Positions 1 to 64,000 of a DNA stretch of 64,000 nt are shown in pieces (position 1 is the stretch's first letter; each line of letters begins with the position of its first letter). The position numbers and the translations under genes are program-made. The notes under the pieces were generated by a model that saw only the letters and a program-made list of their open reading frames with translations, searched no databases and was not told the DNA's origin. Origin of the DNA: Halieaceae bacterium (GTDB lineage: Bacteria > Pseudomonadota > Gammaproteobacteria > Pseudomonadales > Halieaceae). The stretch covers positions 1-64,000 of the forward strand of contig CACMGJ010000007.1 of assembly GCA_902613175.1 (NCBI GenBank), in the 5' to 3' direction.

Positions 1-55
1 TAAAAATTATTAAATTTTTTATTTCTTTAAATCAACAGCTTAAAACTATTTATAG

Positions 56-166
56 ACTCCCGCCGCCTCCACCAAACGCAAAAAGGGTGACCCGAAGGGG
101 TCGCCCCTTTTGCATTTAGTGGAACTGGTGAAAGACTGAACACGCGCCGGTACGGCGAGGGTGGCC
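56..166 (+). repeat. ssrA (tmRNA) 3'-end direct repeat, copy A (att-like)
   Basis: The segment begins with ACTCCCGCCGCCTCCACCA (56-74), which looks like the T-stem 3' strand, acceptor strand and CCA end of a tmRNA. A terminator-like hairpin follows. No T-loop or tRNA-like 5' half lies upstream, so this is a detached 3' end and not a whole gene. A second diverged copy lies at 2945-3055 in the same orientation, and similarity runs through 'gaactggtgaaagactga' to 'gggtggcc'. Islands that integrate into ssrA leave such copies, so I read this as an att-type remnant. No integrase is visible. Assignment to ssrA rather than a tRNA is by recognition only. Confidence 0.6.
78..113 (+). terminator. Intrinsic terminator of the ssrA 3'-end copy A
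   Basis: A 16-bp stem (GCAAAAAGGGTGACCC against GGGTCGCCCCTTTTGC, one mismatch) closes on a GAAG loop and ends in TTTTGC. The copy at 2967-3002 keeps the hairpin although its stem sequence differs, with partly compensating changes, so the structure appears selected. Confidence 0.65.
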
Positions 167-352
167 ACCACGATGTTGACAGGTCGAGGAGGGTCGGGAG
201 CAACCTCTCGAGTGCTCACAGATCTAAAACTACAGACAGAGCCACCTTAAATGCAGTCCTGGGCTACTCGGATGAGCAGATGGCCTCCCTCGTCCGGGCT
301 TTAGATCGATGGCCCGCACTCTGGTGGATATATCTCTGGTCTGAGATCTTTA

Positions 353-370
353 AATATAGTTTACTATATA
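353..370. promoter_or_regulatory. Putative TetR operator (AATATAGTTTACTATATA)
   Basis: This site matches the perfect palindrome at 11652-11669 in 16 of 18 positions. It overlaps a second palindrome, ACTATATATATAGT (363-376), so several half-sites are packed just before the haloalkane dehalogenase-like gene that starts at 417. Sharing the motif with the TetR-linked sites near 31.6 kb and 33.0 kb suggests common control. Confidence 0.55.
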
Positions 371-416
371 TATAGTACTATGTGGTGGCACGCTGCAACA
401 GATGTGGGAGTGATCT

Positions 417-1463
417 ATGCAGTTTTATCGAACGCCAGGTGAGTGTTTTCACAATCTTGTCGAGTTTCCATTCGAACCCCATTACGTACAGATTGACGAT
501 GGGCATGGCGGAGAGCTGCGCATGCACTATGTCGATGAAGGGCCCAAGAATGCACCTACCATTCTCTGCGTCCATGGCCAACCGGTATGGTCCTATTCAT
601 TTCGCAAGATGATCCCGACCCTGGTGGCTGCAGGTTATCGCGTAATTGCGCCTGACATTATCGGCTTTGGCCGATCTGATAAGCCCATTAATCCGCTGGA
701 CTACACGTTCGCGACCCATGTGGAGTGGATGCACGATTTTGTTCGTCGGCTGTCACTTAAAGGTATTAACTTAGTTTGCCAAGATTGGGGCGGTCCGATT
801 ACCCTGCGTCTCGTTGCAGCTGATCCAGATCGTTTTGCGCGGGTGGTGGTTTCGAACACCGGGCTGGCCGATGGGCGCGGCATCTCGTCGGCAATGGCGC
901 CCAAATTGCGACAACTGCTGGCGCAGACTCCGGTCCTTAACACTGAAGATTGCGATAACGCGATGCGGGAAGGGCTGGGGGAACGCGGTGGCTTTCAAGA
1001 CCAAGCCAGGAATGCAGCAGCTGGCAACGATAAGCGTCCTCCATTCATGTATTGGATACAACACTCCGCCAAGTCAGAGGATTTTAACCCTGGAGCGATG
1101 ATGCGGCGCTGGCTAATGCGCTGTACTGATGAGCAGCAGGCGGGCTACGCCGCGCCGTTTCCGGTCGAAACGGCTAAACAGGGCGCGCGCAGATTTCCTA
1201 GCATCATTCCGCTGTTTCCTGACGATGTGGAAGTGCCAGCAAATCGCAAAGCGTGGGAGGCGCTCCGTCAGTTCGAAAAGCCATTTTTAACGGCCTTCAG
1301 TGAGGAAGATCCGGGGAATATGGATCAGCAGTTCCAAGCTGAAGTCCCAGGAGCTGCAGGGCAAAAGCATGTTCGGTTTAAAAACGCTATGCACTACACC
1401 CAAGACGATGTTGCGGAAGAATTTGCCGAGGTAGTGCTGGCATTTATTGCTGACAATCCTTAG
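417..1463 (+). CDS. Haloalkane dehalogenase-like alpha/beta hydrolase (HLD-I type)
   Basis: This 348-residue cytoplasmic alpha/beta hydrolase resembles subfamily I haloalkane dehalogenases, which hydrolyse carbon-halogen bonds through an aspartyl-ester intermediate. The nucleophile is D123 in CQDWGG, with the halide-binding W124 beside it. The second halide-stabilising Trp is probably W213 in PPFMYW. The acid is D298 in SEEDP and the base H326 in AMHYTQDD. The oxyanion motif reads HGQPVW (53-58), with Gln55 where the family usually has Glu. It is somewhat longer than DhlA (about 310). A putative TetR operator lies 50 bp upstream, and a small ORF and an esterase follow in the same direction. 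The substrate is unknown; an epoxide hydrolase or fluoroacetate dehalogenase-like role is less likely because the Trp pair is kept. Confidence 0.8.
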   Translation: MQFYRTPGECFHNLVEFPFEPHYVQIDDGHGGELRMHYVDEGPKNAPTILCVHGQPVWSYSFRKMIPTLVAAGYRVIAPDIIGFGRSDKPINPLDYTFATHVEWMHDFVRRLSLKGINLVCQDWGGPITLRLVAADPDRFARVVVSNTGLADGRGISSAMAPKLRQLLAQTPVLNTEDCDNAMREGLGERGGFQDQARNAAAGNDKRPPFMYWIQHSAKSEDFNPGAMMRRWLMRCTDEQQAGYAAPFPVETAKQGARRFPSIIPLFPDDVEVPANRKAWEALRQFEKPFLTAFSEEDPGNMDQQFQAEVPGAAGQKHVRFKNAMHYTQDDVAEEFAEVVLAFIADNP

Positions 1464-1580
1464 CGGCAGCTGAGGCGAGATACATTGGCCAATGTTATCG
1501 CGGTGAAACTCAAGTTTTGTGGCAAGCTTGTTGGCTGCTACCTGACTGGTGGGGCTTTAAGACGAGCAACAGGAGGCGAC

Positions 1581-1727
1581 ATGTTTGATGGACACTACAT
1601 CACATGGGAGGGCTCTGACGATGCGCACACTATGGTGTCGTTTGAGAAAACCTTACGGTCGATTTATGCCGGCGAGCAACGCCCTGAGTCTGAATCGCCG
1701 ACTGATTCCGTAGCATCAGCACAATGA
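1581..1727 (+). CDS. Small hypothetical protein
   Basis: This short ORF of 48 residues is placed between the dehalogenase and the esterase. I chose the ATG at 1581 because AGGAGG lies only 4 nt upstream. The frame stays open back to a TTG at 1485, which would give 80 residues. It contains a W-E-G-S-D-D segment and a Ser/Pro/Glu-rich tail, with no family I recognise. Its end overlaps the esterase start by 4 nt (ATGA), which suggests translational coupling and supports its being a real gene. Confidence 0.5.
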   Translation: MFDGHYITWEGSDDAHTMVSFEKTLRSIYAGEQRPESESPTDSVASAQ

Positions 1728-2692
1728 AGGTTACTCGATCCATGCTGCACTCGGATTTGCAGCCTTTTTACTGGCGCTTTCGTCATATTGGCGTGATGGT
1801 GCGGTTCCGTTGGTTAGCTCTTTTGATCAATTTTTTGTTGAAGCACTTTGCTGCAGGCAAAAACATTGATGGGCTTGATTGTGAAGAACGTTTTGTGCCA
1901 AGTGCTGATGGAGGCAGTGAAATAAGAGTCCGTATATTTAAGCCGAGAGAACAAAAGGGCCCTCTACCAATTTTGGTTTACCTTCATGGCGGCGGATATG
2001 TGTTGGGCAATCCCGAAATGTCCGCCGCTGTTATTCATCGATTTATCGAGAGCCGTCCATGCATCGTGGTTGCTCCAGACTACTGCAAGGCGTATACCGC
2101 ACCTTTCCCTGAGGGTTTTAACGACTGTTATGACACTCTCGTCTGGGCTGCGAATCACGCCCACTCATTCGGAGGTCGAGCGGATGCAGTTATCGTCGCG
2201 GGTCATAGTGCGGGTGGCGGCTTGACCGCCGCGGTAACAATGAAAGCACGCGACTGCGGCGACGTCGAAGTAGCATTTCAAATGCCTATTTACCCCATGA
2301 TTGATGATCTCCAGCCTTCAGATCTTGATCGTCAGATAGACGTTTGTGTCTGGAATACGAAAACTAACGGGCTGGCGTGGAGCGCTTATCTTGCGCACCT
2401 TCATTCGCGAGGCGACGTCATCCCTGCATACGCGGCTCCGGCTCGGTGCATCGATTTTAGTGGGCTGCCACCTACCATCACTTTCGTTGGCTCGTTAGAG
2501 CCGTTCTATTGGGAAACCAAATCTTACGTTGCTGCCCTGCGAGCGGCGGGCGTCAAAGTAGCGTTCGAGGAGTTTGAAAACTGCTTTCATGGGTTCGATA
2601 CCATTGCGGCTGGCACCAATATCAGCAACGCAGCCCTGGATTACACTTTTACGCAGTTCGCTGATTTTTATGACCGATATACGGTGTCGTAA
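1724..2692 (+). CDS. Alpha/beta hydrolase, hormone-sensitive lipase (HSL) family esterase
   Basis: This 322-residue protein hydrolyses short-chain esters if it behaves like its family. It has the HSL oxyanion motif HGGGYVLG near residue 88 and the nucleophile elbow GHSAGGG near 165. The catalytic His is in NCFHGFD near the C-terminus. The usual acid motif DPLxDE is replaced by EPFYWE, so the acid would be Glu rather than Asp. No signal peptide is seen, so it is probably cytoplasmic. It is the last gene of the putative dehalogenase operon and may act on an ester or lactone in the same pathway. Confidence 0.8.
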   Translation: MKVTRSMLHSDLQPFYWRFRHIGVMVRFRWLALLINFLLKHFAAGKNIDGLDCEERFVPSADGGSEIRVRIFKPREQKGPLPILVYLHGGGYVLGNPEMSAAVIHRFIESRPCIVVAPDYCKAYTAPFPEGFNDCYDTLVWAANHAHSFGGRADAVIVAGHSAGGGLTAAVTMKARDCGDVEVAFQMPIYPMIDDLQPSDLDRQIDVCVWNTKTNGLAWSAYLAHLHSRGDVIPAYAAPARCIDFSGLPPTITFVGSLEPFYWETKSYVAALRAAGVKVAFEEFENCFHGFDTIAAGTNISNAALDYTFTQFADFYDRYTVS

Positions 2693-2944
2693 TCGCCGGC
2701 TTCGAAGTCGCGGCAATCAACACAGAAATTACCTGCCGCTCAGCACTTTGGTATATCCAGTGCCTGAAGACCTTGTCTGACCTGTCATCCCTTTCATTAA
2801 GGAGTAGCATTTCTTGCCGTTGCAGTGCCGCTTAAGCAAGCGCCTATTCGCAAAAAATAAGCACCGCAGGATTCTGAATTAACAATGCGCTGAGAGTGGT
2901 TTGAAGGTCCAGGTCATCGTCACCAAGTTCGGGCGAGGACTCTT

Positions 2945-3055
2945 ACTCCCGCCGCCTCCACCAAATGTAAAAGGGGTGTTTCGAAGGAGTCGCCCCTTTT
3001 GCATTTAATGGAACTGGTGAAAGACTGAGCACGCGCCAGCACCGCGCGGGTGGCC
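2945..3055 (+). repeat. ssrA (tmRNA) 3'-end direct repeat, copy B (att-like)
   Basis: This is the second copy of the repeat at 56-166, with the same length and orientation. ACTCCCGCCGCCTCCACCA is identical at 2945-2963, followed by a diverged terminator and a shared tail. The distance between copies is about 2.9 kb and encloses the dehalogenase-esterase module, which would therefore be one integrated unit. The rest of the gap 2693-3139 holds no ORF I can support. Confidence 0.6.
2967..3002 (+). terminator. Intrinsic terminator of the ssrA 3'-end copy B
   Basis: AAAAGGGGTGTTTC pairs with GAGTCGCCCCTTTT around a GAAG loop, with one mismatch. Both arms differ from copy A while pairing is kept. 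It would stop transcripts of the esterase coming from the left. Confidence 0.6.
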
Positions 3056-3139
3056 GATACGAGGTTGGCGATCGCTGAGGCCATGAACTGCCGAGAGCGA
3101 TCTCATTCGGGTCGCTCATCCTTTTCTAGGCACTCTGCA

Positions 3140-6100
3140 TTACCAGGTATCAATGAACGCGTGCTTTTTCTCGCTTCTTTGCGGTATCGGGGGTACCTTT
3201 TTTAAGCCTTCTACAATCCATGATCTTGTCTCGGCAGGGTCAATAACATCGTCTAATCCACCCCCTGCCGCCGCATTAACGGCCTTAGCTTGCTCATACC
3301 CTTCGGCGACCTTCGCGTTAAAGACTTTTAGTCTCTCCTCCGCATCTTCTATGGCCATCAGCTCGTCTCGGAATCCGAGCTTGATGCTACCTTCGATGTT
3401 CATCGCCGCAAATTCTGCTGTCGGCCAGCCCACGGTAAGAAGACCAAGGGACGAACTGCCCCCGCACATGGCTTGGATACCTAGACCATAGGCCTTGCGG
3501 ATAACCACACCGAACTTCGGTGTCGTGGTATTCGCGCCGATATTAAACATTCGTGCAGAATGACGAACAAGTGCTGTGGCCTCAGCTTCGGGTCCCACCA
3601 TCAGTCCAGGGCAGTCCATCAGGCTCAGTATGGGGATGTCAAACGCGTCGCATAATTTCAAAAATCTGGCGCTCTTATCTGCGGCCTCAGAATCAATAGC
3701 GCCGGACAGGTGATGAGGATTGTTGGCAAGCACCCCCATTGGTTGTCCCTCAATGCGGATGAACGCCGTGATCACTCCAATCCCAAACTTTTCTCTAACC
3801 TCTAGCACCGAACCGACGTCGGCGAGCGTCTCGATTACCTGCCGCATATCGTAGAGTCGCAGTCGATTTTCAGGGATGACTTGCCGGAGACTTCGCTGAT
3901 CTGCAGCCTCCCACTCGCTGAGTATGCCTTGGAAATATGATAAGTATTTTTTTGCCACTGTTACGGCTTCGGCCTCATCGTCAACCAGAATATCCACAAC
4001 GCCATTCGGCACCTGAAATGACATGGGGCCAACCTCTTCAGGTGTGTACACGCCAAGTCCCCCGCCTTCGATCATGGCTGGCCCACCCATGCCTATCGTA
4101 GAATCTTTTGTCGCAATAATCACATCACAACAGGCCAGCAAAACAGTGTTCCCAGCGAAACAGCGTCCATGGTTAATGCCGATCATTGGGACGGCCCCAG
4201 ACAGCTTGGCAAACTGCGTAAAGGTATGGGTATCAAATGACACGCCAGGGCCCAAATCATCATCGCCCGGGCGACCGCCGCCTCCCTCACTAAATAGCAC
4301 TAGCGGCATGCGAAATCGGAGAGCCAACTCAAACAACCGATCAGTTTTGTAATGATTTCGGCTGCCCTGCGTACCGGCTAATACGGTGTAATCGTAATGA
4401 ACCACCATGGCGGACGATGATTTATCACCAAATAAGTCAGCATTGATGGTGGCGGTACCACCGATTAAACCATCTCCGGGCGTGCGTTTGCGTAGTGTGT
4501 CCATATCATGGCGCTGATGCTGACGCGCAACGATAAGAGGCCAGTATTCTTTGAATGAGTTTTGATCTACCAAGTCAGCAATATTTTCCCTGGGCATGCG
4601 ACCACCACGTGCTCGTCTTTTTGCCACTGCCTCTAGTCTATTCTCGTCTAGCGTGTACGCGTGCCGATCAATGTTTTCTTGCAAGTCGGCACGAACGTGA
4701 TCAAGGTCTACCTGGATTTGAGAGGTTTCGTCCTGCTCTCTTTCAACCTCCGCTTCTTCGAGAACGAAGAGGGTCGCTGCCTCCGTAACAATGTCACCTA
4801 CCTGCACAAGCATCCGGTGAACGATCGCATCGCATTCCGCAATAATTTCATGTTCCATTTTCATTGATTCAATGACCAGAATGGCATCACCCGCTTTCAC
4901 CTGCGCTCCGGCTTTAGCTTCGACCGCGACTATGGTACCGGGCATGGGTGCACGTCTAGAGACCATGCCTTCAGGTACATCAATCTCTTGGGGCTCCGCG
5001 GGGGCTGTCTGGCCAATCACATCTTGCTGGGTGAAAACCGCAAGGGGGTCCTCTCGTTTTGATGAGCCCTGGCTAACCCCCTCGGCTCCTCCGTCAGCCT
5101 CGGCGACCATGAAATAGGCTGGGCCCTGCCACTCGTTGGTCAACTGATCGACCCTCTCTTCGATCCACCGCGTATGCGTAGCGCCGTTAATAAAATCCTC
5201 ATGGGACAGTATGTTTTTAAGAAAAGAAATGTTGTTTCGCGCACCTTCCAGATGAAACTCTGATAGTGCCCTGATCGATTTTCTGGCCACATCGGAAAAA
5301 TTGGATGAGCGCTCGTGCACTATGACCTTGGCGAGCAGAGAATCGTAGGCAATGCTCGTCTTGTAACCAACATAACCAAACCCATCGGTTCGAACTCCGG
5401 GTCCGTTGGGTGGTTCATATCGCACCAATCGTCCTGAACCTGGCCTGACACCGCCATCAGCGGTGATGGTCTCTAAATTGACCCGAGCCTGAATCGCAAA
5501 TCCAGACAGCGTCGGTGGCGCCTGAGCATCGAGACCTAAATCGGTGAGTGAGGATCCGAAGGCCACTGCGATCTGACCGCGAACCAAATCAAAGCCTGTG
5601 ACTTCCTCGGTCACCGTATGCTCAACTTGCAGACGAGCATTGGCCTCAATGAAAACAAAATGATCCTCTGTGGCGCTACCGGCTGATCTGTCGTCCTCCA
5701 CACCTTTGTCCAAAACTAAAAACTCGAACGTACCAAGGCTCATGTATTTTTCTTGTTGCGCAAAGCTCACAGCCGCGCTCGTCATTTTTTCTCGTAGACT
5801 GGGTGCTAAGTTCGGCGCCGGCGCAATCTCAACCACCTTCTGATTGCGGCGCTGCACAGAACAGTCTCGGTCACCAAAATGGACGATGCTACCGCTGGCA
5901 TCGCCAAGTATTTGAACCTCGATATGCCTGGCACGCGATAAAAACTCTTCTACGTAAACATCACCAAGACCAAAGAACGCAAGTGCTTCAGATTGGCATC
6001 GCTCAAACGCCTCCTCGAGATCGTGTTTGTCGTGAACAACACGGGTACCGCGACCCCCTCCACCGCCGATGGCCTTAATAATGATCGGCCCATCAACACG

Positions 6101-6544
6101 GTCAAAAAATTCGTTTGCCTGCGCTAGAGAGACGGCGTAATCAGTCCCGGCAAGCACAGGGACGCCCGCTTGACTGGCTGCCCGTCTTGCGGCTCCTTTA
6201 TCTCCGAACAGGGTTAGGTGGTCAACACTGGGTCCGATGAAGGTGAGCTCCGCGGCCAGACAGGCGGCGGCCAAATCGGCACGCTCAGACAGGAAACCGT
6301 AGCCCGGGTGGATCGCATTGCAGTTACTTGCTTGAGCCGCGAGCACTATCTGCTGAATATCGAGGTAGGCCTCCGGACCTTGTCCGGGAATTAAAACGGC
6401 CTCGTCACTCATTTTGGTATGCAGGCTGGCTTGATCGTCGCTCGAGTAAATAGCGACGGTCCGAATACCCATATCCGCTGCGGCGCGAGCAATGCGGATG
6501 GCTATCTCGCCACGGTTCGCGATTAAAATTCCTTGAGACAGCAT
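3140..6544 (-). CDS. Single-chain biotin-dependent acyl-CoA carboxylase (BC-BCCP-CT)
   Basis: This 1134-residue enzyme carries all parts of an acyl-CoA carboxylase on one chain. The biotin carboxylase domain is N-terminal (about 1-450): IANRGEIAIR at the start, the ATP-grasp GGGGGRG loop near 160 and EANARLQVEH near 310. A biotinyl domain follows with ESMKMEHEI, the biotinylated lysine being K562. The carboxyltransferase domain fills about 620-1134. Most bacteria split these activities over two or more subunits; the layout resembles the single-chain long-chain acyl-CoA carboxylases. It should carboxylate an acyl-CoA using ATP and bicarbonate. It is the last gene of the UGSC-SDR-CoA-transferase operon, 73 bp after the CoA-transferase, so it probably acts on the CoA ester made there. 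Substrate length cannot be read from sequence. Confidence 0.85.
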   Translation of the reverse strand: MLSQGILIANRGEIAIRIARAAADMGIRTVAIYSSDDQASLHTKMSDEAVLIPGQGPEAYLDIQQIVLAAQASNCNAIHPGYGFLSERADLAAACLAAELTFIGPSVDHLTLFGDKGAARRAASQAGVPVLAGTDYAVSLAQANEFFDRVDGPIIIKAIGGGGGRGTRVVHDKHDLEEAFERCQSEALAFFGLGDVYVEEFLSRARHIEVQILGDASGSIVHFGDRDCSVQRRNQKVVEIAPAPNLAPSLREKMTSAAVSFAQQEKYMSLGTFEFLVLDKGVEDDRSAGSATEDHFVFIEANARLQVEHTVTEEVTGFDLVRGQIAVAFGSSLTDLGLDAQAPPTLSGFAIQARVNLETITADGGVRPGSGRLVRYEPPNGPGVRTDGFGYVGYKTSIAYDSLLAKVIVHERSSNFSDVARKSIRALSEFHLEGARNNISFLKNILSHEDFINGATHTRWIEERVDQLTNEWQGPAYFMVAEADGGAEGVSQGSSKREDPLAVFTQQDVIGQTAPAEPQEIDVPEGMVSRRAPMPGTIVAVEAKAGAQVKAGDAILVIESMKMEHEIIAECDAIVHRMLVQVGDIVTEAATLFVLEEAEVEREQDETSQIQVDLDHVRADLQENIDRHAYTLDENRLEAVAKRRARGGRMPRENIADLVDQNSFKEYWPLIVARQHQRHDMDTLRKRTPGDGLIGGTATINADLFGDKSSSAMVVHYDYTVLAGTQGSRNHYKTDRLFELALRFRMPLVLFSEGGGGRPGDDDLGPGVSFDTHTFTQFAKLSGAVPMIGINHGRCFAGNTVLLACCDVIIATKDSTIGMGGPAMIEGGGLGVYTPEEVGPMSFQVPNGVVDILVDDEAEAVTVAKKYLSYFQGILSEWEAADQRSLRQVIPENRLRLYDMRQVIETLADVGSVLEVREKFGIGVITAFIRIEGQPMGVLANNPHHLSGAIDSEAADKSARFLKLCDAFDIPILSLMDCPGLMVGPEAEATALVRHSARMFNIGANTTTPKFGVVIRKAYGLGIQAMCGGSSSLGLLTVGWPTAEFAAMNIEGSIKLGFRDELMAIEDAEERLKVFNAKVAEGYEQAKAVNAAAGGGLDDVIDPAETRSWIVEGLKKVPPIPQRSEKKHAFIDTW

Positions 6545-6617
6545 AAACTTCCCCTGCTGGTATGGTTAAGTTTCTATCGAACGTTCCTGTGATGGTTATT
6601 GCTATCAGGATTAGTCG

Positions 6618-9041
6618 CTACGGCAACTTAATTCGTGGCCTATTACCAATCACACCGTCCTTATTTAGTTTTTCTAGTTGACTGTCGGATAGTCCTAGAA
6701 GACCACCCAGTATTTCTCGATTATGCTGTCCCAACGTCGGTGCTGATGTCCCAACTGGAATCGCTGACTCCCCAGGTCTCCAGGGCGCGCTCGGATGGGG
6801 TTGCTCACCCATAAACGGATGCGACACAAATTGCATGTAGCCACGAGCAAGCAAATGTGGGTCGTCCATCAAGTCCGATGCACTGTTCAGGGCGATTGCC
6901 GTGATACCGATCGACTGTAGATCGTGCATCATTTGTGGCGCACTACCAATGGCAGTCCACTCCTTAACAGAACAAGCTATCTCCTCAGCTTTGTTCCGCC
7001 GGTGGTCTAGACTCAGCGCAGCATAAGGCCCAAGTGTCGGTATATGTGTGACGGCTGAACGCCACTGCGCCTCTGTCTCCACCTGGATCATTATCCAGTC
7101 ATCTTCATCGATGCATGCAAAGACTCCGTGAATGAAATAGTCAGGGCTAAAATTCCCTCGCCTAGCAGGGGGCTCACCTTTAATCGACTGATGAACCACA
7201 CCGTGCATGGCGTTGGGCAGCAGACACTCGACTTGACTAAGATCTACAGCTTGCCCCTTACCGGTTTTCTTTTTATAAAACAGCGCGGTGAGGAGCGCTG
7301 CAGTCCCATAAAGGCCCGCAATCGCATCACCAAATGCAACGTGTAACATGGTCGGCGGTTGATGTTCGCTGCCCTGCAAATGTGGCAGCCCTGACGACTG
7401 CTCAACGGTAGAACCATAGGCTCGAAATGCGGCCCACGGCCCAGTACCACCAAAGGCGGGCATTGAAACCATCACAAGTTGAGGGTTTTCTCGACACAGC
7501 ACCGGATAGTTCAGCCGTAACTTCGGGAGTACGCCACCTGAAAAATTTTCAATCACAGCATCTGCTTGCCCGACGAGACGCAGCAATAGCTCCCTACCTT
7601 CTTTCGACTCGAAATCCAAAGTGACGTCAAGTTTGTTGCGGTTGAGATTGATAAATCGGACCTCTTTTTCGGCGCCATTGGAATTAATCCACTCCTCAGT
7701 GGCCTCCCAGCTTCGAAACCAATCAAACCGAGTACAACCCTCAATCTTAATGACAGTAGCACCCATGTCAGCAAGGTTTCGCGTGGCCAGTGGTCCGGCC
7801 CAACCCATGGAGAGATCGACAATCACAACCCCCTGCAGTGGGCCCTGTGTGGTGCTCCAATCAACCTCGCCACTGTGAGATCCATTGACACCTCTAGCAT
7901 CATAGGCTGTTGAAGTTTCCCTAGCCCACGATCGGTTGTGAGCTCCGAGAGGGACCGCATCACCACCAAAGTGTGGTGGCGTGTCAACTAATCTGAATGG
8001 GCAGGAAGGCGCTTGAAAGGTCTCGCCCTCGGAGCTGTATTCACTGAAAGCACTGCGCTCTACATATTGATCAACCGTGAATAACTCTTCCATAGTCGGC
8101 ACGCGCGCAAGCGGAATGCGCATACACTGGCCTCGATAGAACAAATCCTTGGCACTGTGCTCTGAGAGCGCTTTCAAGATTCTGGGTTCTATGATTCCCA
8201 CGTCATCTAACCTGGCCATACTGTTTTGATACTTAGATTCCATGGCAAGATCATCGAGCCCTAGCAACTCACAAAAAGCTGCCCACTGCGAAGGGTTGAG
8301 TACGGTGACCCCCAACCAACCATCCTTGCAAGGCCATATACCCAGTGGATAGGTAGGGGCGAACCGATTGATACCCAGTCTTTTTGGCATTGGCTGGTCA
8401 TTAAAGCTCATGGCTGCGCCAATATCGGTCAGACACATGTTTGCTTCCAAAATTGAAGCGTCGAGACAAAATGCGCCAGACCTCTCTAGTCCCGAGAGCA
8501 CATGCCCCAACAAGAAGCCAACCGACCCATTAAATGCGCTTAAACCAGCTATGACCTGCGCCTGATAGCCCGTAGGAATAATGGGGGGACCATCGGTATC
8601 GCCAATGCCGTGCATCAATCCGGTAAGCGCATGGATCGACGCATCAGAGCCGCGAAAGCTAGCATAGGGACCGTTCAAGCCATACCAGCTAATAGCGCAG
8701 ACATTAGTATCAAAGTCATCTACCGCCAACGATGTTGGCAAGGTTGATACATCGAGGATTACAAGATCAGCCGCAAGAATAGCCGGATGTGTCAGTGCGC
8801 TGTCAGTCCAGCACACACTCTGTTTATTAGCATGAAGATAAGCATGAATTGCGCTGGTGCCGTTATCTAGTAACGGCGCAATATGGCGGGTGGAAAAACC
8901 TTCAGGCGGCTCTAAATTGACTACCCTCGCCCCATAATCAGCATACAGCTTTCCCGCGTAGCCACTGGCAACGGTGCCTCCAATATCGACAATCAGGAGA
9001 TCCTGAAACGGTGATGAATCAATAGGTGCGCGCGCAGTCAC
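6618..9041 (-). CDS. Tandem-duplicated CaiB/BaiF family (class III) CoA-transferase
   Basis: This 807-residue protein consists of two class III CoA-transferase units in tandem, about residues 10-390 and 400-790. Family III enzymes move CoA between carboxylates through an aspartyl-CoA anhydride. Both halves keep a candidate catalytic Asp: D194 in LDASILEA and D600 in AVDLSQVE. The usual subunit is about 400 residues, so this is a covalent dimer. It lies 38 bp after the SDR gene and 73 bp before the acyl-CoA carboxylase, so it would activate the pathway acid to its CoA ester. The acid and the CoA donor are unknown. Confidence 0.85.
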   Translation of the reverse strand: MTARAPIDSSPFQDLLIVDIGGTVASGYAGKLYADYGARVVNLEPPEGFSTRHIAPLLDNGTSAIHAYLHANKQSVCWTDSALTHPAILAADLVILDVSTLPTSLAVDDFDTNVCAISWYGLNGPYASFRGSDASIHALTGLMHGIGDTDGPPIIPTGYQAQVIAGLSAFNGSVGFLLGHVLSGLERSGAFCLDASILEANMCLTDIGAAMSFNDQPMPKRLGINRFAPTYPLGIWPCKDGWLGVTVLNPSQWAAFCELLGLDDLAMESKYQNSMARLDDVGIIEPRILKALSEHSAKDLFYRGQCMRIPLARVPTMEELFTVDQYVERSAFSEYSSEGETFQAPSCPFRLVDTPPHFGGDAVPLGAHNRSWARETSTAYDARGVNGSHSGEVDWSTTQGPLQGVVIVDLSMGWAGPLATRNLADMGATVIKIEGCTRFDWFRSWEATEEWINSNGAEKEVRFINLNRNKLDVTLDFESKEGRELLLRLVGQADAVIENFSGGVLPKLRLNYPVLCRENPQLVMVSMPAFGGTGPWAAFRAYGSTVEQSSGLPHLQGSEHQPPTMLHVAFGDAIAGLYGTAALLTALFYKKKTGKGQAVDLSQVECLLPNAMHGVVHQSIKGEPPARRGNFSPDYFIHGVFACIDEDDWIMIQVETEAQWRSAVTHIPTLGPYAALSLDHRRNKAEEIACSVKEWTAIGSAPQMMHDLQSIGITAIALNSASDLMDDPHLLARGYMQFVSHPFMGEQPHPSAPWRPGESAIPVGTSAPTLGQHNREILGGLLGLSDSQLEKLNKDGVIGNRPRIKLP

Positions 9042-9079
9042 TCTAACCCCAGTGTCTTCTTTGATGCTTGATGGCGCAC

Positions 9080-9868
9080 TTAAATGGCAATGGCCTCACC
9101 GTTCATACCATCGGATTCACTGCTAGCAAGAAATACGGCAATGTGCGCGATCTCCTCTGGCTGTAAAAATCGGCCCATTGGAATTTGTGCAAGGATGCGC
9201 TCACGAAATTCTGCTGACGGCATGCCCTGCGCCTCCATGCGTTGCTCTACACCCTTAATAAGATCGGTCTCCACAATGCCGGGGCAAATGGCATTGACGT
9301 TGATACCGTTTTTCGCATTCTCCAGCGCGATACAGCGAGTTAGACCCACGATTGCATGCTTTGAAGTGTTGTAAGCGGCAGAGTTAATACTGCCTCGCAA
9401 TCCGGCAACTGAGGCAACATTAATAACTTTACCTCGACCCAAACTTTGCATGTGCCTAATTGCGTACTGGGTTAGATAAAAGACCGAGTAAACGTTGGTC
9501 CTCATAAGCTGATCAAACTCATCCATGCCATGATCAACGAAGGGTTTTCCAATATGAATGCCCGCATTGTTAACAAGCACATCAAGGTCTGGGTGCCGCT
9601 CTATTGAAAAACAAAATAGGGCCTCTATTGAATCCATCGAACTGATATCAGTTGGGAAAAAAGAGACGTCGACACCATAGCCGTCTAGGGCTGCCTGAGC
9701 CTTCTTCAGCCCCGCTTCATTAGACGCAGTGAGCACTAAGTTTGCTCCCTGACTGGCGTAAGCCTTTGCAATTGCAAACCCGATGCCCCGACTAGCACCC
9801 GTGATCAGCGCAGTCTTGTGCTCGAGTCGTTTGCCTCCGGCCGTGATTGGATTAGACATCAGGTCCAA
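9080..9868 (-). CDS. Short-chain dehydrogenase/reductase (3-hydroxybutyrate dehydrogenase-like)
   Basis: This 262-residue classical SDR has the cofactor motif TGASRGIG near residue 24, the NNAG motif near 100, and the catalytic Ser, Tyr and Lys in the segment VASVAG...AAYNTSKHAI. It would oxidise or reduce a hydroxyl group with NAD(P). The chain stops with TAA at GEAIAI, just before the DGG tail that ends most family members, so it is slightly short. It sits inside the UGSC/CoA-transferase/carboxylase operon. A perfect 14-bp palindrome lies 11 bp upstream. Confidence 0.85.
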   Translation of the reverse strand: MDLMSNPITAGGKRLEHKTALITGASRGIGFAIAKAYASQGANLVLTASNEAGLKKAQAALDGYGVDVSFFPTDISSMDSIEALFCFSIERHPDLDVLVNNAGIHIGKPFVDHGMDEFDQLMRTNVYSVFYLTQYAIRHMQSLGRGKVINVASVAGLRGSINSAAYNTSKHAIVGLTRCIALENAKNGINVNAICPGIVETDLIKGVEQRMEAQGMPSAEFRERILAQIPMGRFLQPEEIAHIAVFLASSESDGMNGEAIAI

Positions 9869-9878
9869 ACCTCCAGAC

Positions 9879-9892
9879 TGTTAGCGCTAACA
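9879..9892. promoter_or_regulatory. Perfect palindrome TGTTAGCGCTAACA, LacI-type operator candidate
   Basis: This 14-bp perfect inverted repeat with a central CG lies 11 bp before the SDR start, in the 150-bp gap after the UGSC partner gene. The form is typical of LacI/GalR-family operators. No LacI-family gene is present in the window. It may mark an internal promoter. Confidence 0.45.
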
Positions 9893-10018
9893 ATCTCTCG
9901 AGGCAATCCTAGATTGAGGCGCGCACCCTTGTGCACGTAGACTGGCTTCATGGCCACTTCCTTGATAGCAACGCTTTAATTTGAACGCCCTTCGTATAGT
10001 CTGCAGATCCATGTGATG

Positions 10019-11101
10019 CTAGGCGCCTCCGAGTCCCGGAATCTCGCAAAAAAAATCAGCCTCAACTTTCATACTGACGGCAGAGTTTTGATGGCCCGCA
10101 CCACCCCAATTTGGCATCACCATCGAATACAACCCGACTCCTCCAGCAACCATGACTAGAATGTGCTCCTGAGCCTTGAACGCGGGATATTCGCCATCAG
10201 GGTCGTCTATAAAATGTTTCCCAAATTCCCCTCCAAACCGAATATGGTCTGCTTTTGATAGATGTGTGAGCTCCCACAGTCTTTTTTGTATCGATTCTCT
10301 CGTGTGCCCCGATCGCGCCAGTACATTTGCGTGCTTAGGCCCTAAACAAACCAGCGCCATCCCTGATGCAAAAATGGCATTATTAGTGGCGATATTGGTC
10401 AGTCCAACGGACAAAATGTGCAAAAGCTTCTCCGCATCCTCGGGGTCGTCAGCGTTATCGCTATAAAGACACGAATGTGGTGCCTCGCAGCCTAAGACTG
10501 TGACGACGCTGTCAGACTCATCGAAGCCCAGGCTCGTATGCATGGGCGGGAAGGGCGACTCCTCCTCCGCTTCCGCGAGGCAATACGTAAACTTCCCGGG
10601 GTGGCCATGAAGGGCCATGTCAGATATACCGGGGCGCCCACCGCCGATATTGATCAAGCAAAGACGTAGAGCCCGTCCAATACTGGCGTTGGCTCGATGG
10701 CCGGGGCCAAGTGCGCCGTAACCGGACGCCACTGGACCGCAGGTGTTGCGAGCCGCCCCATTAACGATAATTAACGGGGCCGTGCAGTGTGTGGTCGCTT
10801 GCAATTCTGATAGGTCAAATTCGGGTTGTGCCACGGCTTTAACCGCCGCCACGAGAAGGGGCATGTAGTCCGGCTTGCACCCTGCCATCACGGCGGCAGC
10901 CGCAACCTTTTCTACAGTTGCAACGCCCATCAAGGGCCCCAATACACCGAGCACCATGTCGCCATCTAACCCAGTAGCCAGGATACTTTTGGTCACCCTT
11001 TCCACCGTAGGAATGATTACCGGGAGACCATCAGTGCAACCCAAGTCGTGAAGTTGCTCTAACGCCGACTCCTCGTTTTCAGCCGTCAAAAAGTCAAACA
11101 T
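10019..11101 (-). CDS. UGSC-associated partner protein (conserved, function unknown)
   Basis: This 360-residue protein belongs to the same family as residues about 185-523 of the gene at 36131. Shared blocks include CTDGLPVIIPTVERV near the N-terminus, AAAVMAGCKPDYMPLLVAAV with a conserved Cys, VNGAARN, GYGALGPGHRANASIGRALRL and the C-terminal PNWGGAG region. No signal peptide or membrane segment is seen. I chose the ATG at 11101 because it overlaps the end of the UGSC selenoprotein gene by 8 nt; an upstream in-frame start would lie inside that gene. The tight coupling, and the same pairing at 36-38 kb, suggest the two proteins work together. I do not assign a reaction. A decayed third copy lies at 27838-28161. 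Confidence 0.75.
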   Translation of the reverse strand: MFDFLTAENEESALEQLHDLGCTDGLPVIIPTVERVTKSILATGLDGDMVLGVLGPLMGVATVEKVAAAAVMAGCKPDYMPLLVAAVKAVAQPEFDLSELQATTHCTAPLIIVNGAARNTCGPVASGYGALGPGHRANASIGRALRLCLINIGGGRPGISDMALHGHPGKFTYCLAEAEEESPFPPMHTSLGFDESDSVVTVLGCEAPHSCLYSDNADDPEDAEKLLHILSVGLTNIATNNAIFASGMALVCLGPKHANVLARSGHTRESIQKRLWELTHLSKADHIRFGGEFGKHFIDDPDGEYPAFKAQEHILVMVAGGVGLYSMVMPNWGGAGHQNSAVSMKVEADFFCEIPGLGGA

Positions 11102-11630
11102 TTTCAAAACTATCCAGAATATCCTCAATAACTTCCTCAGCGATCAGCCCAATTTTTTCCTCCCCCAAGCCTGCGATCGGGTGTGGCAATCTAACTCGTG
11201 GAATGTCGGGCATCCCTAATGAAGTGGCTACAAACGACCCCTGATCCCAAAAATCTTCAGTGATCAAGGTCACCACGGGAAACCCTCGCTGAGCAATGTT
11301 GTATCCGTCACGCACGGTGCCGGTAGTGCAGCTGCCTCAGTGCCCGTAAGCGGCGATCGCGGCATCACAGGTTGCAAAGATATCGTCGAGCATCCCCTCG
11401 GTCGCTGCGACTCCCGCGTTGTTTTTATTCCAGAAAAGGGTCTTCACATTCGGCAGGCGCTGCTTTAGAGCAAGACCCACCTTCTTCACGAAAAGCTCAG
11501 AATCAGGGAAGCCATTTGCAATTAGCGCAACAGTAATGCTCTCACCAGCATTAGAGCGCAAATCGCAAGAAAGGACGTACGCCTGTTCTTCGGCCGAAGC
11601 CTCGCCTCGAGGATCAACAAATTCAATCAC
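11094..11630 (-). CDS. UGSC-family selenoprotein (in-frame TGA = Sec98)
   Basis: Two adjacent ORFs in the same frame are separated only by TGA at 11337-11339. Read through, they give one 178-residue protein with Sec98-Gly-Ser-Cys101, the signature of the UGSC selenoprotein family known from marine metagenomes. Sequence downstream of the TGA (RGFPVVTLITEDF...SLGMPDIPRVRLPHPI) matches the paralog at 37723, so the region is conserved protein and not a decayed tail. The start is a GTG at 11630 with a weak ribosome site. It is a small, probably cytoplasmic redox protein. The next gene, its partner, overlaps by 8 nt. A perfect 18-bp TetR-type palindrome lies 22 bp upstream. The chemistry is unknown; a selenol/thiol (U-x-x-C) redox pair is the natural reading. 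Confidence 0.85.
11303..11339 (-). promoter_or_regulatory. Candidate bSECIS downstream of UGA in the first UGSC gene
   Basis: In the transcript UGCAC pairs with GUGCG, starting 7 nt after the UGA, around a 10-nt loop that contains GG. An alternative fold pairs CCG with CGG outside GCA/UGC. Bacterial selenocysteine insertion needs a small hairpin just after the UGA. This one is weaker than those in the other two Sec genes. Confidence 0.4.
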
Positions 11631-11651
11631 TTTTCTATCTCTCGTTATTTC

Positions 11652-11669
11652 AATATAGTTAACTATATT
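11652..11669. promoter_or_regulatory. Perfect 18-bp palindrome AATATAGTTAACTATATT (TetR-type operator)
   Basis: The site equals its own reverse complement over all 18 bp. It lies 22 bp before the GTG of the first UGSC gene. Related sites occur at 353-370, 31633-31650, 31657-31674 and 33021-33038. The last of these is in the divergent MFS/tetR promoter region, which makes the TetR at 33121 the most likely binder. Confidence 0.65.
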
Positions 11670-12200
11670 TAGATGTGGTTATTGAGTAAAGAAGTTTTAG
11701 TGTTGGGTCGAACATAGTCTGGCCTCATACGTGGTATCGCGTGTTCGAGCCAGACGTTAACCAACGTCAGCTTGTGTAGCAGGCCCGCGGATAGGGACCT
11801 TTTACAAACACGTTCAAACTTGGAAGGAGCTCGAGACTACACTGGCTATGACCGCTTACAAAGAAGGCAGAAAACGCCTGGAGAACAACCTTCAAAGTCA
11901 GGTCACTCTCAAAATTTGGCTCTAATGGCTGGAGAAACAGTTTCGTAGTTGACGGAACTTGGATTAGAACGTGCAAGCGGGAGCAGGGGCATACGTCATC
12001 AGCTATGCTGAGTGATAATTATCTGCCTATTGCTCATTCTGACTATAAAGATTTGTTCGCAGATTAGTGAGCAAAAGACTTTGAGATGGATCGCAGGAAC
12101 GACCCGTGACGTCGCCTAGCGTTAGTGTCAGCTACGCGGCACTCACAGTCTTTCTTAATCGTCGCTGCTTTGATCACCCTGTTGGGAAAAGGAGAGAACA
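11670..12200. other. Intergenic region without a supported gene
   Basis: About 530 bp separate the first UGSC operon from the divergent SDR gene. One plus-strand frame around 11811-11926 reads as a short charged stretch (AYKEGRKRLENN) before a stop and may be a decayed gene fragment, but I cannot assign it. Nothing else was recognised. Confidence 0.4.
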
Positions 12201-12995
12201 TTGGACCTACAAATTGCAGGAAAAAAGGCGCTGATGGCAGGTGGCAGTGCAGGTATGGGGCGCGCAACGGCTGAACGATTAGCCGAGGCCGGTGTTGAGC
12301 TTTATATATCTGCACGTCGCGAGGAACGACTGGTTAGGGCCGCAAAGGAAATTGCTGAAACCTACGGCGCGACGGTAATACCCATTGTTGCAGACTCATC
12401 AACTGACGCAGGCCGGGCCACCTTGTTTGAAGCCTGTCCGGACCCCGATATTGTTGCAATTACGATCAAGCCTCCAGCGCCCAATGGAGACTTTTTGCAG
12501 GTCACGCCTGAAATGTGGCGAGAGTCAATTGAGACGACATTACTGGGCCCCATCGAGATTATGCGCCACTACATTCCTCACATGAAAGATCAGGGCTGGG
12601 GTAGGCTTTTAAACATAGGCACGTTTTCTGCAAAGAACCCAATGATCTGGCGCCTCATGTCGGGACCCGCCAGATCTGCTTTAATTAATTACACAGCGAG
12701 CGTCTCTCGAGAAATTGCTCAGTATGGCGTCAACATCAACAACATATTGCCCGGGATGTTTGCAACAGAAGGGTCGGAAGAAAATGCTATGGCCTATGCC
12801 GATGCCTTTGGCCTAGAGCACGACCACGAGGTTATTGCAGAGCACTTTCAACAACACAACAAAATTCCGGCTGGCTTTGCGGCGATTGCTGACGATATGG
12901 CGCCTATGGCCGCTCTTCTTTGCAGCCCCTTATCACGCTATATCGTTGGCCAAAATATTGTCATCGACGGCGGTCAGCATTACTCATTATTCTGA
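12201..12995 (+). CDS. SDR-family protein with replaced catalytic Tyr/Lys
   Basis: This 264-residue protein has the SDR Rossmann fold, with AGGSAGMG near residue 13 for NAD(P) binding and a typical C-terminus IVGQNIVIDGG. The usual YxxxK is replaced by SGPAR (Ser154, Arg158), so classical hydride-transfer catalysis is doubtful. It may act by another mechanism or as a binding protein. I use the TTG at 12201, preceded by GGAGAG; no better ATG exists upstream. It stands alone on the plus strand and faces the LysR/hydratase pair. Confidence 0.75.
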   Translation: MDLQIAGKKALMAGGSAGMGRATAERLAEAGVELYISARREERLVRAAKEIAETYGATVIPIVADSSTDAGRATLFEACPDPDIVAITIKPPAPNGDFLQVTPEMWRESIETTLLGPIEIMRHYIPHMKDQGWGRLLNIGTFSAKNPMIWRLMSGPARSALINYTASVSREIAQYGVNINNILPGMFATEGSEENAMAYADAFGLEHDHEVIAEHFQQHNKIPAGFAAIADDMAPMAALLCSPLSRYIVGQNIVIDGGQHYSLF

Positions 12996-13035
12996 GTTGA
13001 TTTTTTAGATTCGTTAGCGCAGACCAGTCCTTAAC

Positions 13036-13866
13036 TTATCGTGGAGATGGGGACTGGGAACGAAATGTAGTCTCTACCTGACCCAACTTATCGATTTTGA
13101 CGCGCACCAGGGAATCGCAGGTGATCGAAATTAACTCTGTGGGACATCCGGGAATCACTATCATACCTTTTTTCAAAACCTCGTCATTGCTAGACAAAAA
13201 GTTAACCAACCAGCGTAAAGATTCGAGGGGGCCTCCCATAATCTCGTCGGCTCTAGAGGACGCAACTAACTCGTTGTTCTGATACACGAAAAAATTTTCG
13301 CGCCCGAAGGTCAGCGCCCGGGGTGATACTTTCGTGTCGCCAACGATGAGGCCCGCGTGAATACCACCAGAACAGATAAGCTCCTGCGCACTCGGAGGTT
13401 GATGCCAAAACGTATAATCGTGGAGTTCTATTCCCGGGCTGACGTAGCTTATGGATTGAATAAGTTCCTCATCAGAGAGGTCTGCGCCACACAGATCGTG
13501 ACCTATCATCAGCACCATCTCTGGTTCAATAGCGCAATGACCATAGGCCGTCCAGTCAATCCCTATTCGCGCCCCAGTCACATAGGGAGCAAACAATCTC
13601 GCTGAAATGGGCGTAGCAAGACCCAATTGCGAACGTATCGCGCGGCTAGTGCATCCGACCTTGTACCCAACAACGCTCTCACCGCGCGCGATACGTTTCT
13701 CGCACACCTGATTTTGGACTTGGTAGGCCTCGGAAATAGCGAGGCGCTCCGGTGACGATTTTTCCAGTCGCCAAACCTTAGTGTAGTGAGCGTTAAAAAA
13801 AGCGTCAGCGACAGTCGCTAAGTCATGCTTGTAAGTACAATCTTCGGTAAGGTTGTCTTGTGACAA
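13036..13866 (-). CDS. 2-keto-4-pentenoate hydratase-like protein (FAH superfamily)
   Basis: This 276-residue protein resembles 2-oxopent-4-enoate hydratase/4-oxalocrotonate decarboxylase, enzymes of the lower meta-cleavage pathway. Supporting segments are VVGYKVGCTSRAI near residue 68, CAIEPEMVLMIG near 115 with acidic metal ligands, a central PGIELHDY and SSGGIHAG-like CSGGIHAGLIVG. It would add water to an enoic keto acid. Its start appears to be TTG at 13866. It lies 54 bp after the LysR gene on the same strand, so that regulator probably controls it. No ring-cleavage dioxygenase is nearby, so the natural substrate is open. Confidence 0.75.
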   Translation of the reverse strand: MSQDNLTEDCTYKHDLATVADAFFNAHYTKVWRLEKSSPERLAISEAYQVQNQVCEKRIARGESVVGYKVGCTSRAIRSQLGLATPISARLFAPYVTGARIGIDWTAYGHCAIEPEMVLMIGHDLCGADLSDEELIQSISYVSPGIELHDYTFWHQPPSAQELICSGGIHAGLIVGDTKVSPRALTFGRENFFVYQNNELVASSRADEIMGGPLESLRWLVNFLSSNDEVLKKGMIVIPGCPTELISITCDSLVRVKIDKLGQVETTFRSQSPSPR

Positions 13867-13872
13867 TTACGA

Positions 13873-13912
13873 TCCTTAACCTCGCGAGATCTTCCTTAAC
13901 CTCGCAAGCTTC
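13873..13912. repeat. Tandem 20-bp direct repeat between lysR and hydratase genes
   Basis: TCCTTAACCTCGCGAGATCT is followed directly by TCCTTAACCTCGCAAGCTTC, a near-exact 20-bp duplication in the 54-bp gap. It could be a regulatory site or a slippage product. Confidence 0.6.
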
Positions 13913-13920
13913 CAAGAATT

Positions 13921-14808
13921 TCAATCAAAGCATTTTGCAGCGAGTGCGAACGCGCGATCGAGCAACGGAGACCTTATATCCCTGTGCCGAAGACCCATGA
14001 TGTCAGTAGTAAATCGTTTGATAGGAGCATCCAGCTGTTTCACCTTTCCTTTTGCCAACTCGACCGCCATAGCAAGTTGCGGCGTGTGGCACAAACAATC
14101 GGAATTGATAACTAACTCTTTACCCATATGCAGTGAGTCAATCGCCACAATTCTAAGTTTGTTTCTCACTAAACTCGGACCCTCGGTCATCCGCGGGTAA
14201 TGAGGCGTGATGTCGGGTGCGTTGGTGTTTAGCATCCAGGGATAAGCCTGAAGATCTTTACCCGTTATGCAGCGATCAATTCCGGTAAGAGGGTGATCTG
14301 CGGAACAGAAAACTCCAAAATCGCTACGAGTCATCAGTTTAGAGATAAGCGACGCGGGTATTTTCCCATCACTAGGGACACTGCCGAATGCTATGTCGAT
14401 AGTCCCGCTCTCTAAATCAGAAAACATGCTCTCAAAATGGGATTCAGAAAACTCGACCATCAGTGACGGATACTCCTCACTCAGTGCAGAAGTCAATTTC
14501 CCAACGAAATCGCTCGAACGTATGTCACCCAACGCTATTCGAATTCTGGCATCACTGACCTTTAGCTCCGCTTGCGCAAGTCTTAAATATTCGAGGGTCC
14601 TTTTAGCGTGAGGATAGAAATCTCTGCCCCTCGCATTCAGAACCATTCCTCGGCCCCGCCGCTCAAAGAGCGAGACACCCAGCTGATTTTCCAGTCTTTT
14701 GATACTTCCGCTCAACCCTGGCTGAGATATATGCTGGTCGTCAGCCGCTGCATGGGCCGTGCCCGTCTCAACGAGCGCCACAAAGTGCTTCAACTGTCTA
14801 ACATCCAT
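13921..14808 (-). CDS. LysR-family transcriptional regulator
   Basis: This 295-residue protein has the LysR N-terminal winged helix-turn-helix (residues 1-60: MDVRQLKHFVALVETG, then ISQPGLSGSIKRLENQLG and LFERRGRG), followed by a periplasmic-binding-like effector domain from about 90. It sits immediately upstream of the hydratase gene on the same strand. This is unlike the usual divergent LysR layout, so it may control its own transcript together with the hydratase. The effector is unknown. Confidence 0.9.
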   Translation of the reverse strand: MDVRQLKHFVALVETGTAHAAADDQHISQPGLSGSIKRLENQLGVSLFERRGRGMVLNARGRDFYPHAKRTLEYLRLAQAELKVSDARIRIALGDIRSSDFVGKLTSALSEEYPSLMVEFSESHFESMFSDLESGTIDIAFGSVPSDGKIPASLISKLMTRSDFGVFCSADHPLTGIDRCITGKDLQAYPWMLNTNAPDITPHYPRMTEGPSLVRNKLRIVAIDSLHMGKELVINSDCLCHTPQLAMAVELAKGKVKQLDAPIKRFTTDIMGLRHRDIRSPLLDRAFALAAKCFD

Positions 14809-14990
14809 ATGGTCATCGCTCCTTATTGGGTATGTAGCTGAGCATTATTACGACGGCTTAACTCTATAGTCTGCCAACTCAGATGCCTACCATTTTCAAG
14901 TCGATCCAGATTTAGCCAAAACTCCACATCGGGGGAAAACTTGAGTCAACAATGGTCTATTTTTATCTATAAGAAAGAACTACATGCAAA

Positions 14991-15016
14991 AAAAAGCCGC
15001 CCTTTTAGGCGGCTTT
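14991..15016. terminator. Bidirectional intrinsic terminator
   Basis: AAAAGCCGCC and GGCGGCTTTT pair around CTTTTA, with an A-run on one side and a T-run on the other. It follows the stop codon of the TonB receptor gene at 15032 on the minus strand. Confidence 0.75.
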
Positions 15017-15031
15017 TCCAGCTACTGCGTC

Positions 15032-17335
15032 TTAGTTGTTGTAGGTAAATCTGATTCCGATCGTTCTAGGTCGCAATGTCATGTGACGATCGTCAAAAAA
15101 TGTTTGAGGCATAATAAAGGTGTATCCGTCCTCATCAAGCGCGTTTTCTGCATACAAAACAGCAGACCACTTGTCGGTGACATAACCGACGCTCAAATCA
15201 ACCTTGGTGATCGAGTCGGTGTTTGCAAAATTCGGCGAAGGCGCTCCAGTCCCGGGACTAAAAGGGAAGCCATTTGGCATAGAATCGGTGTAGGAGAAAT
15301 CCATCCGACCGAACATTTCATTACCACCTCCCACGGAATTAGTATATTGGAGATGACCTGAAGCTTGAAGGTCTGGGGAACTTAACGAGGATCCCACCAC
15401 CGCTCCCACCATTGCTGACTCTTCCGACGTAATTGATGTTATTTCAGCACTCTGATGGGCGACCGCCAAACCATACTCAAAATAGTCGTTAGGCCGACCT
15501 AAAATGTCCAATTCAATTCCCTCTGACTCCGCCTCGCCCGCATTAGCATAGAAAACAGCACTGTCACTGACGCGTTGAGCAAAGAGTTGGATGTCATCCC
15601 AAACCATCTGGTAGACGGCCAAATTAACGCTGACGGTATCCCACTGCCCTTTCATGCCAACTTCATAATTCCACATGCTATCTGACTTCGACAATTCTGG
15701 GATTACAAGGGGGTCGTCGGGATCAAGACTGCTAGTACCGAGCTGACCATTGATACCAACGCTAAAGGCCGAGCGATTGACATCATTGGCCCGGAATCCC
15801 TCGGAGGCCGTCGCATACCAATTGACCTCGTCACTCGCTTCCCAAGCCAAGCTCAGCTTCATCGTGCTGGGAGCAACCTTGCCCGGCGCGTACTGCCCCG
15901 CCACATAGGGGGTTGGTGTAAAGGAATCGGCTCCCATGAAGACGACGGGGACTATGAAACCACCAGCTGAACCGCTACCACCAGCAGTGCGCTTATTTTT
16001 GATTTCGATTTCAGCTGATCGAAATCCTACAGTGGCCTTGAGAGTGTCACTCAGCCGGTAACCCAACTCGGCGAATAAAGCGCTCTCTTCCAAGTTATCC
16101 GTTACAGGACTTCCGTAGACAAACGCATTGTCTACACCCATATAGTCATTGCTCAACCCGCCAATAGAGCCACCGCGGGCATCGACAAACTCTTGAGTGA
16201 CGTGGAAGACTTGATTAAATACGACCTCGCGGTCTTGTAAAAATGCACCAATAACCCAATCCACCTTCGAGTCACCTGTGGAGACCATCCTGACCTCCTG
16301 CATAAAAAACTCACTTTTCTGTTCTCGCACTAGGCCCCACGGGAACGCACCGCCTACAATCGCGCTTAAGTCCGTCTCTTGCAGTGGATCGGTTTCTGAA
16401 AAGTTGGTGGATGAGGTAATCGTTGCAAAATCAGTATTATAGGTTAGCGTCACATTGTACTTGTTAAGCTCCACTCCAACCTGTTCTTGCTTAAAATTGC
16501 TTCTCGTATTCTCTCCTAGGTCAGGATTTATGGTTCCACCGTCATCAGACTCATTGTCCTGATAGAGATAGGTAAAGTCTGCTGTCAACCGGTCATTGAC
16601 CTGCCAGCCGATGGCTGCCTTAAGTGCAGTTGAGGAGTAGTTGTTCGACGGACTCATGCCAATACCCGTGTTTGAGACCCACCCCTCCTCATCAGAGATC
16701 GACGCCGACATCCTAAAGGCCACTGAGTCACTCAGTGGCACATTAAACATAGCCTTGTAACGCTGTCTCAACTCCCCACTCGTGGAGCCAAGATCTGTTG
16801 CAAATTTATAATCGACGCCGCTCGGATCAGGTTTGTTCGAAATAATCCTGACCGCACCAGCCAGCGTGCCAGCTCCGAATAAAGTCCCCTGCGGTCCTTT
16901 CAGCACCTCAACTCTAGCAGTATCAAACAAACCAAAATCCATGTTGACGGTACTTTTACCGTCTTGCATCGGCATTTCATCTAAATATATCGCCACTGCT
17001 TTCTGGAGGCCCTCTGTATTTTGGCCAACCGAAATCCCCCGCATGACAAATGTGGGGTTTAAGTTGCTCGATGCCTCGTTGTAGGTGAGCCCAGGTACAG
17101 CTTCTGCGATACCGCTGAATTGCGAAATACCTTTCGCGTCAATCGTATCGCTACCCAAAACAGATATTGACATGGGGACATCGCGAAGGCTTTCCTCGCG
17201 CTTAGTCGCTGTTACGACCACTTCTTCTATTACCGACTGAGCTTGCGCGATCGATGTTGTCGTTCCCGACGCCCCAATCGCAAACAAACTGAGGGCGGCG
17301 GTTTGATAAAATTGTTTTGTTGGAGACTTTTTCAT
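15032..17335 (-). CDS. TonB-dependent outer-membrane receptor
   Basis: This 767-residue protein has an N-terminal signal peptide ending near AQAQS. A TonB box-like EEVVVTATKREES follows, then the plug with VEVLKGPQGTLFGAGT and a beta-barrel ending in aromatic-rich IGIRFTYNN. Such receptors import large or scarce molecules across the outer membrane using energy from TonB. It is transcribed alone and ends at a strong terminator. The substrate cannot be read from sequence; catabolic genes on both sides suggest an organic compound rather than iron. No palindromic operator like those of the TetR group was found upstream. Confidence 0.9.
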   Translation of the reverse strand: MKKSPTKQFYQTAALSLFAIGASGTTTSIAQAQSVIEEVVVTATKREESLRDVPMSISVLGSDTIDAKGISQFSGIAEAVPGLTYNEASSNLNPTFVMRGISVGQNTEGLQKAVAIYLDEMPMQDGKSTVNMDFGLFDTARVEVLKGPQGTLFGAGTLAGAVRIISNKPDPSGVDYKFATDLGSTSGELRQRYKAMFNVPLSDSVAFRMSASISDEEGWVSNTGIGMSPSNNYSSTALKAAIGWQVNDRLTADFTYLYQDNESDDGGTINPDLGENTRSNFKQEQVGVELNKYNVTLTYNTDFATITSSTNFSETDPLQETDLSAIVGGAFPWGLVREQKSEFFMQEVRMVSTGDSKVDWVIGAFLQDREVVFNQVFHVTQEFVDARGGSIGGLSNDYMGVDNAFVYGSPVTDNLEESALFAELGYRLSDTLKATVGFRSAEIEIKNKRTAGGSGSAGGFIVPVVFMGADSFTPTPYVAGQYAPGKVAPSTMKLSLAWEASDEVNWYATASEGFRANDVNRSAFSVGINGQLGTSSLDPDDPLVIPELSKSDSMWNYEVGMKGQWDTVSVNLAVYQMVWDDIQLFAQRVSDSAVFYANAGEAESEGIELDILGRPNDYFEYGLAVAHQSAEITSITSEESAMVGAVVGSSLSSPDLQASGHLQYTNSVGGGNEMFGRMDFSYTDSMPNGFPFSPGTGAPSPNFANTDSITKVDLSVGYVTDKWSAVLYAENALDEDGYTFIMPQTFFDDRHMTLRPRTIGIRFTYNN

Positions 17336-17619
17336 TGGACAACCCTTTTTTTTATATTTTATGGACCTTTCGGGTCTTTAAATAACGCTTTCGCGCAACC
17401 CCGACCCTTCAAGTATGTTGATTCCAACCACTGGGTTCCATACATAATGGCCTATTGATAAATAATTAGATGTTATTAAAAAATAGGCGCGATAGAGCAA
17501 ATCTACCGATGCTTTATTGCTAAGCTATCTCGCCTCGCTCGGGCCGGAAATGCGATTATGAAGCCTTATCGAAATGGTCACAAACCAGACCGAGCCTGAC
17601 GGAAAATTTCTATGCGAGA

Positions 17620-18459
17620 TTATTCGTATAGACTAGCCGCCATTTGCTCGAGGCCTCGAAAAATCTGAGTCTGATTATTTCGCTTCATTTCGACCATTTT
17701 TGAAGAATCGCAATTTCCAATCACGAATTCGTCCGCATACTTTGCCAATTCTGGCAAAATGGCAGCCGCTGCCTCCTCAGCAGTCAGGCCCTCAGTCATT
17801 ACACCGTCCTTGGCGCCTATGACAGATCCATCACCCGTCATAGCATTAGCGACTGCGCCCGTTTTAACTAACCCAGGGATTATGGTACTAACCTTTATGC
17901 CGTGATATGCAACCTCTGCCCTTAACGCATCTAGGAATCCGATGAGGCCAAACTTCGCTGCACAATAAGCCGTTCGCAAAGGCACTCCCACCTTACCGGC
18001 GACACTTGAGGTCCCCGCGATATGACCAGATCCCTGGCTAATCATGATTGGTAAAACCTGTTTTGTTAATGCGATTGGGCCAATAAGATCTACCTCCAGT
18101 GCTCTACGATATACTTCGAGGTTAGTGTCAGTACAAAAGTCACGGACTCCAACACCCGCATTATTAATCAGCAAGTCTATCCGAGAGAATGCTTGCATCA
18201 CTGCGTCGACTGTACGAGGCATAGCATCCACGTCAACAACATCCAGTGTAACAACGAGCACGTCTTGCTGATGCGCTCCAGCCTCAAGGCAGCGCGCTTT
18301 TACCCGCTCAAGCTCCAAAGTATTCCGCGCAGAAAGCACCAGTTTTGCGCCACTCGCAGCGAAGGCGACGGCCAACGCCTCGCCAATGCCCGCAGAGGCG
18401 CCAGTTATCCAAACCACCTTTTGAGCAAACGAATCTTGATTACTATTCTCTTTGTCCAT
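17620..18459 (-). CDS. Short-chain dehydrogenase/reductase
   Basis: This 279-residue classical SDR has TGASAGIG near residue 20, NNAGVG near 98, and catalytic Ser, Tyr and Lys in GTSSVAG...AYCAAKFGLIG. I start at the ATG at 18459 because GGAGG lies 8 nt upstream; the frame stays open a little further. The layout is like the DHRS7-type SDRs. It is a single gene on the minus strand. The substrate is unknown. The 314 bp between it and the next esterase (18460-18773) show nothing recognisable. Confidence 0.85.
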   Translation of the reverse strand: MDKENSNQDSFAQKVVWITGASAGIGEALAVAFAASGAKLVLSARNTLELERVKARCLEAGAHQQDVLVVTLDVVDVDAMPRTVDAVMQAFSRIDLLINNAGVGVRDFCTDTNLEVYRRALEVDLIGPIALTKQVLPIMISQGSGHIAGTSSVAGKVGVPLRTAYCAAKFGLIGFLDALRAEVAYHGIKVSTIIPGLVKTGAVANAMTGDGSVIGAKDGVMTEGLTAEEAAAAILPELAKYADEFVIGNCDSSKMVEMKRNNQTQIFRGLEQMAASLYE

Positions 18460-18773
18460 TTTATCTACCTCCGTACTTGTGAAGTAATTTTCCCTCAAAC
18501 GTTTTTCCCACTCTCTGAGCCTGTGATACCACTATTTTTCTCAAGAAAATTTAATACCCGCAATGGTCAACCACGACGCCAGTTTGACCATCGATTCCCA
18601 AACAAAAAAAGGTTTGCCACCATTACGGGCCATGCATCTTCTGCACAGAGTTCTGCACATATTTCGGGCTCGACAGAACGGAGCCTACCCTACTGAGTTT
18701 CACCATGACACAACGGTGGTCCAACGAATTCCATTAACAAAGAGATATCGATCAGTAAACCGCATTCACCGCT

Positions 18774-19976
18774 TCACTCTCGAAGATGGGCCTCCAAAAA
18801 CTTTTTGAGATCGCCCAGTGCCGCCTCGAATTCAGACGAGCCGGGGGCAGCCAGATAAGCTCCATGAGGGATACCTTCAAAGACATTCAGATCGGCCACC
18901 GCACCCGCATCACGCAATTTTCGATGAACTTTGACCGTATCGCTCAGCAATAAATCCCTGGTGCCCGATACCAAATAGGTGGGAGGGAACCCCTCGTATT
19001 CCCCGTAGAGCGGCGAGATCAGTGGATTTTTAAGATCGAAGTCACCAGCGTATAGTTTGGCGGCCGCGCGAATCACCCCCTCGACCGTCGGCAAGGTATT
19101 GTCAACATATTCATTGGTAATGATGGTGTCACCCGTGTACAAAAGATCGGCATTAGGAGTGCCCACAAATAATGCCCCAGGCAGGCTTTCTGAGAGTTCT
19201 TTTAATCGTAAAACCATGGCCAATGTAAGATTGCCACCAGCAGAACTACCACCTACAGCAATAAGTTCGGCGGGCAAGCTACCGAGCAACTCCTGATAAA
19301 CTGTGACCAGGTCGTTTAGAGCGGCTGGGAAGGGGCTGACTGTTGACAGCGTATAGTCAACGGAAACCACCTCGATCCCGGAACTGGCAGCGATCATAGC
19401 ACCCTCCCGAGTTGCCATAACACCTCCACCCATAAAATGTCCCCCGCCGTGCGCATGCAAAAAAATGCGCCCCTCCATGGACTCGGCGATGCGGGAGGGC
19501 CTAATTCTAAATGCCCTGACTCCAGCGATCTCAATGGCTTCGATCTCAACATCAAATAAGCTTTCGTGAGTTTCAAGGGTGACGTTTTGGTACTGCATCA
19601 TCGTTTGTTCAGCAAAGCGAAGAAGATTTTGACGCAGATCGCCTGGCGGTAGCGCTCTTCTCGTATCAAGTAAAGGAGATCCCAATGACGAGACGATTTG
19701 GTGTGTTTCTTTACTCAAGCCCTTAGCGACCGATATTTTTTTTTCGGGCACCACCCAGTCCGCTAACACATTTGACCCATACGCAAAGCCGAAGAAACTC
19801 AAAAAAAGGATCCAAAACCCTCTGATAATTTCGAATATTGCTCTCAAATCGACCCCGAGAATGGTGCACTCTTGTTGTGTCACAGTTAAGCACGAAGAGA
19901 GTACCGCAGCGCTAAGGCAAAAGTTATTGCAAAATAGGACTTCGTTATTATTCGACACCAAACTACATATAGACAC
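18774..19976 (-). CDS. Alpha/beta hydrolase (HSL family) with N-terminal hydrophobic segment
   Basis: The catalytic part has the HSL motif HGGGHFMGGG, the nucleophile elbow GGSSAGGN, the acid in GTRDLLLSD and the base in IPHGAYL, so a complete triad is present. An N-terminal hydrophobic stretch (GFWILFLSFFGFAYG) may anchor or export it. The start is uncertain: the frame is open for 400 codons, but a start just before this stretch (TTG near 19844) is more likely. It stands alone on the minus strand and diverges from the DUF1330 gene. Confidence 0.75.
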   Translation of the reverse strand: MSICSLVSNNNEVLFCNNFCLSAAVLSSCLTVTQQECTILGVDLRAIFEIIRGFWILFLSFFGFAYGSNVLADWVVPEKKISVAKGLSKETHQIVSSLGSPLLDTRRALPPGDLRQNLLRFAEQTMMQYQNVTLETHESLFDVEIEAIEIAGVRAFRIRPSRIAESMEGRIFLHAHGGGHFMGGGVMATREGAMIAASSGIEVVSVDYTLSTVSPFPAALNDLVTVYQELLGSLPAELIAVGGSSAGGNLTLAMVLRLKELSESLPGALFVGTPNADLLYTGDTIITNEYVDNTLPTVEGVIRAAAKLYAGDFDLKNPLISPLYGEYEGFPPTYLVSGTRDLLLSDTVKVHRKLRDAGAVADLNVFEGIPHGAYLAAPGSSEFEAALGDLKKFLEAHLRE

Positions 19977-20015
19977 GCAAGTTCAAGTAATCAATATTCA
20001 GGTATGCGCGCGCTT

Positions 20016-20051
20016 AAAAAAGCGTTGTAGACGCTGGCTATGCGCTTTTTT
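20016..20051. other. Hairpin with A- and T-rich arms in a divergent promoter region
   Basis: AAAAAAGCG pairs with CGCTTTTTT, with an inner alternative AGCG/CGCT stem. It looks like a terminator but lies between two divergent genes, so it may be an attenuator or the end of a short unannotated transcript. Confidence 0.35.
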
Positions 20052-20142
20052 TAATTGTTTGTGCGTCGTTTTTCATCGTATTGAGCACGATTGAATTGTT
20101 GACGATACTTCTCAAACATCAAATTTAGCTGCGGAGACTCAA

Positions 20143-20553
20143 ATGAATTATATAAACGCGACCACGAAAACCGAGGCGCAAATAGAGGCATTACTTGCAG
20201 TCGATGATGGCGGCCCAATCTGTATGGTTAACTTACTGAAATTTAATGAAAAAGCTGAGTATGAAGATGGTCGTGAGACCAATCTGTCTGGCGCGGAGGC
20301 ATATCAAATCTACGGCGCGGCCACCGGGCCACTTATAAAGAAGTTGGGGGGAGAAATTGTTTTCACTAGTGTGCTTAAAGGGATGGTGGTCGGAGAGGTA
20401 GAGGAACTTTGGGACGTGATGGCAATTGCCAAATATCCAACGCTGCAGTCGTTTATCGACATGGTCTCTTCGACCGAATACCTGAGTGCTTACCACCACC
20501 GCATTGCTGGGCTTAAGGGACAACTCAATATCGCAAGCACACAAGTGATCTAA
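20143..20553 (+). CDS. DUF1330-like protein
   Basis: This 136-residue protein has the dimeric ferredoxin-like features of DUF1330 proteins: GGPICMVNLLKF near residue 25, a central GAATGPLIKKLGG, and LWDVMAIAKYPTLQSFIDMVSSTEY in the second half. It is the first gene of a plus-strand set with the class II aldolase-like gene (98 bp on) and an MFS transporter. Its biochemical role is unknown. Confidence 0.7.
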   Translation: MNYINATTKTEAQIEALLAVDDGGPICMVNLLKFNEKAEYEDGRETNLSGAEAYQIYGAATGPLIKKLGGEIVFTSVLKGMVVGEVEELWDVMAIAKYPTLQSFIDMVSSTEYLSAYHHRIAGLKGQLNIASTQVI

Positions 20554-20651
20554 CGCTAAGCTTCGCCAGCACAATAGAAACATGCCTACTAATTAGAAAA
20601 ATCAGGGCAGAAATATTCTCTCACATCAAACGTTTTAAAAAGGGGTACCCA

Positions 20652-21386
20652 ATGTCAAATGAGGAACAGAGGCTACGAGTCCAGTTAGCGGCTTGCTATA
20701 GAATTTTTGACTACCTCGGCTGGAGCGAACTGATCTACAACCACATTACTGCAAAACTGCCTGGGCCAGAGAAACATTTTTTAATCAACCCGTACGGTCT
20801 TCATTACAGTGAAGTCACAGCCTCCAAACTCGTCAAAGTCGACCTTGAAGGTAACGTAATTGGTAGCGCGCTTTACCCTGTTAACAGGGCAGGCATCGTG
20901 ATTCACACCGCTATTCACGCGGCGCGCCCTGACGTGCACTGTATCGCCCACACCCATACAACTGCTGGCATGGCAGTGGCCTGCTCACAGGAGGGTCTGC
21001 GTGCCGACAATTTTTATTCCGCGCTTCTGAACAATCATATTGCCTACCACGCATTTGAGGGCATCACAGTAATGGACGACGAGAAAGAGCGTTTGGTGTC
21101 AAACTTAGGGGATAAAAGTCTGATGATTTTAGAAAATCATGGTCTGTTATCGACTGGTCGCAGTATTGCAGAAGCCTTCGTCAATCTATGGGGCATGGAA
21201 CGGGCCTGTGAAGTTCAAACACTTGCCGACTCCACCGGCCGACCAGGCATTCGAATTAGCGATGCGATACTAGCGAAGTCGGAGCAATTAGCAGCCATAC
21301 AGTCGATGGGAGAGCCCGCCGGGCAGCTTGAATTTGATGCATTTACAAGACTGATCGAAAAGATCGATCCCACATATAAAACCTAG
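20652..21386 (+). CDS. Class II aldolase/adducin family protein
   Basis: This 244-residue protein has the class II aldolase fold. The metal-binding His pair is in AHTHTTAG near residue 98, and the third His in ENHGLLSTG near 162. An N-terminal WSELIYNHITAK matches the family phosphate-binding region. It would cleave or epimerise a sugar-like or hydroxy-keto compound using a divalent metal. AGGGGT lies upstream of the start. The MFS gene follows after 21 bp, so import and breakdown of one substrate are probably linked. Confidence 0.85.
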   Translation: MSNEEQRLRVQLAACYRIFDYLGWSELIYNHITAKLPGPEKHFLINPYGLHYSEVTASKLVKVDLEGNVIGSALYPVNRAGIVIHTAIHAARPDVHCIAHTHTTAGMAVACSQEGLRADNFYSALLNNHIAYHAFEGITVMDDEKERLVSNLGDKSLMILENHGLLSTGRSIAEAFVNLWGMERACEVQTLADSTGRPGIRISDAILAKSEQLAAIQSMGEPAGQLEFDAFTRLIEKIDPTYKT

Positions 21387-21407
21387 AATCCGACACGGAA
21401 AAGCCAT

Positions 21408-22715
21408 ATGTCTGACAAGACTCAAGATACCCAAAAAATTTCGTCTTCGGATATGGGCTTCCTATGTCTAATGACTGCCCTCAATGTATTAAATATGCTC
21501 GACCGGAATTTGCTATCGGCGTTCGCAAACTACATTGTGCCCGACCTCGGCCTCAGTAATACCGAATACGCTCTACTTACAGGCTTGGTATTCCTCATAT
21601 TTTACTCAATCGCGGGCCTATACATGGGCATGCTAGCCGACACTGTTAACCGAATGCACCTGATTAGCTTTGGGGTAGGTTTATGGAGCGCATTAACGGC
21701 GGCATCGGGATTGGCCTGGAATTTTTTAAGTATGGCTATTCCAAGGATGTTTATCGGCGTGGGCGAGTCGATCTTAACCCCGAGTGCAATGTCTCTTTTG
21801 GCCGATCGTTTTCCCCAGTCCCGCTTGGGCTTTGCAGCTGGCTTTTATTACTTAGGTGCGCCTGTGGGTGCTGGCGCCAGTTTTTTACTTGCGGGCTACC
21901 TGGGTCCAATTATTGGTTGGCGCAATTGCTTCTACATACTCGGGGCGATTGGCATCGCGCTCGCGGTGTTGGTACTTGTGACCAAGGAAACACCGAGGCG
22001 CCACTTAGTCAATTCCGAAACAACGAAGGAACAGCCCAGAATCAGAGAGATTGCAAAAATTGCGATGGCTGCCATCCCAAAATCCCCCGCACTCATGGCC
22101 GCGATGGCAGGCGCTATGATAATGCACGTCTTCATTGGAGCGGGTTACTTCGATCAACTTTGGTTTGTTCAAGAGCGTGGTTTCCAACGAGATGAGATTG
22201 CCAAGCTAACAGGCTTTATGGGTTTAACCGGAGGCGTGATCGGCACATTCGTAGGCGGCTTGGGAAGCGATTTGTTTACTCAGAAGACGGGGTACGGCCG
22301 CTTGGCATTCTTATTCCTGCTACTGCTGGCCTGCGCCCCCTGTATGATAGCGTTTAGATTAGCATCAGGCGATTCCATTTGGATCCCGATCGGCCTTTTC
22401 TTGGGAATGTTTCAAATTGGGGCGTTCTTCGGTCCTTTTTTCGCTAGCGTTCAAGGACTCATCCCGCCAGAAGTCCGTTCAACAGTCATAGCATTCTCAA
22501 TATTGTTGATGAACGTTATAGGCCTAGGGATTGGCATAACCCTGACCGGGGTGGCTATTGATTTTATGACCGCTTACGGAGTGGAGGAACCTTATTCAGT
22601 GACACTTTTGTGGTTCACGGTCTGCTCGTTGTTCCTCGCCATGCCGTGTTTTCTTTTTGCTGGTCTGCGCTATAAGCAAGATCAAGAGCGTCTGGGGCTA
22701 GTGGAGTCCGGATGA
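21408..22715 (+). CDS. MFS transporter (spinster-like)
   Basis: This 435-residue inner-membrane transporter has about 12 membrane segments. It carries the family signatures LNMLDRNLLSAFANYIVPDL near the N-terminus and IPRMFIGVGESILTPSA in the fourth helix region. It is closely similar to the MFS protein at 31679, so the two are paralogs and may carry related substrates. It is the third gene of the DUF1330-aldolase operon. Confidence 0.9.
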   Translation: MSDKTQDTQKISSSDMGFLCLMTALNVLNMLDRNLLSAFANYIVPDLGLSNTEYALLTGLVFLIFYSIAGLYMGMLADTVNRMHLISFGVGLWSALTAASGLAWNFLSMAIPRMFIGVGESILTPSAMSLLADRFPQSRLGFAAGFYYLGAPVGAGASFLLAGYLGPIIGWRNCFYILGAIGIALAVLVLVTKETPRRHLVNSETTKEQPRIREIAKIAMAAIPKSPALMAAMAGAMIMHVFIGAGYFDQLWFVQERGFQRDEIAKLTGFMGLTGGVIGTFVGGLGSDLFTQKTGYGRLAFLFLLLLACAPCMIAFRLASGDSIWIPIGLFLGMFQIGAFFGPFFASVQGLIPPEVRSTVIAFSILLMNVIGLGIGITLTGVAIDFMTAYGVEEPYSVTLLWFTVCSLFLAMPCFLFAGLRYKQDQERLGLVESG

Positions 22716-22811
22716 ACCCATTGGACCGAAGGGTTATGAGCGAGGGGCACGTTACCGTAGCCTACATAAAGGACCACGATTGCGAAACTGAATTTTGTTG
22801 CGTTGAGGCCG

Positions 22812-23486
22812 TCAATCGAATCCCTTATAGCTCACAAATGAAGAGTTTGGAGCGCGAGTAGACCTGACATCATTGGCCGGGAAATTTGCTTCGGGATACC
22901 CCATGGCAATGCAGATCATAATATTCTGATCGTCAGGTATCCGCGCATGCTCTCGAACTACATCTGACTGCATGATTCCTTGCCCGTTGATGACACAACC
23001 TATGCCACGCTCCCAGGCCGCGAGCACGATTCCGTAGGCGAGCGCGCCCAAACCAAAGTGGGTAATTGCAGCTGGATCAAGATATTTGTCGTAGGTAAGA
23101 ACCAGTGATACGGGGGCATCAAATTGTCGAAAGCCTCGCAACATCCAATCCATGCGCCTTTCCTTGTCGTGCCTCTCAATGCCCATCGCCTCGAAGAGCT
23201 GGATTGCCACATCAACTTGATTTTGCCGATGCTCTCCTTCGTATTCTTCTTTGTAAGGAAAATCACGAACATGAGGTTTACCCTCAAGCGTATTTTTAGT
23301 GTTCCCCTCGCGGATTCTGTCCAGCACCTCACCGGCCACTGCATGAATATGCCAAGTCTGGGTATTGTAGGAGGATGGGGCCCATTTAGCCGTATCGATA
23401 ATCTTATCGATTATCTCCACTGGTATGGGATCTGATTTGAAACCCCTCGTGCTCTTTCTAGAGCGGGCGAATGTTGAAAAGTTCAT
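22812..23486 (-). CDS. Nitroreductase family protein
   Basis: This 224-residue FMN-dependent nitroreductase-fold protein has the N-terminal flavin-binding segment RKSTRGF, WAPSSYNTQTWH near residue 35 and GLGALAYGIVLAAWERGIG near 160. These enzymes reduce nitro, quinone or halogenated aromatic groups with NAD(P)H. I start at the ATG at 23486, which has AAAGGGG upstream, rather than further up in the frame. It follows the acyl-CoA dehydrogenase gene by 74 bp on the same strand. Its substrate is unknown. Confidence 0.85.
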   Translation of the reverse strand: MNFSTFARSRKSTRGFKSDPIPVEIIDKIIDTAKWAPSSYNTQTWHIHAVAGEVLDRIREGNTKNTLEGKPHVRDFPYKEEYEGEHRQNQVDVAIQLFEAMGIERHDKERRMDWMLRGFRQFDAPVSLVLTYDKYLDPAAITHFGLGALAYGIVLAAWERGIGCVINGQGIMQSDVVREHARIPDDQNIMICIAMGYPEANFPANDVRSTRAPNSSFVSYKGFD

Positions 23487-23560
23487 GTAGGCCCCTTTCT
23501 GGTAAAAATTTAACTTTGAAACAGTTTTCGACGTGCTCAACTGGCAACGGGGTCCGATGT

Positions 23561-25372
23561 TCAAAAATAGGCTGCAGGCATATCGAAACACGTGCTCTCA
23601 TTTATTTCTAATAAAGCTGCTTTCTGAACCGTCTGAGGAAGCTCTCGGTAAATAAAATATTGCGCGGCAGAAACCTTGCCCTGATAAAAGTCGTGTTCAG
23701 GCTCATTAGGGCCCAGGTCGCTAGTACTGAGTTTTCGCGCAGCTACTACCGCCTGCTGCAACCAAATCCAAGCCATTACAACCTGCCCAAACATATCAAG
23801 ATAGATCGTCGCATTAGCCAAACCACTGTCAGGATCTTCCACAACCCTAGGCAAGAGTGACTCAGTGACTCTATTGGTTCTCTCAATGGCCGCTCTGACT
23901 GGAGGCGCCAAATGAGCTATCTGCGGAAGGTTCTCAGCATCGGCAACGGTCTTGTCAACCTTCGCCAAAAACATTTGATAGCTTTCGCCGTTATTAAGTA
24001 AAACTTTACGGCCCAGAAGATCTAATCCATGGATACCTTCCGTCCCCTCATGAATCGGGTTCAAACGCTGGTCACGATATAACTGCTCCACGGGATAATC
24101 TCTGACGTAGCCGGCTCCGCCGAGTACTTGAATCGCGAGATCGTTGCTGACGCACCCATATTTTGACGGATAGCTTTTTACAATTGGGGTTAGGAAATCT
24201 AGCAATATAGCAGCGTCTCTGCGATCAAAAGGCGAATCTGCTGTCTTACTATCTTCAGAAAGCGAGGTAGCGTACAGGCAGAGCGCTAAACTCCCCTCGG
24301 CATAAGATTTCTGTGCTAGCAGCATTCGGCGCACGTCCGCATGCTCAATAATATTGACTTGGGGAGCCTGCGGGTCTCTGGTCGACGGCAAACGACCTTG
24401 AGGTCGTTCCCGCGCATAGTCTAGCGACTCGAGGAAGCCTCGGTAAGCAAGTGCAGAGGCTCCCAATCCCACACCGATCCTTAAGTCATTCATCATCTTA
24501 AACATGTAACGCAGACCGTGATTAGGCTCCCCCACGAGATAACCAATGGCTCCGCGGTTTTCCCCAAAATTTAAAACTGTCGACGTCGCACTCTTATTTC
24601 CCATTTTGTGTAACAGGCCAGCCAAAGCAACGTCATTTCGTGCTCCCGTCGTGCCATCCGTATTGACTAGAAACTTCGGCACGATGAACAATGAAATACC
24701 ACGAGTTCCGCTAGGTGCACCCTCAATTCTGGCAAGGACGAGGTGAACAATATTTTCGGAGAGACCGTGATCGCCATTACTAATGTAAATCTTTTGCCCT
24801 CGAATAAGGTAGCTGCTGCCTTCATTCACATGAGCCGACGTTGTAATATCGGCAAGCGTTGACCCCTGACCTGGCTCAGTCAAGGCCATAGTGCCTGTGC
24901 TTCTGCCATCGATCATGGATGCGAGAAACTGCGATTTTTGCTGCTCACTTCCAAATGTTCTGATCAGATTACTTGCTGCGTTGGTGACAAAATAATAGCC
25001 ACTACTTCCTGAATTCGCGGCCTGAATGAGACCACCCGCCACCTTGCAAATGACGTCTGGAAGTTGAACACCCCCCTCGTCATAGTCATAGTTCGCACCC
25101 AGGAGCCCAAACTCAACGGTGGCATCCCACGCCGCTTTAATTGGAGGTATAAGTTTCACTACGCCATTTTCGAAAAGTGGCTCGTGTTTATCGCCCTCCT
25201 GATAATGGTTTGCATAGAAGTTCGTTGCGATGTCTCTCACACCCGAAATGGTGGCGTCAAAGCTCTCCCGGGAGTGATCAGAATAACGCGGTCGCTCAAG
25301 AAGCCCCTCGGTATCGAGAAATTCATACAAAAGAAAATCTATGTCGCGCTGATTAAGTGTATGGGCAGTCAT
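23561..25372 (-). CDS. Acyl-CoA dehydrogenase, large (DmdC/FadE-like)
   Basis: This 603-residue flavoprotein resembles the DmdC-type acyl-CoA dehydrogenases, which are about 200 residues longer than standard ones because of a C-terminal extension. MALTEPGQGST near 168 and KIYISNGDHG near 200 mark the FAD and substrate domains. The catalytic Glu is probably in NPIHEGTEGIHGLDLLGRKV. It would form an enoyl-CoA from an acyl-CoA. The nitroreductase gene follows on the same strand, and a GST-like gene diverges from it. Confidence 0.9.
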   Translation of the reverse strand: MTAHTLNQRDIDFLLYEFLDTEGLLERPRYSDHSRESFDATISGVRDIATNFYANHYQEGDKHEPLFENGVVKLIPPIKAAWDATVEFGLLGANYDYDEGGVQLPDVICKVAGGLIQAANSGSSGYYFVTNAASNLIRTFGSEQQKSQFLASMIDGRSTGTMALTEPGQGSTLADITTSAHVNEGSSYLIRGQKIYISNGDHGLSENIVHLVLARIEGAPSGTRGISLFIVPKFLVNTDGTTGARNDVALAGLLHKMGNKSATSTVLNFGENRGAIGYLVGEPNHGLRYMFKMMNDLRIGVGLGASALAYRGFLESLDYARERPQGRLPSTRDPQAPQVNIIEHADVRRMLLAQKSYAEGSLALCLYATSLSEDSKTADSPFDRRDAAILLDFLTPIVKSYPSKYGCVSNDLAIQVLGGAGYVRDYPVEQLYRDQRLNPIHEGTEGIHGLDLLGRKVLLNNGESYQMFLAKVDKTVADAENLPQIAHLAPPVRAAIERTNRVTESLLPRVVEDPDSGLANATIYLDMFGQVVMAWIWLQQAVVAARKLSTSDLGPNEPEHDFYQGKVSAAQYFIYRELPQTVQKAALLEINESTCFDMPAAYF

Positions 25373-25570
25373 AAGACGAAATCTTTACCGTTAAAACCAG
25401 ATACGAGCGGTCAATTGAGCTTCATTTAGAAATTCAGGTCTAACTACATTTCGGTATTAAGTGATAAGGCAATTCTATTAATGATGGTCAGGACGGAGCG
25501 AAGATTGATGTTAAGGTTTTGAGTTGTTCCGCGAGCAAAAAACAGCGACATCAGCAAGGTAACGCACGTC

Positions 25571-26614
25571 ATGTATCAAGGCACTTACACTTTAATCGGC
25601 CAAGAGATGAGCATGTTCACACGAAAGCTCGAGGGTCAATTGCGCTATCAGCACATCCCCTTCCAATGGGAGATAAAGTCCCAACAAAATACTGACGGTA
25701 TCAATACCCGCGCTGGTACGCACTTCATACCAGTCCTGAAAACACCTGATGGCTGGCTCATTAACGACACCATAAGCATTGGACCTTTATTGCATGATCG
25801 TTTTAGAGACTGTCCTGTCATTCCAGACAGCTCCATGCAACGAGGTAGCTGCTTTATTTTGGAAGACTTCTTCAATCACTGGTACCCGAGACACGCCCTT
25901 CACTCTCGGTGGTGTTACCCAGACAATGTGACCGTAACCGGTCGGAGGTTTGGTGCGAATGTGCTGCTTGGCAAACAGATTGAAACTAAGCTGACCCATG
26001 AGGAAGAGCGCCAAATTGCTGGATTTGGCGAAATCATGCTCAATGAGTTTGGTGCCAAGGCGTGTGAAGTTCAGGGCGCAGGACCTGACCAAAGTGATGC
26101 CATAAAGGCCGACTTTGCTGATCTACTGGAACTTTTAGTCGCTCATTTCAACGATCATGACTTTTTATTGGGTGAGCGTGCTTGTATTGCCGACTTCGCT
26201 CTCGTGGGTCCGTTCGCAGCACATTTTCTACTCGATCCGGAGCCCAGAAGCTGGCTCGGAGATCACCTAACGCTTTTCGAGAATTACGTTGAGCGGGTTT
26301 GGGCCGGTGCTCAAGGAGATATGAAATGGAAGGAAAATGATGAGCTACCGGCAACCCTGTGGTCGCTATTCGACTACGTCGTCAACCGCTACCATCTTTT
26401 TGCTGAAGCCAGCATTACCGCCGCAAGCCAAGGTCAAAAATTTTTCGAATTAGATCTTGGCCATGGTCCCTTCGTTGCTCGTTCCATGAAACGTTTGGAA
26501 AAAGCCCGGTTACATGTGCAAGACGAGATTTTACGATCCGACTGTGTGGACACAGTCATGGCTGAGAGTGACATCATGACTTTCTATTTGGCTGAGCCAA
26601 AAATATTGAAGTAA
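25571..26614 (+). CDS. GST-like protein with C-terminal extension
   Basis: This 347-residue protein has a thioredoxin-like N-terminal GST domain (YTLIGQEMSMFTRKLEGQLRY) and the helical domain with DFLLGERACIADFALVGPF near 195. About 90-100 residues follow, making it longer than a standard GST (200-230). It is related in layout to the gene at 26696, which is convergent with it. It could conjugate or reduce an electrophile with glutathione. No obvious catalytic Cys is seen in the N-terminal motif. Function is inferred from fold only. Confidence 0.7.
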   Translation: MYQGTYTLIGQEMSMFTRKLEGQLRYQHIPFQWEIKSQQNTDGINTRAGTHFIPVLKTPDGWLINDTISIGPLLHDRFRDCPVIPDSSMQRGSCFILEDFFNHWYPRHALHSRWCYPDNVTVTGRRFGANVLLGKQIETKLTHEEERQIAGFGEIMLNEFGAKACEVQGAGPDQSDAIKADFADLLELLVAHFNDHDFLLGERACIADFALVGPFAAHFLLDPEPRSWLGDHLTLFENYVERVWAGAQGDMKWKENDELPATLWSLFDYVVNRYHLFAEASITAASQGQKFFELDLGHGPFVARSMKRLEKARLHVQDEILRSDCVDTVMAESDIMTFYLAEPKILK

Positions 26615-26695
26615 ATCTTAGGTGTAAATCTATCGTTGTTATCGCCTAAAACGTGTTTGGCATAGATGTGCGCGATAACGCCAATTGATCGCGGA

Positions 26696-27832
26696 TCAGA
26701 GCCATACCTCGAGATTATTGGCGCGTCCCATTTCTCGGGTTAAACGCATATCAAGTAATGCTGTCATGTCACACGCATCCAGCATGTCTTTTACATTTGA
26801 TTGATCCGTTGCAGACAACCCATCATAGACATCCTGCATTCGCTTCAGAACGTAAAAGCGAAACGGCTGGGCCCACGTATTGTAAGTCACTCCTTCAACC
26901 TCAAAATGACAAGAACCCACTGTTCGCTCGGCTTCAGTACCCGCTGGCATCGCTTTATTCTGGCCTAGCCACTCATTGATCGTATCGCAGGCGGCACCTG
27001 ATTCAGGGACAAAATCAATCGCAAAATGTTTCAACGCATCGATCAATGTCTGCGGCACCTCATCATTCGGTAGGTAATCGAGTTCTTCGTTTTTTAGGGC
27101 GACTAGCTTTTTAAACTCACCGACATCCGGCTCTGGACGATTCATTCTCTCGACCCACCGGAACAAACGAACCGCATGCGTCTGCATCAAGTTCAAGGGA
27201 GCGGGGTCTCTACCCAGATGCCCGTATAACGGTGCAATCATGGCAAAATCACCACGGCATGGTTTGTTGCCTAGAAAGTAAGGGTGGTCGGAGAAGTGCG
27301 CGTTGAGCTTCTTTAAGGTTCCCATGTGGTGAGTCTCAATGAAAGCATGCGTCTCTGGCGTCACACCCCACCCCGGATTGACGTTCCTTCTGATGTTCTC
27401 CATTCGCTCTAATGCCAGCTGTTCCGCATCCTCCTCCTGAAAAATAGTCTGGAAGTGGAATAGGAGGAAGTCGAGGTTTTCCTGATCAAAATTCCAGCGG
27501 TAATGCATGCAGGGTCTGAGGAATCCTTCGGCCCCCACCGCGTCTAAGAGCAGACTCGCAATCTGCTGGCGAGGAGTCATCGGCGAGAAGGCTTCACCAT
27601 TTAGGGCCTCAAAGTGATCAACAATGGCAACGCCGTCGCGAATGACATCGCCGTTTGGAAACTCGATGGTCGGAATACCACGACGCCCACCCGCCTTGGG
27701 CAAAACCGTGTCAAAAAAATGTTGCGAGGCATGAGGCTCTTCCCGGTAGTCGATACCTGCCTTAATAAGGTAGCTGCGCGCCCTGCCGGTCCAGAGAGAA
27801 AATGGGCCACCATACAATGTGATAGGTTGCAT
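26696..27832 (-). CDS. GST-like protein with C-terminal extension
   Basis: This 378-residue protein starts with a GST thioredoxin-fold domain (ITLYGGPFSLWTGRARSYLIKAGI). It has the helical-domain motif YFLGNKPCRGDFAMIAPLYG near 190 and an extra C-terminal region of about 140 residues. I start at the ATG at 27832, with AAAGGA upstream. Its start overlaps the stop of the decayed UGSC-partner copy (TGATG), so it was probably coupled to a UGSC-type module before decay. It ends the MFS-TonB-esterase transcription unit. A glutathione-dependent step on the imported compound is a plausible role. Confidence 0.7.
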   Translation of the reverse strand: MQPITLYGGPFSLWTGRARSYLIKAGIDYREEPHASQHFFDTVLPKAGGRRGIPTIEFPNGDVIRDGVAIVDHFEALNGEAFSPMTPRQQIASLLLDAVGAEGFLRPCMHYRWNFDQENLDFLLFHFQTIFQEEDAEQLALERMENIRRNVNPGWGVTPETHAFIETHHMGTLKKLNAHFSDHPYFLGNKPCRGDFAMIAPLYGHLGRDPAPLNLMQTHAVRLFRWVERMNRPEPDVGEFKKLVALKNEELDYLPNDEVPQTLIDALKHFAIDFVPESGAACDTINEWLGQNKAMPAGTEAERTVGSCHFEVEGVTYNTWAQPFRFYVLKRMQDVYDGLSATDQSNVKDMLDACDMTALLDMRLTREMGRANNLEVWL

Positions 27833-27837
27833 CAAAT

Positions 27838-28161
27838 GTCCTTTGCTATTTCTTGGGATAAATATTCCTTGTCAGACATGCCTACTATCGCGCGGAAGAA
27901 GTCGGTATCTAATTCGATGCTGATAGCCGCATACCGGTTAGCCGCGCCACCCCAGTTCGGTATGACCGTTGCTGACAATTAATTGACCGTCAGATACTCA
28001 CCTTCCGGATCATCTTTAAGCGCACTGCCGAACTCAACACCGTCATGACCAATCAACCTGCGTAGCTACCCGTAGGCTGGGATGGCCACCTTGTATTTCG
28101 ATAGTCCATAGGAAATTACCCCGGTAGAGGTCGACCCCACTAGATCGACAAATTTAATCAT
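27838..28161 (-). pseudogene. Decayed C-terminal remnant of a UGSC-partner gene
   Basis: Translated on the minus strand, this stretch gives GVEFGSALKDDPEGEY in one frame, similar to GGEFGKHFIDDPDGEYP in the partner at 10019. It then gives VIPNWGGAANRYAAISIELDTDFF after a frame change, similar to MVMPNWGGAGHQNSAVSMKVEADFF. An in-frame TAG and a TAA also break it. The leftmost ATG overlaps the esterase stop (ATGA) and reads MIKFVDLVGSTSTG, which I cannot place firmly. It is thus the third partner-type gene in the window, now inactive, with the esterase before it and the GST-like gene after it. Confidence 0.65.
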
Positions 28162-29372
28162 GCAGATCTTCTGACTGAACTACGCGCTAATTTTTCCGCA
28201 AAACCAACGATAGAACCGACCGTGTCATCAACCAGCTCAGGCATTAGGTCCGGCAACGCTATCTCAGCCACATGAGGTGAGCCGGTCACCGTACGTGAAA
28301 TCGCAGCAACACCAGCCGCTTGCAGATTCCTGGCGAAAACCGCACCGTCATCGCGAATCAGATCCATTTCGTAGTTGATAATGATGTGCGGCGGTAATCC
28401 TTTCAGCACGTCTTGTCTGGCGTGAAACGGCCAAGCCATTGGATTATTTTCATGTTCGTTCTCCGGATCGTAAACCCGTGTCATGGCACGCATTACCTCA
28501 CGCGTACCCTGGTAACCCTCGTTTTCTCGCCAGGATAAAAGTTCATCGGGGACAGATTGGTAAAAGCCAAGGATCATAGGTGCCATCGCGTAAACACCAT
28601 CGATGGCATTAACCCAGCCCTCGATGTTCGCCTTGACAGCTGTTGCAACGGCCAGGTTACCGCCCCCGGACTCCCCGGCTAAAACAAGTGACGAAATGTT
28701 TAGACCAGATCTATTCTTGTCAACCCATTTAACGGCGGCAGCGCAATCGTTCAGGCCAGCGGGAAATGGATGATTGCCAAGCTCGCCACCGGAATTTCTG
28801 AATTCAACCGCAATAACCATGAGTCCCTGCTGAGCCAGAGTTTTTCGCCATCGCGTTGCACCTGCTGCCTGTGTCGTCGTGAAGGCCATCCCACCACCGT
28901 GTATATGAACAACACAAGGTAAAATTCCGTCAGCACCTTTTGGTTTTTCTATATAAAGATCAATCTCGTTATCGTCGCCACCGATGATGGTCTTCTTTTC
29001 CCTTACAACATCCCTGAAATCCGGCATGGACCCCAGCATTGCTGGATCCTGCATGTTCAGCAGCTCTTCCATCGCCGCCACCCATCGCAGGCACTCTTCA
29101 TAAGACGACGACAGGGTCACTTGCGGCAACATGGCCGCCGGACCTCCAGCAGGCATTCCGGACATCGCCTTTCGAACCCGAGGATCAAGCCTCTTGTCGT
29201 CAAGCATGGTCATGCCTGGATTGCCGAGCCTGCCGGGACGGGACACGTTGAGATGCGGGTCAGACTTTGAATCCGCCATCGCCCGCCCGAAGACAGGCGC
29301 CAAATGTAACGCCGCTACTGCTCCCAGCAGGGTTTGGCCGGAACGCTTGAAGAACTTACGGCGACCCGGCAT
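28158..29372 (-). CDS. Tat-exported alpha/beta hydrolase (HSL family)
   Basis: The protein starts best at the ATG at 29372, 4 nt after the TonB receptor stop, giving 404 residues. The N-terminus MPGRRKFFKRSGQTLLGAVAA has a twin-arginine signal, so export in folded form is likely. The HSL motif HIHGGGMAF, nucleophile elbow AGESGGGN, acid region YEMDLIRDD and base in GSPHVAE give a complete triad. It would hydrolyse an ester in the periplasm. Coupling to the TonB receptor suggests it acts on the imported compound. Confidence 0.8.
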   Translation of the reverse strand: MPGRRKFFKRSGQTLLGAVAALHLAPVFGRAMADSKSDPHLNVSRPGRLGNPGMTMLDDKRLDPRVRKAMSGMPAGGPAAMLPQVTLSSSYEECLRWVAAMEELLNMQDPAMLGSMPDFRDVVREKKTIIGGDDNEIDLYIEKPKGADGILPCVVHIHGGGMAFTTTQAAGATRWRKTLAQQGLMVIAVEFRNSGGELGNHPFPAGLNDCAAAVKWVDKNRSGLNISSLVLAGESGGGNLAVATAVKANIEGWVNAIDGVYAMAPMILGFYQSVPDELLSWRENEGYQGTREVMRAMTRVYDPENEHENNPMAWPFHARQDVLKGLPPHIIINYEMDLIRDDGAVFARNLQAAGVAAISRTVTGSPHVAEIALPDLMPELVDDTVGSIVGFAEKLARSSVRRSA

Positions 29373-29376
29373 GTCA

Positions 29377-31587
29377 CTATCGGTTTCCAAAGAAACGAGT
29401 GACTTCAAAGCCCGCCTGTCTTGGCATATTCCAGGATCCTTGGCGGCCATAGGTCGTGTTAGACCCTTGAAGATTCGTGATGTAATCCTCGTCGGTCAGA
29501 TTGCGCACGAAGAGCCGAACACCCCACATGTCATCCGCACTATTCCAGTTCACATTCAGATTCATGATCGTATACGGATCAGTAGAGTCGTCCTTGTTGC
29601 CAAACTCTCGGTAATAGACCCGAGAGCGATAGCTGGCGTCCAGGCTTGCGGCAACGCTACTACCGCCACTCAACACTGTACTGTAAGAAATACCCAGATT
29701 AGTGCTGGTATCGGGCGCATAACTGAGCGGATTACCTTTGTTGTCCTGCACACCAAGAGCTGCGTTCAATGTATCGGTATTCAGGAACGTTCCGTACTGA
29801 TGGTCAAGTAGTGTCACTGCAGCGTTTAAACTCCAGTTTTCATTCAACGCGCTAGCGTACTCAAGCTCGAGGCCATCGATCTCGGCATCACCGGCATTGG
29901 TAATAACCCCCTGAATACCGATGACCTGTGCGACCTGGAAGTCGCTGTAGTCATAATGGAATAAGGCCATTCGTAGATTGCTTGATCCGTCGCCAAAGCT
30001 AGCTTTGTATCCGATTTCATAAGCGTCAACAGTTTCAGGATTCCAGGGAGGATTACAGTCTGAGCCATTTACACCGCCAACTTTGAAACCCTCCGAATAA
30101 GTGACATACCCCATACTGGTATCGCTCAAGTCATATTCAACTGAAGTTCTGATTGTGTTTTCAGACTCATCAAACTCTTGTTCAAATAACTCTGGTCCGC
30201 ACACTTGAGCAATCGGGACCGGACCACCTGGAAATTGCGCTAGTATCGTAAAGGCGTGTCCCTCCTTTTTTTCCTCTTCTGTACGGCGGATACCTGCACC
30301 CAGGCGCAAACGATCTGACACTGCCCAGGTAAAGTCAAAGAAAGCCGAGCGCGATTCGGTGTCGTAGTATGGCGACTGGAAATCGAGCTGGATTGGAACT
30401 GGTAGTGGAAAAAGCGCTGGTATCGGAAAGTCAAAAAACATGAAGTTCGCCCGATCGTCGTCCATGTAGTAGAGGCCAGAAACCCAATCCAAATCCCCGC
30501 TAGTACCCGAAACCGTAATCTCCTGGGTAAAGGTCTCGGTTTTCTGGTCAGCCCTTCGCTGGAACAGTCCGATACTGGTCGCATCTGCCGAAGTGTAGAA
30601 GTAGTTATCGAAATCCTGTTGTGCTGTGATCGACTTGATAGAAATGTCACCGACGTCCCACTCAAGCGTTAGGCTGGTGCTTTCATACTCCCGATCGGTT
30701 GCGACGGGGCCACGGCTATACATTTTCCAGGGCTCGGTCGTAAAGAGGGGGGTAGATGGCGGGTCAGTTCGAGTATCTAGGGCTGCCAGACCGCTGGCAA
30801 CACCCAAGTCGAAGTGCGAAACCGCCATGGCGTGGTGGTCCCAAACACCATCTTGTTTACTTCGTCCGTGAGTGAGAATTGCAGAAAGATCGTCTGTCAG
30901 GTCAGCTTCAACCGTTAGGCGCAGGTTCGATTTTTCACCTTGCATAAGGTCATCTTCACCTGGCTGAAGGTTCTCAATCCAACCTTCTCCAGCGTCAAGA
31001 TGATTGGCAGCAAGGCGGAACCTAACGCTGTCTCCTATGGGGCCACTGATTACACCCTCGACCGTTGAATGATCGAACTCGGCAAAACCTGCTCTAACAT
31101 AACCCTCGAGTTCATCGGTCGGCTTCGCCGTGATGTAGTTCACGGCCCCGCCCGTTGAGTTCCTTCCATACAAGGTGCCCTGCGGGCCCCGAAGAACTTC
31201 GACTCTCTCCAGGTCAAGTTGTGACAATCCGGCGCTGGAGCCGACCGATTGAACGACTCCATCAACACTTACCATCACTCCCGGCGCATCTTGGAACTGA
31301 CCAATACCTCTGATAGCAACCTGTCGTAAACCAAGGAACTCGCCAAACTGCAGACTGGGCACAAGGTACTGAATATCCCTTATATCTGTAATGCCCTTAT
31401 CACTCAGCTCTTCCATACCGAGTGCTGTGATAGAGGCAGGTGTTTCGAGCACAGTTTCAGAGCGCCGGAGACCCGTAACAACAACCTCCTCAATCGCTGC
31501 GGCACTTTCTTCGGCCGCACTAACTAAAGGTATGGAAAATACTGATGCAAATATTGACGCAAAAACAACATTCTTGAAATTTTTCAT
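29377..31587 (-). CDS. TonB-dependent outer-membrane receptor
   Basis: This 736-residue receptor starts at the ATG at 31587, with AAAGGAG upstream. It has a signal peptide ending VSAAEES, an EEVVVTGLRRSET TonB box region, the plug motif VEVLRGPQGTLYGRNSTGG and a barrel ending GFEVTRFFGNR. It should import an organic substrate. Two TetR-type operators (31633-31650 and 31657-31674) lie just upstream, so it is probably induced. A Tat-exported esterase follows after 4 nt, and an MFS transporter gene precedes it in the same direction. Confidence 0.9.
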   Translation of the reverse strand: MKNFKNVVFASIFASVFSIPLVSAAEESAAAIEEVVVTGLRRSETVLETPASITALGMEELSDKGITDIRDIQYLVPSLQFGEFLGLRQVAIRGIGQFQDAPGVMVSVDGVVQSVGSSAGLSQLDLERVEVLRGPQGTLYGRNSTGGAVNYITAKPTDELEGYVRAGFAEFDHSTVEGVISGPIGDSVRFRLAANHLDAGEGWIENLQPGEDDLMQGEKSNLRLTVEADLTDDLSAILTHGRSKQDGVWDHHAMAVSHFDLGVASGLAALDTRTDPPSTPLFTTEPWKMYSRGPVATDREYESTSLTLEWDVGDISIKSITAQQDFDNYFYTSADATSIGLFQRRADQKTETFTQEITVSGTSGDLDWVSGLYYMDDDRANFMFFDFPIPALFPLPVPIQLDFQSPYYDTESRSAFFDFTWAVSDRLRLGAGIRRTEEEKKEGHAFTILAQFPGGPVPIAQVCGPELFEQEFDESENTIRTSVEYDLSDTSMGYVTYSEGFKVGGVNGSDCNPPWNPETVDAYEIGYKASFGDGSSNLRMALFHYDYSDFQVAQVIGIQGVITNAGDAEIDGLELEYASALNENWSLNAAVTLLDHQYGTFLNTDTLNAALGVQDNKGNPLSYAPDTSTNLGISYSTVLSGGSSVAASLDASYRSRVYYREFGNKDDSTDPYTIMNLNVNWNSADDMWGVRLFVRNLTDEDYITNLQGSNTTYGRQGSWNMPRQAGFEVTRFFGNR

Positions 31588-31632
31588 TAAACATCTCCTT
31601 TCGAGCTCAGGTCTAAAGCTCAGCAGCACATA

Positions 31633-31650
31633 GTTATAGTTATCTATATT
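31633..31650. promoter_or_regulatory. Putative TetR operator, distal site before the TonB receptor gene
   Basis: GTTATAGTTATCTATATT matches the palindrome at 11652-11669 in 15 of 18 positions. It is the site nearer the receptor start and lies 24 bp, centre to centre, from the next site. Confidence 0.5.
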
Positions 31651-31656
31651 TTTTAT

Positions 31657-31674
31657 ATTATAGCTAACTATATC
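31657..31674. promoter_or_regulatory. Putative TetR operator, second site before the TonB receptor gene
   Basis: ATTATAGCTAACTATATC matches the 11652-11669 palindrome in 15 of 18 positions. It lies in the gap between the MFS stop and the receptor start, which points to a separate promoter for the receptor-esterase operon. Confidence 0.5.
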
Positions 31675-31678
31675 TAAA

Positions 31679-32989
31679 TCAAGCTTTTTCAGAATACTGT
31701 GCCTGGACGGCCTGTCTGTCGCGCTCAAAGCGGTGGCCGGCCATTAAGAAAAGGGGAATTGAAATTAGCGAAATCAGCGTAAAGATGAAGAGCGCTGTTG
31801 AGTAAGGAGAATCATTGCCTGAGGACTGCAGCCAGTCGATGAGCACCCCGCCGCTGGTCACACCTATCCCGACTCCTGCTAGTTGAATCATGAGGACAAG
31901 AAAACCCGTCATCATTCCACGTGCATTGGCAGGAACAAGATCCTGAATGGTGGCGAACGCTGGACCGTAGAAACAGCCCAACTGGAAGAATACACTGAAA
32001 ATTCCAATGAGAAACCAGATGCTATCGCCATCAACAAGTCGATAGGCAATATTAATTGGCGCAAGAATAATCATAACCAACGCCAAAAAAGTGGGTCGAC
32101 CAATGCCAGTCCAGCGCAGAAAAAGATCGCCGCCGACACCGCCGATAAAGTTGCCGATCACACCTCCTGAAATCGCCATCCATGCTGTGATCCGAGCCAC
32201 CTCGGTACGGTCGAAGCCTCGCTCCTCCACGAACCAAAGCTGTTCGAAGGTGCCAGCACCGAGCACAAAGGCGAAAATAATAGACCCGAGCACCGTGTAG
32301 CCGAGCGCGGGTGAGGCCGCAATCAAAGTCTTCAATGTCTTAATGATTGCTGGCAGCGATATCCCTGTTTCCAATGTGTGCGTTATGACCTGATGACGAG
32401 GTGTCTCCTTGATCAGCAACATCATCATTGCCAAAACAACACCAAGTCCGCCAAGCGCATAAAAACAGCCGCGCCACCCGAGATAAGGTTCGAGGTAAGC
32501 CACAATAAACATACTACCCGCGATGCCAATCGGCACACCGGTCCCGAAAACCCCCACTGCCAGTCCACGCCAGCGCTCTGGAAATCGATCACCAATCAGG
32601 GAGACGCTGGCCGGCGTCAGAATCGATTCGCCAACGCCGATGAACATACGCGGAATAGCAAGGGAAACGAAACCGCGGGCCGCGCCAGATACCGCAGTCA
32701 ATATGCTCCAAAACCCTAAACCAAACGCAATCAGACGGGTACGATTGACGCGATCCGCCAAGGCCCCCATAAACAGCCCCATGATCGCGTAGAAAAATAT
32801 GAAGATAAGCCCTGTAAGCAGACCAAATTGCGTATTACTCAGTTCCAGCTCGGGCACAATCCAGTTGGCAAAGGCCGCCAGCAGCTGACGGTCAATATAA
32901 TTGATGACGTTGAGGAACGTCAGAAACAACAAGAACCCGACATCCCGACCTCGAACTGATGCGACCTCGCCTTGAACGGTACGGGTCAT
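31679..32989 (-). CDS. MFS transporter (spinster-like)
   Basis: This 436-residue inner-membrane transporter has about 12 hydrophobic segments and the signatures LNVINYIDRQLLAAFANWIVPEL and IPRMFIGVGESILTPAS. It is a paralog of the protein at 21408. It is divergent from tetR with an operator between them, and the TonB receptor lies downstream. It probably moves the compound that the receptor brings in across the inner membrane. Confidence 0.9.
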   Translation of the reverse strand: MTRTVQGEVASVRGRDVGFLLFLTFLNVINYIDRQLLAAFANWIVPELELSNTQFGLLTGLIFIFFYAIMGLFMGALADRVNRTRLIAFGLGFWSILTAVSGAARGFVSLAIPRMFIGVGESILTPASVSLIGDRFPERWRGLAVGVFGTGVPIGIAGSMFIVAYLEPYLGWRGCFYALGGLGVVLAMMMLLIKETPRHQVITHTLETGISLPAIIKTLKTLIAASPALGYTVLGSIIFAFVLGAGTFEQLWFVEERGFDRTEVARITAWMAISGGVIGNFIGGVGGDLFLRWTGIGRPTFLALVMIILAPINIAYRLVDGDSIWFLIGIFSVFFQLGCFYGPAFATIQDLVPANARGMMTGFLVLMIQLAGVGIGVTSGGVLIDWLQSSGNDSPYSTALFIFTLISLISIPLFLMAGHRFERDRQAVQAQYSEKA

Positions 32990-33020
32990 AGATGCACTCC
33001 TAGCGAGATCAAATAACTTT

Positions 33021-33038
33021 AATATATCTAACTATACA
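33021..33038. promoter_or_regulatory. Putative TetR operator in the MFS/tetR divergent promoter region
   Basis: AATATATCTAACTATACA matches the 11652-11669 palindrome in 14 of 18 positions. It lies between the divergent MFS (start 32989) and tetR (start 33121) genes, the usual place for TetR autoregulation. Confidence 0.55.
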
Positions 33039-33120
33039 TATGTGGTAATCTCGCGACAAACGCTGCCTTGTTCAAATCGCGAAGTTCGATTATGGTGCCC
33101 GACTTTTTAGGGATCTTACA

Positions 33121-33747
33121 TTGGCTATCTCATACCCCAAGCGCACAGAGACAAAAATTAAGAATCGAGAACAGCTTGTTGACGCTGCTGATCGGCTGTT
33201 TGCGACCAAGGGCTACCAGCACACAACCCTAAATGACGTTGCTGAATTGGCGGGCTTGCATGTCCAGACTCTTTACAAACACTTCAAGAACAAAGAGGAA
33301 CTGGCAATTGCGGCCGCAGCGACTGCCATTGCTCATCTAAAGGAACACTTCGATGCAGCCAGCGATGGACAATCAACCTTTGATGTATGGCGGGCATTTA
33401 TGATTGACTCAATGGCTGGATTACTGCCCATGGGTATCGGCGAGCACAAGCGACAGCAACTGCGCGCTGCCTTCCCGGTGAATGACAATTTCCTTCTGAT
33501 TGTTTATTCGGGCTACGAAGATGTTTTGACAGAGCACCTAGCAGTGGACTTTCAGATGGATCCGAAAACAAATCACTTGCCGAGGCTCGTAGCGTCCTTT
33601 TTGTGGGCTGGTAATGAAATAGCCTTGAAACGCTGCGCGGGCTTGGATACCGGTGAAGATGGTCTCGACGATGCAGCCACAATTGTCAAGGAAAGTCTGA
33701 GCGTCATAGATGATATCGAAAAAACTTTCGCCGGTTACATTAGATAA
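33121..33747 (+). CDS. TetR-family transcriptional regulator
   Basis: This 208-residue protein has the TetR helix-turn-helix in residues about 15-60 (LVDAADRLFATKGYQHTTLNDVAELAGLHVQTLYKHFKNKEEL), followed by an all-helical ligand domain. The start is TTG at 33121 with AGGGA upstream. It diverges from the MFS gene, and the DUF3604 gene begins inside its 3' end. It is the only TetR in the window and the best candidate for binding the five TATAGTTAACTATA-like sites. The ligand is unknown, perhaps a pathway intermediate such as an acyl-CoA. Confidence 0.9.
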   Translation: MAISYPKRTETKIKNREQLVDAADRLFATKGYQHTTLNDVAELAGLHVQTLYKHFKNKEELAIAAAATAIAHLKEHFDAASDGQSTFDVWRAFMIDSMAGLLPMGIGEHKRQQLRAAFPVNDNFLLIVYSGYEDVLTEHLAVDFQMDPKTNHLPRLVASFLWAGNEIALKRCAGLDTGEDGLDDAATIVKESLSVIDDIEKTFAGYIR

Positions 33748-35797
33748 AACCAAATCTCGGCTTACGAGAGTTGAGTTGCTTTTAGTTTTACTCTGCCTGT
33801 CCGTTGGTTGTTCTGAAGTACCGCCGAATCAATCTTCATCAACTGCCCCTACCCCGGTAAATCCCGCATCAGCAGCATTCGACCCCCGCTATGAAATCCC
33901 CGGAGACTCATTGACTCTCCAACCGGACAAACAGACTTCGCGAAAGGCCTACTTCGGAGATCTGCACGTTCACACCGCCTATTCCCTTGATGCATTAGCT
34001 TACGGCACCCTAGCAATACCAAGCGATGCCTATCGCTATGCGAAAGGTGAAAAAATCAGGCATCCTGGTGGTTTTGATGTGCAACTGCGTCAGCCTCTCG
34101 ACTTTTATGCGGTGACAGATCATGCAATGTTTCTTGGTACGCTCAACGCTATCAGTGATGGCTCCAGTGAACTAGCGTCCTACGAACCCTACTCGAGGCT
34201 TAACGGTATCAACACTCCCGAGAATATGAGCCTCGAATCTCTAGGCCTACGTAGCACCGTAATGGCAGATCTGATCCTTCCGGCACTTAGTGGTATTGCC
34301 AATGACGAGCTAAATATCGAGACTTTCAATACGATAGCGAGGACCACATGGTCAAACACTGTAGCGGCAGCAGATCAACATAATGATCCGGGCTCCTTCA
34401 CAACCTTCGCCGGGTTTGAATACACCACGACTGCTCTCGATGGCGGCAATCTGCATCGTAATGTCATCTTTCGAAGTACTGACAAATTACCGGTCATGCC
34501 ATTTTCGAGATTTAACAGTAGGAACCCTGAAGATCTCTGGAATTGGATGGATGATCTAAGGTCACAAGGTATTGAAGCAATGGCGATACCGCATAACTCT
34601 AACGGCTCCAATGGGCAAATGTTCAGCCTAGTCGACTGGGCTGGCGACCCCGTAGATGACGACTACGTGAGTCAAAGGCTTCGCAATGAACCCCTAGTCG
34701 AAATCACACAAATCAAAGGGACGTCAGAGACTCACCCAGCCATATCGCCCTATGACGAATGGGCCGATTTCGAGATCATGCCTTTTATGGTTTCTATCGA
34801 TCAAACCCCAGACAGCAAAGCCAAAGGTTCGTACGTCAGGGATGCCATGCTTTCGGGACTGAAATTCCAACAAGACATCAAGGTCAACCCCTACCGATTT
34901 GGCCTGATCGGCTCATCCGATACACATAATGCGGCAACATCAGACGACGAGTCGAGTTACTTCATGAAGATGGGATTAAGGGATTCGACTCCTGAGTTGC
35001 GAGGTTCAGTGCCGCTCACCGGAGAGTCACTCGAGAAAGCAAGAAATTTGATGGATGAGATGCAAGAAGGCCAACAGTGGCAACGCTTTATCGACGTCGA
35101 TGGTGAAATTTACACCAACGGACCACAGATTCACTGGGGAGCATCTGGTCTTGCTGGTGTATGGGCGGCCCGCAACGATCGAACCTCAATCTATGATGCT
35201 TTCCGCCGCAAGGAAACATTCGCTACTTCCGGCACGCGAATCACATTGCGGTTTTTCGCGAGCTTCGATTTTACCAACCTCGGCATAGAGGACCCCGATC
35301 TCCTGACCAAGGCATACGGTAGCGGGATCACCATGGGTTCAAATCTTCCCGGTAACTCAGGGGGCGAGCCGGCCTTTATCGCCTGGGCTATCCGGGATCC
35401 AAATTCAGCTCCATTGCAACGCTTGCAGATCATAAAGGGGTGGATAGATGCAGATGGCGAACATGAACATGTTTACGACGTTGCCTGCTCTGATAACCTT
35501 GAAGTCGACCCAATTAATAACCGTTGCCCGAATAACAATGCAATGGTAAATACTGCTGACTGCTCAATCTCAGCAAGCAAAGGTAGCGCCGAGTTGAAGA
35601 CGATCTGGCACGATCCGGATTTCGATTCGAAGCATCAGGCGTTTTATTATCTTAGGGTTCTGGAAAATCCAACCTGTCGCTGGTCCACATGGGACGCTCT
35701 TCGTCGTGGTGTCAGTCCACGCAAGGGGGTCACCGCAACGATACAGGAGCGCGCCTGGTCGTCCCCTGTCTGGTACATTCCAAATGATCCTGAATAA
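33710..35797 (+). CDS. DUF3604 lipoprotein (PHP-like metal hydrolase fold)
   Basis: This 695-residue protein has a lipoprotein signal: LLLVLLCLSVGC, with the lipid-bearing Cys34. It should sit in the envelope facing the periplasm. The DUF3604 motifs FGDLHVHTAYSLDA near residue 83, AVTDHA near 137 and GSSDTHN near 400 resemble the metal-binding His/Asp sets of PHP hydrolases. The true start may be a few codons later, as the ATG at 33710 overlaps tetR by 38 nt. It lies between tetR and the thioredoxin-partner fusion. The reaction is not known; a periplasmic hydrolase for the same substrate is plausible. Confidence 0.8.
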   Translation: MISKKLSPVTLDKTKSRLTRVELLLVLLCLSVGCSEVPPNQSSSTAPTPVNPASAAFDPRYEIPGDSLTLQPDKQTSRKAYFGDLHVHTAYSLDALAYGTLAIPSDAYRYAKGEKIRHPGGFDVQLRQPLDFYAVTDHAMFLGTLNAISDGSSELASYEPYSRLNGINTPENMSLESLGLRSTVMADLILPALSGIANDELNIETFNTIARTTWSNTVAAADQHNDPGSFTTFAGFEYTTTALDGGNLHRNVIFRSTDKLPVMPFSRFNSRNPEDLWNWMDDLRSQGIEAMAIPHNSNGSNGQMFSLVDWAGDPVDDDYVSQRLRNEPLVEITQIKGTSETHPAISPYDEWADFEIMPFMVSIDQTPDSKAKGSYVRDAMLSGLKFQQDIKVNPYRFGLIGSSDTHNAATSDDESSYFMKMGLRDSTPELRGSVPLTGESLEKARNLMDEMQEGQQWQRFIDVDGEIYTNGPQIHWGASGLAGVWAARNDRTSIYDAFRRKETFATSGTRITLRFFASFDFTNLGIEDPDLLTKAYGSGITMGSNLPGNSGGEPAFIAWAIRDPNSAPLQRLQIIKGWIDADGEHEHVYDVACSDNLEVDPINNRCPNNNAMVNTADCSISASKGSAELKTIWHDPDFDSKHQAFYYLRVLENPTCRWSTWDALRRGVSPRKGVTATIQERAWSSPVWYIPNDPE

Positions 35798-35905
35798 CAG
35801 GAATAGCATTTGGTCTACTGAAGGCCTATCCACTACCCTCAATCCGAGACAATTTTGGCCGGTAATATCTAGTGGAACATTGGCCGGGAGGTTTAGTGCC
35901 GGGAA

Positions 35906-36127
35906 ATGAGGCAGATGATGCACTACGTAGCAAGACAGGAGATTAAACAATTCGTTGGGTTACGCAATAGCCTGAGACGAGGTTATCCCAGTATGTGGGG
36001 GCAGCCAGCAAAAGCTATGAGGGAGTACGAGGGACTCAATAACCTTGAGCAAGCCCCAGACCCGATTCCGATCGAATATCACGTCCGTACTGAGCAAACC
36101 TACGTCACAATCCCAAGGGACTTATAG
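35906..36127 (+). CDS. Small hypothetical protein
   Basis: This 73-residue ORF fills the gap between the DUF3604 gene and the thioredoxin-partner fusion and ends 3 nt before the next start. It has no signal peptide or membrane segment and no motif I recognise. The ribosome site is weak. Position alone supports it; it could also be a fragment of a longer lost gene. Confidence 0.35.
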   Translation: MRQMMHYVARQEIKQFVGLRNSLRRGYPSMWGQPAKAMREYEGLNNLEQAPDPIPIEYHVRTEQTYVTIPRDL

Positions 36128-36130
36128 CCC

Positions 36131-37702
36131 GTGTCGGTTATCACCCCATTCACTCTGGAAAACTCAGCGGGCAAAAAAATCAGCTTCCCCAGCACGCGCC
36201 GAGCTCTTGTCTGCTTTATCAAAGAGGACTGCCCTACTTGCAGGCTCGTCTTACCTCTACTAGCGGCCATACACGAATCGCTAGCCAGTGAACTCGACTT
36301 TTTTATTATCGGTCAGACCCGTAGCGGTAACTCCCAATTAATGAGTGAGTTCACACCCCCCTTCAATCTTCTCGATGACAGCGCGTTAAAAGTATCGTTT
36401 ACAAATGACATTGAAATCGTACCTCAGGTATTTCTGACCGACTCCGAGGGGCATGTACTGGCCGAACGAACCGGTTTTGTCCGTGAGGAATGGCAAAAGA
36501 TGGTCGCTGAACTGTTCGAAAAGCACCCCAGAGCTGAACGTAAAGTTGAATGGGACTCTCTCCCCAGCTGGCGCCCAGGTTGCGGTTCACTTTCAGTCGA
36601 TCCGCTGCATGCAGAGCGGCTTCAGGCTGAAGCCGAAAATAGTCCGATAAGGGCGCGACGGATAGAAATGGGAAGCCAGGACGACGAATTCGAATTCATG
36701 TTCGACCAAGGATTCACTGACGGCCTGCCGGTTATTCCACCAACGCCTGAGAGAGTGCTCCGCATGTTGCAGGGTACGAGTCTAGATTCGCAGGACATCA
36801 TCGCGACCATGCCGCCGAACATGGCGAACGTCACCGTCGAGAAAATTGCCATCAACGCTGTCATGGCCGGATGCAGACCCGAGTACCTGCCAGTCGTCAT
36901 GGCGGCAGTCGATGCCGTCTGCACCGATGAATTTAATATCCATGGCGTCATGGCAACAACTATGGGTGCTAGTCCAGTCATGATTGTCAACGGGCCAATT
37001 CGCCATCTCCTAAAGATGAACATGGGGCTAGGCGCGCTCGGCCAGGGAAATCGCGCCAATGCGACGATCGGCCGCGCACTTAGACTGGTCATCCGCAACG
37101 TTGGTGGCGCAAAGCCAGGCGGCACGGAGCGTTCGACATTTTCAAACCCCATGAAATTCACCATGTGTTTTGCCGAGTGGGAAGAGAGGTCCTGCTGGGA
37201 TCCATTTCATGTTGATCGCGGGTTTGACGCCGACGATTCGGTGGTAACAACCCTTGCCATGTCGGCAGGTCCAACTTTGATTCTTGATGAAACCACCACC
37301 GAAGCGCCTGTGCTGGCCGCAGCCATTGGTGAAGCAACCAAGGGTATGCTCAATGCCAACTGGTACGATTCCTCAAACTGCCTGATGGTTGTTTCTCCAG
37401 AACACAACGATGTTTTTAAACGGGGCAAGGTTAGCAAATCTGCCTTGCGCAGAGATATTCAGAGAGCCAGTGAAAAGTCCGTGCAAGAGCTTATTCACGG
37501 TCCGAGTGCATCACCGGAACAGCTTGCCAGCTTGGCTCAGCTACCAGCCGATAGGCGAATCGGGAAATTCGGTGCGGAAGATCATATTGAAATTGTTGTG
37601 GCAGGCAGCGAGGCTGGTAAATGCACCGCATTTTTTCACGGCTGGATCCCCAGAAGCATGGGCTCTATTCCGGTTTCCAGAAAAATAGACGACTATATGT
37701 AA
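36131..37702 (+). CDS. Thioredoxin-like domain fused to UGSC-partner domain
   Basis: This 523-residue protein has a thioredoxin/peroxiredoxin-like N-terminal domain with the redox motif C34-P-T-C37. After a linker, the C-terminal part (about 185-523) matches the stand-alone partner at 10019: FTDGLPVIPPTPERV, AVMAGCRPEYLPVVMAAV and GLGALGQGNRANATIGRALRL. The fusion links the partner family to thiol redox chemistry, which fits its neighbour, the UGSC selenoprotein 20 bp downstream. The start is a GTG at 36131 with AAGGGA upstream. It has no clear signal peptide. The partner domain's reaction is unknown. Confidence 0.75.
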   Translation: MSVITPFTLENSAGKKISFPSTRRALVCFIKEDCPTCRLVLPLLAAIHESLASELDFFIIGQTRSGNSQLMSEFTPPFNLLDDSALKVSFTNDIEIVPQVFLTDSEGHVLAERTGFVREEWQKMVAELFEKHPRAERKVEWDSLPSWRPGCGSLSVDPLHAERLQAEAENSPIRARRIEMGSQDDEFEFMFDQGFTDGLPVIPPTPERVLRMLQGTSLDSQDIIATMPPNMANVTVEKIAINAVMAGCRPEYLPVVMAAVDAVCTDEFNIHGVMATTMGASPVMIVNGPIRHLLKMNMGLGALGQGNRANATIGRALRLVIRNVGGAKPGGTERSTFSNPMKFTMCFAEWEERSCWDPFHVDRGFDADDSVVTTLAMSAGPTLILDETTTEAPVLAAAIGEATKGMLNANWYDSSNCLMVVSPEHNDVFKRGKVSKSALRRDIQRASEKSVQELIHGPSASPEQLASLAQLPADRRIGKFGAEDHIEIVVAGSEAGKCTAFFHGWIPRSMGSIPVSRKIDDYM

Positions 37703-37722
37703 GAAAGGTAAAGGAGACTGAT

Positions 37723-38250
37723 ATGTCAGTGACATTGCTAGATCCAACCAACGAAGAGGCACCGGTTGCTCGGCAGATAACGCCAAGACCGAAGGCGATC
37801 GTAGGCAAGGTTGCCCTGCTGGATATTGCTAAAAGGCGGAGCGATGAGTTTTTAGACCGTCTTCAGGAAGCGATGGAACGGCGACTTCCTCAAGTTGAAG
37901 TTAATCGGTATCACAAACCCACCTTTTCAAAACCGGCGCCGGCTGATCTGCGCAGGGAGATCAAAAAAATCAATGACTTTGTTGTCATAGGTCTTGCCGA
38001 CTGAGGTTCTTGTACGTCGTGCAGTTTGCATGACACCGTTTATTTTGAAATCGAGCAAAAGCCTACTGTGGCCATTGCGTCGACAGAATTTGGGGACGCC
38101 GCTAAAACTCAGGCAAAGGCTCTGGGTATGGCTGATGCGAGGTACCTACTAGTGCCGCATCCCATTCAGGACGCGACAGGTGACCAGATTCGTGAGAAAG
38201 CTGATGCGATCGTCGATGACGTAATAGCGGCGCTTAGCAATAAAGGATGA
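37723..38250 (+). CDS. UGSC-family selenoprotein (in-frame TGA = Sec94)
   Basis: Two ORFs in one frame are split only by TGA at 38002-38004. Read as one, the protein has 175 residues with Sec94-Gly-Ser-Cys97 followed by TSCSLHD. The sequence after the TGA (PTVAIASTEFGD...ALGMADARYLLVPHPI) matches the paralog at 11094, whose Sec is at residue 98. The start is ATG at 37723 with AAGGAG 6 nt upstream. A 7-bp hairpin with a GUU loop lies in the right place for a bSECIS. It is the last gene of the tetR-DUF3604-fusion series and probably works with the fused thioredoxin-partner protein. A GTPase SelB and tRNA-Sec must be elsewhere in the genome. Confidence 0.85.
38017..38033 (+). promoter_or_regulatory. 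bSECIS-like hairpin of the second UGSC gene
   Basis: TCGTGCA (38017-38023) pairs with TGCATGA (38027-38033) over 7 bp, one pair being G-T, around the loop GTT. The loop G lies 20 nt after the TGA, within the spacing and loop-G rule known for bacterial selenocysteine insertion elements. Confidence 0.65.
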
Positions 38251-38300
38251 TTCCGTGCCTTGGCCAAACTAAAGTCCGGCGATGTTCGGCTGGCTCTACA

Positions 38301-38322
38301 AAGCCCCTTATCAACGGGGCTT
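38301..38322 (+). terminator. Intrinsic terminator after the second UGSC gene
   Basis: AAGCCCC pairs with GGGGCTT around TTATCAAC, 50 bp after the selenoprotein stop. The T-run is short, so strength is uncertain. The remaining gap to 38555 contains no supported gene. Confidence 0.5.
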
Positions 38323-38510
38323 CTTATGCACTTGTCATCAACCCAAGTCGATATGCCTATCGTCACATTTGGGGGGCAAGGAGGGGTATTTATGGGGACA
38401 CACTCCATCAAACTGCCGCCACTTCCAGCATAAAGAGAACAGCACCACCTTTAGTTCGCTCTTATTTGTTTTAAAGGGCTGTAAGAGCTGAACCCGCGCC
38501 AAAAAATACA

Positions 38511-38534
38511 GAAGCCCCGATACGTCGGGGCTTC
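38511..38534. terminator. Intrinsic terminator of the 38556-39242 gene
   Basis: GAAGCCCCGA and TCGGGGCTTC form a perfect 10-bp stem around TACG. It lies just after the minus-strand gene's stop and has an A-run on the plus-strand side (T-run on the minus strand). Confidence 0.7.
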
Positions 38535-38555
38535 ACACCCAGAACTTCCTCGGAG

Positions 38556-39242
38556 TTACATATCAGCCACTGCGTAGGTTTCGCAGACCAAAGAGAAGCC
38601 GTGAACGATCTCGCGCTTGCCATCGAGATTGGAGACCGCCTTTTGGAACCAGCCTTCGGCACGAGCATCCATCATTCGCCCCATCGCTGCCCGATCGGAT
38701 GACCCCAACGACACCATAAGCAAGCCAGCGGTTTCACCGGTATCGCCCATGAATACCTGCATGGAGACGTTGTGGCCGCGCTCCTGCATTTCCGAATAGA
38801 GGTTGTCTAAAGCCGCCATGTAACCGCCAGGGTTATCGGTCTTCACATGCAGATTGTAGTAATACCCTTTTTCCGAGACCTCCGCAGCTCGCACAATGCG
38901 CCAGTTGTCCCACATGCGCACTTCGCGATCGACATCCATCTTGGCGACTTCAGCAGCAACTCCGGGATTCATTGGGTCGTTAGCCCATACCATGGCCTGG
39001 GAATCAAAGAAAGTCCAAAGATAGTGATCACCCATTTCCTGAGCCCCCGATGTTGGCGAACACAGCCCCATTGCCATCGCGTTATTTGCTTTAACCAGTG
39101 CTTTAGCACTGCCTTTAGCCCAAGCCGAATAACCCGCGGGATCGTTTGTATTAATGGTGATGAGGTTCATGACGGGCTCAGCTTGAACACTGGCACAAGC
39201 AAAAATTATCGTCGATGACAGAAGTTTAGTGATGCTTTTCAT
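38556..39242 (-). CDS. Exported protein of unknown function
   Basis: This 228-residue protein has a short signal peptide ending CASVQAEP. Two similar halves seem present, each with a N(D)PGGY-like turn (NTNDPAGYSAW near 32 and KTDNPGGYMAAL near 125). This suggests paired alpha/beta barrel (ABM/NIPSNAP-like) units. It is monocistronic with its own terminator. Another exported protein of similar size, at 53944, has a comparable look. Function is unknown. Confidence 0.7.
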   Translation of the reverse strand: MKSITKLLSSTIIFACASVQAEPVMNLITINTNDPAGYSAWAKGSAKALVKANNAMAMGLCSPTSGAQEMGDHYLWTFFDSQAMVWANDPMNPGVAAEVAKMDVDREVRMWDNWRIVRAAEVSEKGYYYNLHVKTDNPGGYMAALDNLYSEMQERGHNVSMQVFMGDTGETAGLLMVSLGSSDRAAMGRMMDARAEGWFQKAVSNLDGKREIVHGFSLVCETYAVADM

Positions 39243-39442
39243 GGTTCGTTCTCCCCTTATTGTTATGAAACGCGCAGACGCGCCTTGTCAGCATAGGAAA
39301 GGTCTGACAATTTGCTTTTTTCTAACCAATTATCGGGACTCGAGCAAGTGTCGACGAACGTCCTTGTCATTAGCCATTGATGCGTTAGATTTAACGAGGC
39401 GCACAATTCATCAACCATTACTTAAAGTGATGAGGAGTCATC

Positions 39443-42400
39443 GTGGCAACGTTAAAACTCCAGCTGTTTTTCATGCTACTCCTGGGCACAACGCTAGCAG
39501 CAACCCTTCAGGCCAAAGATGTCATCGACACTGCACTTTATGAGGGTCTTGAATGGCGAGAGATTGGACCCTGGCGAGGCGGACGTGTCACTGCGGTGAC
39601 AGGTGTGCTCAGTGACGACCGAACCTACTACATGGGTGCAACGGGCGGGGGCGTATGGAAGACCGATAACGCGGGAAACTCCTGGAGTAACGTATCAGAT
39701 GGCTACTTTGGTGTCGGTACCATTGGCGCCATTGCGGTGGCCGAATCAGATGAAAACATTGTCTACGTTGGCACAGGTGAGGCTCCGATTCGTGGTGTAA
39801 CGACCAGCCACGGCGACGGCATGTACAAGTCGACCAATGCTGGGAAAACTTGGAGGCACATCGGACTCAAAAACGCAGGTCAAATTGCCCGGGTTATTGT
39901 CCATCCATCTAATCCCGACCTCGTCTATGTGGCCGTCCAGGGGCAAATTTGGGGGCCAAGTGAAGAGCGTGGTGTATATCGATCGATTAACGGCGGGGAC
40001 ACTTGGGAGCCGGTGCTTCAGATTGACGATGAGACAGGCGCAACAGACCTCTCAATGGATCCTAGCAACCCACGAATTATGTACGCATCAATGTGGGAGC
40101 ACGGTCGAACCCCCTGGTTCATCAAGTCAGGCGGTACAGCAGGTGGGCTTTATAAAACTACGGACGGCGGTGATAGCTGGAAGAAGCTGGGTGGCGGCCT
40201 TCCCGAGCTCATTGGCAAAACAGGGGTTGATGTATCTGCCAGCAGTCCCAATCGCATTTATGCGATTGTCGAAGCCGAGATCGATCAAGGTGGTTTGTGG
40301 CGCAGTGACGACTATGGCGAAACCTGGTCTCTGCTGAATAACGAACGAATCATTTGGTCCCGTGCTTGGTATTACATTCACATAAAAGCCGATCCACAAA
40401 ACGCGGATACCGTTTGGGTCCTTAACGCACCCCTCATGAAGTCGATCGATGGCGGGAAAACCTTTGAAACGCGATCGGCGCCTCACGGTGATCACCACGA
40501 TATGTGGTTCAACCCGAAGAACAGCGCAAACTTCATTAACGGTAATGATGGAGGAGCCACTGTCACCTTTGACGGTGGCGCATCATGGTCCAGCATCATG
40601 AATCAGCCGACCGCTCAGTTTTATCGGGTCATTACCGACAACCAAACACCCTTCCGACTTTACGCTGGGCAGCAAGACAACTCCACGGTATCCATTCCTA
40701 GCAGGACGTTCGGCGGCGGTATTGGGCACGAGGACTACTTCCCGGTGGGTGGAGGCGAGAGCGCACACATCGCTTTTGACCCCGAAAACCCGCGGCTTAT
40801 TTACGCGACCACGATTAACGGCACCCTGACCGAGTATGACCACGTGAATAAGCGTACTCGCCCGATCAAGCCGTATCCCGAATACGTTTTTGGCGAACAA
40901 TCGAAAGATCTCAAATACCGCACAAACTGGAATGCCCCGGTGGTGGCATCGCCCCACAACCCTGAAATTCTCTACTATGGCACCCAGAAATTACTGCGCA
41001 GTGATAATCGCGGTGTGACCTGGACGGAAATCAGTCCCGACCTAACCTTCAACGATAAATCCAAACAGGGCTTAAACGGTGGTCCGCTGACGCCAGAAAA
41101 TGTCGGTGCTGAGTTCTACGGCACGATTTTCTACATTGCCGAATCGACCCATCAAGCCGGGGTCATATGGGTGGGAACAGACGACGGTCGGCTGCAAATC
41201 ACGCTGAACGGCGGCGAGTCATGGGTAGATGTAACACCGAGGAATTTGAAAGGCGCTCAAATTAACGCCATCGAAGTTAGTCCACACGAACCGGGCGTTG
41301 CCTACATTGCGGTGGCGGGCTACAAGATGAATGATTTCCGGCCCTACATTTACAAGTTGACCGACTACGGGAAGCGCTGGACGAGACTCGATGGCGACCT
41401 CCCCGACGACAATTTTGTACGCGTGGTCCGCGCCGATCCCGAGAGAGAGGGGCTTCTGTACGCGGGCTCCGAAGGCGGACTATGTGTATCTTTTGACGAC
41501 GGCGATCACTGGCAGTCCTTGGACATGAATTTCCCCACTGTGCCAATCACAGACTTGAGGGTTCGGCAAAACACACTGGTTGCGGCGACCCAAGGCCGAG
41601 GGTTTTGGGCGTTGGATGAGCTCACGGTCATCCGCCAACTCTCTGCGTCGCTGTCAGAGAAAAAAGTACATGTCTTCGAACCAAAACCGACGACGCTGAT
41701 GCGCTGGAGTGGGCGCGGCGGTGCCAACAAAGGGAAAAACCCATCATCGGGCGTGGTTCTCTCCTACTTCATCGGGGAAGAGATCGAGGGTCCGCTATCC
41801 ATCCAGATTCGTGACAAAGATGGCGATTTAGTAAGAACGTACTCGAGTGACGAGCGCGATTTTGACCGGTGTGTCATGGGTAATCTGACGCCTCGATTGG
41901 CCTACACAATGAGCTACCCGACCATGAAGCAAGGTATCAATAACTGGTCCTGGGATATGCGTAAAAATGGCCTGACCTGCATTGACGATATCCGTCTCTT
42001 CGCAGGCTTCAGTGGACCAACGGTAACGCCCGGGCAGTATTCGGTATCGGTGCGTATTGGCGATCACTCAGACTCAACAGACTTCATCTTATCCGCCGAT
42101 CCCCGGGTAGACGCGAGCTCAGACGACTATGCGTTTTTAGATACCAAACGATCCGAGGCGGCGGCAATGCTCAATGAGCTGCTGGAGGCACTGAATAATG
42201 CGCGAACAGCGCGAGACCGCATCGAGGCCCTTGTCCCGGACAGCGGTGATAATGAATCGCTCAAAGCGCTCTCTGCACAGGCCATCAGTAAGCTGAATGC
42301 GTGGGAAGATCTCGTGACGCAAACGGGCTATAAAACCTATGAGGACGAAGACAGTATGCCGCCCATGTTAGATGTGCATATCCGACACGTGTTTGACGTG

Positions 42401-42577
42401 ATCGATCGCGCGGGCGCACCTGTCTCCGAAGGGTCGCTGCAACGCCTAGCGGACCTCAGGGAGCAATGGCGTGTTGCAAAGGCTCAGTTGTTGGCCATCA
42501 CAGAAAATGAGCTACAGCGAATAAATGAGTGGGCGCGGGAGAACAATGTGGCGCATATCGTCGCACCGCTCGATTAA
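39443..42577 (+). CDS. Large exported BNR/Asp-box repeat protein (sortilin/VPS10-like propeller)
   Basis: This 1044-residue protein has a signal peptide (LFFMLLLGTTLAATLQA) and about ten Asp-box repeats (S-x-D/N-x-G-x-T-W; for example TDNAGNSW, STNAGKTW, TTDGGDSW and SDDYGETW). They run through residues about 60-690 and should form one or two beta-propellers. A C-terminal region of mixed sheet and helix follows. Related proteins are often named glycosyl hydrolase or VPS10-like, but no sialidase catalytic set was identified. The start is GTG at 39443 with GAGGAG upstream. It is probably periplasmic or at the cell surface, in protein or glycan handling. Confidence 0.8.
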   Translation: MATLKLQLFFMLLLGTTLAATLQAKDVIDTALYEGLEWREIGPWRGGRVTAVTGVLSDDRTYYMGATGGGVWKTDNAGNSWSNVSDGYFGVGTIGAIAVAESDENIVYVGTGEAPIRGVTTSHGDGMYKSTNAGKTWRHIGLKNAGQIARVIVHPSNPDLVYVAVQGQIWGPSEERGVYRSINGGDTWEPVLQIDDETGATDLSMDPSNPRIMYASMWEHGRTPWFIKSGGTAGGLYKTTDGGDSWKKLGGGLPELIGKTGVDVSASSPNRIYAIVEAEIDQGGLWRSDDYGETWSLLNNERIIWSRAWYYIHIKADPQNADTVWVLNAPLMKSIDGGKTFETRSAPHGDHHDMWFNPKNSANFINGNDGGATVTFDGGASWSSIMNQPTAQFYRVITDNQTPFRLYAGQQDNSTVSIPSRTFGGGIGHEDYFPVGGGESAHIAFDPENPRLIYATTINGTLTEYDHVNKRTRPIKPYPEYVFGEQSKDLKYRTNWNAPVVASPHNPEILYYGTQKLLRSDNRGVTWTEISPDLTFNDKSKQGLNGGPLTPENVGAEFYGTIFYIAESTHQAGVIWVGTDDGRLQITLNGGESWVDVTPRNLKGAQINAIEVSPHEPGVAYIAVAGYKMNDFRPYIYKLTDYGKRWTRLDGDLPDDNFVRVVRADPEREGLLYAGSEGGLCVSFDDGDHWQSLDMNFPTVPITDLRVRQNTLVAATQGRGFWALDELTVIRQLSASLSEKKVHVFEPKPTTLMRWSGRGGANKGKNPSSGVVLSYFIGEEIEGPLSIQIRDKDGDLVRTYSSDERDFDRCVMGNLTPRLAYTMSYPTMKQGINNWSWDMRKNGLTCIDDIRLFAGFSGPTVTPGQYSVSVRIGDHSDSTDFILSADPRVDASSDDYAFLDTKRSEAAAMLNELLEALNNARTARDRIEALVPDSGDNESLKALSAQAISKLNAWEDLVTQTGYKTYEDEDSMPPMLDVHIRHVFDVIDRAGAPVSEGSLQRLADLREQWRVAKAQLLAITENELQRINEWARENNVAHIVAPLD

Positions 42578-42801
42578 TTAAGCCTATTTTTGTGTAGCGC
42601 ATCCAAGATACCGCATGTCGAGAGGCGTTGATTTGATTTTTGCCTGATATGGCAAATACAAGTCGTGACTTCTCAGGTATTGAACACGCATACTCAGGTC
42701 AACATCGTTTATCGTTCGATGGGTGGCCGCATCATTCTTTAATGCGAATCACCGTCTCCAAAAACAATAATGAACGCTAATTTCTCTAGGGAAATTTTTT
42801 A

Positions 42802-44265
42802 ATGACAGCAACATCCAAAACCGAAGGTCAGCAATCACCAGTCGAAAACGCCGGGTTCGGCACAAAGTCCTACCGAACCTACGTTCTCTCCGCCCTAACG
42901 CTTATCTACATCTTAAACTTCGTCGATCGCGGACTTCTTGCGGTGGTAGGTCCTGACCTGGTGCCGGAGCTTGGGATTTCTGACACTCAGTTTGGCTTGC
43001 TAACAGGCTTTGGTTTTGCCCTGCTATACACCATTGTCGGCATCCCGTTGGCTCGACTCGCTGACACCGGACACCGTGTGTGGATCATGACCATCTGCAT
43101 CGCGCTATGGTCGCTGATGACCGCACTTTGCGGTCTTTCCACCGAAATCACCATTGGCTCGATAACTATCGGAGCGTTCTGGGTCTTGTTGATGTGTCGC
43201 GTCGGGGTTGGTGTTGGTGAGGCCGGGTGTACGCCCCCCGCAAACTCGCTAATCGCCGACTACTTCACACCGCGTGAGCGCTCTCAGGCACTCGGTGTTT
43301 ACGCCATGGGCGTAACACTCGGCAGCATGTTTGCCAACCTGATTGGCGGCTGGGTCACCGATGCCTTTGATTGGCGTACTGCTTTCTTTGTCGTTGGCTT
43401 ACCCGGCCTGCTAATTGCCCTTATCTTTAAGATGACGGTAAAGGAACCACCTCGCGGCCATACCGACCCCGTTGGCACAGAGCCTAAAGAGCGTGTAGAG
43501 CTCCGTGAGGCGATTCGGGAGTTAATGACAAAACCTGCCTTCTGGCTGATGACAGCAGGCGCCACTATTGCGGCCTTTTGCGGCTACGGTATCTCGTCTT
43601 TCCAATCGATCTTCCTCGTGCGTGCTCATAGCATTACCACCGGTGAGGCGGCGATATGGATTAACACACCCGTCTCACTGGTCGCCGCGAGTGGCACATT
43701 CGCTACCGGTTGGATGGCAACCCGACTCTACAAGAAATACCCCGGCGCCATTGCCTGGGTGCCTGCAATCGGCTTGGCGCTCTCAGTCCCCTTCTATCTG
43801 TTTGCTTTCACAACCGAGAGCCTGCTTTACGCAGGCATTTGCTTGGGCATCGGTGGCTTTGTGAAGTACGGCTATCTAGCGGCCCAATACACCATCGGTC
43901 AGGGCGTGGTCACGATGCGCGTGCGCGCAACGGCGACCGCTGTGCTGCTCTTCGTCGTTAACCTCATCGGTTATGGTTTCGGACCGCTTTTCATTGGCGC
44001 CATCTCCGACGTCTTCTTCGTCAACGGGATTGTCGAATTGGGCGTCGCCGCCGATGAGCTAGCGAGGAACCAGTGTCATCCGCGGGTGATTGCAGAGCTC
44101 AGTGAGCCGTTGCAAAACGTCTGCGGCGCGGTTTATGCGGATAGCCTAAGGTCAGCCATGCTCATTACCGCGAGTCTCTATGCGGGCTGTGCCTTTTTCT
44201 TCGTCTTAACGTGGCGGCGTCTCGATAAAGACATGGTCGATCGCAACCCGGCGCAGGCAGCCTGA
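42802..44265 (+). CDS. MFS transporter (spinster-like)
   Basis: This 487-residue inner-membrane transporter has 12 predicted membrane segments, with ILNFVDRGLLAVVGPDLVPEL near the N-terminus and CRVGVGVGEAGCTPPANSLIADYF in the fourth helix region. It is more distant from the two MFS paralogs at 21408 and 31679 than they are from each other. It lies downstream of the BNR-repeat gene by 224 bp and converges with the DUF1415 gene. The substrate is unknown. Confidence 0.9.
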   Translation: MTATSKTEGQQSPVENAGFGTKSYRTYVLSALTLIYILNFVDRGLLAVVGPDLVPELGISDTQFGLLTGFGFALLYTIVGIPLARLADTGHRVWIMTICIALWSLMTALCGLSTEITIGSITIGAFWVLLMCRVGVGVGEAGCTPPANSLIADYFTPRERSQALGVYAMGVTLGSMFANLIGGWVTDAFDWRTAFFVVGLPGLLIALIFKMTVKEPPRGHTDPVGTEPKERVELREAIRELMTKPAFWLMTAGATIAAFCGYGISSFQSIFLVRAHSITTGEAAIWINTPVSLVAASGTFATGWMATRLYKKYPGAIAWVPAIGLALSVPFYLFAFTTESLLYAGICLGIGGFVKYGYLAAQYTIGQGVVTMRVRATATAVLLFVVNLIGYGFGPLFIGAISDVFFVNGIVELGVAADELARNQCHPRVIAELSEPLQNVCGAVYADSLRSAMLITASLYAGCAFFFVLTWRRLDKDMVDRNPAQAA

Positions 44266-44278
44266 CAGTAGCAATTTT

Positions 44279-44911
44279 TTAGCTGTCGAGTGAGTACAGT
44301 AAGCGCTCAATGCCCGCTAACCCCAGTCGCTCTAGCGTCTGAATATTGCGCTCAGAAATCCGCTCCGGGTTCGGGTAGGTGTCCAGCACGTTCGTCACCA
44401 TAGTCTCGCGGAGCAAATGAATAAGTGGGTATGGCGCACGGTTAGTAAAGTGACTTGCCGCGCCTACAGGCTCCCCCTCAAAGCGATAGTCAGGGTGAAA
44501 ACTTGCGAGCTGAACCTTGCCATCCAGTCCCATCTGCTCAAGAACAGTCTGTGCGTCATCGAGAAAACCTAGATAATCATCAAACGCCTCTAAACCCTTG
44601 GGGAATACAAGCACCGAAGTGGCGATATCCGACTCTGATGAGTAGCTGAGCAGATCAAGCTCGGTGAAGAGCAGTGTGGCAATGGCCTCGGGTGATGCCG
44701 ATTCGCAGGCAACGATGCGCAGTGCATCTGCTGAGACCACAGGGCGTGCAAAGGGGCATAAGTTGAGATCGACTACAAACAGCTCGATCCAAGCGCGCAC
44801 GTGCGCGATCGCCCGTTCATTGATGATTTCTGACACCGCGCTCACGTAAGCAGCAACATCAACTGAATTCCCGAGAAAAAGCGCCCAACGCCAAGAGCAC
44901 TCCGATATCAA
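44279..44911 (-). CDS. DUF1415 family protein
   Basis: This protein of up to 210 residues contains the conserved DUF1415 features WIELFVVDLNLCPFARPV and LASFHPDYRFEGEP, followed by TNRAPYPLIHLLRE. It has conserved Cys and His residues but no known reaction. The start is uncertain: the frame opens at TTG 44911, but a GTG near 44845 better fits the usual family length. It converges with the MFS gene. Confidence 0.85.
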   Translation of the reverse strand: MISECSWRWALFLGNSVDVAAYVSAVSEIINERAIAHVRAWIELFVVDLNLCPFARPVVSADALRIVACESASPEAIATLLFTELDLLSYSSESDIATSVLVFPKGLEAFDDYLGFLDDAQTVLEQMGLDGKVQLASFHPDYRFEGEPVGAASHFTNRAPYPLIHLLRETMVTNVLDTYPNPERISERNIQTLERLGLAGIERLLYSLDS

Positions 44912-45291
44912 TCAAATTGCCCAACACTATATATCGCCCCGTGAATCAGCAAGACAACTTTTTGCCGATATCAAACTCATACAACGAGATAATGCCAGCT
45001 GAAATCATTATCTCGAGCATATCGATGTTTGTTGAGAATTTCTTTGCTGCACTTAACCCTTCTAAAACTAAACCGACCACACTGGTCATTTATAGCATCC
45101 CAGAGCAAAGCATTATCCTCACATACAAAAGACGCCGGTCGAGATCGGCGCTCAAAGGAATCAGTTATGCCTATATTCCACAACCATAGGTAAAAAATCT
45201 CCTCTTGCATGCCACCATTGGTGTGGGCAACCTATGAAAACAAGGATTGGTAAACGCCAGTAGCCATTTGTCTAGCTCAATGAGATAAACA
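44912..45291. other. Intergenic region without a supported gene
   Basis: This 380-bp gap holds a weak GCCG/CGGC hairpin near 45134-45154 and a low-complexity open frame that I do not accept as a gene. It separates the DUF1415 gene from the Coq4-like gene. Confidence 0.4.
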
Positions 45292-45957
45292 ATGCAGAAA
45301 TCTCCTGATCTTAAGCCTGAGTTGATAGAGGCGCTTCTCGAGAGCTTAGCGAGTTGGGATCCACGTGCCTCAGTCCCATTAACACTGACTTTTATGGAGT
45401 ATGCTGACCCTGCTGCACTCGACGGATTTTCTCGTCTGATGGCATCTAGTCCCGGCGCTGACTCCATGCTTTCCGATCGGTTTTTGAGCGAGTCACCCGA
45501 CATTGACATGTTAAAAGGATGTCCAAGTGGCAGCTTAGGACAGGCGTATTGGCAGTATTTAGAAGACAACGAATTGGACGCGAATTTACTCCGCGAGTCC
45601 GATTTCATACCCGCTCACAAGGCGCGTGGCACGGACGAGGGGCATCTTGCTGAGCGCGGTTTTCAACTTCATGACTTATTTCATGTCTTGACCGGTTACG
45701 ATACGACGCCGCTGGGCGAAGTAAAGGTCGTCAGCTTTACAGTCGCTCAAGCACCGGCGCCCTATCCGGCCATGATTATTGCGAGCCGCCCACTGCAAAT
45801 GGTTCTTTATCAGCCTGAACTACTTCCTTTCGTAATGGACGCTATTACTGAAGGGTGGATGAGAGGTCGCACGGCTAAGCCATTATTACCTGTTCACTGG
45901 GAAAACCATTGGGATGAGTCACTGGACGAGCTCCAAGCGCGCTATAACTTAATCTGA
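45292..45957 (+). CDS. Coq4-like ubiquinone biosynthesis protein
   Basis: This 221-residue protein carries the Coq4 metal motif HDxxH-x11-E as HDLFHVLTGYDTTPLGE near residue 125. It is followed by VKVVSFTVAQ and a C-terminal HWENHWDESLDELQARYNL typical of the family. Coq4 proteins act in ubiquinone assembly, and recent work links the human protein to a decarboxylation step on the ring. It stands before the AhpD-like selenoprotein gene with 124 bp between. Confidence 0.85.
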   Translation: MQKSPDLKPELIEALLESLASWDPRASVPLTLTFMEYADPAALDGFSRLMASSPGADSMLSDRFLSESPDIDMLKGCPSGSLGQAYWQYLEDNELDANLLRESDFIPAHKARGTDEGHLAERGFQLHDLFHVLTGYDTTPLGEVKVVSFTVAQAPAPYPAMIIASRPLQMVLYQPELLPFVMDAITEGWMRGRTAKPLLPVHWENHWDESLDELQARYNLI

Positions 45958-46081
45958 TGCGTGGCATGCGTTCAAACTTCCGCAACTTTTTTTGAAAATC
46001 GGTAATTTCTCAACAATACTGCTACATGATAAGTAAGCTGTTCAGGGTCCGGGACAATAACCGTTATTCATAAGAGAGGTA

Positions 46082-47203
46082 GTGGTGAGCCGTACATTTT
46101 TTGACTACGCAACGAGCGATATCGAAATACGCTCGGACCTGGCCGATAGCTTTAATGTTTACTGGCGTCAGCTTTCAGCTGCTGGAACCTGGTTTACGGC
46201 GAGCGAACGAATCGCAATAGCAGCAGAATCAAGAGCTGCGTTTGATTGCGCTCTTTGTCTGCGGCGAAAAAATGCGCTGTCTCCAAACTCCATCGCCGGA
46301 ACGCACACGGCGGTGACGGATTTACCGCCCGTTATGGTCGAGGCAATTCATAAAGTCGTTACCGATCAGGCGCGGATCACGGAGTCCTTCGTCACCGAGC
46401 TTCGGGAGAACGGCTTATCAGAGGCAGCCTATGTAGAACTCGTTGGTATCACAGTGACGGTCTTCAGTATTGATGAGTTTCATCGGGCAATGGGACTGCC
46501 GTTGGAAGCCCTCCCCGAGCCATCTGACACTTTGCCACCGAGTAGGTATTCGCCACCGCAAGCCATGCATGGAACTGGCTTCGTCGCCATGCTTCCTTCC
46601 GATGGCGCGGTCGGGCACGAGGAAGATCTTTGGAGTAATAAAACGGCCAATGTACACAGAGCTCTTAGTCTCGTGCCAAACGCAGTCAGAGAGTGGGTAG
46701 CCGTCATGAAAGCCCAATATATGTCCATGACCGACATCGCTGCCATGCAGCAAGAGTTTGACCGTTCACTCAACAGGGCTCAGATGGAAATTGTCGCCGC
46801 AAGAGTGTCTTCATATAACGATTGCTTTTACTGAACAGTCTCACACGCCATGATGCTCAGGTTGAGTGTCAATCACGACGAAACGTCATCTGATATGGAC
46901 CTTATCACTGGGGAGTCTCGTGACGGACTGAAATACGTCCCTTTGTCAGCGGAGCTGGCTGCCTTTGCTGAGTCAATCGCTAAACGGGATGAAGAAGATG
47001 TGCTCAGTGTCTTTAGAGAATCTCTCGCCGCCGCTGCCGGCCAAGAAGCGGTGGTCGACGCCGCTGCGGTGGCTGCCAACTTTCAAAGGATGGTAAGAAT
47101 CGCAGATAGTACAGGCATTCCCCTCGACAGTCCCCAGCGAACATTTAGTGAGAAGGTTTGGGATGAACTCAAGCTAGATAGGATGCCGAGAGCCCACAAT
47201 TAG
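46082..47203 (+). CDS. AhpD/carboxymuconolactone decarboxylase-like selenoprotein (TGA = Sec251)
   Basis: Two ORFs in one frame are separated by TGA at 46832-46834 and read as one 373-residue protein. It holds two AhpD-like all-helical units. The first has the redox pair C56-A-L-C59. The second has C248-F-Y-U251-T-V-S-H255, the AhpD active-site pattern CxxC-x3-H with Sec in place of the second Cys. A 9-bp hairpin with a GGU loop follows the TGA. Family members reduce peroxides or act as disulfide relays. The start is GTG at 46082 with AGAGAGG upstream. It is alone between Coq4 and the phosphoribosyltransferases. The stop-split form would end exactly at CFY. Confidence 0.85.
46851..46871 (+). 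promoter_or_regulatory. bSECIS-like hairpin of the AhpD-like selenoprotein gene
   Basis: TGATGCTCA (46851-46859) pairs with TGAGTGTCA (46863-46871) over 9 bp, two of them G-T, around the loop GGT. The loop begins 26 nt after the TGA, inside the range accepted for bacterial SECIS elements. Confidence 0.7.
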
Positions 47204-47303
47204 CAGCATCGTCGCTCTATTAGTAAATACCGCATCGTCTACCTAGATTTTTTACCTAATCACTGCGCTTGGGTGATTAAACTGCGCTACTCCCAACCTA
47301 ACC

Positions 47304-47885
47304 CTATAGTTGCTCCAAAATGCCGGCCATCGATGGTTTGTTATTGACAATCTCATCATGACTCAAGCCCTGCAGCTCATAGGGCAGTACCAGCCACTCA
47401 TCGACCTCGTGAACATAGTAGTCAGGAGACCGGCCAGTTTTGTTTTTCGAGGGCTTAAAATACGGGGTTGCGACTTTGACCTCAGACGGCATATTCAATC
47501 GAAGCTTTTGCTGAAGCTCAGTAATGACGGCCTCGATGCTATATCCCGAATTAAAGACATCATCAACCAACAATAAGCGATCATCTGCATTCAGGTTCTC
47601 GAGTAAATACTGCAGTCCGTGCACACGAATACTCGAGGGGTCATCCACCGACTTTTGGTACTCGGGCAACCCCGCATAGGACGTGCGAATGGAGATGTGG
47701 TCGCTTTCGACACCCAGGAACTGCAGGCATTCCTGCACGTATATGCCTACGGAGGAGCCACCGCGCCAAATGCCCACAATAAACGTGGGTGCAAATCCGC
47801 TTTCATAGACGGATACGGCCATGCGGAGGGCATCATTGAGTAAGGTCTCTTCCTCAACAAAGGTTTTTTTGATCATTTGATCCAA
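47304..47885 (-). CDS. Phosphoribosyltransferase (hypoxanthine-type)
   Basis: This 190-193-residue protein has the PRPP-binding loop LLLVDDVFNSGYSI near 105 and PTFIVGIWRGGSSVGIYVQE in the N-terminal half, so a type I phosphoribosyltransferase that salvages a purine base is likely. The start is TTG at 47885 or ATG at 47876. It is divergent from a close paralog 65 bp away, and a purine permease lies next to that gene. Confidence 0.85.
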   Translation of the reverse strand: MDQMIKKTFVEEETLLNDALRMAVSVYESGFAPTFIVGIWRGGSSVGIYVQECLQFLGVESDHISIRTSYAGLPEYQKSVDDPSSIRVHGLQYLLENLNADDRLLLVDDVFNSGYSIEAVITELQQKLRLNMPSEVKVATPYFKPSKNKTGRSPDYYVHEVDEWLVLPYELQGLSHDEIVNNKPSMAGILEQL

Positions 47886-47950
47886 GGGCTGATTTCCTGA
47901 AAGTTGCTTGCTGATATCATAGGGTTTTAGCGGTTACCAAGATCACATTC

Positions 47951-48523
47951 ATGAGCGCCACGAAAACATACCTGTCCGCTAATCAATTATTGAACGATTC
48001 GTTTCAGTTGGGTACCCAAATCATCAACAGCGGCTTCAAGCCCACCTTTATTGTGGGTATTTGGCGCGGCGGCGCACCTGTAGGCATCGCAGTTCAGGAA
48101 ATCCTCGCCTACGCCGGCATTCAGACCGACAACATCGCCATCAGGACGTCTTCCTACAAACAGGGCATCGATCAACAGAAAGGCCATGTTGAAGTTTACG
48201 GCTTAAGCTATCTCGTGAAGCGCCTCACGCACGAAGATAAACTCCTGATTGTCGATGATGTCTTCGACACCGGCCGCACCATTGACGCGGTCATTGACCG
48301 GTTGCACAAACTACTGCGGCAGAACATTCCCCGCGATATTCGCATTGCCACTCCCTATTACAAGCCAAGCCGGCGAAAGGTAGACCTAACCCCAGACTAT
48401 TACCTCTATGAGAATGAGGACTGGCTGGTGTATCCCTACGAGATACACGGTTTGACCGCCGATGAACTTAGAGAAAACAAGCCTGCGCTCTTTGAGATCC
48501 TCAAGGACCACATCAAAACGTAG
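47951..48523 (+). CDS. Phosphoribosyltransferase (hypoxanthine-type), paralog
   Basis: This 190-residue protein matches the divergent neighbour: FKPTFIVGIWRGGAPVGIAVQE and the PRPP loop LLIVDDVFDTGRTIDAV. Conservation of DDVFDTG is more canonical here than in the paralog, where it reads DDVFNSG. It converges with the NCS2 permease gene, supporting a role in purine salvage. The two enzymes may prefer different bases. Confidence 0.9.
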   Translation: MSATKTYLSANQLLNDSFQLGTQIINSGFKPTFIVGIWRGGAPVGIAVQEILAYAGIQTDNIAIRTSSYKQGIDQQKGHVEVYGLSYLVKRLTHEDKLLIVDDVFDTGRTIDAVIDRLHKLLRQNIPRDIRIATPYYKPSRRKVDLTPDYYLYENEDWLVYPYEIHGLTADELRENKPALFEILKDHIKT

Positions 48524-48548
48524 TGTTGTGGTCCCGCTGTAAGTCGCT

Positions 48549-49835
48549 TTAGAGCAGCGCAAATTTGATGGCGAATAATCCGGCTATCACAAGCGCACCC
48601 CAACTCACTTTACGCTCCTCGGATGCGAGCAAGCCGAGTGCGACATAGCTGATGAACCCAATGCCGATGCCATCTGCAATCGAGAACGTCAGAGGGATCA
48701 TGATCATAATGAGCAAAGCAGGGATCAGGACGACTGGGTTATCCCAGCTTAAGCGTCCGAGCCCTGAGCACATGAGCAGCGCCACATAAATGAGTGCACC
48801 CGAGACTGCAAAGCTAGGAATCATCATTGCCAGTGGCGCAAAGAAGATAGCCAACAGGAAGAAAGCGCCGACCGCACAAGCGGTTAGGCCTGTTCGACCA
48901 CCCGCGGCAACACCCGCCGCGCTCTCCACGTATGAAGTCACCGGCGAGTTGCCGAGTAAAGCACCGAGCACACTCGACGTACTGTCCGCTTTTAAGGCTT
49001 TGCTGAAGTTCTTGTAATTACCGTCTTCGTCGACAAGGCCCGCATTGGAAGCAACACCCACCAAAGTGCCGGTCGTGTCGAATAAGTTCACGATTAGGAT
49101 CGAAAAGATAACGCTAACCAGGGAGACGTTAAGCGCCGCCATAATGTCGATTTGACCGACCAAAGGTGCAATAGATGGGGGAGCAGAGACAATGCCCTGA
49201 TAGGTCACCTCGCCCAGTAAAATACCGAGCACGGTAACGGCGATGATACCCAGAATCAGGCCGCCGGCTGCCAATCGCGCCGACAAAATCGCAACGAGCA
49301 AGAAGCTAAGGGCGGCAAGCGCTGTGGATATTTGACTGAAGTCACCCATGGTGACGAGCGTGGCCGGATGATCAGCGATGATCCCGCCGTTCTGAAGACC
49401 AATGATGCCAATGAACAGTCCAACACCCGCGGTCATACCGATCTTTAAATCGTCAGGAATACTCATGATGATCCACGCACGGATTCTCGTTGTACTGATG
49501 ATCACGAAGAGAACGCCCGCAATAAATACGGCACCCAAGGCCGTCTGCCATGGGTTGCCCATATCACCGACGATGGTATAGGCGAAGAGCGCATTCAGGC
49601 CCATGCCAGGCGCCAAACCCACTGGCCAATTGGCGTAGAGCCCCATCAGAAGACAGCTCAGCGCTGCACCCAGACAGGTCGCGACAAAGCTCGCGCCCTG
49701 ATCGATCCCGGCGATGGCCATGATCTGCGGATTGACGACAAGGATGTAGGCCATGGCAGCGAACGTGGTCGCACCGGCCATAATCTCGCGTCCAACCGAT
49801 GTACCGTGCTCGTGCAGCTTAAAAAAATCGCTCAT
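48549..49835 (-). CDS. NCS2 family purine permease (AzgA-like)
   Basis: This 428-residue inner-membrane protein has about 13 hydrophobic segments and the NCS2/AzgA signatures GATTFAAMAYILVVNP near the N-terminus, GLAPGMGLNALFAY near 72, and NLFDTTGTLVGVA and NSPVTSYVESAAGVAAGGRTGL in the second half. AzgA-type proteins import hypoxanthine, guanine or adenine with protons. The adjacent phosphoribosyltransferases would convert the base to a nucleotide. Confidence 0.92.
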   Translation of the reverse strand: MSDFFKLHEHGTSVGREIMAGATTFAAMAYILVVNPQIMAIAGIDQGASFVATCLGAALSCLLMGLYANWPVGLAPGMGLNALFAYTIVGDMGNPWQTALGAVFIAGVLFVIISTTRIRAWIIMSIPDDLKIGMTAGVGLFIGIIGLQNGGIIADHPATLVTMGDFSQISTALAALSFLLVAILSARLAAGGLILGIIAVTVLGILLGEVTYQGIVSAPPSIAPLVGQIDIMAALNVSLVSVIFSILIVNLFDTTGTLVGVASNAGLVDEDGNYKNFSKALKADSTSSVLGALLGNSPVTSYVESAAGVAAGGRTGLTACAVGAFFLLAIFFAPLAMMIPSFAVSGALIYVALLMCSGLGRLSWDNPVVLIPALLIMIMIPLTFSIADGIGIGFISYVALGLLASEERKVSWGALVIAGLFAIKFALL

Positions 49836-49930
49836 GCGCCCTACCCTAGTTAATTATTGTCGCATCTCAGTCTGCCGATGAGCGCGATCGATTGCCACCC
49901 ACCGGCGGCTTTTCACGCAGCGAAAAAAAA

Positions 49931-49947
49931 GGCAGCCAAGGGCTGCC
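49931..49947. terminator. Intrinsic terminator
   Basis: GGCAGCC and GGCTGCC pair perfectly around AAG, with an A-run before and a T-rich stretch after. It lies 75 bp past the stop of the minus-strand TonB receptor gene. Confidence 0.7.
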
Positions 49948-50021
49948 ATTTTCAATGAACTCAGTGACGTACCAAAGCCCCATACGAACATAGAACCATG
50001 AGACGTGCCGACAATTGCTTC

Positions 50022-52307
50022 TTAAAAGTCGATACCGGCACGAATCATGATTTGACGTGGCTGGATGAACTGGTCACCTGTGGCGCCCACACCAAACACA
50101 TCAGTAAACCGCGCGTTGATGCCTGCCTGGTCAGTGATGTTCTTACCGATCAATTCAACCCGCCATGACGCATCGTTAGGTGATAGTTTCACCATGACAT
50201 CAAGGGTCTGGTATGACGCAACGTTATCCGTCTCTGTGTTGTTAAACACGCGGTGCTTGAAATCACCTCGGTAGGTATAGCTCAAGCTCGACTTAACGTC
50301 ACCCCAACCATCAATGGGCGCGGTATGCGTCAGAGCTATATTAGCTGTCACTTTAGGTGTCTTGGGCAGAGCGTTGCCGCGGACATCAGCAATCTGACCT
50401 GCACGGGCCACTTCAACGTCTGGGCTGAACAGATTCACGCCTTGGGCTAGCAACGCATTGGTTGCTGCCTCGGACGCGACATTGTCCAGCGCAAGATGGC
50501 TCTTGGTAATCTCAGTGCTCAGCCAAGCGACACGCGCGTCAAACAACACAGACTCGCTCAAGAACGCACCGAGCTCCAGCTCCGCACCGAAAATTTCAGA
50601 CTCCGGAATGTTACCCACACCGCCCTGGAAGACTTCCGGGTCAGTGGCCTGGTACTGCAGATTCTCGTAGTTATAAAGGAATGCTGCCGCGTTCACTCGC
50701 ACGCGTCCCTCGTCGAGGTCTGTCTTCAGGCCTACCTCATACGCATCGATAGTCTCTTGCTCGAAGGTAGGAAGCACAACGATGGGCGATACTACGCTCT
50801 CGCGACCGTAAGTCAGATTTGAACCGCCTGGTTTAAAACCACGGGTGTATGAAACGTATCCCAGGGTCACGTCGTCGAAGTTTTTCTCGTAGGTGATACG
50901 ACCTGTGACTTCGTTACTGTCGATCTCGAGGATGTCAGTACCCCCACGACCGTAGAAGTTGGTGACTTCGCTATAGACTTCGTCACGGGTGTAACGCAGT
51001 CCACCAATAAGGCGCGTTGTATCGGTAAGCGCGAGGGTGCCCTGACCGTATACCGACATCGACTCGCGCTCTGGCTTCGAGTTTGAGATAAAGCCAGCCT
51101 CGGCAGTCGGGTCGTAAGAGAGGATTTGCTCGACCGTGAAGGGATCGAACGTGCCGTCAAAGCCAAAGTCCTTACGCTCAGTAATCGCAATATCTACCTC
51201 AGTATCGAGATAGAAAACACCGGCCACCCAATCTAGCTTACCAAACGCAGGTTCCGAGGAAATCAAGTTGAACTCCTGTGTCGTAGTGCTTTGATCATTA
51301 GTTTCAGGATCAAAGTAGGCCTGCAGTAGGAAGAACGGTGGCAATGTCGTCGGGTCGTGCCGGTCGTTGTCACGCAGTACTCTGATGTCATCGCTCTGGT
51401 AGCTGGTGATCGACTTGACAGTGAAGGCAGGGAGATCCCACTCAACCGTCGCGCTATACATCTCTGAAGTCAGCTCGTACACCGATCGAGAGTCCTGAGC
51501 CAAGCGGCGCGCACCTGGTGTTGGGTCATAAATGCCCTTCTGAGCTTGTCCGTTAACGCTCTCATCAAACAGCTGCGCACCTAGCTTCACTGTTACGTCG
51601 TCGCTGGCTTGCCACAGCAGCTTAACGCGAGCAGAGAGGCTGTCTGCGTCGTCAAGATCCTGGCCGTTGGATACGTTCTCGGTAAATCCCTCGCGGTTGT
51701 TACGAAGTAGCGAAACACGTGCCGCCAGCGTGTCAGACAGTGGAATGTTCATGCTTGCGCGAGCACGAACACCCTTATACTGACCGAGGCTGAGATCGGC
51801 CGTGCCACTGAACTCTTCAAAGTCAGGATCCATAGTGATGACGTTGATTGCACCGCCGGTTGAGTTCTGTCCGAACAACGTACCCTGCGGTCCTCGCAGT
51901 ACTTCGATCTGTTCGAGATCAAGAAAATCTGTCTGTAAGGCGAAGGGTGATGCAATGTAAACACCGTCGAGGTGATACGAGACCGACGGGTTGGCAATCG
52001 CATTCTGGTTTGCCTCGTTACCGATACCACGGATGGTAATCACTGTCTTGAAACCTTCGTTCTTCGCCACGTTCACACCGGGAGCGATAGCGCTTAGATC
52101 AACGAAGGAAGTCAGCTGTCGATCTTCGACGTCAGCGGCCGTCAACGCCGTAACGGCCTGCGATAGGTCCTGCAGGCTCTCCGATCGTTTTTCAGCAGTC
52201 ACGATGACTTCCTCAAAAACGGGGCCCGACTGCGCGAGCGCACTCGTGGCGAACATGGACGAAACAATCGATGCACTTAAAAGTGCTTTAGGGAAATGAG
52301 GCTTCAC
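50022..52307 (-). CDS. TonB-dependent outer-membrane receptor
   Basis: This 761-residue receptor starts best at a GTG at 52307, with AAAGGA upstream, giving the signal peptide KALLSASIVSSMFATSALAQS. The TonB box region EEVIVTAEKRSES, plug motif IEVLRGPQGTLFGQNSTGG and terminal strand QIMIRAGIDF are typical. It is monocistronic. The substrate is unknown. No TetR-type operator was found upstream. The 374 bp before it (52308-52681) contain nothing recognisable. Confidence 0.9.
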   Translation of the reverse strand: MKPHFPKALLSASIVSSMFATSALAQSGPVFEEVIVTAEKRSESLQDLSQAVTALTAADVEDRQLTSFVDLSAIAPGVNVAKNEGFKTVITIRGIGNEANQNAIANPSVSYHLDGVYIASPFALQTDFLDLEQIEVLRGPQGTLFGQNSTGGAINVITMDPDFEEFSGTADLSLGQYKGVRARASMNIPLSDTLAARVSLLRNNREGFTENVSNGQDLDDADSLSARVKLLWQASDDVTVKLGAQLFDESVNGQAQKGIYDPTPGARRLAQDSRSVYELTSEMYSATVEWDLPAFTVKSITSYQSDDIRVLRDNDRHDPTTLPPFFLLQAYFDPETNDQSTTTQEFNLISSEPAFGKLDWVAGVFYLDTEVDIAITERKDFGFDGTFDPFTVEQILSYDPTAEAGFISNSKPERESMSVYGQGTLALTDTTRLIGGLRYTRDEVYSEVTNFYGRGGTDILEIDSNEVTGRITYEKNFDDVTLGYVSYTRGFKPGGSNLTYGRESVVSPIVVLPTFEQETIDAYEVGLKTDLDEGRVRVNAAAFLYNYENLQYQATDPEVFQGGVGNIPESEIFGAELELGAFLSESVLFDARVAWLSTEITKSHLALDNVASEAATNALLAQGVNLFSPDVEVARAGQIADVRGNALPKTPKVTANIALTHTAPIDGWGDVKSSLSYTYRGDFKHRVFNNTETDNVASYQTLDVMVKLSPNDASWRVELIGKNITDQAGINARFTDVFGVGATGDQFIQPRQIMIRAGIDF

Positions 52308-52681
52308 CGGAATAGGTCCTTTTCTGAATAAAAAATAGTTACGAATTGATGTCGAATACATCGTCTTAGAATTGTACGGATGCCAAGCACATTAGATGCC
52401 AAATACACAAAATTTATGACTCACAGATAGCTAGGCTGTTTGTGAAGAAAACGGCTAACTATCGGAGCTGAATTTGACATAAAAACTGCACCAAATGAGA
52501 GCGACACCAAAGATCATGGCACTCAAGTTGTGCAAGTTACACGGCATTACACGCCTAGCGACGATAATTGCTTCAACCGTGACACTCGCGAATACTGGAG
52601 AGCTATGGCCTCCGGCAGGCGTAGCTTTATGAGTCCAAAGAAGTTGCGTTGCGAGTAGAGATGCGAAGCAAGCTTTAGAAG

Positions 52682-52888
52682 TTACTGTGATGTTGAGCCA
52701 GATCCCGCGCGCTCAACCTCACGCCAAACTCGCAGAAAACCTCCTCCCAAAACTTTCCTGATCTGGAACTCGGGATAGCCACGTTGCAGCAACTCCAAGG
52801 TGACATTCAGCTCGTCACTTGCATCGATGTACCCCGGTGGCCGCCTTGTCCCGCGACTGATCATCGACGGTACCCGCATGCGCCACAA
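52682..52888 (-). pseudogene. C-terminal remnant of a membrane dipeptidase (peptidase M19)
   Basis: The last residues, NVTLELLQRGYPEFQIRKVL followed by GGGFLRVWREVE, match the C-terminus of renal dipeptidase-type M19 enzymes (RGY...I.K.LGGNFLRV.). The N-terminal catalytic domain with its metal ligands is absent upstream, so this is a fragment. It lies just before the enoyl-CoA isomerase gene's end on the same strand. Confidence 0.6.
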
Positions 52889-52959
52889 GACCCATTGAGC
52901 ACAACCAAGCCAGCGTCCCTAGACAGTCCCTATGGCGGCTTTTGGCCGTGCGCCAACTA

Positions 52960-53805
52960 TTACTCACCCGCTGCTTTTTTGACTGCCAGTAAGTCCTCAT
53001 ATTCAGGCTTTTCGCCTTTAGCCTGCGCCACAAAGGTATTGCGAATAGCCTCACCGTCAAGCATGGACGCGTTCCACGTCGCAATGTAGTCAAGACCGTC
53101 AGCTGTGCTGTGATCGCGCGCGTAATTCACCATGCGCTTAGCGCCAGAAACGGCGAGTGGTGCATGTGCCGCAATTTGACGCGCGATGTTCATCACCGCC
53201 TCTAACATTTCTTCAGCCGAGTCATACACTTCGTTGACCAGTCCAATGTCTCGCGCTTTCTCGGCACTCACCCGCTCTGCGGTATAGGACATTTGCCTTG
53301 CCCAACCCTCGGGAATGAGCTTAACCAGTCGTGGGTAAGTGCCCACATCGGCTGTCATGCCAATTGCGGTCTCATGTACTGAGAAAAACGCATCACGGGT
53401 CGCGTACCGACAGTCGCAAGCGGTGATGAGGTCCATTGCCCCACCAACAGCCGCGCCCTGTATTGCCACCAGAACAGGCATGCGGGCTTCTTCTAGGCAA
53501 GTGAACGCATCTTGCAACGCCATGCAGTGATGGCGGAATGCCTCAGCGCGAACAAAGCGACTGCCACTGGCAGATCCATCGAGACCGCCTTCGGTGAAGA
53601 CCGATGTATCCATACCCGAGGAGAAGTGACGCCCTTCAGCCGACAGGACAATGACGCGCGCTGATGCATCACGCGATAACTCGTTAACAACATTTGGCAA
53701 CTCTGTCCAGAACGATGGAACCATCGAGTTGGCTTTTTCAGGGCGATTAAAGCGGATGTGGGCAATGCCCTCTGACAGCGTTAACTCGAAACACTCGTAG
53801 CTCAT
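52960..53805 (-). CDS. Enoyl-CoA hydratase/isomerase family (dienoyl-CoA isomerase-like)
   Basis: This 281-residue crotonase-fold protein has the oxyanion segments EGRHFSSGMD near 60 and QGAAVGGAMDLITACD near 118. The acidic residues in FSVHETAIGMTADVGTYPRL correspond to the delta3,5-delta2,4-dienoyl-CoA isomerase catalytic Glu/Asp pair. It would shift double bonds during unsaturated fatty acid breakdown. It is transcribed alone, next to a dipeptidase remnant. Confidence 0.85.
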   Translation of the reverse strand: MSYECFELTLSEGIAHIRFNRPEKANSMVPSFWTELPNVVNELSRDASARVIVLSAEGRHFSSGMDTSVFTEGGLDGSASGSRFVRAEAFRHHCMALQDAFTCLEEARMPVLVAIQGAAVGGAMDLITACDCRYATRDAFFSVHETAIGMTADVGTYPRLVKLIPEGWARQMSYTAERVSAEKARDIGLVNEVYDSAEEMLEAVMNIARQIAAHAPLAVSGAKRMVNYARDHSTADGLDYIATWNASMLDGEAIRNTFVAQAKGEKPEYEDLLAVKKAAGE

Positions 53806-53902
53806 AACACGTCTCCTTGTTGTCCTTCCTATTTGTTTTTTTAATAATGGAACAGCGTCATTCTGTCATATGGTGTAAGCGTAGTCGCTTTTCAAAGAGA
53901 AA

Positions 53903-53924
53903 AAAGCCGGCCGTAGGCGGCCTA
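53903..53924 (-). terminator. Intrinsic terminator of the 53944-54732 gene
   Basis: On the minus strand GCCGCC-TAC-GGCCGGC forms a stem with one bulged C and is followed by TTTTTT. Confidence 0.5.
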
Positions 53925-53943
53925 TATTTCCATCACTCTCTCT

Positions 53944-54732
53944 TTAGGCGCCCGGTCGACCAAGTACCTGCTCAGTCATCAGGGCTTCACCCGTGCAATC
54001 GGCCATCTGGTAGTAATCCATGCGACCACGCCATCCGCCCTTGGCGAACCACTCCTGATGCTCCATGAGACCTTCCATATTGGGGTAAACAACGATATGC
54101 GCGAACTCACCCGCAGCATCGGCTCCGCCAATATTGGGGTAAAGCGTGAACCAACCGATGTTGCCTAAGCCCTCGGGATTCTCCTCTACAAAGGCAGTGT
54201 GTGCCGTGTTTAAATCATCATGAGACACGCCCTCTCTACGAGTGCACCAGTTCCATGTTACAACTCTGGCATCGTCACTATTGATGGCATCTACATCCGC
54301 CCATTGCGTGAACATAGCGGCAAATTTCACGCTACACGACGCCATCTCTTGCCACTCGGCATTAAGTTTTTGGCCAGACTTACCAGACATCCACTTATCC
54401 CAAGAGGTTCCAGCATTCTCGAAGTCGGTTATCAGAAATTCGACAAAATCTGCCGGATACGGGTTGTTCGCATTGTTGTGAGTCGCAAATGGAAACTGCC
54501 GTACCGAGGCCACCTCAGCATCATTTTTTGATGCCCATTTCTGATACCTTTTGAAAAAAGCCGCATAGTCATCAAGTGATACGCCATCATTAAGAGTGCA
54601 AATATTTGCCTGAATCGACATGGGCTCTGCTGGGTCCATATCGCCCGCAAACACTTCGTGATCGTCGGCTACAACACCCGCACTGCCAAAGGTAAGGATT
54701 GAACCGAGTACTGCCTGACTTATTCTTCTCAT
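53944..54732 (-). CDS. Exported protein of unknown function
   Basis: This 262-residue protein has a signal peptide ending GVVADDH. Conserved-looking Cys and Trp residues recur in two half-domains (NICTLNDGVSLDDYAAFFKRY near 44 and NWCTRREGVSHDDLNTAHTAF near 160), so an internal duplication is likely. It ends at its own terminator. No enzymatic motif is visible. Confidence 0.7.
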   Translation of the reverse strand: MRRISQAVLGSILTFGSAGVVADDHEVFAGDMDPAEPMSIQANICTLNDGVSLDDYAAFFKRYQKWASKNDAEVASVRQFPFATHNNANNPYPADFVEFLITDFENAGTSWDKWMSGKSGQKLNAEWQEMASCSVKFAAMFTQWADVDAINSDDARVVTWNWCTRREGVSHDDLNTAHTAFVEENPEGLGNIGWFTLYPNIGGADAAGEFAHIVVYPNMEGLMEHQEWFAKGGWRGRMDYYQMADCTGEALMTEQVLGRPGA

Positions 54733-54917
54733 TGTGTTGCTCCGGTCTTATTGATTTTTACCCTCTACACCCCCGCGAGCTGCAAACGCGAACGTGGCTT
54801 CCAACCTACAAACTAGTAGCTAATGAGAAATTCACCCAATTTTTTTGCTAATGAAGCGCCTGCCTCCCCACATTTGACCTATCCGAAGAAAAGAGCGAGC
54901 ACTGAATTCAATAAGTG

Positions 54918-56507
54918 TTAAAGCCCCCGCATATCCTCCGCATTAACCGATAGCTTATACTGAGGCACTGGGGATCCAGCGCCTGTGTCCTCAAACGCCA
55001 GCCCAACTGACAGCAGCAGCGCATCTGCGCCGCGACCACTCATAAACGAGACACCCACCGGCACCCCAGCAATGGTACCCATAGGAACCGTAAGGTTAGG
55101 GTAGCCGCTAATAGCGGCCATAGATCCGGCGCCCGCCCAAGCCGGCCAAACATCACCATTGACGACGTCGGCTCTTGGAGACACAGGACCACTGGGCCCC
55201 ATAAGGACCTGAACATCATAATCGCGAAGCAAAGCGTCGATGCCATCGTCGCGAGTCGTCTTACGTATCAGCGCCAATGCATCCTGATAGGTATCGCTAT
55301 CCATTGCGGGCGCTTCGAGCGATGACTCAAAGATGTCCTGTCCAAAGATTGCCTGCTCAACCTCGGCGTTCGCGTTATTAAACGCAACCAGATCAGCCAG
55401 ACTTCGAACGGGAATATCTGCAGGCGATCCACTCAGGTATGCATCGAGGAACACTTTGAATTCTGAACCCAGCACCAGGCGCGAAGCCCTCCAGAACTCA
55501 GGAGGCGTATCGTTGCTCTCGATGCGAATAATCGTTGCACCAGCGGCCTCCATTCGGGCAATCGCTGCGTCGAACTCTGCATTCAAGCGGGGGCTGTCAT
55601 TACGGGCAAAATCGAGCACACCCACCCGCATTCCCTTCACGACGCTCGCATCCAACGACCCAGCGTAATCGTTCTGCCAGCCGGTCATCCCGTCGAGCAT
55701 GAGGGCAGCACCTGCAACCGACTTAGTGATGGGTCCCGCTGTGTCCTGCGTCGCAGCGATGGGAACAATATGGTCAATGGGCAACAGCCCGTGCGTGGGC
55801 TTCAGACCCACCACACCATTCACCTGAGAGGGACAAATGATCGAGCCATTGGTCTCCGTCCCTACCGTACCGGCGGCAAGACTTGCTGCCGTCGCGGCGG
55901 CAGAGCCTGAGCTCGAACCGCAGGCTTGCCGATCGAGTACATGCGGGTTTTTTACGAGTCCACCCACGGCTGACCAGCCCGATACCGAGTGCGATGAACG
56001 AAAGTTTGCCCACTGACTTAGATTCGCCTTGCCCAAAATAATGGCGCCAGAGTCACGAAGGCGTGCCACCAGCGGACTATCCCGATCGGTTACGTTATCT
56101 AGGAGTGCCGTCGAGCCTGCCGTCGTCGCCATGAGATCTCTCGACTCAATGTTGTCTTTGAGTAGAAAAGGCACACCATCCAGTGGACTTTTTTCCTTGC
56201 CTTGTGCGCGTCGCATGTCGCTCTTTTTTGCGAGCTTCATTGCGCTGGCGTTCAGCGAAATAATCGCGTTTAGCGTGGGTCCTGACCGGTCGATCATGTC
56301 GATACGGTTGAGGTAAGCGCGCGTCAGATCTTGCGAGCTGAACTGACCGGTCTTCAACCCGCTGATAATTTCCGGAAGGGTCATTGCCACCACATTGATA
56401 GGGTCTTTCGTAGGCTTCTCACCTGCATGATTGTGGGCCGAAACCTGAAGACTCATCGCGGCAGATAACACGATGGCTACCAGGGGATATTTTCTGCTGG
56501 GACTCAT
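54918..56507 (-). CDS. Exported amidase (amidase signature family)
   Basis: This 529-residue amidase-signature protein has a signal peptide (VAIVLSAAMSLQVSAHNH). The catalytic Lys is in PFLLKDNIES, and the Ser-rich signature in CGSSSGSAAATAASLAAGTVGTETNGSI carries the cis-Ser and nucleophile Ser. It hydrolyses an amide bond, probably in the periplasm. The carboxylesterase gene lies upstream in the same direction with 46 bp between, so the two may be co-transcribed. Confidence 0.88.
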   Translation of the reverse strand: MSPSRKYPLVAIVLSAAMSLQVSAHNHAGEKPTKDPINVVAMTLPEIISGLKTGQFSSQDLTRAYLNRIDMIDRSGPTLNAIISLNASAMKLAKKSDMRRAQGKEKSPLDGVPFLLKDNIESRDLMATTAGSTALLDNVTDRDSPLVARLRDSGAIILGKANLSQWANFRSSHSVSGWSAVGGLVKNPHVLDRQACGSSSGSAAATAASLAAGTVGTETNGSIICPSQVNGVVGLKPTHGLLPIDHIVPIAATQDTAGPITKSVAGAALMLDGMTGWQNDYAGSLDASVVKGMRVGVLDFARNDSPRLNAEFDAAIARMEAAGATIIRIESNDTPPEFWRASRLVLGSEFKVFLDAYLSGSPADIPVRSLADLVAFNNANAEVEQAIFGQDIFESSLEAPAMDSDTYQDALALIRKTTRDDGIDALLRDYDVQVLMGPSGPVSPRADVVNGDVWPAWAGAGSMAAISGYPNLTVPMGTIAGVPVGVSFMSGRGADALLLSVGLAFEDTGAGSPVPQYKLSVNAEDMRGL

Positions 56508-56553
56508 GTGTGGGGCTCCTTTCTCAACTCTGACTTACCTAGAAACAGTCACC

Positions 56554-58152
56554 CTAGAGAGGCTGACGACTCGCTAATATCTCCAAAATACGTTTTCTAA
56601 CGCCGCCAACGGTGGCGGGCTCCGAGTTAATAACACGGGTACTCAGGCGCTCGCGATCAAACGGTGTCCATGTATTCTCACCGGGTCGGTTTGGATTGCC
56701 TGTTTTAGCAAAGTTTGTCCAATACGTAACCATCTGCTCAGAGACAAACTTGTCCTCAGCAGTCCAGTCATACCCCACTTTGTCTAACGATCCAAACACC
56801 AAGGCCAGATCACCCGAGTGGTAGGCGCCACCACTTCGCGAACCGCCCTCCAGCGCCAGATAGGGCTGCTCAGGCATGTAGAGATGAAAGGCAGGTGGCA
56901 CGTGGTCCATGAAGTAGAGGTAGGTGGGTTGACCGGCAAGCGCGTGATACTCAGCCCATCGCTGCATGCCAAAGGCTATGAAGATATCGGTCGATACCGC
57001 ATGTTGAAGCTGACCTGGTGTGAGGCTATCGGCGTCGTACTCGCCCTTAAGCTCCCCGGCCAGATCGCCTGCCACGTACTCTAAAAATCCATCGAGTTCC
57101 GATCTTGTGAGGGACTTATTGATGGGAAATAACTGCTCATCCTCATCAGCTAAAAAGCCTAGCATCAGAGGGATTTTAGCCTGTCGCTGATCTGCAAACG
57201 TTTCGCTGGGCCACTGTTCCAGAACATCACCATCAATAACAATACGGCTTTCAGACGCCCAGTCCGACGCGATCATGGCGGAAATCAAGGCATCAGCATC
57301 AGCTGATCTAAGTTCTTGGAGTGAGTCCAAACCCAGCTCCTCGACTAGCGCAATACCGCGCTCATGGCCATTGGCATCCTCAGTAGACGCTGGAGTTACA
57401 CAAGAGGCTGACTGCCCGATAGCTTTGTGGAAAAGCCCCTTCCCATAGGGCGAGGTCAGCAGCGAGCAGATGCTTTGTGATCCTGCTGACTGACCGAAAA
57501 CAGTCACATTTTCAGGATTGCCGCCGAGAGAGTGCACGTTGTCTCTAATCCAAGACAGAGCAGCGACTTTGTCCATCAATCCATAATTTCCTGAAGCACC
57601 TGACTGGGCAGCTTCGCTAAGCACGGGGTGTGCCAAGAAACCAAAGGGCCCCAATCGGTAATTCACTGTAATGACTAGCACTCCGCGCTGAGCCAGCGAT
57701 GTGCCGTCAAAGATTAGGGAATGACCTTGACCGCTTAGATGAGTACCGCCGTGGAACCACACCATGACAGGAAGCCCCTGCGCGTTTACTGGCGTCCAGA
57801 CATTCAAGTACAAACAATCTTCTGAGACCGTAAAATCTTCCCGACGCCAAACAAAATAGTCCCAGTGGCGAGGCTGATAACAACTATCTGAAAAGGTATT
57901 CGCGATCCGAATACCTTCCCAAGACGGAGCGGGCTGTGGTGGTTGCCAACGCAAATCACCGATTGGGGCCGCGGCGTAAGGTAGGCCTCGGTAGACCGTA
58001 ATCTCGTCATCATACGGCGAGGGAACACCTATCACCTCTCCCTGAGCAAGAGACCGCGGTGCGCCCGCTTTCAGGTCATGACCAGGCGTTTCGGTACTGC
58101 AAGCAGCCAGTCCCGAAATGAAGACAGCTACGACAACACGTTTGATACTCAT
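56554..58152 (-). CDS. Carboxylesterase type B, lipoprotein
   Basis: This 532-residue protein starts at the ATG at 58152, or 11 codons earlier at 58185. The lipobox GLAAC suggests a lipoprotein. Type B esterase signatures are EDCLYLNVWTP near 115, WFHGGTHLSGQG for the oxyanion hole and the nucleophile elbow FGQSAGSQS. It would hydrolyse esters in the periplasm. An acyl-CoA dehydrogenase pair lies upstream and the amidase gene downstream on the same strand. Confidence 0.85.
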   Translation of the reverse strand: MSIKRVVVAVFISGLAACSTETPGHDLKAGAPRSLAQGEVIGVPSPYDDEITVYRGLPYAAAPIGDLRWQPPQPAPSWEGIRIANTFSDSCYQPRHWDYFVWRREDFTVSEDCLYLNVWTPVNAQGLPVMVWFHGGTHLSGQGHSLIFDGTSLAQRGVLVITVNYRLGPFGFLAHPVLSEAAQSGASGNYGLMDKVAALSWIRDNVHSLGGNPENVTVFGQSAGSQSICSLLTSPYGKGLFHKAIGQSASCVTPASTEDANGHERGIALVEELGLDSLQELRSADADALISAMIASDWASESRIVIDGDVLEQWPSETFADQRQAKIPLMLGFLADEDEQLFPINKSLTRSELDGFLEYVAGDLAGELKGEYDADSLTPGQLQHAVSTDIFIAFGMQRWAEYHALAGQPTYLYFMDHVPPAFHLYMPEQPYLALEGGSRSGGAYHSGDLALVFGSLDKVGYDWTAEDKFVSEQMVTYWTNFAKTGNPNRPGENTWTPFDRERLSTRVINSEPATVGGVRKRILEILASRQPL

Positions 58153-58201
58153 AAAACGTCCGTTTTTTTTATTATTCAGTTTCAACCACTACCGATGGCT
58201 C

Positions 58202-59254
58202 CTAGCACAGCCCCTCTAGCTCAGCGGCCTCGTGCCTAACGGCTTCAGGCGAACCCAGTAGCTGCCGGTTAAAGCCTATCCGCTTGAACCAGTAGTGCAG
58301 GCCAACCAGATCAGTAAAGCCCATACCGCCATGCACCTCGGTGCTGGTCTTAGCAACAAACTGCCCTACTTCGGCCATATGCGCCTTCGCGTGACAGGCG
58401 GTAAGTGCCGCATCGTCTGTCGACTCATCAAACGCATGCCCCGCATACCATGCGAAGGCTCGGCAAGGCTCGAGTTGCGATGCCATCTCAGCGCACATGT
58501 GTTTCACCGCTTGGAATGACCCAATCACCCGATTGAACTGCTTACGATCAAGTGAATAAGCAACAGCCTGATCCAACATGTATTGTGCGGCACCCAAAGT
58601 ATCAGCCGCTTGGATAGCGCGCCCTCGGTAGATCGTTTGCCACACAAGCTCTGAGCTACTCGATACAAGGCAGGCCGGCGACTGATCAAAGGACAGCTCA
58701 CAAACACTGTGCGTGACGTCAATGGTCGACAACGAAGACCTCGTTAGTTCAGAGGCCTCGATCATAAAGACCCGGCCATCAGATAAACCAATTAGATAGG
58801 CATCAGCACTGGCGTCGAGCGCGAATAGTGACTGCCCTGTCAGCTTGGAATCAGCCTCGGTAACTTGCCCTTTTCGCGAGCCAATAACATCGCTGAACGC
58901 GATACCCACCCGATACTCACCTGAGGCCATGCGAGTCAGGGGGTCAGTGGCTCCAGCCGCGTTCAGCAAATAAGCCGACATGATCGCCGTGCTTAAAAAC
59001 GGGCCCGGGCAAGCGGCGTAGCCTAAAGCCTCGGCGATTGCTACAGCGTCCAGCATACCCAGCTCGGCACCACCGTGGGCCTCGGGGATAATCAGCCCCG
59101 CAAGCCCCATGTCGGCCAGCCCTTGCCAAACTGACGAATCATCAACCTCACCTGCGGCGAGCTGTCGTACTGTGTCTAGAGGTACTTCTGAGGCCAGAAA
59201 CTTATGGACACTGTCGCCGAGCATTAGTTGGTCCTGTGATAGTCCAAACTCCAT
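58202..59254 (-). CDS. Acyl-CoA dehydrogenase, small subunit type
   Basis: This 350-residue acyl-CoA dehydrogenase-like flavoprotein pairs with the gene upstream, whose stop is 1 nt from its start. Conserved parts include MGLAGLIIPEAHGGAELG near 48 and the C-terminal EVHGGMGFTDLVGLHYWFKR. Such paired ACADs often form heteromers that desaturate bulky acyl-CoAs, for example in steroid side-chain degradation. The catalytic base is not evident here, in line with a partner subunit. Confidence 0.85.
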   Translation of the reverse strand: MEFGLSQDQLMLGDSVHKFLASEVPLDTVRQLAAGEVDDSSVWQGLADMGLAGLIIPEAHGGAELGMLDAVAIAEALGYAACPGPFLSTAIMSAYLLNAAGATDPLTRMASGEYRVGIAFSDVIGSRKGQVTEADSKLTGQSLFALDASADAYLIGLSDGRVFMIEASELTRSSLSTIDVTHSVCELSFDQSPACLVSSSSELVWQTIYRGRAIQAADTLGAAQYMLDQAVAYSLDRKQFNRVIGSFQAVKHMCAEMASQLEPCRAFAWYAGHAFDESTDDAALTACHAKAHMAEVGQFVAKTSTEVHGGMGFTDLVGLHYWFKRIGFNRQLLGSPEAVRHEAAELEGLC

Positions 59255-59255
59255 C

Positions 59256-60479
59256 TCAGGCCTCCTTAGCTAATTTTTCAGCTGATTTTTCTGACCGGAT
59301 CTTGGGTTCTTTTGGCATGCCCAAGCCGCGTTCACTGATGATGTTTTTCTGAATTTGCGACGTTCCGCCGCCGATGATCAGGCCAAGGTAGAACATGTAC
59401 TGATACTGCCAGCTTCCGTGGCCACGCAGGTGAGGGTTGTCACCGTAACTCAGACCAATTTCACCCATGACATCGATGCCCAAGCATTCGATTTCATGGC
59501 GAAGCTCTGTGCCTATGAGCTTCACAATCATGCCGGCGAGGCGGACGTCCTGATTCTTATTAATCTTGGCAGACAGCAAGCGCATATCGTTGTATTGCAT
59601 CGCGAGTACGCGGCCCTCGAGCTTCATTAGGCGGTCGCGAAATACCGGATTGGACATAATGGGCTCGCCATTGATGCTTTCCTCACGCATCAGTCGCTTT
59701 ACACCACTGAGTCGGTTCATCGCCGCATCGGGTGTGGCCAGTGAACCACGCTCGTGCCCGAGGATGGCATTCGCGACCTGCCATCCCTGACCGCGCTGGC
59801 CGACGATCTGGTGCTTGGGCACCCTCACATCGGTGAAGAAAACTTCATTGAAGTTAGCGTCTCCTGTCATATCCACCAGCGGCCTAATTTCAATCCCGGG
59901 AGTGTCCATGCGGAAGAGCAGAAACGAAATACCCAGGTGTTTCGGCGCATCGGGTTCGGTTCTAACGAGACAGAAAATCCAGTCGGCGTGGTGAGCGGTG
60001 CTGGTCCAAATCTTCTGACCATTAATCACCCACTCGTCGCCATCGAGCTCCGCCTTCGTGGTGAGACTGGCCAAGTCACTGCCTGCACCGGGTTCCGAGT
60101 ACCCCTGACACCAAATCATGTCGGCTTTGATAGTGGGCTCGACAAAGGCCTTCTTTTGCTCCTCTGTACCCATCTCGAGTAGGACTGGGGTAAGCATGGT
60201 GACACCCTGTCCATTGAAACCGCGATGCACTCGCTCAGCGCCAAATTCCTCTGCAATGATGCGCGACTTGATGATATCGGGCTCCGCCCCGTAACCACCG
60301 TATTCACTCGGTATCGTTCGGCTATGGTAACCATGCTCGATGAGAAGACTTTGCCAATCACGAATGGCTTGGCTCTTGATGCCGTCACCTGGCTTTGGCT
60401 GCTTGTGCTTATGGGAACGTAAGAACGACTTCACCTCCTCACGGAACGCGTCGTATTCACTACCGTATGACAGGTCCAT
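59256..60479 (-). CDS. Acyl-CoA dehydrogenase, large subunit type
   Basis: This 407-residue acyl-CoA dehydrogenase starts at the ATG at 60479, with AGAGGT upstream. It has WCQGYSEPGAGSDLASLTTKA (FAD/substrate region) near 120, GQKIWTSTAHHADW near 150 and a terminal GGTSQIQKNIISERGLGMPK. It should act with the following gene as an alpha/beta dehydrogenase on an acyl-CoA. It diverges from the LysE gene. Confidence 0.9.
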   Translation of the reverse strand: MDLSYGSEYDAFREEVKSFLRSHKHKQPKPGDGIKSQAIRDWQSLLIEHGYHSRTIPSEYGGYGAEPDIIKSRIIAEEFGAERVHRGFNGQGVTMLTPVLLEMGTEEQKKAFVEPTIKADMIWCQGYSEPGAGSDLASLTTKAELDGDEWVINGQKIWTSTAHHADWIFCLVRTEPDAPKHLGISFLLFRMDTPGIEIRPLVDMTGDANFNEVFFTDVRVPKHQIVGQRGQGWQVANAILGHERGSLATPDAAMNRLSGVKRLMREESINGEPIMSNPVFRDRLMKLEGRVLAMQYNDMRLLSAKINKNQDVRLAGMIVKLIGTELRHEIECLGIDVMGEIGLSYGDNPHLRGHGSWQYQYMFYLGLIIGGGTSQIQKNIISERGLGMPKEPKIRSEKSAEKLAKEA

Positions 60480-60607
60480 TATCGTACCTCTAGTGTTTTT
60501 CTTCGACAGTAGCACATCCTCAAGTCTGCAGGCGTGCCCCGTTTATTAACGCGAGTGAGTGATCTGTCGTATCCTGCGCCCCTCTAGCCAACGAGTCAGT
60601 CATCGCC

Positions 60608-61192
60608 GTGGACCTAATCAATCAATACCTGCCGCTGTGGATGTTTATCATCCTGATGGTGTCCACACCCGGACCCGCCAATATGCTGCTTATGACGGCT
60701 GGTGCGCAGCAGGGTTTGACTCGCACCTTGCCCTTTATTGCGGGCCTGACGGCAGGAAAACTGGCGCTGAATGTCGCTTTGGGATTGGGTCTGATGGGTT
60801 TACTTCAGGCCAATCCCACCATCGCCACAATATTTGTCTATTGCTCCGCGGCCTACATGGCCTATTTGGCACTGCGCAATTGGACGCCGCCCAAGCCTGG
60901 GAGTGCTAATGCAAGCTTCACGTTTCTCTCGGGTAGCATTGTCCACCCGCTCAGCCCGAAGACCTGGATGATGGCCACGCTCGCGATCACACAATTTGCT
61001 GATAGCTTTGAGTCAGCCGCGGAACGCCTATTGGTCGTTCCTCTCAGTTTTCTAGTTGCGCAGGTATTTTTTGCCGTTGTCTGGTGTGGCCTGGGTGTCG
61101 TGATGAGTCGCGCTTTTGAGCAAAGTATTGTTATGCACCGAGCATTGATTTTATTGACGTTGGGCGTCATCGTTTTGGCTCTATTGCAGTAA
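60608..61192 (+). CDS. LysE/RhtB family exporter
   Basis: This 194-residue inner-membrane protein has about six hydrophobic segments and the LysE signature STPGPANMLLMTAGAQQG near the N-terminus, with NPKTW-like SPKTWMM in the middle. Family members export amino acids or their derivatives. The start is GTG at 60608. It is 101 bp before the sulfite dehydrogenase gene. Confidence 0.88.
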   Translation: MDLINQYLPLWMFIILMVSTPGPANMLLMTAGAQQGLTRTLPFIAGLTAGKLALNVALGLGLMGLLQANPTIATIFVYCSAAYMAYLALRNWTPPKPGSANASFTFLSGSIVHPLSPKTWMMATLAITQFADSFESAAERLLVVPLSFLVAQVFFAVVWCGLGVVMSRAFEQSIVMHRALILLTLGVIVLALLQ

Positions 61193-61293
61193 CGTATGAG
61201 CACATAGCATTTAGCCCTTCACGTACTGACTAATAAAAACAGGCTCACTGATAAAACAGACTTATAAATAAAAAAAGGCTGCGAGCAGATAAA

Positions 61294-62835
61294 ATGTCCT
61301 CGACTTGGAAAACTCCGTCACGGCGACGACTCCTCAAGGTACTGGCGGCTACCGCTTTTCTGCTACCGCAGCTGTCGCTATCTGCAGTGAAACGGCTACT
61401 ACCCGCCAACAAAGCATCGAGTGACTTCATTGAACACAACGACCTACCACTGGCGCTAGAGACGCTTCGCAGCGCCTACGGACAGGGGCCCATAACCGCT
61501 ATTTCGCAGTTTTTCGTGCGCAATAATCTGACCATGCCAGAATCACGGATTGTCGCTGACCGAGACCTATGGACAGTCGCCATTGAAGGGGCTGAACAGA
61601 CAGCTGACCATACAATCAGCCTAAGCCTCGCTGAGCTCAAAGCCCTGCCGACTACTACCATCGCAAGCGTGCTCCAGTGCTCAGGTAACGGACGCGCCTT
61701 TTTTGACCATTCACCGTCAGGCTCTCCCTGGGGTGTTGGCGCTGCGGGGTGCGCGCTGTGGACTGGCGTCAAACTCTCGACCGTTTTTGAACACATAGGT
61801 GGCGCGCACACTGAAGCACGCTTCATTACCGCTACCGGCGGCGAGCTGTTACCCGATGGAATCGAGCCAAGCTCAGTGGCTGTCGAACGATCGGTGCCCA
61901 TTGATAAGGGGCTCGACGACTGTTTGCTGGTATGGGAAATGAACGGCGAGCCCTTACCCCTCGTGCATGGCGGCCCTCTACGGCTACTTGTACCCGGCTA
62001 TTTCGGTGTGAATAACGTTAAGTGGGTGAAGCGGCTCGCTGCCTCAGTCAATGAGTCAGGTAATAAGATTCAACAGTCTGGATACCGAATGCGCGCTATC
62101 GGCGAGAGCGGAAACGCGAGCCACCCATCGATGTACCGAATGCCTGTAAAGTCTTGGCTCAACGGACCGGGCGCCGATGGTAAGGCACTGCCTCGTGGCA
62201 GGCATAAGCTCTTTGGTGTGGCGTTCTCGGGTGAACGCGGAATCGACTACGTCGATGTCTCGCTCGACGGTGGCACAAGCTGGCAGCGCGCCAACCTCTA
62301 CGGTCCTGACCTGGGGCCCAATGCCTGGCGGACATTTTCGCTCGAGGCCAACCTTGCAGAAGGCGACTATTTGCTCGTTAGCAAGGCCACCGATACGGTG
62401 GGTGAGAGCCAACCTGAGCACTTCGCCGCCAATCACCGCGGCTATGGCCATAACGGCTGGCGTGATCATGGATTAGCCGTCGAAGTCAGCACACAAGGGA
62501 TGAGCGAGCAAGCTACTGTCATTTCTAAAACGCACATTGGCATCGCAGCGACAACTGGTGTTTATGGCACGCGAATCGATAGGACCAGCGACGAAGACAG
62601 TTTAGGAAAGCGCTTGTTCGTGGAGACTGCCAGTCCGCCTTGCGGCGTCTGTCACAGCCTCGAAGCCGCCGGCGCCAAAGCGGTTATTGGTCCCAACCTC
62701 GATGCGCTCAAGCCCGACGCACGTCGAATTCGAACGGCTATCGCTCAGGGGGTTGGGGCAATGCCTGCCTATGCGGAGCAACTAACCGACCAAGAGGTCA
62801 CGGCACTGGTGGAGTTCATTACCTCGAGTCAGTGA
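61294..62835 (+). CDS. Sulfite dehydrogenase-like molybdoenzyme fused to cytochrome c
   Basis: This 513-residue protein has a Tat signal (SRRRLLKVLAATAFLLP), a sulfite-oxidase molybdopterin domain with the Mo-ligand Cys129 in LQCSGNGR and an HGGPLR loop, and a dimerisation domain with VSLDGGTSW. A C-terminal cytochrome c follows with C450-G-V-C-H454 and a later Met near MPAYAEQL. SorAB enzymes usually keep the Mo and heme subunits on separate chains, so this is a fusion of both. It would oxidise sulfite to sulfate in the periplasm and pass electrons to cytochrome c. It converges with the esterase gene by a 7-bp overlap. Confidence 0.88.
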   Translation: MSSTWKTPSRRRLLKVLAATAFLLPQLSLSAVKRLLPANKASSDFIEHNDLPLALETLRSAYGQGPITAISQFFVRNNLTMPESRIVADRDLWTVAIEGAEQTADHTISLSLAELKALPTTTIASVLQCSGNGRAFFDHSPSGSPWGVGAAGCALWTGVKLSTVFEHIGGAHTEARFITATGGELLPDGIEPSSVAVERSVPIDKGLDDCLLVWEMNGEPLPLVHGGPLRLLVPGYFGVNNVKWVKRLAASVNESGNKIQQSGYRMRAIGESGNASHPSMYRMPVKSWLNGPGADGKALPRGRHKLFGVAFSGERGIDYVDVSLDGGTSWQRANLYGPDLGPNAWRTFSLEANLAEGDYLLVSKATDTVGESQPEHFAANHRGYGHNGWRDHGLAVEVSTQGMSEQATVISKTHIGIAATTGVYGTRIDRTSDEDSLGKRLFVETASPPCGVCHSLEAAGAKAVIGPNLDALKPDARRIRTAIAQGVGAMPAYAEQLTDQEVTALVEFITSSQ

Positions 62836-64000
62836 CGTGCACTCGCGACTTGTGCCGTATTGAGAAACTCACAGAGTGCCGCATCAGGGTGGGTCTTAGA
62901 CGAGATCTCATCTGCGATGACAAGCGCCTGTTGCTGCTGACTCCAAGCAGACCACATCGCGCGGCCTTTTTCCGCACTAATAATTTCTAAACCACCCATT
63001 TCTGAGTCACCCGTTTCTGTACGACCAGACTGGGATTCATTGGGAGAGCCAGTCTTCAAAAACGCTATCCAATAATCGACCAACGCATCGGTAACCTGTT
63101 GATCAATCGCGTTGGTAGGCATCCATGGGTCGTGGGTGTCAAAGACATAGGGCAACTCTGCACCATGGTAGGCACCGATGGCATCAAAGCCCTCACGCAC
63201 CCGATCAAACCGATAGACGTAGGCGGCACCTCCTGCCTCCTTAACTGCTCTGGCAAGCATAAGACTCGGACAGGTGTATTGAACGGCCGATCGCAATCGA
63301 TCCATTTGCGCCAACTCTGATAGTTCAGGGCCAAGGATGGTCTTGATGTCGTCCCAGGTTTCAGGCGGGAAATAGCCCTCAAGATAATCCGTCAGCACCG
63401 CTCCATCGGCGATATACATCAACGACTCATTGCGATTGGATCCGATAACGAGATTCATCTCTGGAAATAAGTCATCCGCGACAGTTTCTTCAAGTGACAC
63501 AGGCAAGGTCTCGGGGTCTGGGATAGGACTAAAATAATGTCCACTGAACACATCAATCTGCGAGTTGAGCAGTTCAGCCGCCGGTATCCGTTTCAAGTCA
63601 GCAAAAGTCCCGTCCGCGCCCAGATGATGCGCGACCAAGGCTTCACCCAAAGCAAACCCATCCTCGGGTTTTAGGGTACTCGTCACCGACCAGCCTGCGC
63701 TCTGATGTATTACCCCAGCAAGCTTGCCAGCCATGGCCGGTGCGAGCGCGAGATGAAGTGCATTGTCCGCACCGGCGGATTCACCCGAAACGACGACACG
63801 ATTGGGGTCGCCCCCGAAAGCGCCAATGTTCGTATTAACCCAGTCAAGCGCAACGATCAGGTCGTGCAAACCTGGATTACGGATGGCCATATCCGGATGA
63901 CTCAGCCAGCCAAAAACACCCAGCCGATAGGCTACCGTGACGACCACCACCCCTTTCTCGGCAAGCGCATGTCCATAGTAGTTGGGCTCGTAGCTCCAAC
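62829..64000 (-). CDS. Carboxylesterase type B (5' end outside the window)
   Basis: The coding frame stays open to the window edge, so the N-terminus is missing. Visible parts are AYRLGVFGWLSHP, the nucleophile elbow VSGESAGAD, acid region near GSNRNES and the catalytic His in GAYHGAELPYVF. It is a type B carboxylesterase related to the gene at 56554. It ends inside the 3' end of the sulfite dehydrogenase gene on the opposite strand. Confidence 0.85.
   Translation of the reverse strand, partial: WSYEPNYYGHALAEKGVVVVTVAYRLGVFGWLSHPDMAIRNPGLHDLIVALDWVNTNIGAFGGDPNRVVVSGESAGADNALHLALAPAMAGKLAGVIHQSAGWSVTSTLKPEDGFALGEALVAHHLGADGTFADLKRIPAAELLNSQIDVFSGHYFSPIPDPETLPVSLEETVADDLFPEMNLVIGSNRNESLMYIADGAVLTDYLEGYFPPETWDDIKTILGPELSELAQMDRLRSAVQYTCPSLMLARAVKEAGGAAYVYRFDRVREGFDAIGAYHGAELPYVFDTHDPWMPTNAIDQQVTDALVDYWIAFLKTGSPNESQSGRTETGDSEMGGLEIISAEKGRAMWSAWSQQQQALVIADEISSKTHPDAALCEFLNTAQVASARH

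Follow-up and report, generated by a model that had tools for sequence, protein, structure and literature searches.

A UGSC selenoprotein and its partner protein in Halieaceae: a near-obligate pair and candidate two-component reductase

Gene content of the locus

The window, a stretch of 64,000 nucleotides from a Halieaceae bacterium, contains two complete pairs of a gene for a UGSC selenoprotein and a gene for a large partner protein (10.0-11.6 and 36.1-38.3 kb). The pairs and the remains of a further one comprise the following features.

10019..11101, (-): large partner copy A, about 360 aa; AF2 model with pLDDT 93.8 and pTM 0.92
11094..11630, (-): UGSC selenoprotein copy A, in-frame TGA (Sec) at 11337-11339; PF24696, 141.5 bits
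11307..11321, (-): nucleotide-frozen SECIS-like stretch, codons +6 to +10 past the TGA of copy A, from codon entropy
27877..28041, (-): decayed partner C-terminus with one in-frame stop; tblastn with the copy A partner, E 1.6e-8
28066..28161, (-): possible remnant of a UGSC N-terminus, lying ahead of that of the partner, from the operon order in the loci L163 and L044
36131..37702, (+): partner copy B, consisting of an N-terminal thioredoxin-like domain with CPTC (about 36131-36640) and the partner core (36677-37702)
37723..38250, (+): UGSC selenoprotein copy B, in-frame TGA at 38002-38004; PF24696, 152.7 bits

The start codon of UGSC copy A is uncertain; the GTG at 11630 was used. In this copy the partner frame overlaps the stop end of UGSC by 8 bases. 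The partners of copies A and B share 36% identity. A preliminary description of this DNA had reported two complete pairs, a decayed partner copy and the fusion of one partner to a thioredoxin-like domain, and all three could be confirmed by the coordinates and matches given here. The same genome has a third complete pair, which that description did not report (G000:C3:65542-67072).

The sequence match of 28066-28161 to UGSC is not significant by itself (E 8.7). In the sibling genome L193 a broken partner remnant with two in-frame stops was found at the same place, matching copy A with E 8.5e-6 and L044 with E 3.6e-7. Thus, the remnant at 27.8-28.2 kb was probably a whole UGSC-partner pair, which has since collapsed.

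The neighbouring genes are listed below.

417-1463: haloalkane dehalogenase, 372 bits (cut-off 265), 8.5 kb beyond copy A
3140..6544, (-): biotin-dependent carboxylase with BC, BCCP and carboxyltransferase domains in one chain; kept in L163, L044, L078 and L195
6618..9041, (-): class III CoA-transferase (CaiB family), PF02515 with 446 bits; a long form (807 aa), matched in more than one stretch; kept in the same four loci
9080..9868, (-): SDR dehydrogenase downstream of pair A; kept in the same four loci
25571..26614, (+): second GST-like protein; lies close to the operon in both L044 and L163
26696..27835, (-): GST-like protein beside the collapsed pair, PF13417; follows the partner in L044, L078 and L163
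28158..29450, (-): alpha/beta hydrolase (Abhydrolase_3); lies ahead of UGSC where the operon is intact
29377..31728, (-): TonB-dependent receptor, part of the ancestral operon
31679..32989, (-): MFS transporter; an operon gene in L044, with no counterpart found in the stretch of L163

The set of TonB receptor, hydrolase, UGSC, partner, GST-like protein, SDR, CoA-transferase and carboxylase is shared with another genome of the genus and with two loci of Porticoccaceae, and the catabolic module suggested earlier is in this respect a real and conserved operon. Profile matches also verified the CoA-transferase, carboxylase (a biotin carboxylase), GST-like and DUF3604 neighbours. DUF3604 was rejected as a member of the module, being present beside copy B and two close orthologues only. 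Genes of acyl-CoA metabolism are weakly enriched near UGSC: a crotonase was detected in 8/20 UGSC regions and 1/20 controls (p 0.02 before correction for 16 tests), a CoA-transferase in 4/20 and 0/20, respectively (p 0.11). The controls were 20 stretches at round-number, not random, positions in seven genomes, and the UGSC regions include orthologous loci. The weakness of this enrichment counts against the reading preferred below.

The preliminary description had further proposed a selenium-dependent step, reductive or dehalogenating, ahead of CoA activation, which is considered here as the reductive dehalogenation of a haloacid. The dehalogenase gene it named exists, but at a distance from copy A, and no match to it was found in 12 compared loci, some of them short. 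Among the clustered neighbours, mostly unannotated clusters, no dehalogenase-type family was recognised, and DUF3604 is limited to the copy B orthologues. A cleavage of the C-F bond of fluoroacetate was proposed for the GrdB/GrdE-like FarB/FarE (PMC10838667, in part), so there is a precedent for such a step; for the present pair it lacks specific support and we regard it as very unlikely.

The GST-like genes allow for a variant of the reductase reading given in the last section. According to this variant, the pair of the window operon would reductively remove glutathione or another thiol from an adduct derived from an electrophile, in a pathway similar to isoprene degradation with GST, SDR and CoA-transferase. 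In or near the operon there are two genes for GST-like proteins, one for an SDR and one for a transferase of CaiB type, and isoGHIJ is described as encoding GSTs, a dehydrogenase and a CoA-transferase (PMC10057887, in part). The glutathione S-transferase IsoI (NF049950) is the only NCBIfam match of both GST-like proteins, but with 18.2 bits (26696..27835) and 19.4 bits (25571..26614) it stays far under its cut-off of 300, and the latter protein had no Pfam match at 1e-4. GST-like genes are also present at few UGSC loci (1/20 regions; 3/80 named loci), and no monooxygenase was detected among the scanned ORFs of the window, which are a part of all its ORFs. We consider the variant improbable.

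Selenocysteine and pairing of UGSC with the partner

Both UGSC proteins of the window carry the UGSC motif with Sec at U and belong to Pfam family PF24696, far above the cut-off of 25. For NCBIfam NF041046 (cut-off 125) copy B passes with 147.4 bits and copy A falls below with 98.5 bits. The names of the two entries give neither a partner nor a function. TGA occupies the Sec site in 75 of 82 UGSC genes. In the same 82 genes the second cysteine is missing or displaced in a few cases (UGSS 3, CGTS 1, UGCA 1), and two plasmid relatives diverge further, with CGAA in Variovorax and neither Sec nor Cys at the site in a Sporomusa fusion; these exceptions count against the reading preferred below.

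Reading of this UGA as selenocysteine is very likely, since the decoding machinery is present and the codons behind the UGA are frozen. SelB (402.7 bits) and tRNA-Sec (71 bits) are encoded side by side in the same genome, and SelB over the cut-off was found in 24/27 genomes with UGA-containing UGSC genes compared with 8/90 others. In 36 related genes of the copy A group the five codons +6 to +10 have a codon entropy of 0 and are frozen at synonymous sites; the mean entropy is 0.30 at nine scored positions (+1 to +14) and 0.87 at 47 elsewhere (p 1.6e-5). A second group of 35 genes is slightly conserved (mean 0.72 at four positions against 0.82 at nine, p 0.004). For SECIS folding energy a mean z of -0.56 was obtained with 75 genes, compared with -0.18 to -0.43 in shifted controls; by itself it does not distinguish the genes from the controls, unlike the conservation of codons.

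The pairing of UGSC with the partner is near obligate. UGSC (E up to 0.001) occurs in 5/398 genomes of the phylum and the partner (E up to 1e-10) in the identical five. At 71/80 partner loci a UGSC gene lies within 1 kb on the same strand, and the partner adjoins UGSC at 31/32 UGSC loci of relatives, the single miss being a contig end. Furthermore, 14 natural fusions of both in a single frame were found, in 11/80 loci. This co-occurrence, adjacency and fusion agree with the earlier view of both proteins as one module; a lack of co-occurrence elsewhere, named there as the finding that would speak against it, is clearly not what was observed. Three of the 80 partner loci have wide flanks yet no UGSC (L073, L100, L110), which counts against the reading preferred below.

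Several paralogues of UGSC and partner can be present within one locus or genome. The family is spread over Pseudomonadota, Acidimicrobiia, Chloroflexota, other bacteria and haloarchaea; the partner, too, was found in haloarchaea and in more than one bacterial phylum. Judged by name its hosts are not aerobes only, as Smithella (L114) and Sporomusa (L202) are among them; this was also counted against the preferred reading.

Fold, distant relatives and thioredoxin linkage

A natural UGSC-partner fusion was modelled with pLDDT 92.6 and pTM 0.92, and confidence in the interface was judged by pTM alone. The alignment consisted of fused and partner rows only, because the UGSC rows came apart when fused and separate proteins were aligned together. 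In the model of UGSC five strands alternate with helices and Sec is placed just after the third main strand. A thioredoxin fold has the order beta-alpha-beta-alpha-beta-beta-alpha, and its first long helix carries the active site. The fusion model had 1689 PDB matches, and the 50 that were listed include no thioredoxin. Model order and matches together led us to reject a thioredoxin fold, and the predicted class is a five-stranded alternating beta/alpha fold. This differs from the GOS survey, which in the part consulted assigned UGSC a likely Trx-like fold and placed it with Trx-fold redox proteins (PMC2398784). With Trx-like and Prx-like selenoproteins UGSC shares the UxxC motif, but not the modelled strand order and the position of Sec.

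Profile searches point to a distant relationship of UGSC with the C-terminal catalytic domain of GrdB and PrdB. The glycine reductase selenoprotein B profile TIGR01917 was matched by 21/46 UGSC members (best E 2e-6), PrdB (TIGR04483) by nine, and TIGR01918, GrdH and GrdF by seven each; the next families were matched by two. These scores are low: among ten members scanned singly the best reached 18.5 bits, with a TIGR01917 cut-off of 602, and the two UGSC copies of the window gave no GrdB match at E 0.01. The UGSC profile also aligned with a bacterial GrdB-like UPVC/CPVC family, CxxC on CxxC (E 5.2e-6, probability 86%); this family consists of below-cut-off relatives from Pseudomonadota and not of true GrdB sequences. 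According to this alignment and to the aligned ranges, which in L084 place Sec (residue 93) near position 347 of the GrdB profile, the catalytic Sec lies at the place that matches the Sec site in the C-terminal domain of GrdB.

For the partner no Pfam or NCBIfam family was found in profile searches including 76 members, and there was no significant PDB match. Homology to GrdE or PrdA was rejected, as searches of NCBIfam and Pfam with the 76 members gave no match to these families up to E 10. Searches of solved structures by sequence with UGSC and partner profiles gave chance matches only. Asp23, Arg142, Asn150 and Glu176 are invariant polar residues in the 76 members (numbering of copy A, from position 10022-11098). 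Cys74 and Cys173 are nearly but not fully invariant, and a conserved catalytic cysteine of the partner was therefore rejected.

The weak structural matches of the partner, class I fumarase and cyanuric acid hydrolase (best E 8.3e-3, TM about 0.28), are not significant, and a relationship to these enzymes was dismissed. They would fit a non-redox reaction of racemase, lyase or hydrolase type, in which UGSC served as nucleophile or acid/base and the partner as main catalytic scaffold. One of the 46 UGSC members matches the Asp/Glu racemase family PF01177 (E 0.026), the resolving cysteine is absent in some members, and the Sporomusa fusion has no nucleophile at all. However, the racemase match is not significant either, some loci are linked to thioredoxin and thioredoxin reductase, and the site is TGA in most genes; selenocysteine usually marks redox or Se-C chemistry. 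A non-redox function seems improbable to us.

Linkage to thioredoxin is supported by prediction for some loci. The N-terminal extension of partner copy B (36131-36676) has ResA as nearest solved relative by sequence (E 8e-4), while its match to Pfam AhpC-TSA stays below the cut-off (16.5 bits, cut-off 26). Extensions with CxxC were also found in L030, L032, L145 and L146. Two plasmid loci have a same-strand gene for a thioredoxin reductase over the cut-off, and L095, L099, L170 and L198 encode proteins with TIGR01292 as best match, below the cut-off. Loci with such linkage are a minority, which counts against a thioredoxin-driven enzyme. The fused domain, the neighbouring reductases and the distant GrdB homology favour the thiol-selenol redox chemistry suggested in the preliminary description.

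The same redox features could belong to an antioxidant or repair enzyme, similar to a peroxidase or disulfide reductase, which acts against reactive electrophiles and has no catabolic role. In addition to the UxxC motif and the fused domain, this is consistent with several genomes of the genus, in which the pair lies opposite an aldo/keto reductase and a VOC protein (both assigned by eye) and a crotonase, and with the grouping of UGSC among Trx-fold redox proteins by the GOS authors. The modelled fold is not thioredoxin-like, though, and the second cysteine is dispensable in some members. The conserved operon with transporters, CoA-transferase and carboxylase also argues against it, as do several paralogues per locus or genome, which substrate-specific enzymes would show. 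Such a protective function is unlikely in our view, if somewhat less so than the other alternatives.

Proposed reaction and relation to known systems

The reading we prefer, and to which we give an even chance, is a thioredoxin-driven, GrdB-like two-component reductase that cleaves a C-X bond in carboxylate catabolism. For this enzyme we infer the chemistry, the role of the partner and the substrate class. UGSC and partner would be two halves of one enzyme, with UGSC as the catalytic half and the partner as a separate globular protein, which has invariant Asp, Arg, Asn and Glu and probably binds the substrate, a carboxylic acid as suggested by the gene context. The selenolate would attack an activated carbon of the substrate, from which X is displaced as leaving group. 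The Se-C bond would next be resolved by a thiol (usually that of a thioredoxin or of the UGSC Cys), yielding the reduced product and a selenenyl sulfide, from which thioredoxin and thioredoxin reductase would regenerate the selenolate. The product acids would go on to CoA activation.

The proposed enzyme resembles GrdB (glycine, sarcosine or betaine reductase) and PrdB in its catalytic domain, the place of Sec, the link to thioredoxin and the need for a second protein. The reaction of glycine reductase involves thioredoxin and a Se-C bond (PMC10298544, in part). GrdB and PrdB belong to a reductive C-N cleavage that thioredoxin or a dithiol drives; what was observed here in this respect is gene linkage to Trx and TrxR. 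In contrast to GrdB and PrdB, UGSC is a short stand-alone domain that stays far under the cut-offs of these families, its partner is not of the GrdE/PrdA kind, and most UGSC hosts are not classical amino-acid fermenters. The fluoroacetate operon of Cloacibacillus offers a parallel: FarB/FarE is a pair of the GrdB superfamily that diverged for another leaving group, and FarE lacks the pyruvoyl-forming cysteines. However, FarB and FarE are relatives of GrdB and GrdE in anaerobes, while for the UGSC partner no relation to GrdE was detected (PMC10838667, in part, for FarB and FarE).

A fusion of UGSC to a conserved domain, 'Unknown_1', was noted in 2008 in the GOS survey (PMC2398784), and the partner described here is probably this domain. 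The consulted part of the survey limits Unknown_1 to few aquatic organisms, in contrast to the wide distribution observed here. Its table lists UGSC as fifth most frequent selenoprotein family, with 255 Sec and 21 Cys forms. In the portions of reviews consulted, up to 2026, UGSC is given without function.

With slightly less than even confidence, the pair may represent an unrecognised selenoenzyme class: a two-component counterpart of glycine reductase protein B, driven by thioredoxin and with a substrate subunit of new fold, working also in aerobic lineages, spread over the bacteria and haloarchaea named above, multiplied within genomes and acting in reductive C-X cleavage in carboxylate catabolism. 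The specific partner, the likeness to GrdB and the thioredoxin wiring of some copies indicate what to co-express, which reductant to use and which adduct to look for. Halieaceae are known as aerobic. If the proposal is true, selenium-carbon reductase chemistry, described so far in anaerobes (PMC10298544, in part), would also run in lineages known as aerobic, such as this family. Selenium supply would then be linked to the breakdown of particular carbon compounds, and a selenoprotein family that ranks among the most abundant in aquatic environments would be a catalyst for the reductive cleavage of C-X bonds.

Pairing and fusion of UGSC with its partner

The window is part of contig C7 of a 1.9 Mb genome that is 58.6% complete. 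Two complete pairs of UGSC (PF24696/NF041046) and its large partner were found here, together with a collapsed one:

10019-11101, minus strand: partner of copy A
11094-11630, minus strand: UGSC of copy A
27877-28041, minus strand: decayed C-terminus of a partner
28066-28161, minus strand: possible UGSC remnant
36131-37702, plus strand: thioredoxin-partner of copy B
37723-38250, plus strand: UGSC of copy B

In copy A, UGSC precedes the partner and the frames overlap; in copy B the thioredoxin-partner comes first. Contig C3 of the same genome carries a third complete pair, whose partner shares 61-62% identity with the copy A partner.

UGSC and the partner occur as pairs and as fusions. Among 117 genomes of relatives, 39 UGSC matches were detected in 31 genomes. 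The partner lay beside UGSC in 31 of the 32 loci examined, the exception (L036) stopping at a contig edge, and was present in all three loci that were read of the remaining seven (L158, L161, L195). Five of 398 genomes in a phylum sample contained UGSC, and the identical five contained the partner (at an E limit of 0.001 for UGSC and of 1e-10 for the partner). For named genomes the best 80 of 582 confirmed partner loci were read, a selection biased to close relatives and well-matched sequences; in 71 of these 80 UGSC lies no more than 1 kb away, on the strand of the partner, and 14 single-frame fusions were present across 11 loci. Of the other nine, two end at a contig edge (L072, L089), two are short contigs (L092, L112) and two have additional partner copies closer or in tandem (L083, L109). 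In L073, L100 and L110 no UGSC was found despite wide flanks.

Two of these loci are unusual. L109:1926-6110 carries four tandem partner genes with one UGSC 2.7 kb downstream; one selenocysteine (Sec) subunit may serve several substrate subunits. The partner gene L073:10001-10999, without UGSC in its 10 kb flanks, has an in-frame TGA of its own, by sequencing error, decay or as a Sec-containing partner.

The partner was also detected in 24 of 72,556 plasmid records, haloarchaea included. A UGSC-like domain was present in six of the seven plasmid loci read, and none was in view in the Haladaptatus locus. The six include Sporomusa, whose weak domain (28 bits) has neither Sec nor Cys at the site. 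This Sporomusa termitida fusion (L202:7320-9044) reads GDMGTS at the active site and is possibly a non-catalytic or differently working form. Since the hosts include names of anaerobe type (Smithella, L114; Sporomusa, L202), the system is not exclusively aerobic.

The 76 partner members belong to no Pfam or NCBIfam family. No solved relative was found by sequence search, and Foldseek, run with the structure model (pLDDT 93.8), found no match with an E of 0.001 or lower. In the literature found, subscription journals and preprints being outside its scope, UGSC appears in selenoprotein catalogues only; the accessible parts, including PMC2398784, PMC13188914, PMC9312934 and PMC7539508, name neither a function nor a partner.

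Selenocysteine decoding

Contig C15 of the same genome encodes SelB (402.7 bits, cut-off 242.25) adjoining a tRNA-Sec (71 bits, gathering score 47). SelB above the cut-off was detected in 24 of 27 relatives with UGA-containing UGSC versus 8 of 90 others (Fisher p 4e-15, which overstates independence because the 117 genomes share ancestry). SelB is split between frames in one of the three exceptions, and the other two genomes are incomplete (79% and 62%). In the two genomes with intact Cys-UGSC (G053, G063), SelB above the cut-off was not found. The 82 UGSC genes of the 80 named loci have TGA in 75 cases and Cys in seven.

In 36 copy-A-type genes each of the five codons at +6 to +10 relative to the UGA takes a single synonymous form with entropy 0 (36, 36, 36, 35 and 36 counted), compared with a mean entropy of 0.87 at 47 other conserved positions. 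The apical loop of a bacterial SECIS would be expected at roughly this place. The signal was slight in the second group of UGSC genes, and folding energy alone did not separate the stretch after the UGA from controls.

A second type of selenoprotein, of the AhpD-related CFYUT family (NF041238, 301.7 bits, cut-off 175), is encoded at 46082-46834 on the plus strand. The match covers positions 1-238 of 357 of the profile; the gene may therefore continue past a stop read as Sec.

Gene neighbourhood and thioredoxin linkage

In the relative G033 (L163) one run comprises TetR, GST-like, TonB receptor, hydrolase, UGSC, partner, GST-like, SDR, CoA-transferase and carboxylase genes. Porticoccaceae loci keep this order to the carboxylase, from MFS in L044 and from the TonB receptor in L078. 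In the window the operon genes form two blocks, one with MFS, TonB, hydrolase and GST around the collapsed pair and one elsewhere with an intact pair, SDR, CoA-transferase and carboxylase; the sibling G045 is alike, judged from two contigs. The repeated catabolic module of the preliminary description is thus one split operon plus a separate thioredoxin-type pair. Fumarase-like genes, recognised by eye, follow the partner in L040-L042, and other lineages have TctC or TRAP transporters, CoA-transferases and CoA ester lyase as neighbours. Enrichment of neighbours over control regions was weak. A haloalkane dehalogenase-type hydrolase (417-1463, plus strand; NF002043, 372 bits, cut-off 265) had no match in 12 loci compared.

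The partner of copy B carries a ResA-like domain with CPTC, and the order CxxC extension, partner, UGSC recurs in L030, L032, L145 and L146. On plasmids of Roseovarius sp. THAF8 and Variovorax sp. SRS16 a thioredoxin reductase that exceeds the family cut-off is encoded beside or near the pair, in the same direction. In three loci (L095, L099, L170) a same-strand gene adjoining the pair has thioredoxin reductase as its best model, below the cut-off; in Paracoccus (L198) such a gene follows about 5 kb further downstream. In L040, L042, L161 and L171 a thioredoxin reductase is on the opposite strand. None was found in the rest of the 111 UGSC or partner regions (24 of relatives, 80 of named genomes, 7 of plasmids) or in 20 control regions, a count that is not unbiased, as the plasmid loci were picked once their hits had been read and it was annotation that first drew attention to them. 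Thioredoxin coupling, seen in a minority of loci, is likely.

Relation to GrdB and proposed mechanism

A thioredoxin-like fold was proposed for UGSC in 2008 (PMC2398784, accessible part). A natural fusion, L084, was modelled with pLDDT 92.6 and pTM 0.92; in this model strands and helices alternate and Sec directly follows the third main strand. Its listed PDB matches were mixed with low TM-scores, many being Rossmann- or flavodoxin-like by name, and thioredoxin was absent among them.

Models of the GrdB type (selenoprotein B of glycine reductase) were the sole non-UGSC families matched by more than two of 46 UGSC members (NCBIfam, E up to 10); in Pfam these members gave no GrdB match. From the aligned ranges, the Sec of L084 falls near position 347 of the GrdB profile, and we take the Sec of GrdB to be at about position 350. 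Comparison by hhalign with an eight-member bacterial GrdB-like UPVC/CPVC family aligned CxxC on CxxC (E 5.2e-6, probability 86%). The profiles support distant homology of UGSC and GrdB, not family membership. Two Pseudomonadota GrdB-like proteins with an in-frame TGA before PVC (L125:1501-1965, L131:1501-1917; UPVC, in relatives CPVC) weakly match the GrdB/PrdB-type model TIGR01918; they would form another branch of the GrdB superfamily.

A selenium-dependent dehalogenation, suggested earlier as a step before CoA activation, received no specific support in this analysis; a dehalogenation precedent within the GrdB superfamily has been proposed (PMC10838667, accessible part). We infer that UGSC and its partner would cleave a C-X bond of their substrate. 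In the best reading, to which we give about an even chance, a selenolate would attack the activated carbon of the substrate and the leaving group X would be released; resolution by a thiol would follow, and thioredoxin would recycle the enzyme, a cycle analogous to that of glycine reductase as far as described in the accessible part of PMC10298544.
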